The notes below the pieces were generated by a model. It did not search any database and was not told where the DNA came from. It worked only from the letters and a program-made list of their open reading frames with translations. A stretch of 64,000 nt of DNA from Macrocystis pyrifera (Eukaryota > Sar > Phaeophyceae > Laminariales > Laminariaceae): contig JASSKH010000005.1 in the NCBI GenBank assembly GCA_031763025.1, positions 4,606,092-4,670,091 of the forward strand, given 5' to 3'. Made by a program: the position numbers and the translations under genes. This document shows, piece by piece, positions 1-64,000 of the stretch (its first letter is position 1; each line of letters starts with the position of its first letter).

Positions 1-150
1 TTCATGCGACTCGCCGAACCCCTCACGGCGCTTCGCGCTTGGTGCAAGCAATATCTGCCTGGTCGGTGAAAACCCGACGCGCCCCGTCCCGGCATTTTAG
101 GGATGCGAGGGTCTATGGTCATACTACTACGGCCATGCATGATATCTAGT
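1..150 (+). repeat. Partial copy of the 536-bp repeat unit
   Basis: Begins at the window edge inside the block TTCATGCGACTCGCC... and matches the right third of the tandem units at 29479-30562. The shared part includes TCGGTGAAAACCCGACGCGC and ends near the ATGCATGAT motif. The left part of the unit lies outside the window. Confidence 0.8.
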
Positions 151-159
151 ACATCTCTC

Positions 160-450
160 CTATCGAGTACGCCCCCCTGCATGCGTTTGTTTGTAACGTG
201 GAAGAGTCAAGCGTTTTCTCGTCTCTAGTCGACTTGCGTCGAATTGTGCGTACACGCCTCCTTTCCTCAACAGTCGCCTTTTGCAGTCACCTTGCGCACG
301 AGAAAGAAAGCCCCGCTGGTCAGGGGCGTCTCGAACTCGCGAAATCAATCTATTCATGGATGCGGTTACGAATTTTTCCACACTTGCCTCCGGAAAGATC
401 GCGACCTACATAGATCATCCACATTGTAGACCCCAACCTGCCACTATGAT
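160..450. other. Unassigned 290-bp stretch
   Basis: Several short overlapping frames are open on both strands but none shows a domain or a start context worth trusting. I see no repeat shared with the rest of the window. Confidence 0.4.
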
Positions 451-557
451 ATTACGGGGGTCCATAGTTAATAGGACCTATGGTATACATAAAAACCTAT
501 ACATTTACCTATTTTTACTAACAATATTTGGTCCTATTTACTATGGTCCCCCGTAAT
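451..557 (-). mobile_element. MITE family 1, copy 1
   Basis: Full copy, about 107 bp, with ends TTACGGGGG and CCCCCGTAA between TA dinucleotides. The outer about 28 bp form inverted repeats (CCATAGT-AATAGGACC). The core is direction-specific and here reads in the reverse sense, starting with the GGTATACATAAAAACC side. Confidence 0.9.
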
Positions 558-582
558 AGCACATGTCGCGAAGGATCCAACA

Positions 583-688
583 TTACGGGGGAACATTGTA
601 AATAGCACCTAATATCGTTAGTAAAAATAGGGAATTATATAGGTTTTTGTGTGTACCGTAGGTTCTATTTACTATGGTCCTCCGCAAT
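583..688 (+). mobile_element. MITE family 1, copy 2
   Basis: Diverged copy: the left end has GAACATTGTAAATAGC in place of the usual ACCATAGTAAATAGG, and the right end reads TCCGCAA. Only 25 bp separates it from copy 1, and copy 3 starts five bases later. Confidence 0.85.
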
Positions 689-692
689 ACCA

Positions 693-797
693 TTACGGGG
701 GTCCATAGTTAATAGGACCTATGGTATGCATAAAAACCTATATACTTACCTATTTTTACTAACAATATGTGGTCCTAATTACTATGGTCCCCCGTAA
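693..797 (-). mobile_element. MITE family 1, copy 3
   Basis: Near-identical in sequence and orientation to copy 1, so copies 1 and 3 flank the older inverted copy 2. The right end is CCCCCGTAA followed by GAG, so the expected right TA is changed. Confidence 0.88.
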
Positions 798-819
798 GAG
801 CGTAGCGCACACCCTGTTA

Positions 820-930
820 AGGGTGGCTACCCAGCAGTAGCCAGCCAGTCGTCTATACCTCGCACCGAGTGGCTGATCGGTAACAAAGTCGCCTGTAGCG
901 AGTATGCCACGGCAGCAATACAAAGTGTGT
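820..930 (+). repeat. LTR-like dispersed repeat, 5' block
   Basis: The block with CTACCCAGCAGTAGCCAG, GTCGCCTGTAGCGAGTA and GGCCACGGCAGCA-like text matches 38450-38545. With the block at 1960-2300 it forms one long repeat shared by two loci. It may be the terminal repeat of a retroelement, but no coding part is attached here. Confidence 0.6.
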
Positions 931-1467
931 TATGGAATGTTAGCACATGGCCATGTATGAGTCAATGTTCAAGTAGCACCGCTCTTGTGTCGTAGATCAT
1001 AGTCTATGTACCGTTTCGGCTTGTAACGTATATTATGCGGAGGAATAGCAGCCGTATCGTCCCTGCTCGTAGGACTGAGTATCGCAGCCGTATCGTCTCT
1101 GCTCGTAGGACCGAGTATCTCACTCTCTGATGTGACCTTTATCCGGATCGTGATGGTATCCTAGCTGCCTATCCATCTCTGGAAGCTGCCGTCGTCTGGA
1201 CTCTTGCATTCTCTGTGGAGTACATCTGTGTGTGTTGGCCATCTAAGCGCCAGTGTTTACGTGTTATCACGTCTTCTTCTCTCTACAGCACGGGAGTATC
1301 TTACTCCCCGGGCCATCTCTAGCCCGGTGTCATATCTCGGGTAACACCGAGGACACAGCCTATGTCTACATTGCCAGGGTACAACACAATTATCCATAAT
1401 AAAGTGCTATGATCTATGACACGACGGCACAAGCAGTGCGTTGTGTCCAATGCTTCCGATTCACTTT
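931..1467. other. Unassigned, with a short internal duplication
   Basis: GCAGCCGTATCGTC-CTGCTCGTAGGAC appears twice in a row (about 1048-1076 and 1084-1112). The rest shows no open frame of note. It may be the body of the LTR-like repeat, but the sister locus at 38.5 kb lacks it. Confidence 0.4.
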
Positions 1468-1577
1468 CACGGGGTACCATACTAAATATTGTTAACAAAA
1501 TTATGGAAATATATATATATATACCGGTAGTTTTTTAGTGTGTACCGTGGATCCTGTTTACTATGGTCCTCCGTAAT
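1468..1577 (+). mobile_element. MITE family 1, copy 4 (degenerate)
   Basis: Left end worn (CACGGGGTACCATACTAAAT) and a TA dinucleotide expansion in the core. The right end CTATGGTCCTCCGTAAT is well kept. Copy 5 starts five bases downstream in the same sense. Confidence 0.8.
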
Positions 1578-1581
1578 ATTA

Positions 1582-1686
1582 CTACGGGGGGCCATAGTAA
1601 ATAGGACCAAATATTGATGGTAAAAAATATGGAAATATATGGGTGTGTGTGCACAGTAGGTCCTATAAACTATGGTCCCCCCGTAG
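1582..1686 (+). mobile_element. MITE family 1, copy 5
   Basis: Ends CTACGGGGGGCCATAGT and ACTATGGTCCCCCCGTAG. The right terminal base change (GTAG for GTAA) matches the CTACGG start, so both ends are symmetric variants. Confidence 0.88.
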
Positions 1687-1736
1687 TAGTATGCGGTGGA
1701 AGCCCGTTGGATGAGTTAAGAGTTATCAGTCAATCT

Positions 1737-1901
1737 CCAAAGATGTCAGGAGACAGCACTTTCACCCATTGACAGACAGCAGCTTTGCCTTGACATGCCT
1801 TGACCGAGACCAAACTACTCGGTTTTAGTGCGGAACACTCGGCCCTACACCCTTGACAGCGGTCATTTTCCGTGGTTTGACGTGTCTCCTGACATCTTTG
1901 G
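1737..1901 (-). mobile_element. MITE family 3, copy 1 (19-bp perfect TIR)
   Basis: 165-bp element starting CCAAAGATGTCAGGAGACA and ending in its exact reverse complement. No open frame. A second copy lies inverted at about 13967-14125. No TA duplication is evident at its ends, so its transposase class is unclear. Confidence 0.85.
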
Positions 1902-1959
1902 TCATCTCGGGTTTACATGCGGCAGAGCGCCAGAGCGCCAAAATATAGCTTCGAGTTCA

Positions 1960-2300
1960 GCCGACGTTTTAGTTTGAGTTTTAGAGTTCACCGCACATGC
2001 TGGGAGTTTTGAGACTCGAGAGCTCCGTGATCGATCGACCGCGCACACGCACACTCATCCACTTCACTTCACTTATCTTCCCTTGTCCTCATCCTGTCCT
2101 GTAGGACAAGAAGACCGATTATCACAACACTGGCCCTGAGCGCCATGTTGTTCCATACCTGGTATGTTCTTCTGAGAGCTGAAGCTTGAGCAATTACCAG
2201 TCGGTTCGAAACCTCAGCGGCGGGCAGCCTCATCTACAGTATCTCAGGAGTCGCGCATACACGCCTACTGAGGGATTCCGCCAATATATCCCACCCAGGA
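1960..2300 (+). repeat. LTR-like dispersed repeat, 3' block
   Basis: Aligns along its length with 38690-39030, including GAGAGCTCCGTGATC, CTCATCCTGTCCTGT and CTTCTGAGAGCTGAA. The 1.96 kb copy carries a 7-base insertion CCTGGTA at a TA (2156-2164) that the sister copy lacks. Followed by a 21-base C run (2326-2346). Confidence 0.75.
2156..2164. other. TACCTGGTA micro-insertion site
   Basis: The sister repeat near 38890 reads CATATG where this copy reads CATACCTGGTATG. The difference is CCTGG plus one extra TA, consistent with a transposon excision footprint. Confidence 0.7.
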
Positions 2301-2325
2301 ATCACGCGCCAGATCATGCAGAATG

Positions 2326-2346
2326 CCCCCCCCCCCCCCCCCCCCC
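2326..2346. repeat. Poly-C tract (21 bases)
   Basis: Uninterrupted cytosine run, the reverse sense of the guanine runs elsewhere in the window. Confidence 0.95.
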
Positions 2347-2701
2347 TTCGGCGAAAATAATTGACGGACATTAATTAAAAATGGAGTCGAATCAATCCAA
2401 CACCTGGCACGTTTTTGTCCTCCCGCCTCATACGTAAAATCCGCAGAACGCACGATCTTACTGTCAAACACGGCTCGGAAATACGAGCTGCGACGAAAAC
2501 AACGATTTCACAGTAGTAAGTATCAACAGTATTAATAGTGTTTTATCAATATCGTGTGCGCTTTTTGCCGGGCAAACAATGATGGACATTAATTCAAAGC
2601 CACAAATTTCTTAATAATTTCATGTCTCCACCTGCCTTATCGGTGGAAGTTGGTCCTCGCACGCCCCAGTTAATTTTCTTCTATTTAAAACATAGACGCA
2701 T

Positions 2702-3028
2702 ATTTTTTTTTATTTTTTTTTATCCATCACTTTTACTTCCCAGCCCACTCGTAGGAGGTTTTACCCTCGACGATCTTCTGGACAAGCCGTGGTCACAGGT
2801 GTCGTCCCTTCTCCCCCCCGGTACGTGCCTTTATTTTTTGTCGCGCAATGGGTTCAGCATTCCCACTGCTCGTCGATTTTCATCGAATGTAGCCAACTCA
2901 CGCTTTCGCGCTTTCCGCTTATCAATTTTTTATGCAAGAAAAAGTCCCAATGAGCATGCACTCGGTGGGGCTTGAACCCACGAAATTGATCTTGACAGGC
3001 ACGCGGACCACCTACCAAGCCACCGGGG
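2702..3028 (-). mobile_element. tRNA-derived SINE, copy a
   Basis: On the minus strand it starts with CCGGTGGCTTGGTAGGTGG (A-box-like), followed by GGGTTCAAGCCCCACC (B-box-like). It ends in a poly(A) tract seen here as the T run at 2702-2721. The body contains AAAGGCACGTACCGGGGGG. Pol III transcription is expected from the two boxes. Confidence 0.88.
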
Positions 3029-3046
3029 TATATATATATGTATATA

Positions 3047-3363
3047 TTTTTTTTCATCATCACTTTTACTTTCCAGCCCACTCGCAGGAGGTTTTACCCT
3101 CGACGATCTTCTGGACCAGCCGTGGTCACAGGTGTCGTCCCTTCTCCCCCCCGGTACGTGCCTTTAGTTTTTACGCGCATAGGGTCAGTATTCCCACTGC
3201 TCGTCGATTTTCATCTAATGTACAGCTAACTCACGCTCTTCTCGCGCTTTCCGCTACAATCAATTTATGCAAGAAAAAGTCCCTACGAGCATGCACTCGG
3301 TGAGATTCGAACTCACGAAATTGATTTTGACAGGCTCGCGGACCACCCACCAAGCCACCGGGG
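3047..3363 (-). mobile_element. tRNA-derived SINE, copy b
   Basis: Same orientation as copy a and directly head-to-tail with it, separated by a short TA-rich linker. Its B box reads GAGTTCGAATCTCACC. It differs from copy a at scattered sites, so it is a separate insertion and not a recent duplicate. Confidence 0.88.
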
Positions 3364-3369
3364 ACGCCG

Positions 3370-6004
3370 TACCAACGGCATATATAATATGATACATCCC
3401 TATTATATTTTAACGTTGCTCGGTAGTATCAGCGATGATGATGGTATCCAAAAGTATACGTAACACCTGGTAAATTTTACAAAACGGTAATAATAATACC
3501 AGGTACTTACTAGTATGAAATACGAGGTACCGGTCAATTTTCTCACTCGTCGTGACAAACTATATACGTGCAACCTCGAAATCTATTTCCATCTTTTCCC
3601 CAATACACCCACCCACTTGTTGAATTCTGTAGCTTCAGATTTTGCCTTCCTCATACATACCCAGACTATTGTACGCGTCCTCCACGAATGAGACCATACA
3701 CAACCCGTTCGAAGCACACGCGCGATCGAAGCATCACACACAGCTTGCAAAGCTCAGTTTCGACCAAATCCATCCTCGATCTCGCAGGAGGTGCGCCGTT
3801 TTTTTTATTTTATAAAAAGAATATAGGCGTACGGCTTATTATTGCTTCCACCCCGGCAACATGAGCCATGTAAACAGTACCCAGGTAGATCATACAGATG
3901 AGGAATATACCTGCCAGGAAAGGTCTACAACTTACTGTAGGTCATCAAGTAGTAAGTGGCTCTCGATGGCCTATCCCGAGGTTGCGAAAGTCAAGTAACC
4001 ACTACTGACTACCCCACTGGGGGCATCGGCAACGAACACTCTGCGGCGGTGGTGTAAGATCGAAGACACGCTCATCATGTAGGTTCGTATGTTGTACTTG
4101 TTGAGGGCACAGGAGTCCAAAACGCACACCACGCCTCTTGACCGACAGACGCTGTGTAGACAAAGAAAGCTCGGATCAATAATAATGGTGTTGGTTGTGG
4201 TTGTTCTCACATGGACTCATCGCCAGAAAATCCTTCCTGTCCGCGTGTGCGGTGACAGGATGCAAACTCCATTTAACTCTGGATGGAGTAGGAAGAATAA
4301 CATACCCCATGAGAAATAAATAGTACCAGGTACACCTGAGTGAGGGACGGGTTAGGGTTTCGCACTTGAACGGTACTGATAACGAATAACTAAAAAACAA
4401 TTTTACCACCTCTCAAGAACGGTAATAATCCATCCAATGCACTCACCGCGCGCACGTACTACCCAGCACGTACGTACGCTGTTTCTCCATGTGTTTCCCC
4501 CTATTTCAACTTGTAGCAACGGTCGACTTTCCGGCGTTGTGTCGTGGAACTATCTGCACCAACAACAACCTTTCCCTTCATGCAGGCGACCCAGCCACCC
4601 CCAAAGCAGCGAAAGCTAACAAGAACTGTTTCAACAACAGCAGCCAAATAACAGTGGGGTGATCGATGCACAGCACAACAATCCACTCGACACGAAAAAA
4701 AAGGGAAAAAAACGGCGCTGTGCGTCTTTCATCATCTACGAGAAAAAGACGTACAAGAGGCACATTTCCGAGAGATCACTGCTGCAATACCACAGTAACT
4801 GCTGTTGTATCGCCCCCACTGCCATTTTTATCACAAGTATTATTGCTCGAAGCGCCTGCATTGTACTATGGTTCGAGGGATTCTTGGGTTTCCCTCTCTT
4901 CGGGTCGATTGCCACATGAACTTGATCGAGTAGCTCACATTCGCAAAGTACCAGGCAGGCGTACGTGGTTTATGTTACTATCATCCCTTTGTTCTTCGTG
5001 GTGGGAGACTTTTGTAACCTCGAACTACTAGTAATCGCAGGACAACACTACTACATGATACGCCCACTGCACTAATAAAAAAAAAACGAGGCAGGAAATC
5101 AAAGTATTTCAAGTCCGAATCGTACTAATCAGTATTTACGGTTTGTACTCATTTGACTTTCGTACAAACGCGGCACCGCAAATGTCAGAGGCGGTGCAAC
5201 CAGATGACACGGGCAATGCTGCAGAGAAAACAGGCCGCACCCACTACCCACGAGTGGGCCTCTCCCCGTCAGTCGATCCAAGCCACCTGCATTTTTTTTT
5301 ATGTACGTACGTACATATTTTAAGACGCCAATCAACCAACAAAGCTGTTGTTGGCTGGCGCAAAGAAAGCATAATAGTAACATTGTCGCACACACGAAAG
5401 AAGAAAAAAACGCGTTCTCCACCAACCAATTGCACGAGTTATCAAAACGCTCGGTTGCTCTTTTGCTTCGTTGCGCAACAATCGTTCACCTGAGTGAGGT
5501 AACAAGAAGAAAAAAAAACACACACACACTCAAAAAAAGTTGTTTAGCTATGAATGGCATCCACCTCCTCATCGTCACATTTTCCTAATCAAACCAAACA
5601 AAATCAAGAGCCAAAACCAGACGCAAAAGAGCAGCAGCAGCAGCATAGCAGGGCTCGCCTCCTATTAATATTAATAGTCCAACATGTTGGCAAGACGTGA
5701 AGACGTTTTCCTCCATCAGTGTTGTATTGTATCGTAACGTTCATCAAACGTCCGTGTACTCCTTCCTTGCCCAGCACCCCCGAAAAAATCCACACACAAG
5801 TTTCTTTTCGACACGTCAATCCCCTCTCCCCTCTCGCTGCTTTTTACAACAGCAGGCAAGCCGTCCGTCGGTCATCGGTCGTCGCCAAATCAAAGCCGCT
5901 CCAGCACTACAGCCGTACGTATATATAACTACTGACGCAACATCCGCCGCGCTCCGCTCGAGATCGATCGAAATGCACGTTTCCGTCGGTTCATCGCGTA
6001 TCGT
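3370..6004. other. Unassigned, no recognised gene
   Basis: Many short frames on both strands but no domain, no sustained codon-like bias and no match inside the window. TACCAGGTA occurs at 3498 and 4324. CTATTAATATTAATAG (5662-5677) looks like two overlapping copies of the CTATTAATAG motif. It lies downstream of the transporter gene. Confidence 0.5.

Positions 6005-6068
<64 letters not shown>
6005..6068. repeat. Poly-G tract (64 bases)
   Basis: Uninterrupted run of 64 guanines. It creates spurious glycine and proline frames on the two strands. The length in the assembly may be inaccurate. Confidence 0.9.
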
Positions 6069-6077
<9 letters not shown>

Positions 6078-7227
6078 CGAGCCACCCAACACTCCATGCA
6101 AAACATTTGATATTCGACTTCACACGACCATGGTTAAAAAGACGACAGACAAACCAGACCACATGAACAGAGGGCGCCACCGCGCCGCCGCCACCACCAC
6201 CACGCTGCTCCGTGTACGCGTTTTTTTTTTTTTTTTTGTACGTCGTGGCAATTCCTCGAGCAAGCCGAACGAACGAAAAGGGCGCTTGCTCAGTCTTATC
6301 ATACACGCTAAAAAAAAAAAAAAAAAATCGCATCAATTCATTCCTCTCTCCTTTACCCGTAGCGCACGCCGATGAGAGGGCGTGCAACTCTGATCAACGG
6401 GGTGGGTCGCGAATGTACTATTAATAGTATCTAACCAAAACGGTCCTGGTAGCATGGGACAAGAGTGGCGTTCTATTTGTCGCCTACCGCCCCTGACGGT
6501 GACGGTGATGGAGGGGGGGGGGGGGGGGGGGGGGGGAAGTGTACTCATTTTCATGCGTGGCCGTAGTCACTACACACCGGGCTGTATGTACCCAGCGAGT
6601 ACGATTTCCCTTCTTAGCGACTTTTACGGTCAATCAGCGCCACAACACTCCAAAACGTTTCGGAGGAAAAAACACAACCCAAAATAAAAGAATTTTCGAG
6701 AAAAACGCGACTCGCTCCTCACACACACCTTCCTTGCGCCGACCGCGAGCCATTCGACGCCGATATATGATACAGATGGGGGGGGGGGGGAGTGGGGGAA
6801 AAAACCGAGCGTTCAAAGCGCAACTATTTTTTGGTCGACCACCGACCACACGAACAGCAGTGTGTGGGCGAGGAGGCCGACCTAGAGCTCTTGATAGCTT
6901 CGCCGCCCAGAAAACTTCAAGAAACGATTACTCAAGGAAAACACCTGCGAAGCACGTCTCCTTCATCCACAGCCAGCCCCACCCGGAATCTCCTCACCAC
7001 CTAAAAAAACAAAAACACCCCCGCCGAGTTTCCCATCCAAAAACATCCTTCCTCGAGTCTGCTGCTCAAGAGGCGTGGGTGCGTCCGGTCCCGCCACAAC
7101 AGCAGTAAAAGCCACTTCGAACGAAAACAATACCCAAAACCTTCACCCCTCCCAACCCCGCCCCCCCCCTCCCAAATAAGAAGTGCGCTGAAAGCGTAGA
7201 GGTATGGTGCGAAGAATACCCCACTTG
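6069..7227. other. Downstream flank of the transporter gene
   Basis: Holds G runs at 6513-6536 and 6778-6790, T and A runs (6222-6238, 6310-6327) and CTATTAATAG at 6418-6427. The transporter 3' UTR must begin at 7227 on the minus strand. Its end cannot be placed. Confidence 0.5.
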
Positions 7228-7809
7228 TTAAACGGAGAATGACGGCGTCGAGCGAGTCGACGCGAGACCCGTCGTCACCACCGCCGCCCGCTCCTTTCGT
7301 TTGTTCGCCTCCGCTATGCGCTTGGCGTTCAGCATCAGCGGGTAGGGGCACAGATGGGACAGCAAGATGATCACGATCAGCGACTGCGCCCACCCCGTGT
7401 AATCCCACACCCACGAGATCGCGTACGGCACGATGCTCGCACCGAAGTTGAGACCGAACATCACGACGGACATGCCCATCTCGGACGGCATCGTCACGCG
7501 GTTGTTGAGGTCGTAACAGTACCCGACCGTCGGCCCGTTGAACAGCCCGTACGCGCCCACGCCCACCCACAGCACGAAGGCCGACGTCTCGAAGACCAGA
7601 ATCGCCGCTGCGGCCAGCGCCCCGAACAAAAACAGCATGGTCGAGTGGCGGTAGAGCCGCGGGAGGGTGAGGTGCCTCTGGTCCTGCAGGCCGGCGAGCC
7701 TCCCCACCGTGATCGCCGTCCATAGCACCACGATGAGCAGCTCCGCGTGCGAGGTGGAGATGACCAAGGTGTCGTCCACGTAGCTCTCCAGGTACGCAGT
7801 TGCCCCGAC
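7228..7809 (-). CDS. MFSD4-like transporter, exon 4 (3' terminal)
   Basis: Encodes the last 193 residues, beginning VGATAYLESYVDDTL after acceptor ATACAG (7812-7810), then segments 8-12 and a cytosolic tail ending PSFSV and TAA. The conserved block VGAYGLFNGPTVGYCYDL sits in segment 10. GC content is clearly higher than in the surrounding DNA, as expected for coding sequence. No clear AATAAA follows within about 300 bp on the minus strand. Confidence 0.88.
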   Translation of the reverse strand, partial: VGATAYLESYVDDTLVISTSHAELLIVVLWTAITVGRLAGLQDQRHLTLPRLYRHSTMLFLFGALAAAAILVFETSAFVLWVGVGAYGLFNGPTVGYCYDLNNRVTMPSEMGMSVVMFGLNFGASIVPYAISWVWDYTGWAQSLIVIILLSHLCPYPLMLNAKRIAEANKRKERAAVVTTGLASTRSTPSFSV

Positions 7810-10800
7810 CTGTATTTTTTAGTCGTCAGGATGCAGGCACGCGCGCACGCACGCACGCAACAGAAGGCAAGGGGAGGGGAAAAGAGGGTTTTAATAGATC
7901 AATTTGCGGAGAAGGGTACGAGGGTAAAAACGATCCGTTTGCTGCGCGGTCAGTGCTGCCCTTTGCTCAAGAAAAGCACTGCTTGTTGGCTGCCGAAACA
8001 GACCTTTCACCCCATCTTGGGACAGAATGATTCAAACACACTCTTTGATACACGAATATAATATTTCACCCCCACCAGGTACCAGGTATCTCTTGACCCC
8101 GACCCTGGGAAATCTCTCCTGAAACAAGCTAGCACAAGGAGCTACGTAGGTGTGGCCTACCATGTGTTCAAGTTCAGGCCAGGGCGCAAACACTAATGCT
8201 TAAAAAGGCGGGCGATTTGCAGTTGCAGGAGTCTCACGGGTAGCTACAGTAGTCTAAAAATCACAAGACCCTCATGATTGCAGTTCTGACAATCGGGACA
8301 TTGGGACCCCGACTCATGGTTGGGTCCAAAAAGAAAAGAAAAGAAGACTCCTTTGCCATCTGGCCACGGCGGCGAAGTCCGGAACACAACTATTAATAGA
8401 TGCTGCCATTTGCCTGCCATTTGCAGGCAGTCACCCGGCGTGCGTGCGCGTAGTGAGAGGTAAAAGCAGCCCAAAGAGCGGACGGGAAGGCGCCACGTAC
8501 TCTACAGGCGAAGGCACGTGTGCGCACGTATGGCTGGCTGCTTATGACTGCGTCGGACCCAGCTCAAACCACAAAATCACATCCGTCAATCGCGACCAAA
8601 GCACGTAACAGCAGCCGTACGTACCGCCGTACCTGGCGAGTCTTTTTTTTTTTTTTTTTTTTGTTCGGAAACGTTTTTTTACCGTGTCGGCAAGGCAACC
8701 AACCACCAACAATGGTAAGACGTGCGCAGAGCCGTGCGGTGCGCACAACATCACTTTGGGGAGCCCAGGAGTACGACCGGAACACCGACAACTCTGGCGT
8801 TACCCAAACGTTTTACGAACGTTGAGCGCCAAGCGGCAGGGGTCAAGATTGTGTCACGCCGCGCCTGTGTCGTTCGACTCCGTGCGTTGAAACTCGGCAT
8901 ACCAACTTTCATCGCCCCCCGACCACGCAGGCCGCCGTTTGGCTGCAATCGTCTCTCGTTCACGGTCGATGTGTAACAACTCCTCTGAAATTCCCCTGAG
9001 GACTATGGAGGTCAACACTGCACTATTCGTCACGCATGGGCGTGTCGTTTCGCTCGCACCGCAACACCAAACAAAAGGCCGCGCAGCAGGTCGACAGACC
9101 CAACAGCGCTCCCGCGTGTGACAATAGCACGCAACCTCCACTTTCATCCATCCCCCGAAAGACGAAAAGGGGACAAAAACATCCCACGTTCACGTTGACG
9201 ACACCTGTACTCCTAAAAAAAAAGCACAGAGGGAATCGCTGCTCATGTATACTATCAATGCATACGACCCCATCAACAGCACGCGGAGATAGATAGATAT
9301 AGATAGATAGATCCGCGGCGGCATTCCACCACGAGATCAATTCAATCTATCGACAACCGACACACTCTTTTTCCCGTCTTAACGCGTCATGATGAAACGG
9401 CTGTCAATACCCGATTGAAACGGCTGTCTAAAATGAAAACAAACGGCTGCCGGGAAAAAAAAAAAAAAAAAAAAAAAACGGAACGGCAAAAACCCGCCGC
9501 AACCACCACTAAAAAAAAACAAAACATGTCTGACCTTGCCACCGATGAGGCAGAACACCATGCCGCTGATGTGGAACTCGATCTTGTACTTCTGGTAGAA
9601 CGCCAACATCCTCCATCTGCTGCGCCCTTCTTGGTGCGAACCCACCACGTCCCGAGACGACGGCATTTTCTTTCTCTCCTGTGAGCGTGAGCGGCATCAC
9701 GTGGGAGGGGAAGGGGGGGCGTACTCATTTGTTGCTTGCCTTAGTCATTTGACCATTGACCACGCATCCCTTTCAAGACGGAGCACCGTGCCTACTCCTA
9801 ATAGAGACACCTCCAACAATTAGACACTCATTACGTTGTTTCCATAAATTACATAGAAACATAGAAACTTTTTGCCAATCTTATCCCCTTCCTGTTTGGC
9901 CTTCTGTGGCCACCATCTATCTCCTAGGACAGCGATTGTTTTCTCGCTGCTATTCATTGTGGGGGGGGGGGGGGGGGGGGGGGGGACGGTTTCGAGCAGG
10001 AATGATATGCCAACCTCTCATTGACCCCGACAAAAAAGACGCAAACAAATGATTAACGATCGGTGTTACCACAACCGTCTCTGCGACAAGCGTGGGCGCC
10101 CAGCGGGAAACGGGTAGGATCAGGTTGCTTGCGCCCGCCCCGTGCGATGCCTCCTTGTTGCACTGTAGCTCGGACGCCAATTTGCATATTTCGTCTCCCA
10201 GAATTCAGATTTTTTTTTGTTCATGTTTTTCCCTTTTTTGGCTTGGGTGGCAGGTGCCTGCATGCGCCCCCCCCCCCCGCGCGCGCCCCCGTCTGCGTCT
10301 ACTGCAGTCTATTTTTACAACATTTTTGTTGTTGGTGCGCAGTCGAAAGTCGAAGTTATCAGTCGTCGTAGCAGAAGGAGAATCTGCCGCTAGTTGTACG
10401 TGTTGGTACTACGTCATATCATATCTCTCCAAATTCACGCAAAAGTCCTTTTGTTTCGTAGTTTTTTTTCCAAAAACAGAACAAACAAACAAAAAAATAA
10501 AATAACAACGCAATGTAATAGATTTTTACCTCCAGAAGGCCCTCGTACTTCTCGGGTGCCGGCAGGATGATCAAGAACGCCGCGGTCAAGCAGCTAACCG
10601 ACGCCAGGATGACGTACTGGATGAACATAGACCCAGTAAGGTAGCCTATCAGCGGCACCAAAGCGCCCGAGATCCCGAACACCACCGTGTTCGCCCCGAG
10701 CCAGGGCCCGGCCTTAGACCCGTGCAGCTTTCGGGTCATTATCTGGCACCCGGTGTCGGTGATCGCGGTGCACAGGCCCATGACGAAGAAGGCGGCGTGC

Positions 10801-13800
10801 AGCACCGCCACGGAGGTGATGAAAGGCATGTACATGAGGATCCCCGTCAGCAGCAGGAGAATTACGGACATCACGTTGTTGCCTCGCATCCAGAGGTAGA
10901 GCTTCGAGGACACCATGGCGCCGATCACGGCTCCCACGCCGCGGGCGATGAACACCGAGCCCACCTGAACAAAAAAAAAGAGGCGTGTTCGTTCGTTCGG
11001 GGGGGGGGGGGGGGGACATATCGTACGTCAGGAGACTACAAACCGGTTGTGGAAGGTCAGGCGTATCAACGTACGCGACCATCAGCACATATTAGACCAA
11101 ACAGGAGTGAACTACTGCTGCTGTTAATGGTTTCAGCGCCGGCAGTTTACGTATACGACCGTTTACGTAGACCAATAAGATTGTTGAAAATTTAGCGCGG
11201 GAATTTTCTTAAACCTGTGACCGAAAGCATGTTTCCGCCGTCACAGCCCACAGTCTGAAACAAGCGTTACCGCCAACACAGGAAAACCGCGCGTTTGCCT
11301 CGGCTACCGCAGCGGTATACCGCGAAAGAAGCCCAACACTCGTTGCCACCTCCCTCCTGACATATACTTGTTCTTGGGTGTCGGTGGGCATAAAAAACGC
11401 GCGCGAAAAATGTTAGGTTCGGACGTCGGGAGGCAGCGTCAAAAAAAAAAAAAAAAAAAAACTCTGCTGGTGAGTGGGACTACGCGACGCGGCGCATGTG
11501 GGCATGGCATGGCAAGGCGCTGTTGCCCTGCTGTGTTCAGTCCGTCATGAGCGCCGCGAGCAGCCGTCACAGCGTGCGCAATTGGTGTTTCATCTCCGGG
11601 AGAATTATTCACACTTAGAACCGTACCATCCTAAAAAATTAACAACACTCAAATCAATCTGTAAATATTTGTGAAATGAAAAGGTTTCAACATGTTGCAA
11701 CATCATATCAATATCCCTTGTTCGGGTTATATCAGTATCAGTGCGCAGGATGCTTATTTAAAACTGTCCTGTTGACCCGGGCAGCATCCAGGGGAGCCGC
11801 TGGCCTATATCTTCGACAAGGAATTACATTTAGAATACGCGCGTTCGGTTTTATCACAATGCTTGTAAAATCCGGTAAAAATGGAATATAGACGAGACGT
11901 ATTACGTACGCAGCTTGCAAAGTTGAGTATCAACTATTTACTCAGTCGAACTCACAGCTGACGTATTTCAAAATTTATAAAATATGTTTACGTGCGCCTG
12001 GTGAGTCATATTATGTGTCCACACTCAACCATAGTCCTGGCTCGGGTACACCACATTTTTCATCTACACGGCAGTATATTATGTATACTGCTGCTGAACA
12101 ATAAAAACAGCTGTGAGTGAGATCGAGGATTTCATCGAGACCCATCACCTTGGCAAGCTGTGTGATACTATTACGGGGGACCATAGTAAATAGGACCTAC
12201 GGTACACACAACAACCTATATATTTACCTGTTTTTACTAACAATATTTGGTCCTATTTACTGTGGTCCCTCGTAGTACTGTCATACCACTGCGATCGCGC
12301 GCGTACTACCACAGGGGTTGGTTGTATGTGGTCTCGTGGCACGCATACAAGTCCGTGCATGCAGAATTCCAGGAGTGGGTGTCTCTACATTTAGCGAAAA
12401 TCTGATACCACTCTGTCCCAAAATATTAGCAACGTTTGTACACTAACTTTCAACCCAAAAGGTGCTTATACTGATCTGTCCCATTACATAAGAAACGGTT
12501 ATACACTAATTTTTAAACCAAAAGGTGCTTATGTTTCGGGACAGAGTAGACAAAATAATTACCAGGTATACAAAGTACTTATATATACTCGCAAGACCCG
12601 AAGAGGGCACGGTATATATTATACTCTTAGAAGTAACAAACCAGGCAAGGGTTACATCGTAGCGGAGGGGAAGCGAGCGCGGCTGAGGCATGGGTTATAC
12701 AGAAAGCAGGGCGGGGGCAGGGGACGCTAGGCGAAATCCAAGCGGCGGCGGAAGGCAACGTCGAGGTCCATCAGCTGTTTCACGAGGCCCGCACGCCTTG
12801 GTGGGCAAGGGCGGAGCCGGTAACGTCAATCGCAAAACGTTGCGCCTTCGACAAACCCCAAGTTTCAGCTGCCACGGTACTCCCATCGAATGATAAACTG
12901 GGATACGGAAAACAGCACGATACACACACAGCACGTAGCCCTTTTGGAAGGACCCCGCGAGAAAGGAAAACGCCATTTAGGTCACCTGGAAAACTCCTGC
13001 GCACCGTTTCCCCCCCCCATTGCTGACTACCAGTACAAGGGACCGGTACCAACTCTGATAAGGAACGTCGGTATACAACGAACCTCTATTAATAGTCCCA
13101 AACATCAAATCACTATAGAGTCCCTACAGCAGTAGACCAGGTAAGGCGCCACCTACTGTAACTGCACCAGGTTCAGGGGCCGGTCGCCCAGAAAGCAAGG
13201 CGGCAACATCGACACTACCGCAGTAGTATGATATACACCAGGCACGAAACGTTCCGACATCATCCGACAACGTTCCGACATCATCCGACCAACCAGTTCG
13301 ACAGAGGTACTAACTGTAGTTGACTGATGCCATGTTGGAACGAACACGATAAGCACGCCCTGGACGACAGACTCGACTCTATTGCTTCGACAACGGACGA
13401 GGGGAGAAATCTATCGATGCCCACTGTCATGACGTACCATACATACGCGAGGCAAGTTTCGTACAACAGTAGTAGTCCATCGGTTTATCATACACGTAGT
13501 CGTGAAACGGAACGATAGACCATGCGCTGATGTGCAATACGAGTATGGCAGCGTTGTTGTTGTTGTAGATGCCGTTGTACTGGTCGTCATTGTCGTCGCC
13601 TTTGTCTTCGCTTTTAGGCGCCGCTCGCCGAAGGACGTTTCGCCTCCGGTTTTTCGCCGTGGCTTTTCCTACGTACAAAGGAACTTCCGATGACTCAATT
13701 GCTGTCGCATAGTTCTTGCTGTACACAACCCCGAGGCGCGTGGCACAAAACTGGCCTTAGAAGGTCAACTCGAGAGTACGAGCGGATGTTTAGACCATAT

Positions 13801-16800
13801 ACTGCTGAATCAAAAACGTTATCCACATACTGGTACCTGGTACACACTATTGTTGACAGTACTCTGGTACAGGCACGTAAGAGCTGCGTCGGCATTCATT
13901 CATGAATATATAGCGGTAGAGCCGTACGCAATAAAAATTATTTGTACACTGCAGCAGTCAAAAATGCCAGGAGACATGTCAAGCCACGGAAAATGTGCGC
14001 TGCCAAAAGGGGTGTAGGGCCGAGTGCTCCACACTAAAAGCTGGTAGTTTGGTGTCAGTCAAGGCATGTCAAGGCAAAGTTGCTGTTTTGTCAACGGTTG
14101 AAAGCGCCTTCTCCTGACATGTTTGACCACAGCTGCACTGGTGAAAACGCTGCGGAACTACTTTCACCTACCGGTCACATCACGGTCACGGCATACTTGA
14201 TACTCGTCGCCGTACACACTCTATGGTGGGAGAAAAAACTAAGCGTGCTGCGTTTGTTTCCCAGCGGGTATCGGACATCGGACAGGGCTAGGGCTGACAG
14301 TTGGAAGGACCGTCGTGCCAGAGCTGGGCGTACCATGCAACCATGCATGCAGCGCGAGCGAAACAAGGGAGGCGGCATGCAACGAATACCCTGCTTTGTG
14401 TCCCCCGCTAATATACTACAAGGTATTGATGAGTATTGTATGATGGTTTCCGGTACTATCATAAAATAATAGGTGCACACGACAATGCATCTACTCGTAC
14501 ATATTCTATGATGAGCGATCCAAGTAATAAAATGTATCACGCCAAGCTGGAGAAGCTGAGTTCTGGGGGAAAAAAAACTTCCCGTAGCTCAAACGTTTTC
14601 TGAGTTTCTTTTTTCCCTAAATACTACCAGGTATATATGTACTGATATACCACTACGTCGGTACCCGCTAAGGCATGGTTCAGTCATCACAATATTCCAC
14701 GTATACCCCGAATACACCAATGTAGGCTCACGAAAAAAATAAGAAACAACCTACGGTCTGTATTAAAAGGGTCATTCTTGTCAAGAGAGTTTTTTTCCGT
14801 AATTTTCATATTTTGACCGCGCAAATTGTCAGTCTTCCGAATTTTCCTCAATTTTTCTTTACAAATATGTCAATTTTGACTTTCCTGATTTGTTCGCTTT
14901 CAGGAGAATTTCACGAATGGTGACAGAACGCCTCCGTATCTTGATATATATATCTCCAATTATTTCCAAACTTTGCAAATTTCGGAAAAAAAAACTTTCC
15001 GACAAGAATGAGGAGCCTAAACGGGGAGAACTGAAGGCTCGCTCGCTTCCGGGCGGACGCCAATGCTACGTGGCATATAATAATATTACGGGGGTCCATA
15101 GTTAATAGGACCTATGGTATACATAGAAACCTATATATTCAACTATTCCCTCTAACAATAATTGGTCCTATTTACTACTGTATGGTCCCCCGTAATAGTC
15201 GACTAACTACTTGGGATTTGAGTGGTTTGTCCCTGAAAAAGATACTGCACTCCTAAAATGGCTAAGGCCCATTCTTATCGGAGAGCAGTCAATCCAGAAT
15301 TTCCAAATTATTTCTCAATTGTGGAAATAATATGAAATATGTACGTATCAAGTATCAAGATACTGGAGGCGTTCGGTCACAAGTTGTGAAAATCTTCACA
15401 ACGCAAAAAAATCAGGAAAGTTAGGCTTTCACATGTTTAGGGAAAAAATCGCAGCAAAAATCCGGACGAGCAAAACAATATTGCGCGAACAAAATATTGA
15501 AATTATGGGGAAAAAAAGCGCTTTCCGACGAGGATGCTAAGCTCAAGGTTAAACGATGATATCACAATATTCAAAGGTTCTACTGGTGAATTCCAAGGTT
15601 TTGCTCAGATTTGTTGATAGCGGGCCAATACTCTGCCTGGTATGATGTGCAGAAAATGATACCGGCAACCGGTCACTAGTAATAACTTCTACCTGGTATT
15701 CATAGTACGGAGGGCCATAGTAAATAGGACCTACGGTACACACAAAAACCTACATATTTCCCTATTTTTACCAACAACATTTCGGCCTATTTACTATGGC
15801 CCCCCCCCCGTAAATAGTACCCGGTACGATATACGGTATCAACACACGAGAAAAAAAAACACACCGACGGCGAAACACAAGCTGTTTGTGGGTGCCCGAG
15901 GGGATATGGGTCGGTTGGCATGGTAATACCATACCTCCAGTCTACGTGCCAAAAAGGGCGCCGCCCACGACCAGCTAGCTGACGGTAATCACGTACTAAC
16001 CGTATCATGCTGCACTTACGTATAGCGGAAAAGAAGACAGAGACAATGCTTCTAAGAACACCAGACCACATATATAACCCTCGCACCACCGCTCGTCATC
16101 GAAGCAGCAGGCCAGAGGCACGAACAGACAGCCCAGTTCTCGTACTTGGACGGCATTATCCACGAAAACATGACTATGCTACTCGTGCCGCCAACTGCTG
16201 TGCAGCTGGTTCCAACGTGGTCTTCCGCTGCCTTCTTTATTTTTTTGTTTTCTTGTTTTTGTGCTTGATCCTCTGTGATTTTCATTATATTTTTTTTCTC
16301 CTCTCTTCTTCGGTTGATGAAGAGAGTCGTGCGGCGTGGGTGGATTACGACCCTGCTTTGCTTGTATCGTACCAGGGTATTGTCCAACGCCGAGGGGCGG
16401 GGCATAGTTGACGAACGCAGGACGGAGACGGCAGACAGGGTAGCAAGGTCTCAAGCGGACTAGTAGGGAGAACCTGGCTACCGTATGAGTATAAATTACT
16501 GCCGCTACCTGGAGGTTGCTTTGTGCTTCGGTTTGCCTGTTGTTTTCCCTTGGTTCTTAGTCTGACTCTGTTTATTAGTAGAGTGGTGTTTCTCTCTTGA
16601 GCGCACTTTTTTTCAGGTGTCTTGTCACATCCCCTGCCCTGCGGGGGGAGGCACGACACTTTTTTTCTTCTCTCTTTTACGTGTTATCTCTTTCGATTTC
16701 TTTTTTCTTTCTTTCTTTCTTTTCTTGTCTTTGTTTTCTCTCATCTTTTGTCATAGAATATATGCCTGTCGTGCCTGTGATATCCACCACCTGGTACGAT

Positions 16801-17841
16801 GAGAGAACAACAACCGTTAGCAACAATGGTGATGAATCGCATCAACATTGTGTGCTGCTGCTGCTGCTGTTGCTGTGCTTACGTATACAGAACAATGTAG
16901 TATCTCTGCTGTGGCGTAGTTTTGTTTGTGACCGGGGCTGTGCAGCGGACGCAGGACGACCGATTTGGGGCTGAGCCGCCGGATGATGGTTGGGACGATG
17001 GCTGGTGGGAAGAACCCAGGACCAGGCCGACCAGGAAAGAACTGGGCCCAATGTCTAGCAGACGACCTCAGGGTTTTCTTTGTTCTTGTTTATCTTTTGT
17101 TTTTTTTCGTTTTCTCTCACAGAGTATGGATGTATGTCGTGCCTGTCATATCCAGTATCTCTTATGACGAGTTCATGTGAGAACAACAATGATGGCATGG
17201 CATTGCATTGCATCGTGTACTATTATTACTACTGCTGTTGCGCTTATGCAAACGCAACAATGTTGGAACACACACAACACAGCAGCAGTATCTCTGCTGT
17301 GGCGTAGTTTTGTTTGTGACCGGGGCTGTGCAGCGGACGCAGGACGACCGATTTGTGGCTGAGCCGCCGGATGACGGTTGGGACGATGGCTGGTGGGAAG
17401 AACCCAGGACCAGGCCGACCAGGAAAGAACTGGGCCCAATGTCTAGCAGACAACCTCAGGGTTCTTGGAGCCACCGAGGGCTCCACGGAAAGCTTCCCTA
17501 GGTTGTTCGGAGTAGAGACGGTGTTATGGCCGAGGGCGGCTAAGAAGAGCGGGGAGTGGTACTGGGGGGTCGTCGAAGCGGCAGACTGTTTCATGGCGAG
17601 GTGTCACAGGGACGAGGCGCAGAGAAGCCGGCTGTGTCACGCAGCTGAGCGTGAGGGAGCCAAGCAGCGACGAGCAGCGACAAGGAGAAGGGGGAACGGG
17701 GGGGGGGGGGGGGGGGGCAGCCGTACCGATGCAGCTGTCAACGAATGCAGAAACGAAATGATAGATCGGGTGGCTAGGTATCGGTTCGACTAGCTCTCCA
17801 AGTCAAGCAGGTTTCCTTCGTTTCTTGTTGAATAGTTCAAT

Positions 17842-17908
<67 letters not shown>

Positions 17909-20900
17909 AGCGGCAGTACTGACACTTGGCACCGCTATTGACGAGAATGGAAGGAGACGGCAAAGGGTGTGGCTAGGTTCTCCAATCGATTTTATAGGTC
18001 AGACGGGCACCCATGCATGTTACTTATCACCGTCTGGAAAACGTTGCTCTCTTCTTTGTTTTTATTATTTTGCTTCGTCTCTCCATTTGTTTCCTTTCCT
18101 TTCCTTTCCCCGCCCCGCCGTCCGTATGCCGGTCTATATCTCTCCTTCGTGTTGCTTCGTCCGCGTGGCAGCTATCTGTCCTTCCTGAGTATGTATGCTT
18201 TCCGTCTAGCAGCCTTTCTTATCTACTACGGGGGACCATAGTAAATAGGACCAAATATTGTTAGTGAAAATAGCGAAATATATAGGTTTTGTGGGTACCG
18301 TAGGTCCTATTTACTGTGGGCCCCCGTAACAGCGTGTCATCATTGCAGAATTTAGTTTTGTTGTGTAGTCTTTTGTTCTTATTGTCTAATCTTGCTCGTG
18401 TTGTTGTGTTCTCGTACCCGGTAAGCTGGCACTTCACTTGCTTGACCCTTGAATTTGCGATTATCTTATTTGTTTTTTGGGTCTTCCTCTGTATCACAGT
18501 CCGTGACCACAGAAACGGTATCTCTCGAGGATAAGGAATCAGGACGGACATTTGGTGTACTGATGAAGCCGGGGAGGAAGGACGATTTAATGTGAAGACA
18601 ACAACAACAACGAAAGCAACAACAGAAGTTTGTATCTCTCCAGGCTTGAAGAATCGGCACCGACACTGGTTGTGCTCGATGTCGACGCGCAGAAAGAACG
18701 GTTTGATGTCAAGCACGCACACACATAGAACACAAAGACCAACACACAGCACACCCTGCCCCGGGAAAGAATGTCTGCGCCACGTTTCTCCAAAACGACA
18801 ACTATGAATGATGTAATACTATGCATGGGGGCACAGACGACAAAAACGGTGGCTTTGGAAATGCATAGGTCTGCGGTAAGTTTCCACAAATACCTCTCTC
18901 CCTCGCTGCACGCTGCGCACTCCTGTCGTGAAATTACGCTTGGATAATCGTCCGAGTGTGTGTGTGTTCTTTGTACCCGTTGACATACAGCACAACCAGT
19001 GTCCGTGCGGATTCGTCAGTCCTGGCGAGATGCGAGCTCTGTGGTCAGAAATCGACTACGCAGGGTCACGAAACGATGACACAGAAGCAGTTCGTCGTAC
19101 TCGTACGGCGTAGGGTTGTTCAGGAGCAAGCGGAGTAAACACCGCAATGCCGTGTCATCTTACTGGATACGACAGGAAACGACATACCTATTCAAAAAAA
19201 AGAGAGAAACATCGAAGGAAAAAAAGGAAAGCAAATACTCTCTCCAGGAAGCAAAAAAAAAAAAACAAATCAAAACAAAACAAAAAACAAAAAAGATGTT
19301 GCAGACAACACAAAAACAAGCGAGAGGAACACAACGGCCGCATATAAATCGTGTATGACTATTACGGGGGGCCATTTAGTAAACAGGACCTACGGTACAC
19401 ACTAAAATCTGTATGTTTCCCTATTTTGGCTACTACGGGGGACCACAGTAAAATAGGACCAAATATTGCTGGTAAAACATGGAAATATAAAAATATACCA
19501 GGTACGTGTTTGTGTGTACGTAGGTCCTATCAACTATGGTCCTCCCGTAAAATAACAGGCATAACAACCGAAGCACAGCAAACCAAGAAGAAAACAGGGA
19601 CCCTCCAGGCAGCCGCAGTTTGTGGTGCACGTACATAGAATAGCCAGGTTCTTCCTATCGATGGGCAGTCTGGTACCTCACTCATCTGTCATGTCATGCC
19701 GTCTCCTTTCCTGCGTTCGTCATCCGTGCTACGAGTAATAATAGCAGGTACCAGTTACCACTTCCCAGGTATGTGCGTATAGACATATCTGATCGGAAAT
19801 ATTGGATACCTTTCCACATAGCCACAACATCTACAAAAGTACCTTATCTTTCCCATCACAGGTTCGGGGCGAAAAAATGGTGATCATTACTCGTATCTGG
19901 TATAATCATGTAAAGCGGTCGAACGTAAAGAGTGATCGTATTGCAGCACCATCAACCACCCAATTTTATCTCTCTCTTCCTTTCTTCTATTGACGAGCCT
20001 TATTGTTAAAGGAGTCGTGTGGTGTGGGGATGACGAGCCTGCTTTGCTTGTTTCGTATTGCCTGACGCCGAGGAGCGGGGCATGGTTGACGAACGCACGA
20101 CGGAGAGGCAGACAGGGTAGCAAGGTCTCAAGCGGACTAGTAGGGAGAACCTGGCTACCGTATGAGTATAAATTACTGCCGCTACCTGGAGGGTGCTTTG
20201 TGCTTTGGATTGCCTGTTATTTTCCCTTGGTTCTTAATCTAACTCTGTTACTAAGTAGTAGTGTTTTTTCTTTTTCTTTTGTTCCAGCTCATTCTTTTCA
20301 AGTGTCTGCCACATCCCCTGCGGGGGGGGGCACGACATCAGTAGTTGGTTTCTTGCATTTTTTTTTGTTTTTCTTTCGATTTTTTCTTCGTTGTTTTGAT
20401 TTTTTCTTTGCTTTCTTTCGTTTCTCTATGTCATAGAATGTGTGTGTCGTCCCTGTCGTATTCAGAATGATGACATGGCATCATGTGCTTACTGCATAAT
20501 AACGTGGTATCGCTGCATGTGCATGTGTGGCGTAATTTAGTGACCATATCATATGACATGTATCTCTCTACCAGGATTGAAGAATCGGCACGGACACTGG
20601 TTGTGCTAGATGTCGACGGGTAGAAAGAACGGTTTCATGTGAAGAAACACTCACACACCACGAGCCAGCAGTCAATACTATCATTAAAAATACCAGGTAC
20701 AACATACGTACCACGATCCTATATACGGATACAGTCAGTCAATTTGCGGTTTGGAAGGAGTTGAGGATACGAGACCCGCGCCGTCCCAGCGAGCGGTGAC
20801 GGAACGCCCGGCGGACACCTTCCTTCCTTCCCGTGCACGTAGAACGATACCTAGAGCGTGTCGCTTGAGAGTTTCCGTCGTCACATCCGCAATCAACTTG

Positions 20901-23463
20901 CCCGCCTCCATATTTAATAATAAGGAATCTATTAATAGAGACAAAAGAGATAGGATTTTCTTCCAGTAGAGGCCGAGATCAAAATGCGGCGGAATGTTGT
21001 TGTTGTTGATGCTGTCGTTGTTGTTGTTGTTGCTGTCGGCTGTGTGTTCTTCACATCAAGCAGTTCTTTCTACCCGTCGACATCCAGCAAAACCAGTGTC
21101 CGTGCCGATTCTTCAATCCTAGAGAGATACAAGTTCTGTGGTCACAAAGCTACGCCACATAGAAATACTACGTTGCCACGTATGCAATGCAATGCCATGT
21201 CATCATTCTGCGTACGACAGGCACGACATACACATTCCATGACCTAGAGAAACGAAACGAAACAAAGAAAAAAAAACAAACAAACAAGACAACTCGAAGA
21301 GAAAAAGAAACAAGAAATATATATATATATATACCTGGTATACTTACATGCAACAAACCATCGTGCCCCCCCCCCGCAGGGGATCTGACAGTGGACACTT
21401 GAAAAGAACGAGCTGGAAAAAAAAAAGGAAAAAACAAGAAAAACACCACTAGTCGTCGCCGACAGAGCAGAGTAAGACTACAAGATGCATGGCGCAATGG
21501 CTCCAAATAGGGGCCAATTTTGTCAGTATTACTTTGAACTGGTACCGTATACGGCGGGAGCATGTCCGTGTGGTCTTCTGCTGGTAAATGATACCTGGTA
21601 CACACTACTTGTCGTTATACTCGTACATAGGTGCTGGGATGCCGTCATCATCATGCATGCCACAAGTACAAGCAGTCATAACAATACAAACCAGCACTCG
21701 TACCAGAGTACGAGCTGTGATTGTTGACAACGAAATACACACGGGTTGCTCCTCGAGGTGCCAGACCAGGTACGTTATACGATGCCAGCCTTGGGCTATT
21801 AATATTAGTGTACACGAGTAGAGCACGTTATTATGTAACAGGAATAGGTTACAGGTGGGAAACAATTGACGGCCGCAAACCAAGGCTAAGTAAAACCTGA
21901 CGCACCGACCACTGCTGTCAAGAAGCCAGAGCCGGCGGAAACATAAACTCCACTACCAAAGAGACAAGTAGTACTGAACGAACGGCAGAACGGGGTAGGT
22001 TCATTCTTATCGGAGAGCTTTTGTCCCAAAACTTCCAGAGTTTGGAAATAATTGGAGAGAAGTATCAATATACAGAGGCGTTCTGCCACTATTCGTGAAA
22101 TTCTCCACAAACAAAAAAATCATGTTTGTTAAATTTCACATATTGAGAAAAAAAAAACAGGAAAATCTGCAAGATAAAAAAATTGCGCGAAAAAAACATG
22201 GAACTTGTGAAAAAAAAGCTCTCCCAAAATAATGCTGTAGAGGTTTATGACTCGTAGCTGAGGGCTGACAAAGCCAGACAGTGTGATGTCAGAGTTGAAC
22301 TCGTACTATTAATGCCAGATGTACTCCTCGCACATAGCCGAGGACATTGACTGAGGCATGATATCATGCTTGCAGCAGTGCAGTAGCCGGCGTCACCGGT
22401 GGCTCGGTAGGTGGTCCGCGTGCCTATCAAAATCAATTTCATGCGTTCGAGTCACACCCAGTGCATGCTCGTAGGGACTTTGTCTTGCGTATAAAAATTG
22501 GTTAGCGGAAAGCGCGAGAGCGTGAGTTAGTCACATTGGATGAAACTCGACGAGCAGTGGGAGTGCTGAACCCTATGCGCGACAAAAAAATAAAGGCACG
22601 TACCGGGGGGGGAAAGGGACGACACCTGTGACCACGACTTGTCCAGGAGGTCGCTGACGGTAAAACCTCCAACGAGTTTCTAGGCCGGAAAGAAAAAGTG
22701 ATGAATAAAAAAAAAAAAAAAAAAAAAAAAGTAGTACCAGGCAGTAGTAGTGGTAGTTGTAGTAGTATAATATTAGGGGCGACCTTAGTAAACAGGACCA
22801 AACCTTGTTAATAAAAGTAAAAATAGGTAAATGTACAGGTTTTTGTCTGTGCCGTAGGTCCTATTTACTATGGTATTACGGGGGACCATAGTTAATGGGA
22901 CCAAATTTTGTTAGTAAAAATAGGTAAATATATAGGTTTTTATGTATACCATAGGTCCTATTAACTATGAACCCCCGTAATAGTAGTTTACAGCAGTACA
23001 CTGAGCATATTTAGTGACGATCTCACCACGATACTCAAATGTCAATTTTGTTGAATCACTATACTTCCGCACTCCTCTCACGACGCCTGTTGTAAATATA
23101 GCTGTGGTACCAGGTGAAAACCGGTAGCCACGCACGCACCGCAACCTACTACTCTTTCAATGGGAACCACCACCTCCAACCCCCAGCAGAATCTAGAGTA
23201 CTCCGGAGTACGAGCGAGGTACATACTTTCGTATTTTTACATTTTTTGTGGTCGAGAGTTTGAACATTTTTTCGTCGCCGTGCCATCCCTGTTTCGTTAT
23301 TTATACTTGGGTCACTTAAGATATCAGGTACGAGTATACATGCGACAAAAATAAAGGCACGTACCGGGGGGGAGAAGGGACGACACCTGTGACCACGGCT
23401 TGTCCAGAAGATCGTCGAGGGTAACACCTCCTACGAGTGGGCTGGGAAGTAAAAGTGATGGAT

Positions 23464-23495
<32 letters not shown>

Positions 23496-24820
23496 TACCA
23501 GCTACTGCTGCTCTAAGTGTGCTACGCCATGTACGTACCAGTGTATATGGTGATGGCAGCACCCGATCACACGCTCCGGCGCTTCTCTCTACTACACGAA
23601 ACCGTTACCCGTTATCACACTGCGGCCTCCACCATTTGTGTACCTCACAAAATATGGCACACTCGAGATGGTGACGGGCATCCCCTCGGGCATGCTGTTA
23701 TATACCACGATGTCTCAAGGCGCACTTCCTCTATCAGATACCAGTGCCAGGTACGTACAGGTACAGCAGTATGAAACCCAATAACAATAATCCTGCTCTT
23801 TTACGAGGTACCAGGTGTGCCAACGCGGCTACGCGTGCTGGGGGCGCAGAGTGCTGACCGGCCACTGACAACCAAAGCGTGCCAGCTCCACCGCCGCGGG
23901 GGCACCTCTCAGCGTCCTTCGATTCCAACGATCGAGGTTCGTGCTCTCCCACCGTGCGGGTGTGCGGACCCATAGCGAGTCCAGCAGAAGGCCGCGCCGG
24001 TAGAGGGAAAGTCGAGAGTTGCTTGTTCATAAGCGAGAAAGCCGGCACTACCACCGCGTATATCACGGTTATTTTTTTAATACTGGAGGCAAGTGGGCTT
24101 GCTGGATGTCGACGAGTAGAAGAACGGTTTAATGTGAAGAACACACACACACACACTACTGCTGTACCTAGTGCGATAGTACGTTACAAAGCGGTGTTCT
24201 GTGTAGTGGCTTCAGTCACTCTCGAGTATTTTCCGATGACCGCGCCGCGGCGCTCTACTACAGTCTAACGCGAAGCAAGAGAAAACAGGGGGTGCGCGGG
24301 AGATAGGGCCAGCTGCACTGCTCTTGCAGGAGGGATCAAAAGCGGTTCGGCGCGGTGTACGATGACCTGGTAATAAATAAGGATTTTGAAAGGATTTCCC
24401 AGAACACATCCCATGGTCTCATACAAAAAAAAAATCAAGAAAGACGCTACAAAACGAGCTCTCAGCTTTGGTTGCATTTTGTCCGCTGCTGGTTCCGAGG
24501 GAAAGCGAGAGAGGCAAAGCCTAGAGCTGAAATTATGGGCCCACCTCGGTCGACGTGGTGTTGCAGTTTTCGGCCAAGTCGTCCAGGGTCGAGCCAAGGG
24601 CCACCAGCACGATCCCGCACACGCCCATCGCGAACATGTATCCCGTGCCCAAAGCATACTTGTAGTGTTTGCGGACATCCTCCGCTGCCGCCTCGACCGC
24701 GCTGTTTTCTCTCCCCCGGCTCCGATTTGGCGAACTTGGCGGAGAGGGGCTCAACAGAGCCTTCACTTCCGTCGACTCGTTCTGATAGCTCGCGTACGAG
24801 TTTCCATCAGGGCCAGCCAT
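7228..24820 (-). CDS. MFSD4/Naglt1-like MFS transporter, four-exon gene
   Basis: Spliced product of 478 residues: exon 1 24820-24545, exon 2 10964-10530, exon 3 9678-9535, exon 4 7809-7228. Every intron is phase 0 with GT donor and CAG acceptor, and the joined frame stays open to a TAA at 7230-7228. About 12 hydrophobic segments are visible at roughly residues 55-76, 93-113, 121-141, 147-168, 184-205, 210-230, 265-290, 310-330, 345-363, 366-388, 405-428 and 432-452. A long loop follows segment 6, as is usual in the MFS fold. The cytosolic N-terminus is Ser/Pro-rich. The blocks GSTLDDLAENC, FIARGVGAVIGAM and NFGASIVPY fit the MFSD4 / sodium-dependent glucose transporter 1 group, which moves sugars or related solutes across membranes. 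The substrate cannot be read from sequence. The start ATG is the first after an in-frame TAG 21 nt upstream. The gene looks intact. No operon-like neighbours are seen. Confidence 0.85.
7810..9534 (-). other. Intron 3 of the transporter gene
   Basis: 1,725 bp, from donor gtcaga to acceptor ATACAG. It contains a GATA/TAGA microsatellite near 9287-9314, a 20-base T run near 8642, one CTATTAATAG site (8390-8399) and one TACCAGGTA site (8080-8088). No coding sequence is recognised. Confidence 0.65.
9535..9678 (-). CDS. MFSD4-like transporter, exon 3
   Basis: Encodes 48 residues: the charged central loop (ERKKMPSSRD and following) and the start of segment 7 (FHISGMVFCLIGGK). Acceptor CTCACAG ends at 9679 and donor gtcagaca begins at 9534. 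Both joins keep frame. The acceptor is inferred from the CAG and frame; a slightly different start would change only the loop. Confidence 0.75.
9679..10529 (-). other. Intron 2 of the transporter gene
   Basis: It runs from donor gtaaaaatc to the CTCACAG acceptor, 851 bp. It holds a 25-base guanine run at 9961-9985 on the plus strand and T-rich patches. No gene or recognisable element is visible in it. Confidence 0.7.
10530..10964 (-). CDS. MFSD4-like transporter, exon 2
   Basis: Encodes 145 residues covering membrane segments 2-6. It is preceded by a T-rich tract and GTTCAG acceptor at 10965-10967, and followed by donor gtaaaaatc from 10529. It carries FIARGVGAVIGAM and the run GANTVVFGISGALVPLIG typical of the family. 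No stop lies in the exon frame. Confidence 0.88.
10999..11015. repeat. Poly-G tract next to intron 1 acceptor
   Basis: A 17-guanine run just upstream, in gene sense, of the intron 1 acceptor. On the minus strand this is a C run ahead of the T-rich acceptor tract and may act as part of a long pyrimidine tract. Confidence 0.8.
11040..12170. other. Intronic, unassigned
   Basis: An A run at 11441-11461 and AT-rich stretches; no element or exon was recognised. Confidence 0.45.
12171..12275 (-). mobile_element. MITE family 1, copy 6
   Basis: Complete, in ATACTA|TTACGGGGG...CTCGTAG|TACTG context, so the TA target duplication is visible on both sides. Intronic. Confidence 0.9.
12411..12546. mobile_element. 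MITE-like element with CTCTGTCCC ends
   Basis: Inverted ends CTCTGTCCC and GGGACAGAG. Inside, two about 65-bp direct units (TCTGTCCC...CCAAAAGGTGCTTAT) are arranged in tandem, so the left end motif is repeated in the middle. No open frame. Single copy here. Confidence 0.7.
12690..13966. other. Intronic, unassigned
   Basis: Open frames of 60-100 codons on both strands without recognised domains. CTATTAATAG at 13086-13095 and TACCTGGTA at 13834-13842. Confidence 0.4.
13967..14125 (+). mobile_element. MITE family 3, copy 2
   Basis: Inverted relative to copy 1 and roughly 80-85% similar by eye. Shared markers include CACGGAAAATG, GGGTGTAGGGCCGAGTG and CAAGGCATGTCAAGGCAAAG. Ends ATGCCAGGAGACATGTC and CTCCTGACATGTTTGAC are more worn than in copy 1. 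Confidence 0.85.
14772..15011. mobile_element. AT-rich MITE family 2, copy 1
   Basis: 240 bp with perfect 10-bp ends CATTCTTGTC / GACAAGAATG, A+T-rich interior, no open frame. The interior includes CCAATTATTTCCAAACTTTG. Inverted relative to the copy at 22002. Confidence 0.8.
15086..15195 (-). mobile_element. MITE family 1, copy 7
   Basis: Ends intact, TA on both sides. Five extra bases (TACTG) lie inside the right arm near 15177. Confidence 0.88.
15270..15535. mobile_element. AT-rich MITE family 2, copy 2
   Basis: 266 bp, ends CATTCTTATCGGAGAGC and GCTTTCCGACGAGGATG. Lies 75 bp beyond MITE family 1 copy 7, which separates it from family 2 copy 1. Confidence 0.8.
15705..15813 (-). mobile_element. 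MITE family 1, copy 8
   Basis: Left end GTACGGAGGGCCATAGTAAAT, right end with a longer C run (ten C) before GTAAAT. TACCTGGTA lies immediately outside at 15690-15698. Confidence 0.85.
15980..16180 (+). mobile_element. LINE fragment (RT domain, C-terminal side)
   Basis: Encodes EKKTETMLLRTPDH and, after a frame change near 16083, APPLVIEAAG and GIIHEN, which are the same blocks as in the LINE at 27260-28770. Upstream and downstream LINE sequence is missing. The join at about 16180 goes straight into the T-rich repeat. Confidence 0.8.
16181..16910 (+). repeat. T-rich LINE-tail repeat, copy R1
   Basis: Starts CTCGTGCCGCCAACTGC and runs through a LINE-like end (GCAGACAGGGTAGCAAGG, reading ADRVARSQAD then stop). 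It continues into long pyrimidine tracts and the GC hairpin CCCTGCGGGGGG followed by CACGACAC. It is shared with 19985-20665 (same sense) and with 21045-21480 and 26458-27245 (opposite sense). Probably a non-autonomous derivative of LINE 3' ends. Confidence 0.75.
16370..16379. other. CCAGG-type micro-insertion at a TA
   Basis: R1 reads TCGTACCAGGGTATTG where R2 near 20066 and R4 read TCGTATTG. The 8 inserted bases are CCAGG, one G and a duplicated TA. Confidence 0.65.
16911..17077 (+). mobile_element. LINE C-terminal fragment, first of a duplicated pair
   Basis: Frame reads GAVQRTQDDR then, shifted, GTMAGGKNPGPGRPGKNWAQ. It is repeated almost base for base at 17300-17466. The join to the repeat upstream is at GTGGCGTAGTTTTGT, where both parents share sequence. 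Confidence 0.85.
17078..17299 (+). repeat. T-rich repeat segment between LINE duplicates
   Basis: Repeats the layout of 16740-16910: pyrimidine tract, GTCGTGCCTGTCATATCCAG, GAGAACAACAATG, then a GTGGCGTAG join. It makes the whole 16.74-17.47 kb region a roughly 390-bp imperfect direct repeat. Confidence 0.75.
17300..17793 (+). mobile_element. LINE 3' coding end (C-terminus to stop)
   Basis: Open frame to GNGGGGGGG...VNECRNEMIDRVARYRFD then TAG. It shares LFGVETVLWPRAAKKSG and related blocks with the LINE at 27260-28060. There is a one-base frame change near 17350. A 20-G run at 17698-17717 falls in the ORF and encodes glycines. A pseudogenic remnant. Confidence 0.85.
17842..17906. repeat. 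Poly-G tract (65 bases)
   Basis: 65 uninterrupted guanines, 48 bp after the LINE stop codon. Longest homopolymer in the window. Confidence 0.9.
18226..18329 (+). mobile_element. MITE family 1, copy 9
   Basis: Ends CTACGGGGGACCATAGT and ACTGTGGGCCCCCGTAA. Left flank ATCTA; right flank CAGCG, so the right TA has changed to CA. Confidence 0.88.
18540..18735 (+). repeat. T-rich repeat family, 3' end, copy R5
   Basis: Carries TTGAAGAATCGGCAC, TGGTTGTGCTCGATGTCGAC, AGAAAGAACGGTTTGATGT and a CA-rich tail. A second, shorter ACGATTTAATGTGAAGACAAC end lies 90 bp upstream, so two 3' ends are stacked. Confidence 0.7.
18955..19350 (-). repeat. T-rich repeat family, copy R6 (diverged)
   Basis: Reverse orientation: GT run, TTGACATACAGCACAACCAG, then CGACATACC and an A-rich tract equivalent to the pyrimidine tract of R1. 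It stops just before MITE copy 10. Confidence 0.65.
19362..19430 (-). mobile_element. MITE family 1, copy 10 (left part only)
   Basis: Left arm and core to CCCTATTTTGG, then cut off where copy 11 starts at a TA. The missing right part is not found on the far side of copy 11. Confidence 0.8.
19433..19550 (+). mobile_element. MITE family 1, copy 11
   Basis: Abuts copy 10. Its core carries TACCAGGTA (19496-19504), absent from all other copies. This accounts for 7 of the extra bases in this longer copy. Confidence 0.85.
19985..20665 (+). repeat. T-rich LINE-tail repeat, copy R2
   Basis: Most complete copy: LINE-like end ADRVARSQAD equivalent (20096-20142), GGACTAGTAGGGAGAACC, hairpin CCCCTGCGGGGGGGG, pyrimidine tracts, ATTGAAGAATCGGCACGG, GATGTCGACGGGTAGAAAG and a CA-rich 3' end. 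No intact ORF. Confidence 0.78.
20735..20985. other. Unassigned, with one CTATTAATAG
   Basis: Contains a 69-codon minus frame with no recognised domain and CTATTAATAG at 20929-20938. Confidence 0.4.
21045..21480 (-). repeat. T-rich repeat family, copy R3
   Basis: Reverse copy starting CTTCACATCAAG...CTACCCGTCGACATCC and ending past the GC hairpin (CCCCCCCGCAGGGG). R2 and R3 therefore face each other across about 380 bp and could pair as a long inverted repeat. Confidence 0.75.
22002..22234. mobile_element. AT-rich MITE family 2, copy 3
   Basis: 233 bp, ends CATTCTTATCGGAGAGCTTTT and AAAAGCTCTCCCAAAATAATG; A-rich core with GAGAAAAAAAAAACAGG. Right end worn. Confidence 0.75.
22390..22730 (+). 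mobile_element. tRNA-derived SINE, copy c
   Basis: Full copy: GGTGGCTCGGTAGGTGG (A box), GCGTTCGAGTCACACC (B box), body with AAAGCGCGAGAGCGTGAG and a 24-base A tail (22707-22730). Lies opposite in sense to the host gene. Confidence 0.9.
22773..22873 (+). mobile_element. MITE family 1, copy 12 (right end lost)
   Basis: Left end worn (TTAGGGGCGACCTTAGTAA). The right arm stops at ACTATGG, where copy 13 begins. Confidence 0.82.
22876..22980 (+). mobile_element. MITE family 1, copy 13
   Basis: Clean copy in GGTA|TTACGG...CCGTAA|TAGTAG context, inserted into or against the right arm of copy 12. Confidence 0.9.
23341..23489 (+). mobile_element. tRNA-derived SINE, copy d (5'-truncated)
   Basis: Only the 3' half from TGCGACAAAAATAAAGGCAC to a 27-base A tail. 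The tRNA-like head is absent, as from incomplete reverse transcription. Confidence 0.85.
23490..24084. other. Intronic, unassigned
   Basis: A 140-codon minus frame spans much of this stretch, but half of it overlaps the repeat end next door and no domain is recognised. Confidence 0.4.
24085..24155 (+). repeat. T-rich repeat family, 3' end only, copy R7
   Basis: Contains GGATGTCGACGAGTAGAAG, AACGGTTTAATGTGAAGAAC and a perfect (AC)n tail, which marks the 3' terminus of the family. Confidence 0.75.
24545..24820 (-). CDS. MFSD4-like transporter, exon 1
   Basis: Encodes residues 1-92: a Ser/Pro-rich head with a Ser-Pro stretch near residues 24-31, then the first membrane segment (YALGTGYMFAMGVCGIVLV). 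The ATG context is ACAAGATGGC. The exon ends ACCGAG before gtgggc. The next exon starts with GTG GGC, giving Thr-Glu|Val-Gly. The donor begins GTGGGC rather than GTAAG, so it is a weak donor for the longest intron of the gene. Confidence 0.85.
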
Positions 24821-25853
24821 CTTGTGGCGCCGAAGGACCTACAAGCGGAGGGCTAGAGACACGATCTCCGTTCGCAGATAGATGCAGGGCCAGGTGTAGT
24901 AGGTCCAGTGCTGATATTTTTTAGCTGTTGCTTTTGACTGATGTTGATGGTGAAAGCGTGATCACCAAGTTTGGGTACTCCGACAACCCAGCTGACGCGG
25001 AATTGGATTAATCACGGGCCCGAGCAGAGGAGTCCAAAGGTTGTGTGCAACCGGCAGCAGTGCCGGAACCCGTGCGAGTACTGGGGGGCGGGATGGGATG
25101 CAATCAGGATCACTGCACCATTATTTGTCTTCACCGTGACTCGTCAAAAGGACCTCAGCTTCTCATACTCTGGTCAACCAAGGGTCAATGTACCGGTATT
25201 CAAAAGATGTGCCAGGAGACCGGTACGTTTGGACGCGTCAAGCCCTATTTAGTATTTATCATACTAATTTAATAATATACGGTCAGTCAGTCAAGGAGTC
25301 AAACCGCCGTCTCGTGATGACATCTTTTCAGGTTTTCGATTTTCCCCCGTGGTGTCTTGGTCGGGGATCGGGGATATTTGTTTCCCTCCGCATTTTCTGG
25401 CCAATCATGTCAGCATGAAATCTCTTGAAAAACATGACGTTTTTTTCACGGACAGTCACCTGTGTGCGTACCGTACTACTTGTGTGTGTATCTGTTTGCC
25501 TCGCAGCAGTCCAGACTGAGATTTGAGAGGAGTAGTATGTTGCTGCCATTGTTTCAGTCGTGCCGGTGTATTGTATTATTATACAACTTTTCACAGCAGG
25601 CGCAGGAGTGAGTAGGGTCACAAATTGTTTTCTTTCTATGGTTCGCTGCTTACAGCAGTAGTAGGATCGTTTATCATGTGTCCCCCGGGGAGATTTTTTT
25701 TCGTCAAAAATCGTATGTATACCTGGTACTCCGCACGGCGCGTATATATACGGAGGGAACAACAGCAGCTTTTGACGGTAGTCAAGAGTCAAGAGCGACG
25801 AGTCCCCTCTCTTTCCCTGGGACCCCATGTCCGCTTGTCATGGATAATGTAAT
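24821..25853. promoter_or_regulatory. Upstream region of the transporter gene
   Basis: About 1 kb upstream of the transporter ATG. No TATA box or known motif can be placed with confidence. TACCTGGTA at 25720-25728. Confidence 0.35.
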
Positions 25854-26322
25854 GCGACAGAGCTATAGTATCTTCTAACGAAAATGACACACAGATAGGG
25901 CCGGGACCCCGCCCCCAGAACTCCGTGTGGACGTGAACAAATCCTTGTGGCGACATCGCATCGAAATGAGAGGTTATCGACACCTTTTGTTCGTGGGGCT
26001 TGCTATATTGTTGTGGAGACCTTGATCAACGTACATAACCCCCACAACGTGTCCACAGTATCTCAATTCGATACGCTTACTCTTGACCAGCGACAGAGCT
26101 ACACTATCTTCTAACGAAAATGACACACAAATAGGTGGCCGGGACCCCGCCCCCAGCACTCCGTGTGGACGTGAACAAATCCTTGTGGCGACATCGCATC
26201 GAAATGAGAGGTTATGGACACCTTTTGTTCGTGGGGCTTGCTATATTGTTGTGGAGACCTTGATCAACGTACATAACCCCCACAACGTGTCCACAGTATC
26301 TCAATTCGATACGCTTACTCGT
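25854..26322 (+). repeat. 236-bp tandem duplication
   Basis: Units 25854-26089 and 26090-26322 are nearly identical (GCGACAGAGCTA, CGGGACCCCGCCCCCAG, CCTTGTGGCGACATCGCATC, ATACGCTTACTC). Differences are a handful of substitutions and a few inserted bases, so the duplication is recent. The frames inside do not suggest a protein. Confidence 0.93.
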
Positions 26323-26440
26323 ATAATAGTTGTGTGCTACTCGTACTACTGCTGTACCTCCACAAGTTTTTTTTTACGCGCACATTGTGTGTAAGGGGGG
26401 CGGTCCCGGCCCCGTGTGCCCGTAAGTCGGTAACAACGCT

Positions 26441-26456
26441 GGGGGGGGGGGGGGGG
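26441..26456. repeat. Poly-G tract (16 bases)
   Basis: Directly abuts the 3' end of the R4 repeat. Confidence 0.9.
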
Positions 26457-26457
26457 T

Positions 26458-27245
26458 TCTTCACATTAAACCGTTACTTCTACCCGTCGACATCCAGCAC
26501 AACCAGTGTTCGTGCCGATTCTTCAATCTTGGAAGAAGAGATACAAGTTATGTGGTCACAGAGCTACGGTACGCCACAGAGATACTACGTTGCCACGTAT
26601 GCAGTTAGCACAGCAGCAGTGGAGAATGCAATGCATGTCAACATACTGGATACGACAGGCACGACATACACATTCTATGACATAGAGAAACGAAAGGAAA
26701 CAACAGAGGAAAAACAAAAACAAAGACAAATCGAAAGAGAAAAAGAAAGAAGAAAAAAAGACAAGAAACCAACTGTCGTGCCCCCCCCCGCAGGGGATGT
26801 GGCAGACACTTGAAAAGAACGAGCTGGAAAAAAAAAGGAAAAAGAAGGAAAACACCACTTCTTGTCGTAAACAGAGTAATAACCAAGGGAAAATAGCAGG
26901 CAAACCAAAGCACAAAGCATCCTCCAGGTAGCGGCAGTAGTTTGTGGTACGAGAGGCATAACCAGGTTCTCCCTGCTATTAATAGTCCGCCTGGTACCTT
27001 GCTACCCTGTCTGCCGCCTCCGTCCTGCGTTCGTCAACTACTGTATGCCCAGCCCTCGGCGTCAGACAATACGAAACAAGCAAAACAAGCTCATCAACCA
27101 CCCACGTCACACGACTCTTTCAATAAGGCTTGTCAATCGAAGAAAGGAAGAGAAAGAAATAAAAGGAAAAATCACAGATGAAAAAAGGAAGACAAAGGAA
27201 GACCACATTCGAACCAGCTGCACCAGTTGGCGGCACGACGAATAG
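26458..27245 (-). repeat. T-rich LINE-tail repeat, copy R4
   Basis: Reverse copy: CTTCACATTAAACCGTTAC...GTCGACATCCAGCAC at the left and GCAGCTGCACCAGTTGGCGG-like text at the right. It directly follows (in minus sense) the LINE at 27260, which supports the idea that the family is a LINE 3' tail. Confidence 0.78.
26976..26985. other. CTATTAATAG, candidate MITE excision footprint
   Basis: R4 (minus sense) reads GCGGACTATTAATAGCAGGG; R1 and R2 read GCGGACTAGTAGGG. The difference is exactly TTAATA: four bases matching the TT and AA ends of MITE family 1 plus a duplicated TA. Confidence 0.75.
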
Positions 27246-27259
27246 GCATGTTCTACTTC

Positions 27260-28770
27260 CTAGTCGGCCTGGTGCCTTGCTACCCTGTCTGTCATCTCCT
27301 TCCTACTTTCGTCCACCGTAATTTCCCTTCTACTCCTCCTGTCCCCCCGCTTTCCCGCATTCCCTTGGTCGGGTTTTCTGCCCCTCCGCCTCTTGCCCCC
27401 CCTCCCCCCATTCCCTTGGACACCACCCACGGCGGATGCGCGGCGCTGCCTACTCAGCTCAGCCTCAGGCTCGTGCCACCTCACCATGAACCGTTCGGCT
27501 GCTTCAAGGATCCCCCGGTGCCATTTCCCCGCCTTTTTTGCAGCAGTGGACCACAGCGCGGTCTCAACTCCAAACACCAAGGGGGCAAGTTCCGTTGACC
27601 GTCCGGTGGCTCGGAACTCCCTAAAGTCTTCGACTATGCGTCTATGCCAAGTCTTAAACTGTCCGCCAGGTCTCGGGTTCTCCCCACCAGCCATAATCCC
27701 GAACATTACCCGACTGGGTAATCGCTCCTTGCTTTGCCGTGCCACGACCCCCGCAAAGAAGAGAGGCCGTTTGCGGATGGTCGTTTCGGTGCTCTCGCAA
27801 CGTGTCATCTTGAGGGCCTTCGCGTACAAGAGGGTGATATGGTCAATACGAAGTCGGCGCTGGAAGCCAATGACTCGCAACAGGACTTGGTGGTTAGCCG
27901 TTCGAAGCTTGGCAAAGTGTTCCGCTCTGAGGGTCCACGTCACACACCCGTACAGCAGGGTCTCAATCACTTCGGCCTCCAGCATTCGGACTTTCAGGCT
28001 AAGGGGGGCGGTCGTCCTATCATACAGCTCCGGGCCGAACCGTTTGAGGCATGCTCGCATGAGACGGATCCGTCAGTCGATTTCGAGCGAGAGGTCAGAG
28101 TTTTCGTGGATAATGCCGACTAGGTATAAGAACTGGACCGTCTGCTTATACCTCTGGCCTGCTGCTTCGATGACGAGCGGTGGTGCGAGGGTTGTCTGGT
28201 CTGGTGTTTGTAGAAGCATTGTCTCTGTATTATTTTCCGACACCGTGAGGCCTGCTGCTTCGAAGACAGTCACGATGACTGTCATCATTTACGCGAGCCC
28301 TTCAGCCGACTTCGAGACAATTCCTGCGTCATCGGCGTACAACATGCCCCATACAGCCCTTCGCACGCACGCCAACGGCTCCTGCTCCTCCGTTCCAACT
28401 ACTCCAGCATCACTGAGTTGGACCAAATCCCTTACGATGGCTTCGTCATGGCTAAAGCGTACTAGTACGACGTGTAACGCAGCAGCGAAGAATACGTTGA
28501 ACAGTAAAGGTGATAGCACACAGCCTTGCCGCAGCCCCTGCGTGACATGAAACCATTCTGAGTGCTCGCCGTCATCCGTACGCACGCGAGCCCGCATGCC
28601 GTCGTGGAAACTACGGATATTTCTCAGCATCTTGGTCGGTGCGCCGAAGCGTGTGAGTACCTCCCATAACAGCTCTCGGTCGACAGAGTCGTACGCTTTG
28701 TGCAGATCGATGAAGCACACGTACAGGGGGATTTTCCTCTGTCGTCCGAGCTCTTGCAACCAGCTGGCCG
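27260..28770 (-). mobile_element. LINE, 5'-truncated: RT domain and C-terminus
   Basis: Minus-strand reverse transcriptase of a non-LTR retrotransposon. Motif [13 protein letters not shown], motif [16 protein letters not shown] and catalytic [11 protein letters not shown] lie in 28289-28759. TETMLLQTPD follows at 28073-28288, and the C-terminal region with EAEVIETLLYGCVTWTL and GGENPRPGGQ at 27260-28060. In-frame TAA (28289-28291) and TGA (28073-28075) split one reading frame. The first replaces the residue between EGLA and MMTVI. No endonuclease domain or 5' UTR is present: sequence stops matching above about 28770, as in 5'-truncated copies. The C-terminal tail is Arg/Gly-rich and ends RVARHQAD. 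Clade not certain. Confidence 0.9.
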
Positions 28771-29070
28771 GTTTTGAGACACGCCTGCCAGGTGTTGTGT
28801 GTGTCCCAGAGATAGCGCAGTCGATGGGACGAAGAAAAGAGAGAGCATCAGCACTTTTGCCATTTACCTAAACTCACACGCGTTGGTTTCTTTTTTCGTC
28901 CTGCCGCACCCCCTCCGCCCACGGCGGAGGGCGATTCAGGATCCAGGTACTTCCTGTAAAACACATGCTGGGACAAGGGAGAGCGAGACTATAGTTTTCG
29001 TGGTGTGTACGTTCGCTTCCTGCCCCGCCCCCCTCAGTGGCTACTATTAACAACCCTTTCAGGACTTCAA

Positions 29071-29165
29071 TCCCGTTTTGGGAACAGACTATTAATATCG
29101 TATTCAAACTATGTTTTGGGGGGAAAATCATAGTTTCGCTACTGTAATCTGTCCCCAAAACGGAC
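29071..29165. mobile_element. Small inverted-repeat element
   Basis: Ends CCCGTTTTGGGAACAGA and TCTGTCCCCAAAACGG are inverted, with an internal inverted pair (AAACTATG / CATAGTTT). About 95 bp, no frame, single copy; possibly a MITE. Confidence 0.6.
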
Positions 29166-29478
29166 TGACTGCAGTCATGAAAGATTTAGACAAAGTAGCA
29201 TCAGCCGGGCTCGATGTCCGCTAATCTGAGGCTTCCATTTCCGGATTCGCAGGGCAATCGTAACGCCATTAGGTCGTGGTACAGAAAGCAAATGCCCGGG
29301 AAAAAAGTGCAGGGTCTCAGCGGGAAATACATGGATATTGTCCAACAAACCCCTGCGCTGAAACTGCACCCATTAGTTTTCTGAATGCATGTCACCCTCC
29401 CACCCCCCCCCTCCCTGGGGATGTAGCGATAAATGTGAATAGTCTTCTTCCGTTTTCCGAGTTCCTCCCCCCCCCCCC

Positions 29479-30014
29479 TATATTATATACCTGGTATATA
29501 GATTGGGTTGGTGTCGGTTAACGACGACGCTGTAAAACACGCCTCTCACTGCGTGAGCTAGCTAGACAGCCAGGGTACCTTTTTTTTTTTTTTTTTGGCG
29601 GTTTACCACGGCTGGCGGTCAAGTTAGATCATTTTTTTTGCGGGGAGAACCTTCCCTCCGCACAAGGGGGATGATCGTATAACGTAGTGTGTATATGGTG
29701 AGGCAACCACGAGGCAGTTCCATAGTAAACCCATTGCTGTCTCTGGAAGTGGCCACACCAGAAATTAAATCAATTCATTGATGCTGTCATCCATATGCAA
29801 GAAAATCCGCCTCTAAAGCGGTTCTTAGTAGGATGCAGCTCACCCTCCATGCGACTCGCCCAACACCTCACGGCGCTTCGCGCTCGGTGCAAGCAATGTC
29901 TGCCTGGTCGGCGAAAACCCGACGCGCTCCGTCCCGGCATTGTACGGATGCGAGGGTCTTTGGTCATTCGACTACGGCCATGCATGATAATGAATACACC
30001 CCCCCCGCCCCCCC
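29479..30014 (+). repeat. 536-bp tandem repeat, unit 1
   Basis: Starts TATATTATATACCTGG after a C run. It contains GACGACGCTGT, a 16-base T run, GCACAAGGGGGATGATCGTA, ATATGCAAGAAAATCC, CACCTCACGGCGCTTCGCGC and ends at the next C run. No credible ORF. Confidence 0.92.
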
Positions 30015-30562
30015 TATATTATATACCTGGTATATATGTATAAATACATGTTGGGTGGGCGTCGGTTGGCGACGACGCTGTGAAACACGCCTCTCACTGC
30101 GCGACTAGACAGCCAGGGTTCCGTTTTTTTTTCTTTTTTTTGGCGGTTACCACGGCTGGCGGTCAAGGTAGCTCATTTTTGTGCGAGGTGAACAACCTTT
30201 ACTCCGCACAAGGGGGATGATCGTATCACGTAGTGTGTATATGGTAAGGCACCCACGAGGCAGTTACATACCGTAGTAAACCCGTTGCTGTCTCTGGAAG
30301 CGGCCGCACCAGGAGGTAAACCAATTCATCAACGCTGCCAGCCATATGCAAGAAAATCCTTATTAAGCGGTTCTTTCTGGGGATGCAGCTCACTCTTCAT
30401 GCGAGTCGCCCAACACCTCACGGAGCTTCGCGCTTGGTGCAGGAAATGTCTGCCTGGTCGGTGAAAACCCGAGGTGCTCCATCCCGGTATTATAAGGATG
30501 CGAGGATCGACGGTCATACGACCACGGCCATGGATGATAATCAGTACACCTCCCCCCCCCCG
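30015..30562 (+). repeat. 536-bp tandem repeat, unit 2
   Basis: Direct copy of unit 1, diverged by scattered changes. Both units keep TACCTGGTA (29488 and 30024), so that motif arrived before the duplication. Confidence 0.92.
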
Positions 30563-30776
30563 CCTTCCCTCGCGGAGGAAATTGTCCGACTAGTACCTAG
30601 TTGATGACTCAACCCCTTTGGGACTACCGAGAGATACATCGACGATACGAGTTGACCATGACAGCAACGGCCACACTGCTCGATTGGGGGATGATGCGCG
30701 TTCCTGGGTGCCCGGGTTACAATGGTTGAATGCAAGGAGCCACGGCAAGGGCGCAGCATGAGCCTCTACCCGTATA

Positions 30777-30797
30777 CTGCTGCTGCTGATGCTGCTG

Positions 30798-30833
<36 letters not shown>
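30777..30833. repeat. CTG microsatellite
   Basis: About 19 CTG triplets with two ATG-type interruptions. No reading frame clearly uses it. Confidence 0.95.
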
Positions 30834-30834
<1 letters not shown>

Positions 30835-30910
30835 GCGCTCACGCTGCTCGTAGACGGTTCAATAGTCGATAACACCAAAATTATCAACCATTGTGTTGGT
30901 CGCTATCTTA
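30834..30910 (+). repeat. Short repeat shared with 63664-63740
   Basis: GCTCACGCTGCTCGTAGACGG, AACACCAAAATTATC-ACCATT and TTGGTCGCTAT match the later locus with small gaps. Confidence 0.65.
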
Positions 30911-31899
30911 CACACCCAAAGGGGTCAAGTCATGCCGACTCACAGCAGAAGTGCCTGTATCAAGTCCCCGGCGCCGTCGTCTTCTCGGGAATAACCTCTG
31001 TCTTGCTACGTCTACGTGCGGCCTGCAGTCCCTCTTTGCCCCAAAACGCAACGAAGCAAACTTGAGCCGTCAGTCTCGCTCCTTCGAGACAAACACCCTT
31101 CTTTCAGACAGTACAGTTAGTACGTTATTTTGGGCCTTCAGTCCCCCACGTTGCAGACGGGGGCGCGGGGGGGTGATAACCGTTGTACCGATGTACTGTA
31201 AAACCAGATCGACTACAACTCTAAGTAGCTTGTCTACCCCAAAAAGCGAGCGGGTGAGCTTCCGTGTTGGCGACACCGGTGTGTGGGTGTCGCCTGTGGT
31301 GTAATCCTAACACCAAAGCACATCACACAGATGAGTACCGGCACGGAGTACTGCAGATACAATGTTAAGCCAGAGGGGAGTTAGACTTTGCGCGTAATAG
31401 GTTTCCTTTTTTTTAGTTTTGGTCTTGCCCTGGGTTTTCTTCTTCTTTCGGAGATTGTTCATGAGTTGATCGACGCTGAAACTTGTGCTGCACTTCGCCG
31501 GGTGGCGAAACACGAAAAAAATACTAGGGCATGTTACTCATAGTACGTATAAATCGTCCAGTTCAGCGAAAAAGCGTATTTTTAATGTGTGTCCTTCGAA
31601 TTGCCTTGTTGTTATTATTCTCTGCGAAGTCGGGCGGGCGGGCGGGGGGGGGGGGGGGAGCTCCACTGGTGTAGTACGAAAGCCGCGAAACCGACCACTG
31701 CCTCGCGTTTCAGTGCCCGAGAGTTCACCCCCCTCACAGCCGATTGGCCGGGACCCTAACACACGCAGTCTCGGATGATCGAGACCCCCAATGGCAAAAA
31801 ACCACTGACATACCCCAATTCCTGGGTCGTTTCGATGCTACGGTGTTCGGCCCCATACATTACCCTGACTCGGCTGCTTCTGCCTTATCCTCCCGGTCT
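30911..31899. other. Unassigned, left of the DIRS-like element
   Basis: A 137-codon plus frame ends near 31304 without recognised domains. GGGCGG repeats and a G run at 31644-31658. May include the terminal region of the DIRS-like element, but its boundary cannot be placed. Confidence 0.4.
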
Positions 31900-34650
31900 C
31901 TCCCAGTTAACGCAACACGATACCCACGTACTCCGGTCTATTCCAGGGATATACCTCGGAAGACTCTGAAGGCTTCCACCTACCCTCTCTCTGGATTACC
32001 CTCTGTGGAACCTCCCCCTCGGCCGCCTGCGTGGTGGCTGCACCGACACGCAATGAGTGAAGGGCGACTTCGCTGGAATCATCTCCTGCTTTCGCTACCA
32101 CCCGGCGAAGCGCCTCGAGGGCCCCCTGGTACTTCCATACTCTAACCTCGTTACCGCGCAGATGCGACAACAGGGGGGCGCTTTCCGGCAATTTCGGGTA
32201 GCCAGACAACAGTTCCGCCATGAGAGCGACGGCGCGCCGCTTGCTCCTACCCCGGAACGTGGCCCCCAGGCGTCATCGCGTGTACGCACAATAACCGACC
32301 CCTGTTGGGCCTGGTCGCCTTTATGATCTCGAAACCTAGCCTCGATGTTGGTGGCCTGTTGCCGCTGCAGCGAGGTCAAGCGCCCCTCCCCCTCCCGTAC
32401 AACACTACGTCTCCCCTCGTCAAGCAGTGCGCGGGGTGCACCACACCAGTAGACGAGGCGAAGATTCCATCTGACCTCGCCCCCCCCCCAAAAAAAAAAA
32501 AAAAAAAGCTCAACGCGAGGGGAACCCAAAGAGCTCGACCGCCCGGCCTCCACGACCAACGAGGCTAAGCGCTATCCTCCCAACAGTGTGTCCTAAGAAA
32601 CGGGGTGATGAGTTATTTTCGAGGTACCTGCGGTCGTGTGCGACCGTGCAACTCCCTTCAGCGCCCGTTCAATAAGCGGCGGCGACGTTGGCAACTCCAT
32701 TTGAAGCGGCGAAAGTTGTAAAATGGCTGACAGCGTACCCGCAATAGTACCGGCGTGGTTGCCCTATGATGCACACCACGCTACTAGCTCGAGCAATGCC
32801 TGAATCATATCCGTGTCGGAGGTTGCCGCGTCGAAGTATTCGGCCGCCCGGGTCAGCCCCCGAAAACAGGTCCAAGACCGGGAACCTGACGTATAAGCTC
32901 GGTGAGACGAAGACACAACCGACTGGTGGATGAGTTGGCTGCCAGCATTCATGAATATAGCGCAACGCCCTCTAGCCCAGTACCTGTTGGCGCCAAGCAA
33001 CGTCGGGTCGAAACGCGCAGAGATTACCATCGATCGCCTCTGGCTCCCATCGTGGTGTGCCGTCCGCAATAGTGTTCTCCACGCCAGCGACATGCAACGC
33101 GTCGAAATATCATCCACTGACTGCCTCCCAACACCCTAAAATACGCATAAGTGCCCCCGATCGAGGTTCCTTGACTCCCCGGCATTTGTGAAGCCATTGA
33201 ACAACGGAGGGTGTTATCCCCCGGTATCCCGTGCGCAGCTAGGCAACATGTTCGATTGTGTTACGAACGTCCACGCCATTACCACAATGCACAATAGCTC
33301 GAGCTCGTAAATGGAGAGATCGTTCCAACTTTTAACCGTCGTGCGCTGTCGCTCGCGCACGTCGGTGTCGAATTTGAAACGCCACCACGCCCCGGACTCG
33401 GGCCCAAAAAAGCAACCCCACATGGTGTCGCCGGAAGCGTCCGACCACAAAGTAAATGCGGGCGGCTTCATATGACTACGGTACAAGGGAGCAGAGAAGC
33501 GGCCCGCGGAAGAGCCTAGCCCTCCTTCCACCAACAGACACCTAAAGGACACGTCTGCGTGGAACTCAGGGCCCAATCGGATGCGTGGGGATGAGGCCGC
33601 GTGTGAGTGGGATACGCGGGACGTCGCGCCCCACGCACGAACGGGAGGCAATCCTCGATGGTTAAGCATGCGCCGTACAAAATATTTTCCTGGCCGCACT
33701 ACTTTGCATAGGTGAGGTAGTAGGCCGATTAGCGAGCGCAACACCGCTTCGGATGTCACCATGCGGTCCGAAGGTCACTCCCCTAGTGTGTTGCGGAGTC
33801 CCTCCATCGTTCCTAGCGGAACGGAAGTAGTAGTCATTACCACGGTATCAATATCCCAACCACGCACGCATAAAACGGTATCCCACGGCGAAATCTTCCG
33901 GGGAGACCGCAGGGTGGGATACCGCGGGCATGTCCCCCCCAAAAGTTGAAAAAAGTCCGACACCAGAGACGCGGACACCCGTCGACAGCGCCGACCATCG
34001 GGCCACCACTGAACCTCTACCAATGTCCCGTCATTTACGTAGTATCGTACGAAAACATGGCTATCTCTCTCCCCCCCCCTGTCCGCGGGGGATCCGACAA
34101 CTAGATGGCAAGAGCGCAGGCAGATCGTTTGCTTTCGGCGCGGTGACATCTACGTGCTGTGTCGCGGTACTCCTAAGGTCCATCACGACGGCGTCGTCGC
34201 CGTACGACGTGTGGCGATGGGCGTATATTCGAGAGCTGCCGAAAACAAGCAGACGAACCCCGGTGAATTACGCCACCGAAACTGCAACCGACGGTCGTCC
34301 ACGACCCACTCATGAATACTGCATCCAAACACGGGCGCCCCTGCCCACTGCACGCTAACCTGACGATACGCCTCACTGACGTCGATTTCACTCAACACGA
34401 TACGTGCGCGCGGCCCAAACTGCCGGCGCAAGTACAGGATGCGCCAAAGTGTATCTCGCAGCACACGGCCGGATGCCACGGAAGGGGCTTGTTCGGAATC
34501 AGGGTCAGCGTTGACACTGCGTGCGGGCGGAGACATCGGGAACGTAAAATCGTGCATAATCCGAGTTTTGGACGGAGATACAACCACGGCCAGCGGGGAC
34601 AACCTTAGACCTGGGATGGTGTGCGCTTCGCGGCGTGAAAAAATAAATTC
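31900..34650 (-). mobile_element. DIRS-like tyrosine-recombinase retroelement, fossil
   Basis: Minus-strand remnants of a DIRS/Ngaro-type retroelement, in family order: reverse transcriptase (34.2-34.6 kb, IVLSEIDVSEAYRQVSV; palm part in 33.8-34.15 kb), RNase H (33.2-33.76 kb, LWSDASGDTMWGCFFG and LSIYELELLCIVVMAW) and tyrosine recombinase (32.7-33.1 kb, HRAYTSGSRSWTCFRG; catalytic end at 31.9-32.2 kb, HSLRVGAATTQAA and VIQREGRWKP). Such elements copy through RNA and integrate with the recombinase instead of a DDE integrase. It is broken in several places and looks old. Terminal split or inverted repeats were not found. A gag-like ORF was not recognised. Confidence 0.8.
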
Positions 34651-34853
34651 TCTCTCAAATCAAAAATCGTCAAAAATCTTCGCGAAAATACTGTCAGAGT
34701 GCGGAGCTACACCGCGATGATGTGAGTATGACAAGGCCGCGCCGATGTCCGTACCCCCCCTCAACGTGGACGCGGGCACCGTGTTTGGCGGTAGCCACCA
34801 ACTGCTCTACTCTAGGGAACCCTTTTTGTCAACCGAACCAAAAACGAATCCTA

Positions 34854-34958
34854 TTACGGAGGAGCACAGTAAATAGGACCAAGTATTGTAAGTAAAAATA
34901 GGGAAATATAAAGGTTTTCGTGTGTATCGTAGGTCCCATTTACTATGGTCCACCGTAA
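34854..34958 (+). mobile_element. MITE family 1, copy 14
   Basis: Ends TTACGGAGGAGCACAGTAAAT and TTTACTATGGTCCACCGTAA, TA on both sides. Lies about 200 bp upstream, in minus sense, of the recognised DIRS-like sequence, possibly inside its 5' part. Confidence 0.88.
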
Positions 34959-35079
34959 TATCTGCTTTCACACGCGGGATGTCCAAGGCCGTCTCGATGG
35001 CCTTGCATACACCCAGACCGGCTACCACACGCCCGAAAATACTCTATATATCGCTGAGCCACTTGGCCCATAGTCTCCG

Positions 35080-35413
35080 TCCCCGGTGGCTTGGTAGGTG
35101 GTCCGCGTGCCTATCAAGATCAATTTCGTGGGTTCAAGTCTCACCGAGTGCATGCTCGTAGGGGCTTTTTCTTGCATAAAAGAGATTGATTGGCGGAAAG
35201 CGCGAGAGCGTGAGTTAGCTACATTCGATGAAAATCGACGAGCAGTGGGAATGCTGAACCCTATGCGCGATAAAAAATAAAGGCACGTACCGGGGGGGAG
35301 AAGGGAAGACACCTGTGACCACGGCTTGTCCAGAAGGTCATCGAGGGTAAAACCTCTTACGAATTAGGCTGGAAAGTGAAAGTGATGACTAGGCAAAAAA
35401 AAAAAAAAAAAAA
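35080..35413 (+). mobile_element. tRNA-derived SINE, copy e
   Basis: Best-kept copy: A box TGGCTTGGTAGGTGG at 35087-35101, B box GGTTCAAGTC at 35131-35140, body, and an A tail at 35395-35413. Confidence 0.92.
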
Positions 35414-35419
35414 CCTGGA

Positions 35420-35763
35420 CGCACTGCTATGCGATACGACCCGCGGCATATCTGGCAACAACGACAGGCATATGTTGAAAGAACCCGTCACTTCTGACAA
35501 ACCCACCACCCCGGAGTCCCCAACGGACGCCGATTATGAACGTACAAGCTGTGCATCTTTCGCTGCCGCTTCCGTACGCCCAGTGGTCGGCATCGACCCC
35601 AATGACGGACGAGGCCCGTCCCCCTATTCACCAGCGTTGGCCGCCGCTGAGCGGGTGGAGCCCCCCGCGCCCGACGCCGGGCTGCCGCCGCCGCCGCCGC
35701 TGCCGCTGCCGCCGCCTTCGCCACCGCCACCCCCTGCCCCACAAACGATAGACCTAGTCTAGG
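35420..35763 (+). CDS. Hypothetical proline-rich frame
   Basis: A frame opening inside the SINE tail runs to TAG at 35761, with SDKPTTPESPTDADYE and a C-terminal PPPPPLPLPPPSPPPPPAP. The proline stretch is a GCC/CCG repeat and could be non-coding. No start context or homologue recognised. If real, the protein would lack a conserved fold. Confidence 0.2.
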
Positions 35764-37525
35764 CTTCTCACTCGGCAACGGGCAGTGTCGTGCTCGTGTA
35801 CCTCTGCTGGGCCCGGCGCAGCTAAATGCACGTCAAGCTGAAGGCACTCATGAGTCACGAGTGACCATCTGTTTCCTACGCCCTTACCTCTGGTCGAAAT
35901 TTGAAACGCCGGTAGAGCCCACGACCATCAAAAGCGTCAATCCGTCGGTCGTCGTTAAAAATTACATCTCATTTCGTCCTGCGGACTTTGAAACATCATA
36001 CATTCAGTTTTGTTCATGTACGTGATTGCTGACTTGGACAAGTGGAGAAGAGCGGAGTAGAGGAGAACGAAGAAATAGGGCTTTTTTCCCAACAGTCAGA
36101 AGATCAGCAGGATGAATGCGCACATATTCCTATACCCAACAGATGGGTTGACTCCGACGGTCGCCCAAGCTTACAACTACGACCGAGAGCCACAATCGCG
36201 CGCTCTACCGTAGAGTAGTATCTTAACTTTCTCGGGTTCCTGAAACATAAGCTCGATACGTATTTCACCGAAAAAAACGCGTTTCAAAACAGAAGTGTAC
36301 GCGCAACTCGACGACCAACCCCATGGGCGTATTTGTCCGCTTTGTTTTCGTACCTACATAGATCGCGAATCGTTTATCCAAGACCCATCTCCCACCCGAG
36401 TCTCGAGTTATATCCGTACGAGCTCTAACATGAGTACAAAAACCCTCGTGAAGGCCATTGGCCATACCGCAGTGCCCCCCCTTGTATGTACAGCACCAGG
36501 GATCAGGGTCAACAGGACGATCTTCGTACTACTCTTGCTGTTGCGTCCCTGGTACCTCCTATCAGGTACCCTTCGCGCAGTTCATGGTTTTGTATAGGCA
36601 TGCCTGAAACACAGATTTCAAGTGGGATTGCCAAGATACTATTGGTTAGTCCCTCCCCCGTCAGTCACAAATTTGCGGGACACGCAAGTGCCCCCTCCCC
36701 GATGCATCGTGCCGTCACATGGTTCCATCGTTGTGTATGATATATGATGATGATGATGATGATGATGATCTCACATTCGTTCACTTCCCTGAAATCCTGC
36801 CTGTGGTTACAGACAGGCTGGAACAAAACGCATATCGATGTGAGAAAACAAACAAGTACGAAATAGTGCGCTCGGCGGTATTATACCAGTCTGTAAGAAA
36901 AACGGTGCTAACGAGCTGTGGTATACCATCCGGCATCACTTACAACAAAATAACATCAGGAACATATCCATGGCCTTATATATAGACTCGAAAAAAAGAA
37001 GTAAAAAAAAGGAAACGGAAAAAAAAAACTCGAACAGGGGACAGAGAGAAGAAAGAAAAGGAAAAATAAAGGAAAAATAAAATAAAGAAAAACAATGCAA
37101 ACATGCGCTCAGGATGCAGGTCGAGTCCCGAGGACAAGGTCTCTGTTTGCTGGTACGATCGGTCGTATGATATGTCCAGCTGATGGACCAACATATGTAC
37201 GTCACAAGAAGAAGACCAGACGGAAGGCAAAAATACAAGAAAAGGGTAGAGACAAAGGGCAAACAACGAACAACTAATGAGCAGTTCTATGTCCAGTTTG
37301 TGGGTCAAGGACGAGACAGACGATACAAAGAGGACAGAGACAGACGGACCAATGGGGGGCTAAAAATAATCGGGAAAAAAAGGAAGAATACCAAAGGGTC
37401 TCAAAAATATAACAATAAGGTGATGCAGCCGACGCAGAATGGCAAGGTAGGGGGGGGAGGGTAACATCGACTTGGCAGGGAGTAGGCCATCACAACAAAC
37501 AAGAACAAAAATAAACAAAATAAAA
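35764..37525. other. Unassigned stretch
   Basis: No gene recognised. A (GAT)n microsatellite lies at 36742-36770, and an A/G-rich tract at 36985-37100 resembles a minus-strand pyrimidine tract. Part from 37.1 kb on may be the 3' UTR of the minus-strand LINE next door. Confidence 0.45.
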
Positions 37526-37606
37526 AAGGAATTGTAACACAGCTTTCGGCAGTAGACACTGGGCAAAAGGGATTGTAACACAGCCTTAGGCAGCAGACAC
37601 TGGGCG
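37526..37606 (-). repeat. 40-bp tandem duplication in LINE 3' UTR
   Basis: Two units of GGGATTGTAACACAGC-type sequence ending AGACACTGGGC. On the minus strand they immediately follow the LINE stop codon. Confidence 0.85.
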
Positions 37607-37608
37607 TC

Positions 37609-38556
37609 TCAGAAAGACGCCCAGTACCAAGTTTCGGGGTGTTCCTTCACTTTCTTAACCGGCCTAGCTGCTGTTGCCACGCCTCCTTCAACGGGGCTCC
37701 TCTTCTCCCCCCCCCGGGCCTTGGATCCAGAGGTGTATTGATCGAGTTGCTGCACATTTTGTGCCTCAAGCGCTCGTCGTTTTGCTTCATTCTCCTTCTC
37801 CTTAACGAACCAGCCGCTCCGTGTAGTGCTCTGACCCTTCTTCAACAAGTCTCAAACACGCACCCGATTTCTTCGCTGCCAACGTCCATTGTTTCTATTC
37901 GATGGGCACGATAAACAATGACAGGTACGACAGGTCGAATTCGAGACAACCCATCCAGTCCTGCTCTTGCCTTCCCAAGTAACCCTTTCCCCCCTCCACT
38001 TCCCCAAACATCACTCGTTTGGGTATTCTTTCGTTACCCATACGAGCCACAAACCACGCGAAAAGTATCCTCCGCTTTCGCACCGTCGTCTCTACGTTCT
38101 CACAGCCAGCCTTGGCCAGTGGGTTTGCGTATAAAAGCATATGGCAGCCGTCGCGAGATTTTCTCTTCCGTGCGATGCAGCGGAGGAGCAATCGGTAATG
38201 AGTTGTCGGCTGTATGGCGAGACGGGCCACGGTGGGGCTCCACGTGAAACATCCGTATAGCGTGGTCTCCATTACCTCGGCTTCGAGCATGCGTACTTTT
38301 GAGTCGGAGCGGTGCGGGCGGCGGGCTGGTCGTACAGGGGCAAACTATACCGTCTGAAGCGTAGAATGGCCAGCAGCACGCGCCGGCTGACTTCAGCTGT
38401 GTACCAGGTAGATAGTGGCGGCTTACTCAGCCTATTAAGGATATCTGCCATGCTACCCAGCAGTAGCCAGTAGTCTATACCGAGTCGCTGAGCGGTTACA
38501 TAGTCGCCTGAAGCGAGTAGGCCACGGCAGCAGTATAAAGGGCTACGGCAGTACAA
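37609..38556 (-). mobile_element. Second LINE fragment, C-terminal part
   Basis: Related to the LINE at 27260 but clearly diverged: MLEAEVMETTLYGCFTW, RLLLRCIARKRKS, ENVETTVRKRRILFAWFVAR and RIPKRVMFGEVEGGK. The upstream part (FRRYSLPLYDQPAARTAP) is one frame off from the part that begins at 38290, and a stop near 37895 divides the C-terminus. RT catalytic motifs are not included. It is truncated on its 5' side near 38560 where the LTR-like repeat begins. Confidence 0.8.
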
Positions 38557-39030
38557 GCAGTGCGGTATGTTTCATGCCGACTTAGCATGTATGCGGTAGA
38601 ACCAATCTGGATCAACTCCTACGGTTTCGTGCGTGCGGCGGTACCCCAAGGACCCGTTCGAGTTTACCCGAGCTAGCCTGTTTTTAGCTCTAGTTTTTTG
38701 CGTAGGGTCATGCCGCATTTTGAGTCGCATGCTTGGAGTCTTGAAACTTGAGAGCTCCGTGATCCATCGACGGTAAACACGGAAACTCGTCGACTTCACT
38801 CCGCTTTGCTTCTCTTCTCCGCCTCCTCATCCTGTCCTGTGGCACAAGACCGATAGCCAACACTGGCCTGAAGCGCCATGTTCCTTCATATGTCCTTCTG
38901 AGAGCTGAAACTTGAACAACAACCAGTCGGTTTGACACCGGCTGAAGTGTTTACCTCTGCGGCGGGCTTGCGGCCTGATCTAACTTAGGAGCCGCGCACA
39001 CACGCCTACTGCGGGAGTTCCACCAAGATA
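38440..39030 (+). repeat. LTR-like dispersed repeat, second copy
   Basis: Matches 820-930 and 1960-2300 in order and sense. About 590 bp here against 1.5 kb at the first locus, which is enlarged by MITEs. Ends before a short CCTAACCCAACCCAACC run. No protein-coding part seen next to either copy; family uncertain. Confidence 0.7.
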
Positions 39031-39066
39031 GCCTATATTAAGAACCTAACCCAACCCAACCCAACC

Positions 39067-39549
39067 AAGTGTGGTGTTAATACCCTCGCAACTCGACTGC
39101 ACCCACACACGCAGTAAACCCATAGATTCGTACCTGGTACCTGATATTTTAGGATTTCGAACGCCGCCGTTGTACAGACTGGTTCAAGCAAAACTAAAAC
39201 AAATTGCGTCAACAGTAAACGCTGCATGCTATAGCTACTTTCGAGGACATGTCGCGAGCCCAGGGACACCGCGAAACAGCATCGATCCTCCTGTGTACCC
39301 TGTTTTGTGATACCTTAGGTCCACCTTCAGGTACTTACATTGTGTTCCCTCGCCCACTAGGCTGGAAACAAGCCGTTGACTGCTACCGCCAATTTATCCG
39401 TGTAAAAAACGTCCATGCCCAAGGCTTTGTTTTGCGTCTTCAGGGGAGACAGCTCTGTATCGCCCCCCACGTTTTTTAGAGTTCCTGGTACACCTGCACC
39501 CCTGCTTGGGATGAGCGCTTGACGAGATGATGCATCGACTTACGGGAAG
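39067..39549. other. Unassigned, between repeat and RT element
   Basis: TACCTGGTA at 39131. Short frames only. Confidence 0.4.
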
Positions 39550-42500
39550 CGTTGAGCGGAAGGAGGTTACTTCCTCGGTTCCCGGTCGTTGATCCTGCTC
39601 GTCAGGAAGCAGGGCTCCTCGAGTTGAGCAGCAACCTGGTCGGCGAAGGCCCTCGGGACCAGGGAGGAACGACAAGGGAGGGCACGGGAGGCAGTCAAGC
39701 CGCCGGAGAGAAGGGGAATGCGCAGTTACAGCTACGGAGCGCAAGGAGCTGCCTTGGCGCGACTAGGGACCGCTCCGGCAGCACCGGGAACTACGACTTC
39801 TGCGTGAGATGGGGAAGGGAAGGGTTTGGATGACTGCGAGGAGAAGGCGGGGTAGACCACCGGGGCGAGGACGAGGGAGAAGAGCAACCAGTGCCCCGGA
39901 GAAGTACCAGCAGGGGCGGGGAACGGGGCGCTGGGGGGGAGGGGGGCAGCGCTCCCCCCAACGACCGGCAACCGAGGCCCGCAGAGGCGAGGACGCGGAC
40001 GGAGAGCTCCCGAAAGAAAATCGCAGTGGGTCTGACCGCCCGGAGGAGGAGCCGCCAGGTGGAAGGGTACGTGGGGGAGCTGCAGAAGCTCAGGGGGGAA
40101 GCGCTAGGATCCGTGCCTTCCTGGGCGCGAACCATGAACGCTCCATGTGGGGGTCTTCACCGCGGCGGCTAACCATGGACACTGCGTGGTAAGGCTTCCG
40201 TGCGGGGACGGAAACCACGTCGTCCATGCGAGATACGTGCTGGTGGCAGTTAGGAGTGGCGGGAGGCGTGAAGGGGGGCACAGGCGACGCTCGTCTGCAG
40301 CGAGCGTGGGTGCGGGGCCCACCACGAAAGACGGGAAGCCCTTGATGCCGCTGTACAGGCCGACCTCGATCTTTGAGATGCTGCCGTTGCTCTAAGGTGG
40401 AGGCCCGAAGAGGACTATGAGGGACACCGCCAAGGGCTCTACTACCTCTAGGACATTGATAGTTTAGGGGGTGGCAGATCCCTTTTAGGCAGAGTGTCCT
40501 TGAACGACCTCCAAATGCGGTTCCTCATGGTCGTCAAAACACTGCCGAAACTGGCAACTGCTCACGCTAAGCTTATCACCCACTCGCTCGGTCTCGTCAA
40601 CCACGCTTGAGGGAGCACCGACCGAGCGTGAGCCCGAACACGCCGAGCTCTCTTTTGCGTGCGCTCAAAATGTGGTATCTCCTCCCAGCCCTGTTTCGCT
40701 CTCAGGACGGACGAGTTAGTCTGACGGCGAGGTTCAAGTCTGCCGAACGCGAGGACCTGAGCACGATTCTCCCATGGTTTATGGAGTACACCGAAGGCAC
40801 GGCGACACGTCTCCAGGGGCCCGCACGCTAAGCAACGGGCTCGGCCAAGTTCAAGAGGGCCTCATCAGCGTGCCGGCACCAAGGGGGGATATCAGTAGCA
40901 GCGCGGGGCCTTCTAGCGAAACCGCGCGCGCCCGGGCAATGAGGCTACATGGACAATAGTGAAGGCGAAGTTCTCGGGAAAATACTGGAACTCCGTCCAG
41001 GAAGGGAGTGGCCCCACGTGGCGCGCGAAGGAGAGTTTAGCCCTCCGGGGGCTTTCAATTTCATCAACTCTCGCAGCGCACTATCAGGAGCGGGGAGTGA
41101 AAATCTGCGCTTTTCGCACCTCCAGCCCATTCCCAGGACCCAATTATGAAAAAAAATATTTCGGCACCGGCATCGAAACCTTCTGGAAGAGGATGGTCGA
41201 TGAACCTGACGCTTTTCCGCCGGAATTTTGGAAGCTCTTCCTGCAGTCAAACCTCACGGCCATGGGGGGAAATTGACGCCCGGTGTGTGTGGGGATGGCG
41301 TTGAGGCGCCTTATTGCGGCCGCGACTATGAGCGAGTGGAGGCCGCTTACGGAGGAACTCAATCCCGAAAAAAAAAGTATGGGGTTTGATCGTCGGGAGG
41401 GGTGGAGCATGAAGCGCTACGTGCCCGAATACACCATGAGGCAGGCAACTGGGTCATCCAGACAGACGCGTCTAACGCGTTCAACTCGGTCCTATTGAAG
41501 CCCATGCTCGAGCAGGTGATCGCTTGCACCCCAGCACTTACGGGCTTTAGCCAAGTGCTACGGTGCGAGGCCCGCCTTAGTGTTCTTCCAGATGGACACG
41601 GGAGAAAGGATCAAGCTCGAATGCCCCCGCGGGATGCAATAAGGAGACACTTTGGGACCGGCTCTCTTCTTCCTGCTGCTGCAGCCGGTGCTTACGAGGG
41701 TTCGGGAGGAATACGAGTCGCAGGGGGTCGAATCGTATGCATACCTCGGCGACATCACTGTCGCGGCCGACAGGATAACACCCGGGACGGTGGAGGTGGT
41801 GCCCTTCCTCGAGCGAGAGTTGTCAGTAAGGGGCTTACACCTCGATCCGGGCAAGGTGGTTGTCTTGGCTCCGAAGAGACACGTGCCCACATCCGAAGAG
41901 ATATCATTTTTTGGCTGGAGTGGGTGTCCGGTGAGTGTCCGTATCGAGGACGAGGGAAGGACGAAGGTGGTTGAGGTGCCCGTCGGCACTGACGAGTTTG
42001 CAATAGAGAGCACCATAGAGATCGCGTGAGATGGGGGGACGGAATAACTTGCGCGGATGCTACCACGAATTCCGGATAAACAAGCGGCCAACCTCATAGA
42101 CACCTGATCTATGGTGCAGCTAACGGCGTATGTCGAGCGGGTGATGGACCTAAAGTTGTCCCTGCTATTACGGGGGACCATAGTAAATAGGACCAAATAT
42201 TGTTAGTAAAAATAGTGCAATATATAGGTTTTCGTGTGAACCGTAGGTCCTATTTAGTATGGTAGCCCGTATTAGCTTGTCGACGGACGAATAGCGGCGC
42301 AACGTAGATGCTCGAAAATCTTGTTGAACTTCCTAGATATGCGGAGGAATCTTCTTTTTCGAGGAGGGGAGCATGGCGGAGCGTCCTACACTGCTACCCC
42401 ACCAACATGCACAGGCTAGGTTGTCAACAGGGGCCGGGGGGATCGGAATGTCATCGCCAGAAGCTAGAGGGATGTCCGCATCGGTGGAGATCTTGGTGGC

Positions 42501-43600
42501 AACGCTACTCACAGACCTGGCAGTCTGGGGGAGAATGTGCGGAGGGACCTACCAGGTTCAAAACTGGCGACCAGCTTCAGGGAGGGAGTCCGAGGCCTCC
42601 GAGATGAGTTCGGGATCACGGAAGAGCAGATGGGCGGAGTAGTGCCGCTAGGCTGGAGGGATAGGGCCTTCCGACCTGAAGAGGTAAGCGCATCCTGGAC
42701 TTCGGATCAAGAAGGGTTGGCAGCATAAGACGCTGAGACCACCAACTCCCACAACGTCCAGGAAAAACTGTGAAAACAGGTCAACCTGGTACGGTACGGC
42801 TGGTGCGTCACATCTCTGGACGAACTCCCCATCCATGCTCGCCCGTCGAAGGGGGTCGGCCCTTTCGGGGAGAGCGAGACCCGCGAATGCGCAAAGGCCA
42901 TGCAACGGAGCCAGTCGGGACCAGGAGCTACCGCGTGGTTACGAGCAGAGCCTGTGGATGCTCAGCGCGTCATGCCAGTCCAAGGGCTCCTGTGCGCAAA
43001 GCGGCGACGACGTGCCGCGCCTGTGGTGCAGAGGTCGCCAAAACGCGACACGCACGTTTGTGCCACCGCGCAGGCGCGCAGCTAAACCAACACCAGCCGT
43101 TGGTTCACGGTGCTCCCCGCTTCCTGAAGCCGATGTCCGTCCGCCACCAAGTGGAAAACGGTTCACCCCTTAACGCCGACAAGGACCTACGCACGGACAT
43201 CATCGTTGACAGGGAAGGCCCTCGAGATGCGTCGGCATCGAATTTCCGACACAAAAAGCATACTCATCGGCATCACCTACGTGGACTCCCAAGCAGGGGG
43301 GTCACCTGCGTGACGGAAGTGCTGACCAAGATGGATCAGCTGCTTCAAGTTCTGAGGCGCCGAAGCGCAATCACTACGCCTGCGTTGGACGTGTGTGCCT
43401 CGACGAGCGCGGCCATCAACGTGCCACCCTTGCGGTGGAAAGCTCTGGGCGTCTCGTAAGGGGACAAAACGAATGTAGTCCGAGGAAGGGATGGGAGGCC
43501 AGGGACCAAGAAATGCATCTGTAAGGAACGCCATTTACAGATAGTTTCAGTAACCTCTCAGGTCGCGAGCGCACTCCGAGTTCACCGGTACAAGCTCGCA
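39550..43600 (+). mobile_element. Decayed reverse-transcriptase element with C-terminal nuclease-like region
   Basis: Plus-strand pieces in order: Arg/Gly-rich N-terminus (39.8-40.2 kb); ALKMWYLLPALF and LPWFMEYTEG (40.6-40.83 kb); RT region NSRSALSGAGSENLRFSHLQ, GTGIETFWKRMVDEPDAFPP and IQTDASNAFNSV (41.0-41.5 kb); MGPALFFLLL and YAYLGDITVAADR (41.65-41.9 kb), where YLGD stands for the usual YxDD. A C-terminal region follows with CRACGAEVAKTRHARLCHRAG (zinc-finger-like), FLKPMSVRHQVENGSP and, in another frame, IGITYVDSQAG (42.8-43.5 kb). The layout RT, then Cys/His cluster, then PD-(D/E)XK-like strand resembles early-branching non-LTR elements with a restriction-like endonuclease. Several frame changes and a MITE insertion show it is inactive. 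Confidence 0.7.
42168..42272 (+). mobile_element. MITE family 1, copy 15, inside the RT element
   Basis: Sits in GCTA|TTACGG...CCCGTAT|TAGC within the RT element, so it is younger than that element. Ends well kept apart from GTATT on the right. Confidence 0.9.
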
Positions 43601-44454
43601 TTACGAGACCGTCAAGAGATGAGATAAGGAGGAGGGAAGGGGAGGGAGGGCTGATGTTGATGGCGTGGGGTTGGCACATAGACGCTGAGTAGGAGATTAT
43701 TAGAGTTGGACAGCAGAAGACCATTCTGCCTACGTAGAGTGGGGAGTGGGGAGGGGAATGAGTTCGAGAATTTGTTGCTTGGGGATTTTGGAGGCCGATC
43801 GTTGCGAAGCATCTATGCGCGATGATCGTATCGGTTCTATCATGAGGGGGAGCACAAATTGGATGATGTCGTCACTTGGTTAGAATTGATCGTTAAGGTG
43901 TAAGCCAATGTCAACCTTTCAGATTTGATTGTTGAAACGTCGGTTAGAAGTCAGTAGAGTAATTCTAAGGACTGCATGAATAGTATAATTTTGTCAAGTA
44001 TTCAAGTCTGACTGATAGCAGCTTCCATGTTTCAAGTCATTGGATTCTAATTAGCCTTTCATACGTGGATGGTATGACTAGGATAAGTGCTGCGCGTTGT
44101 CAGATGTCAGATGGAATAATAGCTACTCGAATGTCACCCATTTCGTATCATACTGACCGCAACGAACAGCGGAAGCGGATGGCATACCCGTTTTTTTGTT
44201 CAGGGCCTAGACCTGGCGCTAGCGGCGAACCACAGGCATTCAAAGAGGTCAGCAATAGTCAGGCGTTTCCGCAAGAAGAATCCATCAGTTTTCTTGTTGT
44301 TTTTCTGAGCGAAACCGTTCTAGATATCCCGAGGCATGTGCTTACAAAGAGTTAGCGCTAATACTCGAAGAATTGAGTGCGTACGATCAATACCAAGCAA
44401 ACATCACCACTAAACGTAGATTCCAGTTCCAAAACTAAGTAGTTTCGAAAACAA
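43601..44454. other. Unassigned, with a dispersed repeat
   Basis: A purine-rich stretch at 43620-43650. Block 43992-44110 (TTGTCAAGTATTCAAGTCTGA, ATAGCAGCTTCCATGTTTCA, TGGATGGT) recurs at 58590-58712. Confidence 0.5.
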
Positions 44455-44830
44455 AAATGTGTAAATCCACGCTTTTTTCCCGGAAAAGCTCAGAAGTTCA
44501 TGCGTTTTTTTTCGAATTAAGCCCTGAAATGTTGCACACACCTTCCGTGTCAATATACCGAAGGGTGTTTGGAGGAGGTGCAAGTTTGTTCTTTTTTGTT
44601 CGCTACGTATCCGGGGTCCCAGTAAGCCCAGTGTTCAGAAAAACTAAAAGACCCCAGACATCTGGCGGAGAGCAAAAATAAAACTTGCAACCCCTCCATT
44701 CACCCCTCGGCGTAAGGGCCCGGAAGGTGTGTTTGAAGCTTCAGGGTCTAACTCAAACAAACGGCGTGAACTGTTGTTGATTTCAAACACATTTCTGACG
44801 GGATCCCTGAACCAGTTCATATGTGTTGTA
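44455..44830. repeat. Large imperfect foldback
   Basis: Left arm to about 44625 and right arm from about 44650 are inverted: CCCTGAA/TTCAGGG, CACACCTTCC/GGAAGGTGTG, GTGCAAGTTT/AAACTTGCA, GGGGTC/GACCCC. Arms near 150 bp with a loop of some 25 bp. Could be a foldback transposon or a hairpin RNA source. Confidence 0.7.
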
Positions 44831-46030
44831 TATATTTGTGGGAGATAGCCTTTGGTCATAGTCGCACCCATGTCTGATGCAGTCTGATTGGCTGACCGGT
44901 GTTACTTGTGTAGCGGGCATTGATCTACGGAGATCGCGGGGAGAGTTTCGTTCCACCGACGGTGTGTGTGTGGATGCCTTTTCAGGGTCTCATAGTAAAA
45001 GGAGACAAGAGTCCACCTTTGCGCACTCAGACTCCTCTACTTTTATATGCTGTATGTAAATATAATTAGATATGTTTCTTTCTATTTCCACACCGCCCAA
45101 AAGCTTTCTGCATCTCCGCCCATCGCTCCGAATGAGGGAAGCAACACATCAAGCACCCCGTGAACCAGGGTGGTCCAACAGTATTGGTGCCTCGCTCGTT
45201 TACGTATATATAATACGGCGAAGTGTTTTTTTTTTTTTTTACGTGTCACACGGGTGATAAGATAACACCCCCCCCCTGGGACGACTTTCAGAGCCGATTT
45301 TTCTCCAAACCTACCGGCTCATACACAACGAAAACGGTGTGTCTTTGGGAAAATATTTTCGGGATTTATCGACAGACGCGGCGCTGGGGGGGAAAAAAAG
45401 AGTTTTTTCTCCCTTCAATCGAGAAAATCAGGTTGGGAATTTCGTCCGAACGGGTGTGTTGTCATATCACGCGTGTGATAATACGGTATGTACGTACGGA
45501 TAGGAAATGAGCACATGACTGTGTCTATGCATGCATATGGCGTAGGGGCTAGCTGTGGCGAGAGTTAGGCAGCAAGCGCAGCACGAAGCACGTGCGTACA
45601 TACTAGTAGCACTTCGACAATGATGATGACTCAGCGAGAAGAGAGTGATGAGGGAATACATAGCAAGGCGAGAGAGGCAGTGCCGCCTTCGTAGCGGGGA
45701 TGAGCGGGGGGCAGCCCGGCAGTCCTCTTCTGCCACGTTATGTGCCCCCGGATCTGAGAGGCAACTAAATGGGAGCAAGGGCGAGAGCGCAGTCTTTAAA
45801 AAAAACATTTAATTGTGATTACATTTTCAATCTGACATGTATGCGTGGTGAGTGTCAATCACCAAAAATGAAGAGGAACTCTCGAAGAGTAGTGTAGCAC
45901 AACAACAAAGGGCACGGGCGAGAGTCGATCAAGTCTTGAAATATTGAGGAGGGGGAAGCATGACCCGAGGACTACCAAGGGGCGTCGGGGAGAAAGGCGC
46001 GGGGGGGGGGGGAGAGTCGTCGTAGGGTGT
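44831..46030. other. Unassigned stretch
   Basis: T and C runs near 45225 and 45268. No gene or shared repeat recognised. Confidence 0.4.
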
Positions 46031-46123
46031 CGGCATCTCACAGAAGGGACGGGCTGACCCCAACGAGCGCGACAAAACCCACGATCGATAAACGTAGTGG
46101 GAATGCCCTGCTGTGAGATGCCG
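46031..46123. mobile_element. 93-bp sequence with 13-bp perfect inverted ends
   Basis: CGGCATCTCACAG at the left and CTGTGAGATGCCG at the right, no frame between. Possibly a tiny MITE; single copy in the window. Confidence 0.55.
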
Positions 46124-47686
46124 GGTTTTAGTCCTGGGACGACGATGAAAGACACAGCTTGCTGGAAGAGATGGAAAACAGCGAATGAGACCTGGCTACG
46201 TGGTGGTGTGGGGTGACGGAGTTGTTTGGGTATCTCTTTGTAAATGCGTTATGTTGTCCCTTAGTGAAAGGACCTTGCGTACGCGTGTCTCGCCCCGTTC
46301 GTTGCTCATATTGCATCGGAACGTCACAACGCAGCGCCGCCACGGACACAATAGTGGTCGGAGAAACCGCCGGGAGAAAACCGGTAAGCCGTTTCCAAGG
46401 AAAAGGAAGGGGAAAAACACTTGAAAAAAGAGGCTTGCATTCTGCAAGAGGCGCGCCGCGATTGGGCCTATAATAGCAGCATGAAAGAGACAAACCTATT
46501 TCTTCTCCGGCGGCGAAAGCTTCGAGCGCACATGTCATACCTCGGAATGAGGACTGATGCCTCCCGAGGTTTACCACGCCCATGGGCCCCTGGTAAAATA
46601 GTACCAAGCGTGTACACCATGGACAGATCCTCTACAGATAATCTGTTTCCCACTTCAGGTGACCTGGATATTTCGAGGCAGATATATATCTACTCCCGAT
46701 CTTGTGCGACATAGATCATGTTGCCGGGTGGGACCCGTACAATCTGCGTGATCTACTGCAGTAACTAGCACGTTGTTTCCTGGGTTGACTCGGTACCATG
46801 CAGGTCTCGCACGACCTCTGACGACGGCAGGTGAGGAACTTAATGATCTATCTGTAGATAGATCAGCAGATATATCAGATAGACCATGAGCTGTTGGAGG
46901 TGTGCGTGCGTGGTAAAGAGGCATTCTTGGCTCAAGTGAACAACTACCAGTTGCTAGTAGAAGGTACACTAGTATGCTTGTTTCAGGACTGCACCAATAG
47001 CTCACCAAAAAAGGCTGGTCGGGTTTGCAAGCTTCTTCGGACCGTGTTTCAGGCGAGATATTGAGTTCGTCAAAATGAGCGAGCGCCCCTATATGTACCA
47101 TAGCAATGCTCCATCCACCCTCACATGTTTTCGCGTCCTCAAGTGAGGTTGTGGGTAAAAGTGAACGCGGCCCAGAGCTGCCTTTTTTGTTTTCTCAGTC
47201 TTCTGACGCCGCGCATGAGTTCCGGCACCCGGGCACAACCGAAACTTGATAGCATGTTGCTCGTGTGCCGGCGACGACACCACAAGTGTTAATGAAGATA
47301 CGGGCAGTAAATGGACCCTATCGAGGCACCCAAAGCTGTTGCGCAGAGTGACTCAGATGGTAACGCTTATTTAATCGCGCACACACGCGTGGGTAAGCAC
47401 AAAATTCGATGCGAGTCGACGAGGAAAGAAATCCTTTAGCCCCTCTCGCGATAAATTGCAAGGCACGAACCGTAGTGGGGGAGGGGGGGGGAAGAGCCCA
47501 CTCTGCGACCCCGGATCTAAGTTGCGACTGTCAGGAGGGAGCAGGAGAAAGAAGGGCGGAGACCATAAACGCGGTGTGAGACAACACCCACACGTTGTTT
47601 CTTGATATGTTTCCGCTTGCCCCGCCGTGGCGTATTTTCGGCATGGGGCGACGAGGTATGGAATCCTCTTGTTCAGGGATAATATT
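46124..47686. other. Unassigned stretch
   Basis: Frames up to 159 codons (minus, 46128-46607) carry no recognised domain. GATAGATC/TATC motifs cluster near 46640-46890. No convincing gene. Confidence 0.4.
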
Positions 47687-47787
47687 GCCTCCACGAAGGG
47701 CAATACTTGCCTCCATGAGGGAAAATAACGCCTCCTGAGGGGAAAAAAATGCCTCCAGGAGGGACCATACTTACCTCCTCGAGGGAA
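47687..47787. repeat. Five-unit hairpin repeat (about 20-25 bp period)
   Basis: Five consecutive GCCTCC-N3-4-GAGGG-type mini-hairpins (CCTCCATGAGGG, CCTCCTGAGGGG, CCTCCAGGAGGG, CCTCCTCGAGGG and a worn first one) separated by short A-rich spacers. The loop differs in each. Confidence 0.85.
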
Positions 47788-49463
47788 TGTCCTTTGTTAT
47801 AGAGTATCGCAAGGTGGTAGATGGTTACGTATCATCACAGAGTACTCACAGTGTACATGTACAAACCAAGTGCATGTTATGTTCATTTTGATCCACGAAG
47901 CAAAACGCAAGGGGGGGGCGGTTGCGCATGCACCCGACGAGAATGCCTGCATATTATGCATGTTTCGAGTGATAGTCAACGCTATAGGTTCAGCGCCGCT
48001 AGTGCTTAGCATAGGGAACTATTTCGACAGCTGGCTGCATGCAGCGAATGCCATATTTAACAGTACAGCATGCAGGAGGCGTGCTAGTGCACGAAACGCC
48101 GAGAGACAAACTCCTGAACGAAAACGAAAAACTCGAAGAACTTGACGGCGTGGTGGGATCAGGTTTAAGGTATAGATGAATTAAACTGGTATGGTGTAAA
48201 GGGTGTTTGAGCTTGCCTAGTAAGCGAGCAAGGTAGGGGCTGCAGCCGCAAGAATGTCGCCACAGGACCAGTGGCGACAAGGGTGGGCCGCCACGCAGAA
48301 TTGTTGCCTAAAAGGGGCTGCCTTGGACCGGCGAAGGTGCGATGCAAAGACAATACGGACGCGTGCCACAATAGAAGATCGGGCATACACCTGGCAGCAG
48401 TTCTTAGACAACTTATTTCTGGCTGATCGAGGCCTCTTTGCTGAAGAACTAGCCAAGAGTTTTATTTCGATTGCTTTCCGACAATAGGCAGGGCATTGCT
48501 CATTCACGACGAAAAAGCTGACATTATTGGTCGAATACCACCAATTTCATCCAATCAATTCCTTCTCGCTGGGGATACGCAATTGAATACGCACTACCAT
48601 CTTCTCCCCTATCATCATACCTGCTAGGACATCATCATCGGAATATACGTGGCTATCTTTATTCGCCGTGCGTCCTACTCCGCATCTACCTCGCACCCCC
48701 ACGAAATGGGGAGGTTCGTTCAAGTCTTCAGTTGTTTTTTTGGTGGTGTTCTTAGGCAATGACCTTGTTCAATGGGGCTTGCCCGTTCATTTTTCTCACA
48801 AAGCCAGGTTGTACATGAGGTGGAGAGAAAGAGAGCTGTTAAAAAAAGAGGAGCCCCCGCAATTATAAAGGAAGGACCCCTCTCCCACCGTAGCATGCGT
48901 CTGTGTCGACCCTCAGTGCCAACCAAACCCACCCGATAACTATCAAGGGGAGAGATGATAAGGAAATCCCGGAGGATTGAGGAAGCCTCCTTACTTTTCT
49001 GTGAAGTGTGAGCAGGCACGCCCGTATCGATTGATCCCAAACCACACAGCCCCAATCTCTGAGTCCCACCAACATCGCCACCACAATTCATGGGCGTTCG
49101 TTCGAATGCCCTGGAGGTGGGGAGGGCAGACGTTGCACCAAGTTCACTCTAACAGCTGCGGATAAAAATGGACACGCGGATGTTCGAGCTCGGCAAGATT
49201 TCATTGTGCACGTCGAGAGGGTGGGGTGAGGACCCTGCCGGGGGCGTTCATGAAATTTATAGGGTGTACCGTAGTGAACACTTAGAACGGGACGGGCGTG
49301 TTGGGCGAAGAACACCACTCACGATTGTTTGGCTATCTGTGATGGCAGAGAAAAACTACTGCACAACATGCCAGGTGTGTTCCAAGTTTGTGCAACGTTC
49401 GATTCTCATGCGTCATGCCATCCTACCGTTTGAGCGTCGTGTTGGAATTTACACAAGGCACTA
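47788..49463. other. Unassigned stretch
   Basis: Frames of 60-120 codons on both strands, none recognised. The plus frame 48254-48487 (AYTWQQFLDNLFLADRGLF) has a protein-like composition but no family is recognised. Confidence 0.4.
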
Positions 49464-49568
49464 TTACGGGGGGCCATAGTAAATAGGACCAAATATTGTT
49501 AGTAAACATATGGAAATATGTGGGTGTTTGTGTGTACCGTAGGTCCTATTAACTATGGTCCCCCGTAA
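49464..49568 (+). mobile_element. MITE family 1, copy 16
   Basis: In CACTA|TTACGG...CCGTAA|TAGG context. Ends are near consensus; the copy is close to the family average. Confidence 0.92.
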
Positions 49569-50500
49569 TAGGTTAAAGCCTGAAATAGTCATGTCGGCGA
49601 ATATGGCTACGTACTACAAAATCAACTGCGCAAGCTTTGGGTACCAGTTCGCGCGAGGTATCCTTTTTCGAACAGGCGTCAGCCGTTTGATCAACGACGA
49701 CCGATTCAGGGGGGATATAAACCATTATGGGTTCACAGAACGAGTCCACCAAAGACTACGAAAACATTTTCGGACGACAACACAGCAGTACCGGAACCAG
49801 AAGATACGCAGGACAATGAAAATATATCGTTCGAAAATACAAAGTCATGTGGGAGCATAGCTGTGTAATGCTGGACCCAGACGGCATGAAACCGGACGTA
49901 CCGAAAGTGCGCAACACGAGTATCAGACCCAGGGTTCATCTGTCAAATATCCTTGGACGGTTGGACAAGGACAGCTTCAGGAGGAGATTCCGGGTCACAT
50001 CGAACAACCGGAGAACGCTTCACTTCGCAATGAATTATATAAAAAGTCAGCTCATCCCAGTTCGCATCGTAGCACTTCAAGAATGGGTGATTCAAGAAAC
50101 AATCATGGTGCACGTCGACAACATCAACCACCTCGACAGACAAGTTATGTTCCAAGCAAACCTTCAGCGCACCTCGCGAAAAAGGTTCAACACGAGAGAC
50201 ACGCTATGACTTCATCACTATGAAGATACTCGTAGAACACCTTCAATACTGCGCTGGAAATATCTGGGAACATCACGGAGAAATTGCTGGATCCAACAGT
50301 GCAGGAAGGTGCAACTTCAACGACATACAATGCGGCATCACTTGGAGGCATCAGCATCAACATCAGCACCAGCATCCGCATCACCGCCTCGCCAAGGGAC
50401 TAGAGGAGGCTATTGGTGACTCATTCTGCTTTAAGGAATATTTGAGCAGTAACTGGCTGCTGAACTCTCACCATTTGAGTAAGATTGTCAGAAGTTAGGA
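49569..50500 (+). other. Possible degenerate coding stretch
   Basis: Three plus-strand frames follow each other: 49555-49860 (KINCASFGYQFARGILFRTG), 49847-50209 (RPRVHLSNILGRLDKDSFRRR) and 50220-50498 with a His/Gln run near 50341. The frames overlap or abut but do not form one product, and no family is recognised. Confidence 0.3.
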
Positions 50501-50772
50501 AAATTAAGTTCATAATGTAGCCAACGAAGTAGCTGTGCCGAACGATTTCCCTCTTGGTTTCGCGGAAGACAAAATATCAGAACATAATCAGAAGATACAT
50601 TATCAGAAGATTCAGTACGGACATTGTATGCTTTAACACGTGAAAGCCAACTTTTTAGTAGCTGCATGACATGTGCAATAACCTGTATTATTTGATACGG
50701 GAAAACAGTAGTATTCACTGTCTGCACCTAGCAACATTGGTAGCGATTGGCGGGAAGTATTGTCTACAAGAG

Positions 50773-50975
50773 ATTCCCACGTACGTATTGCCGCAGACAA
50801 TGCTCGGGAGACAACATGTTGCATATAAGAGTATCAGTTTCTATTTCGGGACGTCATCCACACGTTGCGGCTGACAACGCTTCAGGACTGAACCTTTTAG
50901 TATTATGTTTTGTTTCTGTTTTTGGGTCATCGCCCACACATTGCCGCCGAAAACGCTTCAGGGCTGAACATATTA
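50773..50975 (+). repeat. About 80-bp tandem repeat
   Basis: GTTTCTATTTCGGGACGTC... and GTTTCTGTTTTTGGGTCATC... are consecutive copies sharing CACAC-TTGC-GC and AACGCTTCAGG-CTGAAC. A third, worn copy (ATTGCCGCAGACAATGCTCGG) precedes them. Confidence 0.75.
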
Positions 50976-52220
50976 ATCGAAGTATTGTGTTGATCGACTG
51001 GGTTTTAGTCGTCAAGGATAGAGTTCCATCGAGGAGGTGCTTTTCATGAATAGTCCTCCATCGACGGGGTGTGTTGGAATATACACAATACTGACACGTC
51101 TGTTCGTATATTGTTCCAATGTCGGTACATCTACGGTATAATTGTCGGTAGGACAACCAGTCGTTGCGGTAGAGTACAGGGTACTCGTGGCTTATCGTAT
51201 CATAGGGTGCTGGAGCATGGGGTACCAACACATGCTCGTATCTCAGGGTCATGAAGCGTAAGTTGTGAATGGCTTATCGGGGTGATTACACCAGGTGATC
51301 GCACCATGGATGTGAGCCACACGAGCTCACTCTCCCAACTCTCCACCACCACCGCTCTCTAAAACACGGCCACAGAAGCGCTACCAGGAACATGTGTTTC
51401 CAACCCCTCTCTCTCTCTTCCGTTACATTGAACAGCGCAAGTGTATCTCGCGATCACCGAGTGTCATCTTCTATATGCGAGTCTCTTCACGAGACATCAT
51501 CATGTACGCCACATTACTACACTTCGACCGCACCCTCCGTATAAACTAACATGATTCTTCCGGTGGGTGGACTGGTACATACACCGCTAGCTGCCGGTGA
51601 CCTCTGCACTGTTTTCTGTACCAAAACGCGCAAGATTTACGTGCATATTTTTTAAGGAGATTTCGCTCCCATACACAGAAGGAACGGGGGTGGGGATCAC
51701 CATTATCAAGATAAACAGAGACAGGGTTCCGGAGGGTGAGGTGAAAGCGGTGGCGGAAGCCTGGCGGGCTATAGGTCGTCGAAGCTGGTAGCTTAACGAC
51801 TGGGGGGGGGGAGGCGAGACGAGCGAGAGAAAAAGTTAGCTGGGCCGCACCCCCAGCGGTCGGAGGAAGTAGCAATCGGCCGAATATAGGTTAAAGTGGG
51901 TCGCGAGGGGCGAAGCGGTGCCGTGTAGGCCGTACACAGGACACCTGTTGCAACGTCTTCAGGCCAAAAGAGAGCAAATCGATTCAGGAGGACGGTGGCG
52001 GAGGAGAGATATCCACGCAGGCAGAATGCCAACCACGTTAACTTTACGGCGGTCCAAGCTCTCAACCTTCACCAGGAGGGCAAGTTAGAGTACTGCTGTT
52101 TCTCGAGCTAGACATAGTGGTGAAGGCTGCCCACCACTCACACGTACCACACTCGTAGGCGCCGTGGCCACAGGCGCCCGGCGGCAAAAGCCTTCGGGGT
52201 AGACGCGTTTCGACGGCGTC
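50976..52220. other. Unassigned stretch
   Basis: A 132-codon minus frame overlaps the tandem repeat and is therefore doubtful. The rest shows nothing recognised. Confidence 0.4.
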
Positions 52221-55040
52221 CTACTCTTTCAGTGGATCCAAGCAGGGTTTCTGGTTCAGGCGTGACAAGATAGCGCAACGTGGGCGATGACGGGTCAGCC
52301 CCTGGCGAAATAATCCTTCCTGCCTGTTCAAGCAGGAAAATTGTATTGTACTTTCTGGTCATTACTTCTTCTCTTCCATGCTTTACCTCCCTTTTTAGTG
52401 GCCTCAATAGTCGGCTATGGCAGAAGCGCGACTACCTTCGAGCGTCAGCTGTACGACCCCCAGAAAGCTATGGACTACGCGCATCCGGGCAGTATAGTCT
52501 ACGCATGAACTCGACGAGCTTCACCGTGACGATTTGCAATGTCGTGCAGTATCTCGCAGTACTAGCAGTAGCAGTCGAAGTGGAGCGGTAGCAATACAAG
52601 TGCTTACAGGAAGATATTTTGATACCAGTGGCCAGCTCTCACGGCCGGGGTGACCTCCACAGCTCGTGTTTGTAACATGGTGTCTAATCCGAGAACTGAA
52701 GACGCGTTTCCACCCATGTTTTTTGTTGGTCCGTGTGTTGGCATGCTTGTTCATTTCGTTGCGCGGAATGCTTGTTTCCACTGTCATCTTGTAGTTGGTG
52801 CATTGTCGTTGCTGTCGTTCCGCCTAGTTCTGTTTGGTTTTTACGTGGGATCGGGACGTTGTTACACTTGGCCTTGTGGTGTGTGCGGGAATACGTCGGT
52901 TGTTCGTTCCCTTGTTTTTTTATTTAAATATTCGCGTGGATGTTGTTCCTAGAGCTTTTTTTTCGGCCTGTGTGCGGACCATATAGTTCTTAACTTAATG
53001 AGATAGCCAAACAACCGTCGAGAGGACCCTGTGGCTGTCTTTTTTCGGCCAGTCACCGAGGGGGGTACTACAAGGGCGTCGCAGGGTCCGGCGTAAACGG
53101 TCGGAACAACAGCGAGTTATCGTGCTGTAACGGCGTAGAGGAGCTCTTGCTTTGGCAAGGGGATAAGCAGAGTGACACACTACCCTTGCTAGGACTTGGT
53201 TTGAGGGCGAAGCCTACCACGGCGGGCGCGGCTGAGACTTATCTCGTGCGTGATCAAACTACCTATTGTGCATGCCATGTGGGATCAATTTACATTTTTT
53301 AGTATCCCAGTTGTGGTTTTAATCGCCTATTTGGTGTGAGAGTGAAGGCCAGCGCTTCAGCCTTGGCCGAGCTTTGCCCCTGGTGTTATTTTGACTTGAT
53401 ACGGTTTGATAAAAGGGAGAGCGGGGCCTGTGGCGTCTGTGGACATCCTGGAACAAACACCCTCGGGTTTGCGATTGATTCGGCGTAGGTCATGCATGTT
53501 CTTATTCGAACCGTGTTGCGTGCATGCTACGCCTAACTTTCTGAGCCTCCCTGACTCGAGAAGGTCGTCATACATCCCATCCAAGAAGCTGACGTGGAGA
53601 AAAAGAACGTGCGCTTATAAACCCTTTTTAGCACTGCACTCCCGCTTTGGGGACAAATTACTTAAAACTAGAGTGCTGTGTCCCCTAACCGGGACTGCAG
53701 CCCTAGAAGGGCTAAACCAATGAACAATTCCATGGCCCAGGCGCAAGTTGAATACTTTCGGAACTCCAACGATGTTGGGGGTCATTCCTCGTTTTTTTGG
53801 AGCCCTGCTCCATAAATAGTTAAGCCAGAAAGCGCTAAACCAATGAACAATTCCATGGCCCAGGCGCAAGTTGAATACTTTAGGAACTCCAATGATGTTG
53901 GGGATCATTCCTCATTTGTTTGGAGTCCTGCTCCATGGAGATAAGTCAGAAAGCGCGACCCCTACGGTTGCACACGTCCCGTAACATGTAACCGACAGAG
54001 AGACCTGGGAACATCGCCGATTACGATTAACATTTTCTATCAACAATATCACCATGTTTCTTTCTTTTTGTGGGTGATTTTCTGATGTACATCTACGGAG
54101 CCGCGATGTGCAGCGATGCTGGCCCCGTGCTGCTGCTCAACTCAAGGGTGTGGGCGTGGCACCGTGGGTGACTCGCTTTCCGGTGAAGACATCATAATTC
54201 TATCGAATAGTGCGTCTTGTGATGTCTTGATATATCAACGCCGTTTACTATTACTGTAGATGCATGCTTGTACTTGAAGTATGTTCTTACTCGAGCCGTG
54301 GCATGTAATCGACATAGACACGTAGGATTTGTCACCGACTACGATCGACGACGCATGCAATATCACTTACGTTTTCTTCGCTCTTTGGTATTGGCGTGAG
54401 TCCATCTACCTAGCGGAGTGTGCAGCGATGCTGGGCCCGCGGTCGGGGTTTAGGTGCGGAGGTGTGGGCGACTGGCTTCCCCTCGGAGTCAATCGTAGGC
54501 CGTCGATTCAAACGCTACTTGGCCTATCTTGCACCAGGTATTGTGCATGGTGCATAAAACACTAGACAAGCCCGTTTTTGGGAAGGCTTCAGAACAGAGG
54601 AAAGCGAGGACTGCGTATCAGACGCGGCAGAGCGTTGTTCCCGTCGGAGGTTCGGATTGAATACAGGAGCACGGGGCGAACCTATCCTTGAGAAGCGGGT
54701 AGAGGCCATGTTGGGCAAGTCCAGAGTGACTTGAACGGTTTGACAGTCCCTTTGGATCCAATAGGCGGTGGCAAACAAGGTGTGCGTGAGTGGCGTCCAG
54801 GAAGATCTCCTCCACGAAGAGAGCATTCCTTTCGTCACAATAGGGATTCTGCGACGTATATATGCGCGTACGGAGAGGGATTTTTTCCGGGAGGGTAAGC
54901 AGGCCGGGTTTCCCCGCCTCAGTCTTGGTTGGCGTACAACCATTTGTGTCTGGGTCCACCGTCGGGAATATATATATACACATCGCGTGACTGGCCCTTC
55001 TTAGGCCTGGCCTTTCTTAGGCCAATCAGTTGGCCGGGGT
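52221..55040 (+). repeat. Diverged tandem array, unit 1
   Basis: Blocks in order: X (52221-52690, AGTGGATCCAAGCAGGGTTTC; frame with YGRSATTFERQLYDPQ and MDYAHPGS), Y (52690-53250, ACAACCGTCGAGAGGAC, ACTACCCTT), Z (53255-53430, GCATGCCATGTGGGAT...TTTGACTTGA), an extra part with duplications, then W (54540-54975, TCAGTCTTGGTTGG). Similar blocks return in units 2 and 3. It looks like decayed copies of one multi-exon locus; the product is not recognised. Confidence 0.7.
53711..53954 (+). repeat. Two-copy 122-bp tandem repeat inside unit 1
   Basis: Units 53711-53833 and 53834-53954 (GCTAAACCAATGAACAATTC to AGAAAGC) are nearly identical, so this is a young duplication in an old array. Confidence 0.95.
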
Positions 55041-55054
55041 GTTACGACGGTGTT

Positions 55055-57040
55055 ATTCTAATACTTCAGTGGATCTAGGAAGGGTTTCCGGTTTAAGACG
55101 CGGCAAATGACGTTACAGAGGCAGTTCCGGGTCAACCCCCGGAAAAAAAGGTATTTCGACGTCGTCAAGCAGGAGTACCGTCACTTTTCCTGATTTCTCC
55201 TTCCTCCGAGAGAACAAAAAAAGCCTTCTACGTTGTCAAGCAGGCGTACCGTCAGCTTTTCTTGATTTCTCGTTCCCCCCGGAGAACAAAAAAAGGCTTT
55301 TTACGTTGTCAAGCAGGAGAGTACCGTCAGTTTTTCTGATTTCTCCCTCCTGACTTCCATGCTGTGCCCTCTCCCTTTTCTAGTACCAAGAGTCAACCAT
55401 GGCTAAGGCATGACTACATTTTTAAGCGATAAGAGGGATCAGATGTTCGACCCCCAGGCCACCATGGGCTACGCTCGTCCAGGTGACAGCGTCCGAAGTA
55501 CGCAAACAGTTCGACGGGATGATATCAACACGCCCGTGGGGAGCCCACACGGCAAGGTTAACCTCCACATCATGCATGATGCACGCGTAGCTTGTTTTTG
55601 TGCCAAGGTGTCCACCCGATCCGAGAAATCGAGCTCGGGTCTCCGTCCTGTTCGTTCGTCGGTCGGTGTATAGGTGACGCGTTCTACGATAGAGGAGGTA
55701 GAACATTTCCGCAAAAATGTTTTCTGAATGACGGGGCTCCTTAACCCAAAATCGTCGGGATGTTGCCAATCTTGTTTCGAGAAATGACATAGTTGTATAC
55801 TTGGGGCCGTGGGATTATTCATCGGGATGCAATTTGTTTTTTGCTAAAGTCAGTTTCCGGGTGAGCTGTGGATGGAGCTCCTCAACCAAGTGAGGACCCT
55901 CAGAAAAATTAGGGTGAACCTCTATCGCAGAATGCCTCAGGTATGTTCGTTCGCTCGTCCGTTTGTTTGTTTGCTTTGCTTGATATGTTTGTTTGTGTTG
56001 TCATCTTGCGGTGGGAGGGCCTATTATTGTCGTTCTCCTCGTCCTATTTTTGTGCCACTTGGGGCTGGGATGTTGATGTTCACATCTACGTACTTGTTTC
56101 GGCTGTGCGTGAATATGTTCGTTCTAGATTTCGGCAACATTCGGTAACGACATACCAACAACCGTCGAGGGTATCGCCTGCCTGTCCTTTCTGGCCAACT
56201 ACCTGGTGGGGGTAGTACGTCGGGATGGGGGGATTCGGCGTCGAGGGCCGGGATGTAAGCGGTTCCCGGTGTTTTTGGAAGACATCGCCGAGTTCGTGGT
56301 TTAGCAAGGGGGTAAGTGGAGCGGCGCACTACCCTTAAGAAGACTTGGTACGAGGGTGAGGTAAGCGCGGCAGTCGCAGACGAGCTTTAGATCCCATGTG
56401 TTAACTCAATAGCTTTAGTCAGTATGCCATGTATTGTCAATTGCTTACTTGGTGTTAGGGTGGGGCCTTCGCTTCAACCGCGGGCCGAGCGTTTTCCAAT
56501 GTGTTATTTGACTTGAAAGAACTTGGTAAGAGCGCGAGACCGCCGCTGTAGACGCGACGTAGACGCGACGTAGTCCGTCGCGCGCACTTGGCGAAATGAA
56601 ATATGGAGATAAACCTCTCCTCGGAATGCTTTAAAAAAGGGGAAAGCGTGAAATAGGTACCAGACGCGCCCGAGCGTTCTTCCCGTAGGAGTTGCTGATA
56701 GAATACAGAACACTGGACAAACTTATACTTGAACACCACGCAGATACAATCCTGGAACAAGTTCGGAGTGCTTTCAATGACGTGACTGTACATAAGAAAT
56801 GACGAATAAGATGCGCGGGTGTCCAGGTAGGTTTTCCACAAGGACAGCATCAGCACGATATTGATTTTGCGGCGTATGCTCGTGTAGAGGGGGATTTTCC
56901 TAGACAGATACGAAGCCCGAGTAATACCCGCTCAGTCTTGGTTGGAGTAGAACCCTTGATGTGTTGTGTCCACCTTTTGGTTTTCGCGCGGCTTGCGTAC
57001 TTCGCCCAACCAGCTAGGATGGGTGCTACCACGGTATTCG
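55055..57040 (+). repeat. Diverged tandem array, unit 2
   Basis: X (55063-55640, frame with MFDPQATMGYARPGDSV), Y (55935-56385, ACAACCGTCGAGGGTATC; frame IACLSFLANYLVGVV), Z (56393-56535), W (56545-56970, CTCAGTCTTGGTTGG). Shorter than unit 1 because the extra segment after Z is missing. X begins after a pyrimidine-rich ...CTTCAGTGGA join resembling a splice acceptor, present in all three units. Confidence 0.7.
55145..55360 (+). repeat. Three-copy 78-bp tandem repeat inside unit 2
   Basis: TACGTTGTCAAGCAGG-GTACCGTCA and CTGATTTCTC-TTCC recur three times with AACAAAAAAAGGC-type spacers. Expands block X of unit 2 relative to units 1 and 3. Confidence 0.88.
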
Positions 57041-57640
57041 ATTATTTTTCAGTGGACTCAGACAAGGGTTTCCGGTTCAAGGGAGGCATACAGGGTAACG
57101 GGACCAATGATGGGGTCAACCGTCGGAGAAAGAAGCCTTCCTGCGGACTCAAGCAAGAAGATTGGCACCTTCTATGACCACTCCGTTTTTTTTTTTTCCT
57201 TCGTGCTTTGCCCTGTCCCCTTTTGTTAGTAGCACCGAGCGCCAGCTACGGCAGAAGCACGACTACCTTGGAGCGACAACATAGCTCATACGTGCGAACC
57301 CCAGGTCAAGGCCACCCTATATGGACTACGCTCACCCAGGTAGCAGTCTATCCATCAACTCGACAAACTTCGGCGTGGCGATATGCGAAGTGCCATTGGA
57401 TTATCGCATAAGCTAGGGTCGGCCCGGCACGACAATAACACAAACGTTTATAGGATGGCACTACGATGCCCGTGACCAAGCCCACACGACGAGGGTGCCC
57501 TCCAGATTATTTACGATACCGGCACGCAGGTTGTGCTTGTAACAGTCGGTGACGTATCTGAACATACCAGCAGTGGCGGTGACGGCAGCTGGGGCAGCGC
57601 GGTTACGGATTGGCCCGAAAAGACACCAGGCCAAACAGAC
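57041..57640 (+). repeat. Diverged tandem array, unit 3 (block X only)
   Basis: Starts CAGTGGACTCAGACAAGGG; frame VDSDKGFRFKGG; later CTACGGCAGAAGCACGACTACC and TGGACTACGCTCACCCAGG. A frame further on reads LQIIYDTGTQVVLVTVGDV, aligning with VNLHIMHDARVACF of unit 2. The array stops matching near 57640. Confidence 0.65.
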
Positions 57641-59996
57641 CAAGCTTGAAGAGTGACTCTTTCCGGAGCGCCAAATATGTATCTATCTAGCAGCTGCAAG
57701 AAATAATCTAACTGCAATGATGGGCGCGTGTATCCCAGAAGCATGGTACAGTTCTAAACAGGCACGCGGCGAGGACCGCCGGCGGTCACCGTACGGATCC
57801 CGCAGTCAGACCGAGGGCAGGCAGTGGCGATAGAAACGGAAGCATATTACCATACGATACGAGTAGGTGACAACGAACTGCTGTAGGTCGGCGCGGGGTC
57901 AAGGTGCCGCCCATGGGGGAGAAAGTCGGGGTTGACTGCTACGAAAACAGTCTTTGAATATATATATATGTGTGTGTTCCACGTATACAGGAGGAAAACT
58001 TCCCAGAATATTCCTCGAATTTCCGATCATGCGGAGTTGGGAAGTCTACCGGAGAACGGAAGTGAACAAGAACGCCAGGGTGGTTTTTATAGCTTACTTC
58101 GTGCATAGTCATGAAACTCGTCGAAATCGTCGTCTGTGACGGGGTGGTGGCAGCGGTGATGGTAGAGCAGCGTAGTGTATTGAGCTGTGTGGTGGCACTG
58201 TTCGGCTTGAGAAACACCCGACGAAAAAGCCCATATTCTTCGAATATACTAGCAGGAATATTCGCGGTAAGGGAAGTGAACCCACCAGCTAAAATACGCA
58301 ACAGTACACCCCCCTTTTTAGTGCATGTTTGGTGATGTGGTGGGGTTTTCACAGCTCGAGATCGGTTGAAAGAAAAATCGGTAGATCAGGTTGTTCGCGG
58401 ATATCGGGAGATTATATGTACCTGGTAGGCACTATCGAAAAACTTTTTTTGGGAACTTCAGACGGCAGCACTTTTGGGCCAAACCAATCATGACTGACGA
58501 GGAGGTTCTTCGAGGACACTGAAGAATTGAATTGCCTATAAACTATCGCTGGAAGACAAACTCGGGTTTACCACTGGTTTTCGATCATGTTGTCAAGTAT
58601 TCGGGTCTGAGTGATAGCACCTTCCTGGTTTCAAGTCATTCGGGTAATGCAGTAGTTTATTTTTTTTTTTATGTGTGGATGGTGTGATTGGAAAGCGCGC
58701 TGCACGTTGTCAGATGGCGAACGGAAAGAAAAAAAAAGAAATAATAAGATATACCTATGTTCTATACGCCATGCTTATCGGGGGTGGAGAGCATTGTTCA
58801 TCGCCCTGAAGGCCAGGTTCCGGGGTGGGTTTTAGAACTCCCTCAGCGACGAGCCTGATCAACATTAGGTGCACCCTCACCTTCCGTACCACGTATCAAC
58901 GGCCGCAAGCAATAGCACGACATGGGCGAAGCCATGATTGTTAGCTACACCAGCTATCGAGGCCAGTCAACCTATTCGACGATTCGTTTTCTAGAGCCCT
59001 CACCGCCCCTTCCCCCTCCGACGGTTATAGTGGACTTCCTCCCCACGGCTGGAACGGGGGCTAGCGATGTTCACCGATAGCTCCCGCGCGCCTCTCCTCT
59101 CGCCCCGCCCACTCGTCCCCTGCGATACCGGCTCGCGAAAGGTGTCATTGCCACTCTCAATCGAAGAAAGAACAAAAGTCGGCGGCGGCTCCGTCTTTTC
59201 ACTGGCCGCGCGTCACCGTCGACTACTACACCACATTTTCTCCACGCCAAGTTATACGGTAGACAAGGGGGAGCGGGGTGGGGTAACTCTGGTTATTGCA
59301 ACGGTGTGTATGCCGGCATATGGTTTCTAAGATGAGGAGGCGGCCTGTATCTAATGTATCTCGCACACCCCACAACAAAGCGACATTTTTCGTTGATAAG
59401 AAAGGTGCACTCAACCCGATACACAAGCCTAAGAGCTAGCTATATGTGTATATGGGTCCACCACGAATCATGCTGCAAAGCACAAGCGGGATTGCAAACA
59501 AGGGGGGGAGTTCCACACGTTGAAGAGCCACCCAGGACCCAGGCAAAACCTTTTTTTTTTAAGCCTACTGTAACAGTTCCCGCCTCCATCCTGGGGGAGA
59601 AAAATACCCTTTCTTCGACTCCCCTTCCTCTCGATCGTGGGCTGTTCTTTTAACATCTCCGGCGCTACGTTGGTTGGTCCGTCAATTTTAACGTCCACTC
59701 CCGTCCGACCGTGACCCTTTTCGTGCCGCACTATATACTTACTGTACATTAGCGTAAATCAAGTCTGACTCTAATTTCAAGCTGTTTTGTCCTCGAAACG
59801 GGAACGCCGTTCTGAAGAGGATAAGGTCCATACGTAGTAGAAACAAACAGGCACGATTTTCGGAGACTTGGAGAACGAAAAAGCACTCTCACGGGTCACA
59901 GCTGTGGTTGGGCGTATGGTTTGGTGCAACACGGCTTCCTCGGCCTTTCTTCTTTTTCTGTAGTTGTGAGGTATTTTGGCGTTGGAGTGAAACTAT
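57641..59996. other. Unassigned stretch
   Basis: A 137-codon minus frame (57939-58352, GGFTSLTANIPASIFEEYG) is the best candidate but has no recognised domain. 58590-58712 repeats 43992-44110. TACCTGGTA at 58419. Confidence 0.4.
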
Positions 59997-60100
59997 TTCG
60001 GGAGCCCATAGTAAATAGGACTAAATATTGTTAGTAAAAATAGGTAAACATATAGGTTATTGTGTGTGCCGTAGGTCCTACTTACTGTGGACCCCCGTAA
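59997..60100 (+). mobile_element. MITE family 1, copy 17
   Basis: Left end TTCGGGAGCCCATAGTAAAT, right end CTTACTGTGGACCCCCGTAA then TACTG. Full length, modestly diverged. Confidence 0.88.
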
Positions 60101-60219
60101 TACTGCTGTCGGATGGACGGCTTGCACGCGATAACATCAATTTTCCTTGATTTAAGCGTCTTTCGTTTCGGTTTCTTCGTCTCTCTGTTTACGATAGACG
60201 CGCGCTGCACATTTTTTAT

Positions 60220-60385
60220 CGGATGGCGGAAACACGATGGTAATGATGACATCAAAACGCCTTGCTTTTCTGAAGGTAAGACATTGTGCGGAGGTCGCCT
60301 TTTTGTTTCAGTCTGATTGATGGCTTGCTATGTTCCGTGTTAGGCAGCCCGCAGACGTCGTGGAAACTGCACGGAATATAAATAT
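60220..60385 (+). repeat. Repeated unit with intron-like interval, copy 1
   Basis: GATGACATCAAAACGCCTTG, CTGAAG|GTAAGACATT...TGTTAG|GCAGCCCGCAGACGTCG. The GT...AG interval is about 68 bp. The same exon-like edges occur in the copy at 61684-61835. Confidence 0.55.
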
Positions 60386-60571
60386 ATGTATAGATATATG
60401 TCATACTACTGATATTCAGAGACCGTCATTCCGAAGTGTCGTTGCAATTGATTGCCCTTACGTCCGCCATGTCTCTCGGCGGGTGCGTCTAGTCACAGTC
60501 GCATCGAACCTACGTTAGTTTCAAGTACATCGCAACCCACGGTAGGTAGTGAGTAGTGCACCGTATCTCAG

Positions 60572-60763
60572 GTGCCTGTAATTGCTTGCTGTAACAAATA
60601 TATCTGTACACCGTGCCGTATCAAGCGTGGTAGGATCTGCCAACGTATGGCTCGTGACCCTATCACGGAGGCACCAAGAAGTAGGTTTTTCGTGCCCATT
60701 TTCCCCAAACCTAAAAGTCGAGGAACAAATGGGATGAGGGGGAGAGGACCAAGCGAAACGTAG
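60572..60763 (+). CDS. Short hypothetical frame
   Basis: 63 codons with four cysteines near the start (NKYICTPCRIKRGRICQRMA), basic and Pro-rich to the end. No family recognised; the arrangement is not a clear zinc finger. Confidence 0.15.
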   Translation: MPVIACCNKYICTPCRIKRGRICQRMARDPITEAPRSRFFVPIFPKPKSRGTNGMRGRGPSET

Positions 60764-61214
60764 AGAACATGCCGACTGTGGCAGACGTTATGCGTGCTTC
60801 GTTAGGCGAAAGCGTATGGTAACTACGGTGGGGGTAGGGCTGCGGTTTCTGGGAAATATAGTGTGGGAGACCGCCTACATAAAAGCTCCGCCTTTGTCGC
60901 CCCTCAAACACGACATGAGCGTATGTTAGCTCTGGAAGAACCGCACGGAGACACGCTTCAACACTGCGTGCCGACAACCAGGTAAACGTGTTCCGGGTGC
61001 ATCACACCGCGATCGCATACCTCAGCGCCGTATCGTAATCGGAGGGGTATGGAAAATCGTACACGACGTTCCCACGGGACAACCAACGGTAGCAGAACCC
61101 CTGCTCAACTAGGCTACAAGTTTGGGGACAATATGGAATAGAAGGCACCCGCAAAAAGAAGCATCAAACGAACGACGACATTGAGATAAGAGAAGGGTCA
61201 ACAAGTATGGGTGT

Positions 61215-61589
61215 GATATCATGCCGCAGGAGGGAGATGCCTCATTGATCCCAAACTATGTACGAATTAACGTACGACGCGATGTTACAACAGTAATCTG
61301 GAACAGAAAAGAGGGGACGCCAGCAGGGTGGATCCCTTTTCGGGAAAGCCTCATTGTTGTATGGGGAGACATTGATCGAGTGTCACTCCGTGAGCGATAT
61401 CGCAGCTCTACAACAGCACGACAAAGTAGAAAGAGGCTAGGAAAAAACAGACCATCCCGCCCGCCCATCGTTGGTAGCGAGGTGTACCGTCGACAACGAC
61501 ATCCGTTTTGTCAGTGTTTATTTTCCCGGGGTACCTATTCTCTGCGACGAGGTGCCGCATTGATTACCAGACAATCAACGCGGGAGTAG
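61215..61589 (+). CDS. Hypothetical 122-codon frame in the repeated region
   Basis: Begins near MPQEGDASLIPNYVRINVRR and ends at TAG. Its first 80 bp recur at 61620-61685 (CCTCATTGATCCCAAACTAT, CGATGTTACAACAGTAAT). No recognised domain; Arg-rich. Confidence 0.3.
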   Translation, partial: DIMPQEGDASLIPNYVRINVRRDVTTVIWNRKEGTPAGWIPFRESLIVVWGDIDRVSLRERYRSSTTARQSRKRLGKNRPSRPPIVGSEVYRRQRHPFCQCLFSRGTYSLRRGAALITRQSTRE

Positions 61590-61619
61590 TAACCCTGGGT
61601 GAGAGTCTCCGGCTGGTCG

Positions 61620-61975
61620 CTGCAGGAGGCCTCATTGATCCCAAACTATACACGAATCAACGTACGATGCGATGTTACAACAGTAATGATGACATCAAAA
61701 CGCCTTGCTTTTCTGAAGGTAAATACGTTGGGCGGACGTCGCCTTTTGGTTTCGGTCTGATGGCTTGCTGTGCTCCGAGTCAGGCAGCCCGCAGACGTCG
61801 CAATCGCTCCGTGTCGGCACAGGCACGGAGCGAACTGGTCCACATCGACAACCCTTGTAGATCAGAGGTGGGACGGATTTCTGAAGATAGAGACGGTTGC
61901 TCAAGAAAAAAAGAGAGCGCAAACGCGGCGCTACTTTCAAGCCTTGCTCTGGAGGATACACGAGAAAAGTGAGCA
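61620..61975 (+). repeat. Repeated unit with intron-like interval, copy 2
   Basis: CTGAAG|GTAAATACG...CGAGTCAG|GCAGCCCGCAGACGTCG, interval about 63 bp. If spliced, both sides are in phase 0 in the frame MMTSKRLAFLK then AARRRRNRSVSAQ. Alternatively it is read through. Not recognised as a known protein. Confidence 0.5.
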
Positions 61976-62184
61976 TCAACTGCTGATGGATCTGTTCCGT
62001 GGCGTTTTGCATCCCGCTCCGCTTTTCACACCACTTCCCTAGGTTCTGCGAGACTGGAGAACACCGCTTTCAACGTTCTCACTGCCATGGAACGCCGGAC
62101 AAACACCTGGCGTCAATAAAACGAGCAAAAACTTGACGTGCTGTGCTCCGTGTATACGACACGACATTATTGTTCTGGACACTA

Positions 62185-62288
62185 TTACGGGGGACCACAG
62201 TTAATAGGACCTACGGTACACATAAAAACCTATATATTTACCTATTTTTACTAACAATATTAAGTGCTATTAACTATGGACCCCCGTA
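62185..62288 (-). mobile_element. MITE family 1, copy 18
   Basis: CACTA|TTACGGGGGACCACAGT...ACTATGGACCCCCGTAG|TAAC. Near consensus. Confidence 0.9.
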
Positions 62289-62428
62289 GTAACAAACGCA
62301 GGAAAAACAGCAAGCCATCACAACAGTCTGCTGTAGAACGCTGGCGGACCTGCTCCGGGGTATACCCTGGACGAACGTACAGAAACAACGGAAGTGTTGG
62401 GGGAGAGCTTTCGACCATGCGCGTGACC

Positions 62429-62454
62429 GGGGGGGGGGGGGGGGGGGGGGGGGG
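62429..62454. repeat. Poly-G tract (26 bases)
   Basis: A second G run of 17 lies at 62647-62663. Between them is GC-rich DNA without a recognised gene. The text after this run (CAATTGTTGCTTGCCTT, CCATTGACCACGCATCCCTTTC) resembles 9730-9775. Confidence 0.9.
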
Positions 62455-62880
62455 TACTCTCAATTGTTGCTTGCCTTGTAGGTCATTTGGCCATTGACCA
62501 CGCATCCCTTTCGGGACGGCGGGGTTAGTCTGCGCTATTTTGGTGGGCGTTTTCGTCAGTCGATTGTGATGAGGAGCTGAAAAGGGAAGAAGCAATCTCG
62601 CGCGAGTCACTCGGTCCGCGCTGTTCTCTGAAGCCTGCGGGATAGAGGGGGGGGGGGGGGGGGTAGACTTTTCCGGAAAGTAGAGGGAGGGAGAGATAAG
62701 CAAAGAGATCACATCCGCGGCTGGGGCACGAACGTCGTCACTACTGCGAAGCTTAAGCAGGACGGGGGCACACTCAAGAATGCCACCACATATGGTCACG
62801 GTGAGCGCAAGCATGCCTGCTTTAATAGGTTTCGTGTAATGTTTCTGCAGCTGTTACTAGTGTAGTATCTATCTACCCTC

Positions 62881-62903
62881 TAGTACTACTACTACTGCTG
62901 CTG

Positions 62904-62979
<76 letters not shown>

Positions 62980-63027
62980 CACTACTACTACTGCTACTAC
63001 TAACTACTACTACTACTGCTACTACTG

Positions 63028-63059
<32 letters not shown>

Positions 63060-63110
63060 GCTACTACTGCTACTACTGCTACTACTGCTGCTGCTGCACT
63101 ACCACCACCC
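62881..63110. repeat. TAC/CTA trinucleotide microsatellite
   Basis: Some 230 bp of CTA/TAC triplets with GCT interruptions toward the right. On the minus strand it reads as AGT/GTA and gives Ser- or Val-rich frames that are not genes. Confidence 0.97.
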
Positions 63111-63388
63111 CTGTCACTAGACAAGCCTTGGCTGGTCCATACCAGGTATGTGGCATCGCCTATGAACGTTACTATTGTGTTCATGCTGCATGTCGTCTAA
63201 AGGGAAAAAATACTGAATACAGCAGTATGGTCCCTCTTGAGACTTCAGACAGAGATACGGACCAGTGAAAAATTGACGGTTACAGCAGCGGCCACCGTGT
63301 TGTCGGAGGACTGTACACTGGGTGGTTTCCGAGATGCAGCGGTATAAATCGTTTGGCACAGGCGCCACAAGGCGCTCTACGCTAGAGG

Positions 63389-63673
63389 TTGACCCTATTT
63401 TTTTCTGAGGGTCCTATGCCCCCCCCCCCAAGTTATTTGCAAGATGAGGAATTCAACGGGGACAAACGCATGAATACGTCTGATGCCTGGAGTGTATGGA
63501 GCGCGCACTTCCTTAACGCTACAGATATCCACACGATCATCCTTCAATTGGCGCTCGGCAAGGATGCCCGTGGTAGTTTAGAAACTTCTTGTTTTCCCCC
63601 AAACGTGGTGCGATGCCTCTATATCGTTGAACGCCTCCAACGTGATCCTACCCGTACTGGTTTTTGGCGCTGA
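63389..63673 (+). CDS. Hypothetical 94-codon frame
   Basis: Contains NTSDAWSVWSAHFLNATD and IILQLALGKDARGSLET and ends in TGA at 63671-63673. The composition looks protein-like, but no family is recognised and it overlaps the repeat shared with 30834. Confidence 0.25.
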   Translation: MTLFFSEGPMPPPPSYLQDEEFNGDKRMNTSDAWSVWSAHFLNATDIHTIILQLALGKDARGSLETSCFPPNVVRCLYIVERLQRDPTRTGFWR

Positions 63674-63740
63674 CGCTGCTCCTAGTAGTAGACGGTTGAT
63701 AGACACCAAAGTTACCGACCATTATTTTTGGTCGCTATTG
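63664..63740 (+). repeat. Short repeat shared with 30834-30910
   Basis: GGCGCTGACGCTGCTC, TAGACGGTT, GACACCAAAGTTACC and TTGGTCGCTAT align with the earlier locus; here the gap AGTAGT is added. Confidence 0.65.
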
Positions 63741-63914
63741 AGGGGTCCCAACGGGGTTATCAGCAGCTCGAGAGCCCCCGCCTCCCCCCCCCCCAACCAA
63801 TCGTAAAAAAAGAAACGCGACATTGACACGGTCTTCTGCGCGTTGAAAAATTCGCGTATATACTCTAGCACTTACAAAAAACAGCCTTTTTCATAGAAAC
63901 CGAGCGGGTCTTTG

Positions 63915-64000
63915 GTCGATGTTTCGCTACGCGATGTCATGCATGGTCGTAGCCGTACGTACGATCATAGACCCTCGCACCCCTACAATGCCGGAGCGGA
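63915..64000 (-). repeat. Partial inverted copy of the 536-bp repeat
   Basis: In reverse it reads TCCGGCATTGTAGGGGTGCG, AGGGTCTATGATCGT and CGACCATGCATGACAT, the same block as at positions 85-150 and 29930-29990. The copy continues past the window. Confidence 0.75.

What the first reader, a model, noticed from the sequence alone, without database searches (positions are those of the whole stretch)
2156..63148. TACC(A/T)GGTA: 19 copies of a micro-insertion with TA duplication
Found at 2156, 3498, 4324, 8080, 12560, 13834, 14625, 15690, 19496, 20691, 21332, 21592, 25720, 29488, 30024, 38404, 39131, 58419 and 63140. About 0.5 are expected. Sister comparisons show the same event: CATA[CCTGGTA]TG against CATATG (2156 against about 38890), TCGTA[CCAGGGTA]TTG against TCGTATTG (16370), and one MITE copy (19496) with a motif absent from the other 17. 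The form TA-CC(A/T)GG-TA, with an ambiguous central base, is just like the C(A/T)G footprint known for Sleeping Beauty-type Tc1 elements, where a central mismatch is repaired either way. This predicts an unseen TA-targeting transposon whose ends begin CC(A/T)GG or similar.
Basis: partly seen in the sequence, partly recalled or inferred. Interest (0 to 1): 0.88.

Follow-up and report, generated by a model that had tools for sequence, protein, structure and literature searches.

The report
Transposon scars littering giant kelp genome
A nine-letter DNA scar, most likely left each time a jumping gene cut itself out of a TA site, occurs about 120,000 times in a brown alga's genome, while the jumping gene that made it has not been found.

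Summary
TACC(A/T)GGTA occurs 19 times in the window against 0.41 expected, and 121,279 times in the 537-Mb source assembly against 2,421 for the reversed control. Size and contig number match the published giant kelp assembly, so the host is probably Macrocystis pyrifera.

The sites arise by 7-bp gain at a TA. Of 40 aligned copies of one repeat, 6 carry the gain at the same TA, in both A and T forms; 31 show none. TA is the commonest duplicated dinucleotide among small gains. Sites decay at all nine positions. There are 5,620 tandem doubles, control 0.

Two other TA scars occur beside it: TATTAATA, fitting a resident MITE, and TAC(A/T)GTA, the Sleeping Beauty form.

Not shown: the element itself. 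None with TACCWGG ends turned up in 276 kb (window included); 43 DDE_1 transposase matches could not be tied to it. One written prediction about double-scar order failed.

The parts
2156..2164 (.). F2 footprint TACCTGGTA, +7 bp at a TA of a repeat of which 40 copies were aligned
3497..3505 (.). F2 site TACCAGGTA
4324..4332 (.). F2 site TACCAGGTA
8080..8088 (.). F2 site TACCAGGTA, preceded in register by CACCAGG (probable double)
12560..12568 (.). F2 site TACCAGGTA
13834..13842 (.). F2 site TACCTGGTA
14625..14633 (.). F2 site TACCAGGTA
15690..15698 (.). F2 site TACCTGGTA
19496..19504 (.). F2 footprint TACCAGGTA inside a MITE copy; +7 against the copy at 1580, +5 against most others
20691..20699 (.). 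F2 site TACCAGGTA
21332..21340 (.). F2 site TACCTGGTA in a TA microsatellite
21592..21600 (.). F2 site TACCTGGTA
25720..25728 (.). F2 site TACCTGGTA
29488..29496 (.). F2 site TACCTGGTA, shared with 30024 by segmental duplication
30024..30032 (.). F2 site TACCTGGTA, shared with 29488
38402..38410 (.). F2 site TACCAGGTA
39131..39139 (.). F2 site TACCTGGTA followed in register by CCTGATA (probable decayed double)
58419..58427 (.). F2 site TACCTGGTA
63140..63148 (.). F2 site TACCAGGTA
16370..16379 (.). variant footprint TACCAGGGTA, +8 bp against two relatives
2235..2241 (.). F1 footprint TACAGTA, +5 bp; 38 of 40 aligned copies lack a 5-bp gain here (L030 has TACTTTA; L059 has a 3-bp gain)
15176..15182 (.). 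F1 footprint TACTGTA in a MITE copy, +5 bp against many sibling copies
27039..27045 (.). F1 footprint TACTGTA, +5 bp against two relatives
26977..26984 (.). F3 footprint TATTAATA, +6 bp against relatives
450..558 (.). resident MITE copy (TA, TIR TTACGGGGG..., TA), the likely source of F3
12169..12277 (.). MITE copy, cTA flank on one side
42166..42274 (.). MITE copy with cTA flanks
49462..49570 (.). MITE copy with cTA flanks

Best explanation
TACC(A/T)GGTA is the excision footprint of a cut-and-paste transposon that inserts at TA and duplicates it. On leaving, staggered cuts leave the first five bases of each end on the flanking DNA. Because those bases read CCAGG (or CCTGG), the two 3' overhangs anneal with one central A:A or T:T mismatch. 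Repair of the mismatch gives A or T, so TA becomes TACC(A/T)GGTA, a gain of seven bases. Shown: gain of 7 bp at TA, both centre forms, recurrence at one TA, decay at all positions, tandem doubles, and parallel scars of other types. Inferred: the transposase, the five-base stagger, and the CCWGG ends. My confidence is about 0.8 for 'excision footprint of a TA-targeting element' and about 0.55 for the five-base self-annealing version.
For: Enrichment: 19 against 0.41; 121,279 against 2,421. Origin by gain: 40 copies of a 260-bp repeat compared (the 40 that were scored out of 187 candidates); 6 carry the 7-bp gain at one TA (3 exact, 3 decayed; one also with a nearby deletion), 31 have no gain, 3 have gains of 3-5 bp. 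The carriers are scattered on the tree apart from one weak pair. Across 264 kb, TA is the commonest duplicated dinucleotide among non-low-complexity gains, 18 of 149, with the next at 10. Decay: 85 perfect (expected 1.3) and 144 one-mismatch (expected 42), at all nine positions. Target: the base outside TA is C or T in 81% of flanks against 61% for all TA, and A in 5% against 19%. Doubles: 5,620, control 0. Internal parallel: TATTAATA, 51 against 1.24 in 264 kb, gained as +6 bp. C precedes TA in 12 of the 24 MITE end matches (of 34 listed) that keep TA, like the 46% for TATTAATA against 21% for all TA. TAC(A/T)GTA gained as +5 bp at three places in the window. Full fill-in product TACCATGGTA: 2,743 against 911 control, 44 times rarer than TACCWGGTA.
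Against: No element with TACCWGG ends was found in 276 kb, window included. The few inverted pairs that begin CCWGG are pairs of footprints (14625/21340; L010 4077/8227) or inverted copies of a known repeat (20183/26930). DDE_3 and Transposase_1 gave no match; in the second the control genomes gave none either, so it shows nothing. Of the 43 DDE_1 matches 4 loci were looked at and no TA-flanked inverted ends were found beyond one weak pair in L066. My written prediction for A-then-T doubles was 2,201; the count was 1,409, and same-type doubles are 64% rather than 50%. Only 9 of 85 sampled F2 sites lie in alignable relatives: 3 show a clear gap, 1 a poor gap, 1 is ungapped with 3 mismatches, 2 are one shared site, 2 align poorly. 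The F1 parallel is weaker than its gains suggest: only 3 of 10 alignable TACWGTA words show a 5-bp gap, and its excess (98 against 36) is hardly above that of TACCGTA (72 against 33). A 5-base stagger is not known to me for Tc1/mariner (recalled).
Confidence: 0.8

Rival explanations
1. The scars come from a transposon with ordinary three-base overhangs CCA/TGG (mariner-like ends), joined with loss or overlap of one base, which also gives an A or T centre. This is a rival to the end model, not to the footprint reading.
For: It predicts the ambiguous centre equally well; TACCATGGTA, the untrimmed product, is threefold over its control (2,743 against 911). SB and mariner transposases nick three bases inside the element (PMC7827188, passages).
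Against: The untrimmed product is 44 times rarer than TACCWGGTA, and the CCA overhangs have no matching bases to make the one-base overlap so uniform. TACCAGGGTA with a +8 gain needs bases beyond CCA.
Confidence: 0.2
2. The palindrome is a protein-binding or regulatory site spread or kept by selection.
For: It is a quasi-palindrome with a preferred flanking base on both sides.
Against: It arises by 7-bp gains at TA, decays at all positions, occurs as in-register doubles sharing one TA, and numbers 121,279.
Confidence: 0.04
3. Part of the count is secondary: the 7-bp unit is copied by replication slippage or rides inside duplicated segments and satellites.
For: Same-type doubles are 64% of 5,620; 29488 and 30024 are one duplicated site; pairs about 400 bp apart recur on small contig C1.
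Against: Most single sites have unrelated flanks: only 9 of 85 sampled sites lie in any alignable repeat of the sample.
Confidence: 0.1
4. A host-programmed DNA elimination system, run by a domesticated TA-cutting transposase, makes uniform scars instead of a selfish element.
For: The scar is far more uniform than reported plant excision repair (8 of 94 perfect in rice, PMC4423477, passages), and no element was seen.
Against: Nothing in brown algae suggests programmed elimination to my knowledge (recalled); scars fitting a resident MITE family and an SB-type family sit beside it.
Confidence: 0.03

Closest known systems
Sleeping Beauty / Tc1-like excision footprint TAC(A/T)GTA
   Same: Three-base overhangs and footprints equal to the overhangs are stated in PMC7827188 (passages); the A/T mismatch rule is recalled.
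   Different: Five bases instead of three between the TAs; no element or transposase tied to it. The three-base form is itself present here as a separate scar.
Mariner-Tc1 elements and MITEs of Ectocarpus (17 families, 11,912 copies, PMC12477816, passages)
   Same: Brown algal Mariner-Tc1 elements, mostly non-autonomous.
   Different: That paper's main text holds 'footprint' and 'excision' zero times; no match of ends could be made, supplements not readable.
Resident TTACGGGGG MITE of this genome
   Same: TA-flanked; its predicted scar TATTAATA is abundant and gained as +6 bp.
   Different: Its ends cannot yield CCWGG, so it is a parallel and not the source.
Pogo/Fot/CENP-B-like DDE_1 genes of the same assembly
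   Same: DDE_1 is the nuclease domain of TA-targeting pogo elements (recalled); 43 matches.
   Different: No convincing TA-flanked terminal repeats at the 4 of 43 loci examined; they may be host genes.

Membership tests
IS630-Tc1-mariner (TA-targeting) transposons | TA target site, duplicated | tested here: met
   Gains duplicate TA; TA is 18 of 149 gains, the top dinucleotide; 6 of 40 aligned copies gain at one TA
IS630-Tc1-mariner (TA-targeting) transposons | Short footprint derived from the element's own ends | tested here: inconclusive
   Uniform CCWGG scar, but the element's ends are unknown
IS630-Tc1-mariner (TA-targeting) transposons | Element with terminal inverted repeats flanked by TA | tested here: inconclusive
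   Not found in 276 kb, window included; low-copy elements would be missed
IS630-Tc1-mariner (TA-targeting) transposons | DDE/D transposase | tested here: inconclusive
   DDE_3 and Transposase_1 none at E 0.001; DDE_1 43 matches not linked to the scar
Sleeping Beauty-type footprint | Three-base footprint C(A/T)G between TAs | tested here: not met
   F2 has five bases; 7-bp gains. Met by the separate F1 scar
Sleeping Beauty-type footprint | Centre base A or T in about equal share | tested here: met
   T 10, A 9, C 2 in the window; TACCTGGTA 49, TACCAGGTA 44, C centre 7, G centre 3 in 276 kb
Sleeping Beauty-type footprint | Palindromic target preference around TA | tested here: met
   RTAY preference and T at +3 (0.42 against 0.27) in 85 sites; that this resembles the SB target ANNTANNT is recalled

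The most novel reading that the evidence does not exclude
A TA-specific transposon unlike any described, cutting with a five-base stagger so that its quasi-palindromic ends CC(A/T)GG re-anneal, has jumped at least a hundred thousand times through this kelp's germline while staying at very low copy number, or has since been lost. The genome would then hold a near-complete, datable log of its excisions.
Probability: 0.4. Interest if true: 0.85.

Novelty: new variant of a known kind. Interest (0 to 1): 0.7.

Why it matters
Excision footprints are normally seen one at a time. Here one 9-bp scar, occupying about 0.2% of a 537-Mb genome (121,279 x 9 bp), together with two sister scars, would give a genome-wide record of cut-and-paste transposition, of target choice and of break repair in a complex multicellular brown alga. 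A five-base self-annealing end would be a new variant of the Tc1/mariner excision scheme. It also gives a ready test: any strain that still holds the element at a locus where another holds the scar would reveal the missing transposon.

Tried and rejected
Regulatory palindrome: rejected on gain, decay and doubles. Element ends: TIR searches with TA flanks found only the TTACGGGGG MITE as a clear repeated family (the printout was cut in the middle, but its rows beginning CC were shown). Half-sites TACCWGG share no continuation: no 6 following bases were seen more than twice. Large insertions between relatives: 55 candidates, two with a CCWGG word near one edge (L012, L014), none at both. Other collections, by a MITE pattern only: viral contigs 0 hits; genome contigs 1 hit, a MITE copy at the end of a bacterial MAG contig without F2. 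Literature: the two 9-mers as text give 217 papers, of which the 20 listed are unrelated by title; 'transposon footprints' + Ectocarpus 0; brown algae + transposon excision + footprint 0; others (10 listed; 15 of 216 listed) show no paper on such scars by title. Double-order model: it fitted the first 50 rows (22 AT, 1 TA, 13 AA, 14 TT), but the genome counts AT 1,409, TA 609, same type 3,602 did not meet the written prediction. Those first rows come from small, low-numbered contigs and were unrepresentative.

Full report
Check. The pattern TACC(A/T)GGTA occurs 19 times in the window; shuffles give 0.41 on average and 2 at most. Among TACCNGGTA the centre is T 10, A 9, C 2, G 0. Among the TA words with a two-base palindrome and a one-base centre that one search listed, only this one (21) and the MITE word TAGGNCCTA (14) exceed 3.

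Host. The one exon tested (7228-7818, minus strand) is 69% identical to an Ectocarpus sp. protein and 65% to a Choristocarpus one among named hits. The window's assembly has 537,376,219 bases in 223 contigs. The giant kelp paper (passages seen, PMC10498591) gives 537 MB, 35 scaffolds and 188 contigs, which sum to 223. Giant kelp is therefore my inference; no call names the assembly.

Genome scale. The word occurs 121,279 times, its reversed control 2,421 times: one per 4.4 kb. In 20 evenly spaced 10-kb pieces from the first 4.4 Mb of contig C219 plus the window (264 kb), 85 sites are seen against 2.28 expected.

Origin by gain. In the window, 2156 gains 7 bp against its relative, 16370 gains 8 bp (TACCAGGGTA) against two relatives, and 19496 gains 7 or 5 bp against MITE copies, depending on the alignment. 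Over 264 kb, 149 non-low-complexity small gains passed the flank filter. TA is duplicated in 18, the next dinucleotide in 10. The 18 include TACCTGGTA (L020), the near forms TACCAAGTA and TACCTGATA, and TACCAGGGTA, as well as TACAGTA, TACTGTA (twice) and TACCGTA; four are 4-bp gains such as TACGTA, and one pair (TAGTGTGTA) is in duplicated DNA. 2156 and 19496 did not enter that list. A per-site view covers only 9 of 85 F2 sites: 3 clear gaps, 1 poor gap, 1 ungapped with 3 mismatches, 1 shared pair (2 sites), 2 poor alignments.

The best case is the repeat at 2030-2290. The genome search scored 40 of 187 candidates, two of them in the window. I fetched the other 38 and aligned all 40. The usual sequence is TTTCTTTCATATGTTC. 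Six copies carry the 7-bp gain at that TA: W2030 (T form), L030 and L060 (A form; L060 also lacks four bases nearby), L036 (T form, last TA now CA), and L026 and L045 with 2-3 further changes. Three copies have gains of 3, 4 and 5 bp; 31 have none, two of them being shorter. The carriers do not cluster, apart from W2030 and L026 with support 0.79. So several independent gains probably fell on one TA, in both centre forms.

Age and neutrality. Perfect sites 85 (expected 1.3), one mismatch 144 (expected 42), two mismatches 490 (expected 480). The single mismatches fall on all nine positions (8 at the centre, 12 to 21 elsewhere). That looks like decay, not selection.

Target. The base outside each TA is C or T in 81% of F2 flanks (61% for all TA), and the third base out is T in 42% (27%). 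A-side and T-side flanks look alike, as expected if the centre is settled after the break.

Sister scars. TATTAATA is found 10 times in the window (expected 0.45) and 51 times in 264 kb (expected 1.24). It is gained as +6 bp against relatives at 26977 (one search places the gap differently and shows a net 3 inside the word) and in L015; these are the 2 of 51 sites that can be aligned. The window's repeated MITE is TA + TTACGGGGG... + TA, about 108 bp. Of 34 listed end matches 24 keep TA, and in 12 of these the preceding base is C, like the 46% for TATTAATA and unlike the 21% for all TA. I read TATTAATA as that MITE's footprint (inference). TAC(A/T)GTA, the SB form, is 98 against 36 in 264 kb, but TACCGTA is 72 against 33, so the count alone proves little. 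It is gained as +5 bp at 2235, 15176 and 27039, which are 3 of the 10 alignable TACWGTA words; the others are mostly ungapped or identical. In the aligned repeat, L030 has a +5 gain at the 2235 site too, now TACTTTA. Footprints nest in footprints: in 264 kb F2F2 6, F1F1 9, F3F3 2, F2F1 2, F1F3 3, each expected 0.1 or fewer, and F2F3 0.

Doubles. TACCWGGTACCWGGTA: 5,620 genome-wide, control 0. The first 50 rows suggested a strict order rule. I wrote down the prediction that A-then-T doubles would be 2,201. The counts are A-then-T 1,409 and T-then-A 609, leaving 3,602 of the same type. The order bias of 2.3 to 1 stands, but the equal-type excess is unexplained. Slippage of the 7-bp unit, or repair that is not independent of strand, would do it.

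End model. A 3-base CCA overhang simply filled in would give TACCATGGTA: 2,743 against 911 control, 44 times rarer than TACCWGGTA. Self-annealing CCAGG ends give TACC(A/T)GGTA directly. This is inference until an element is seen. SB and mariner nick three bases inside the element (PMC7827188, passages), so five would be a variant.

The missing element. No TA-flanked inverted ends starting CCWGG in the window or in 276 kb made of the window, the 20 pieces and four overlapping 3-kb loci centred on F2 sites, apart from pairs of footprints (14625/21340; L010 4077/8227) and inverted copies of a repeat (20183/26930). Half-sites show no common continuation. A family of under about a thousand copies could be missed (my estimate). 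DDE_3 and Transposase_1: none at E 0.001 (the second control gave nothing anywhere, so absence is not shown). DDE_1: 43 matches at E 1 or better, many with open frames. I fetched 4 of 43 loci and the left flanks of two; apart from one weak pair in L066, no TA-flanked inverted ends were found. One stretch near a DDE_1 gene reads TACAGTAGGGGGCCC, a lone CAG-type end.

Verdict. The scars are very probably excision footprints of a TA-targeting cut-and-paste element; the exact end chemistry is likely but unproved. I saw no description of such scars in brown algae in the listings or the passages; most subscription journals are outside that library.

Noticed in passing
window 450-62291: Abundant MITE family of about 108 bp, TIR TTACGGGGG, TA-flanked, at times tandem or nested; copies also in sampled loci such as L007, L008, L014, L020, L021, L024, L025.
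   Followed up: partly
L001 1-113: A copy of this MITE sits at the end of a contig of a Saprospiraceae MAG (JALZVB010000211.1), suggesting algal contamination or a chimeric contig in that genome record.
   Followed up: partly
window 28289-28867 (-), with ORFs to 27260: ORFs with reverse-transcriptase-like residues (YADD), probably a LINE-type retroelement (motif read from the translation, not searched).
   Followed up: no
window 2700-3366, 22388-22730, 23342-23487, 35078-35413: Repeat of up to about 330 bp in both orientations, up to 91% identical over that length, ending in a poly-A/T tract; it looks SINE-like.
   Followed up: no
window 1738-1901 and 13959-14125: Two copies of a short repeat; the first has long inverted ends (CCAAAGATGTCAGGAGACA...) and no TA flanks.
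   Followed up: no
264-kb sample: Further TA words are enriched, TATCATA/TATGATA (74 against 26), TATAATA (54 against 20) and TAGACTA/TAGTCTA (29 against 12.6), possibly scars of more transposon families.
   Followed up: no
L064, L065, L068, L069 (C202, C162): DDE_1 genes near GGGTCGGGTC-type tandem repeats shared between loci; could be host genes or part of a large element.
   Followed up: partly
window 6005-6068, 17842-17906: Uninterrupted poly-G tracts of 64 and 65 bases.
   Followed up: no
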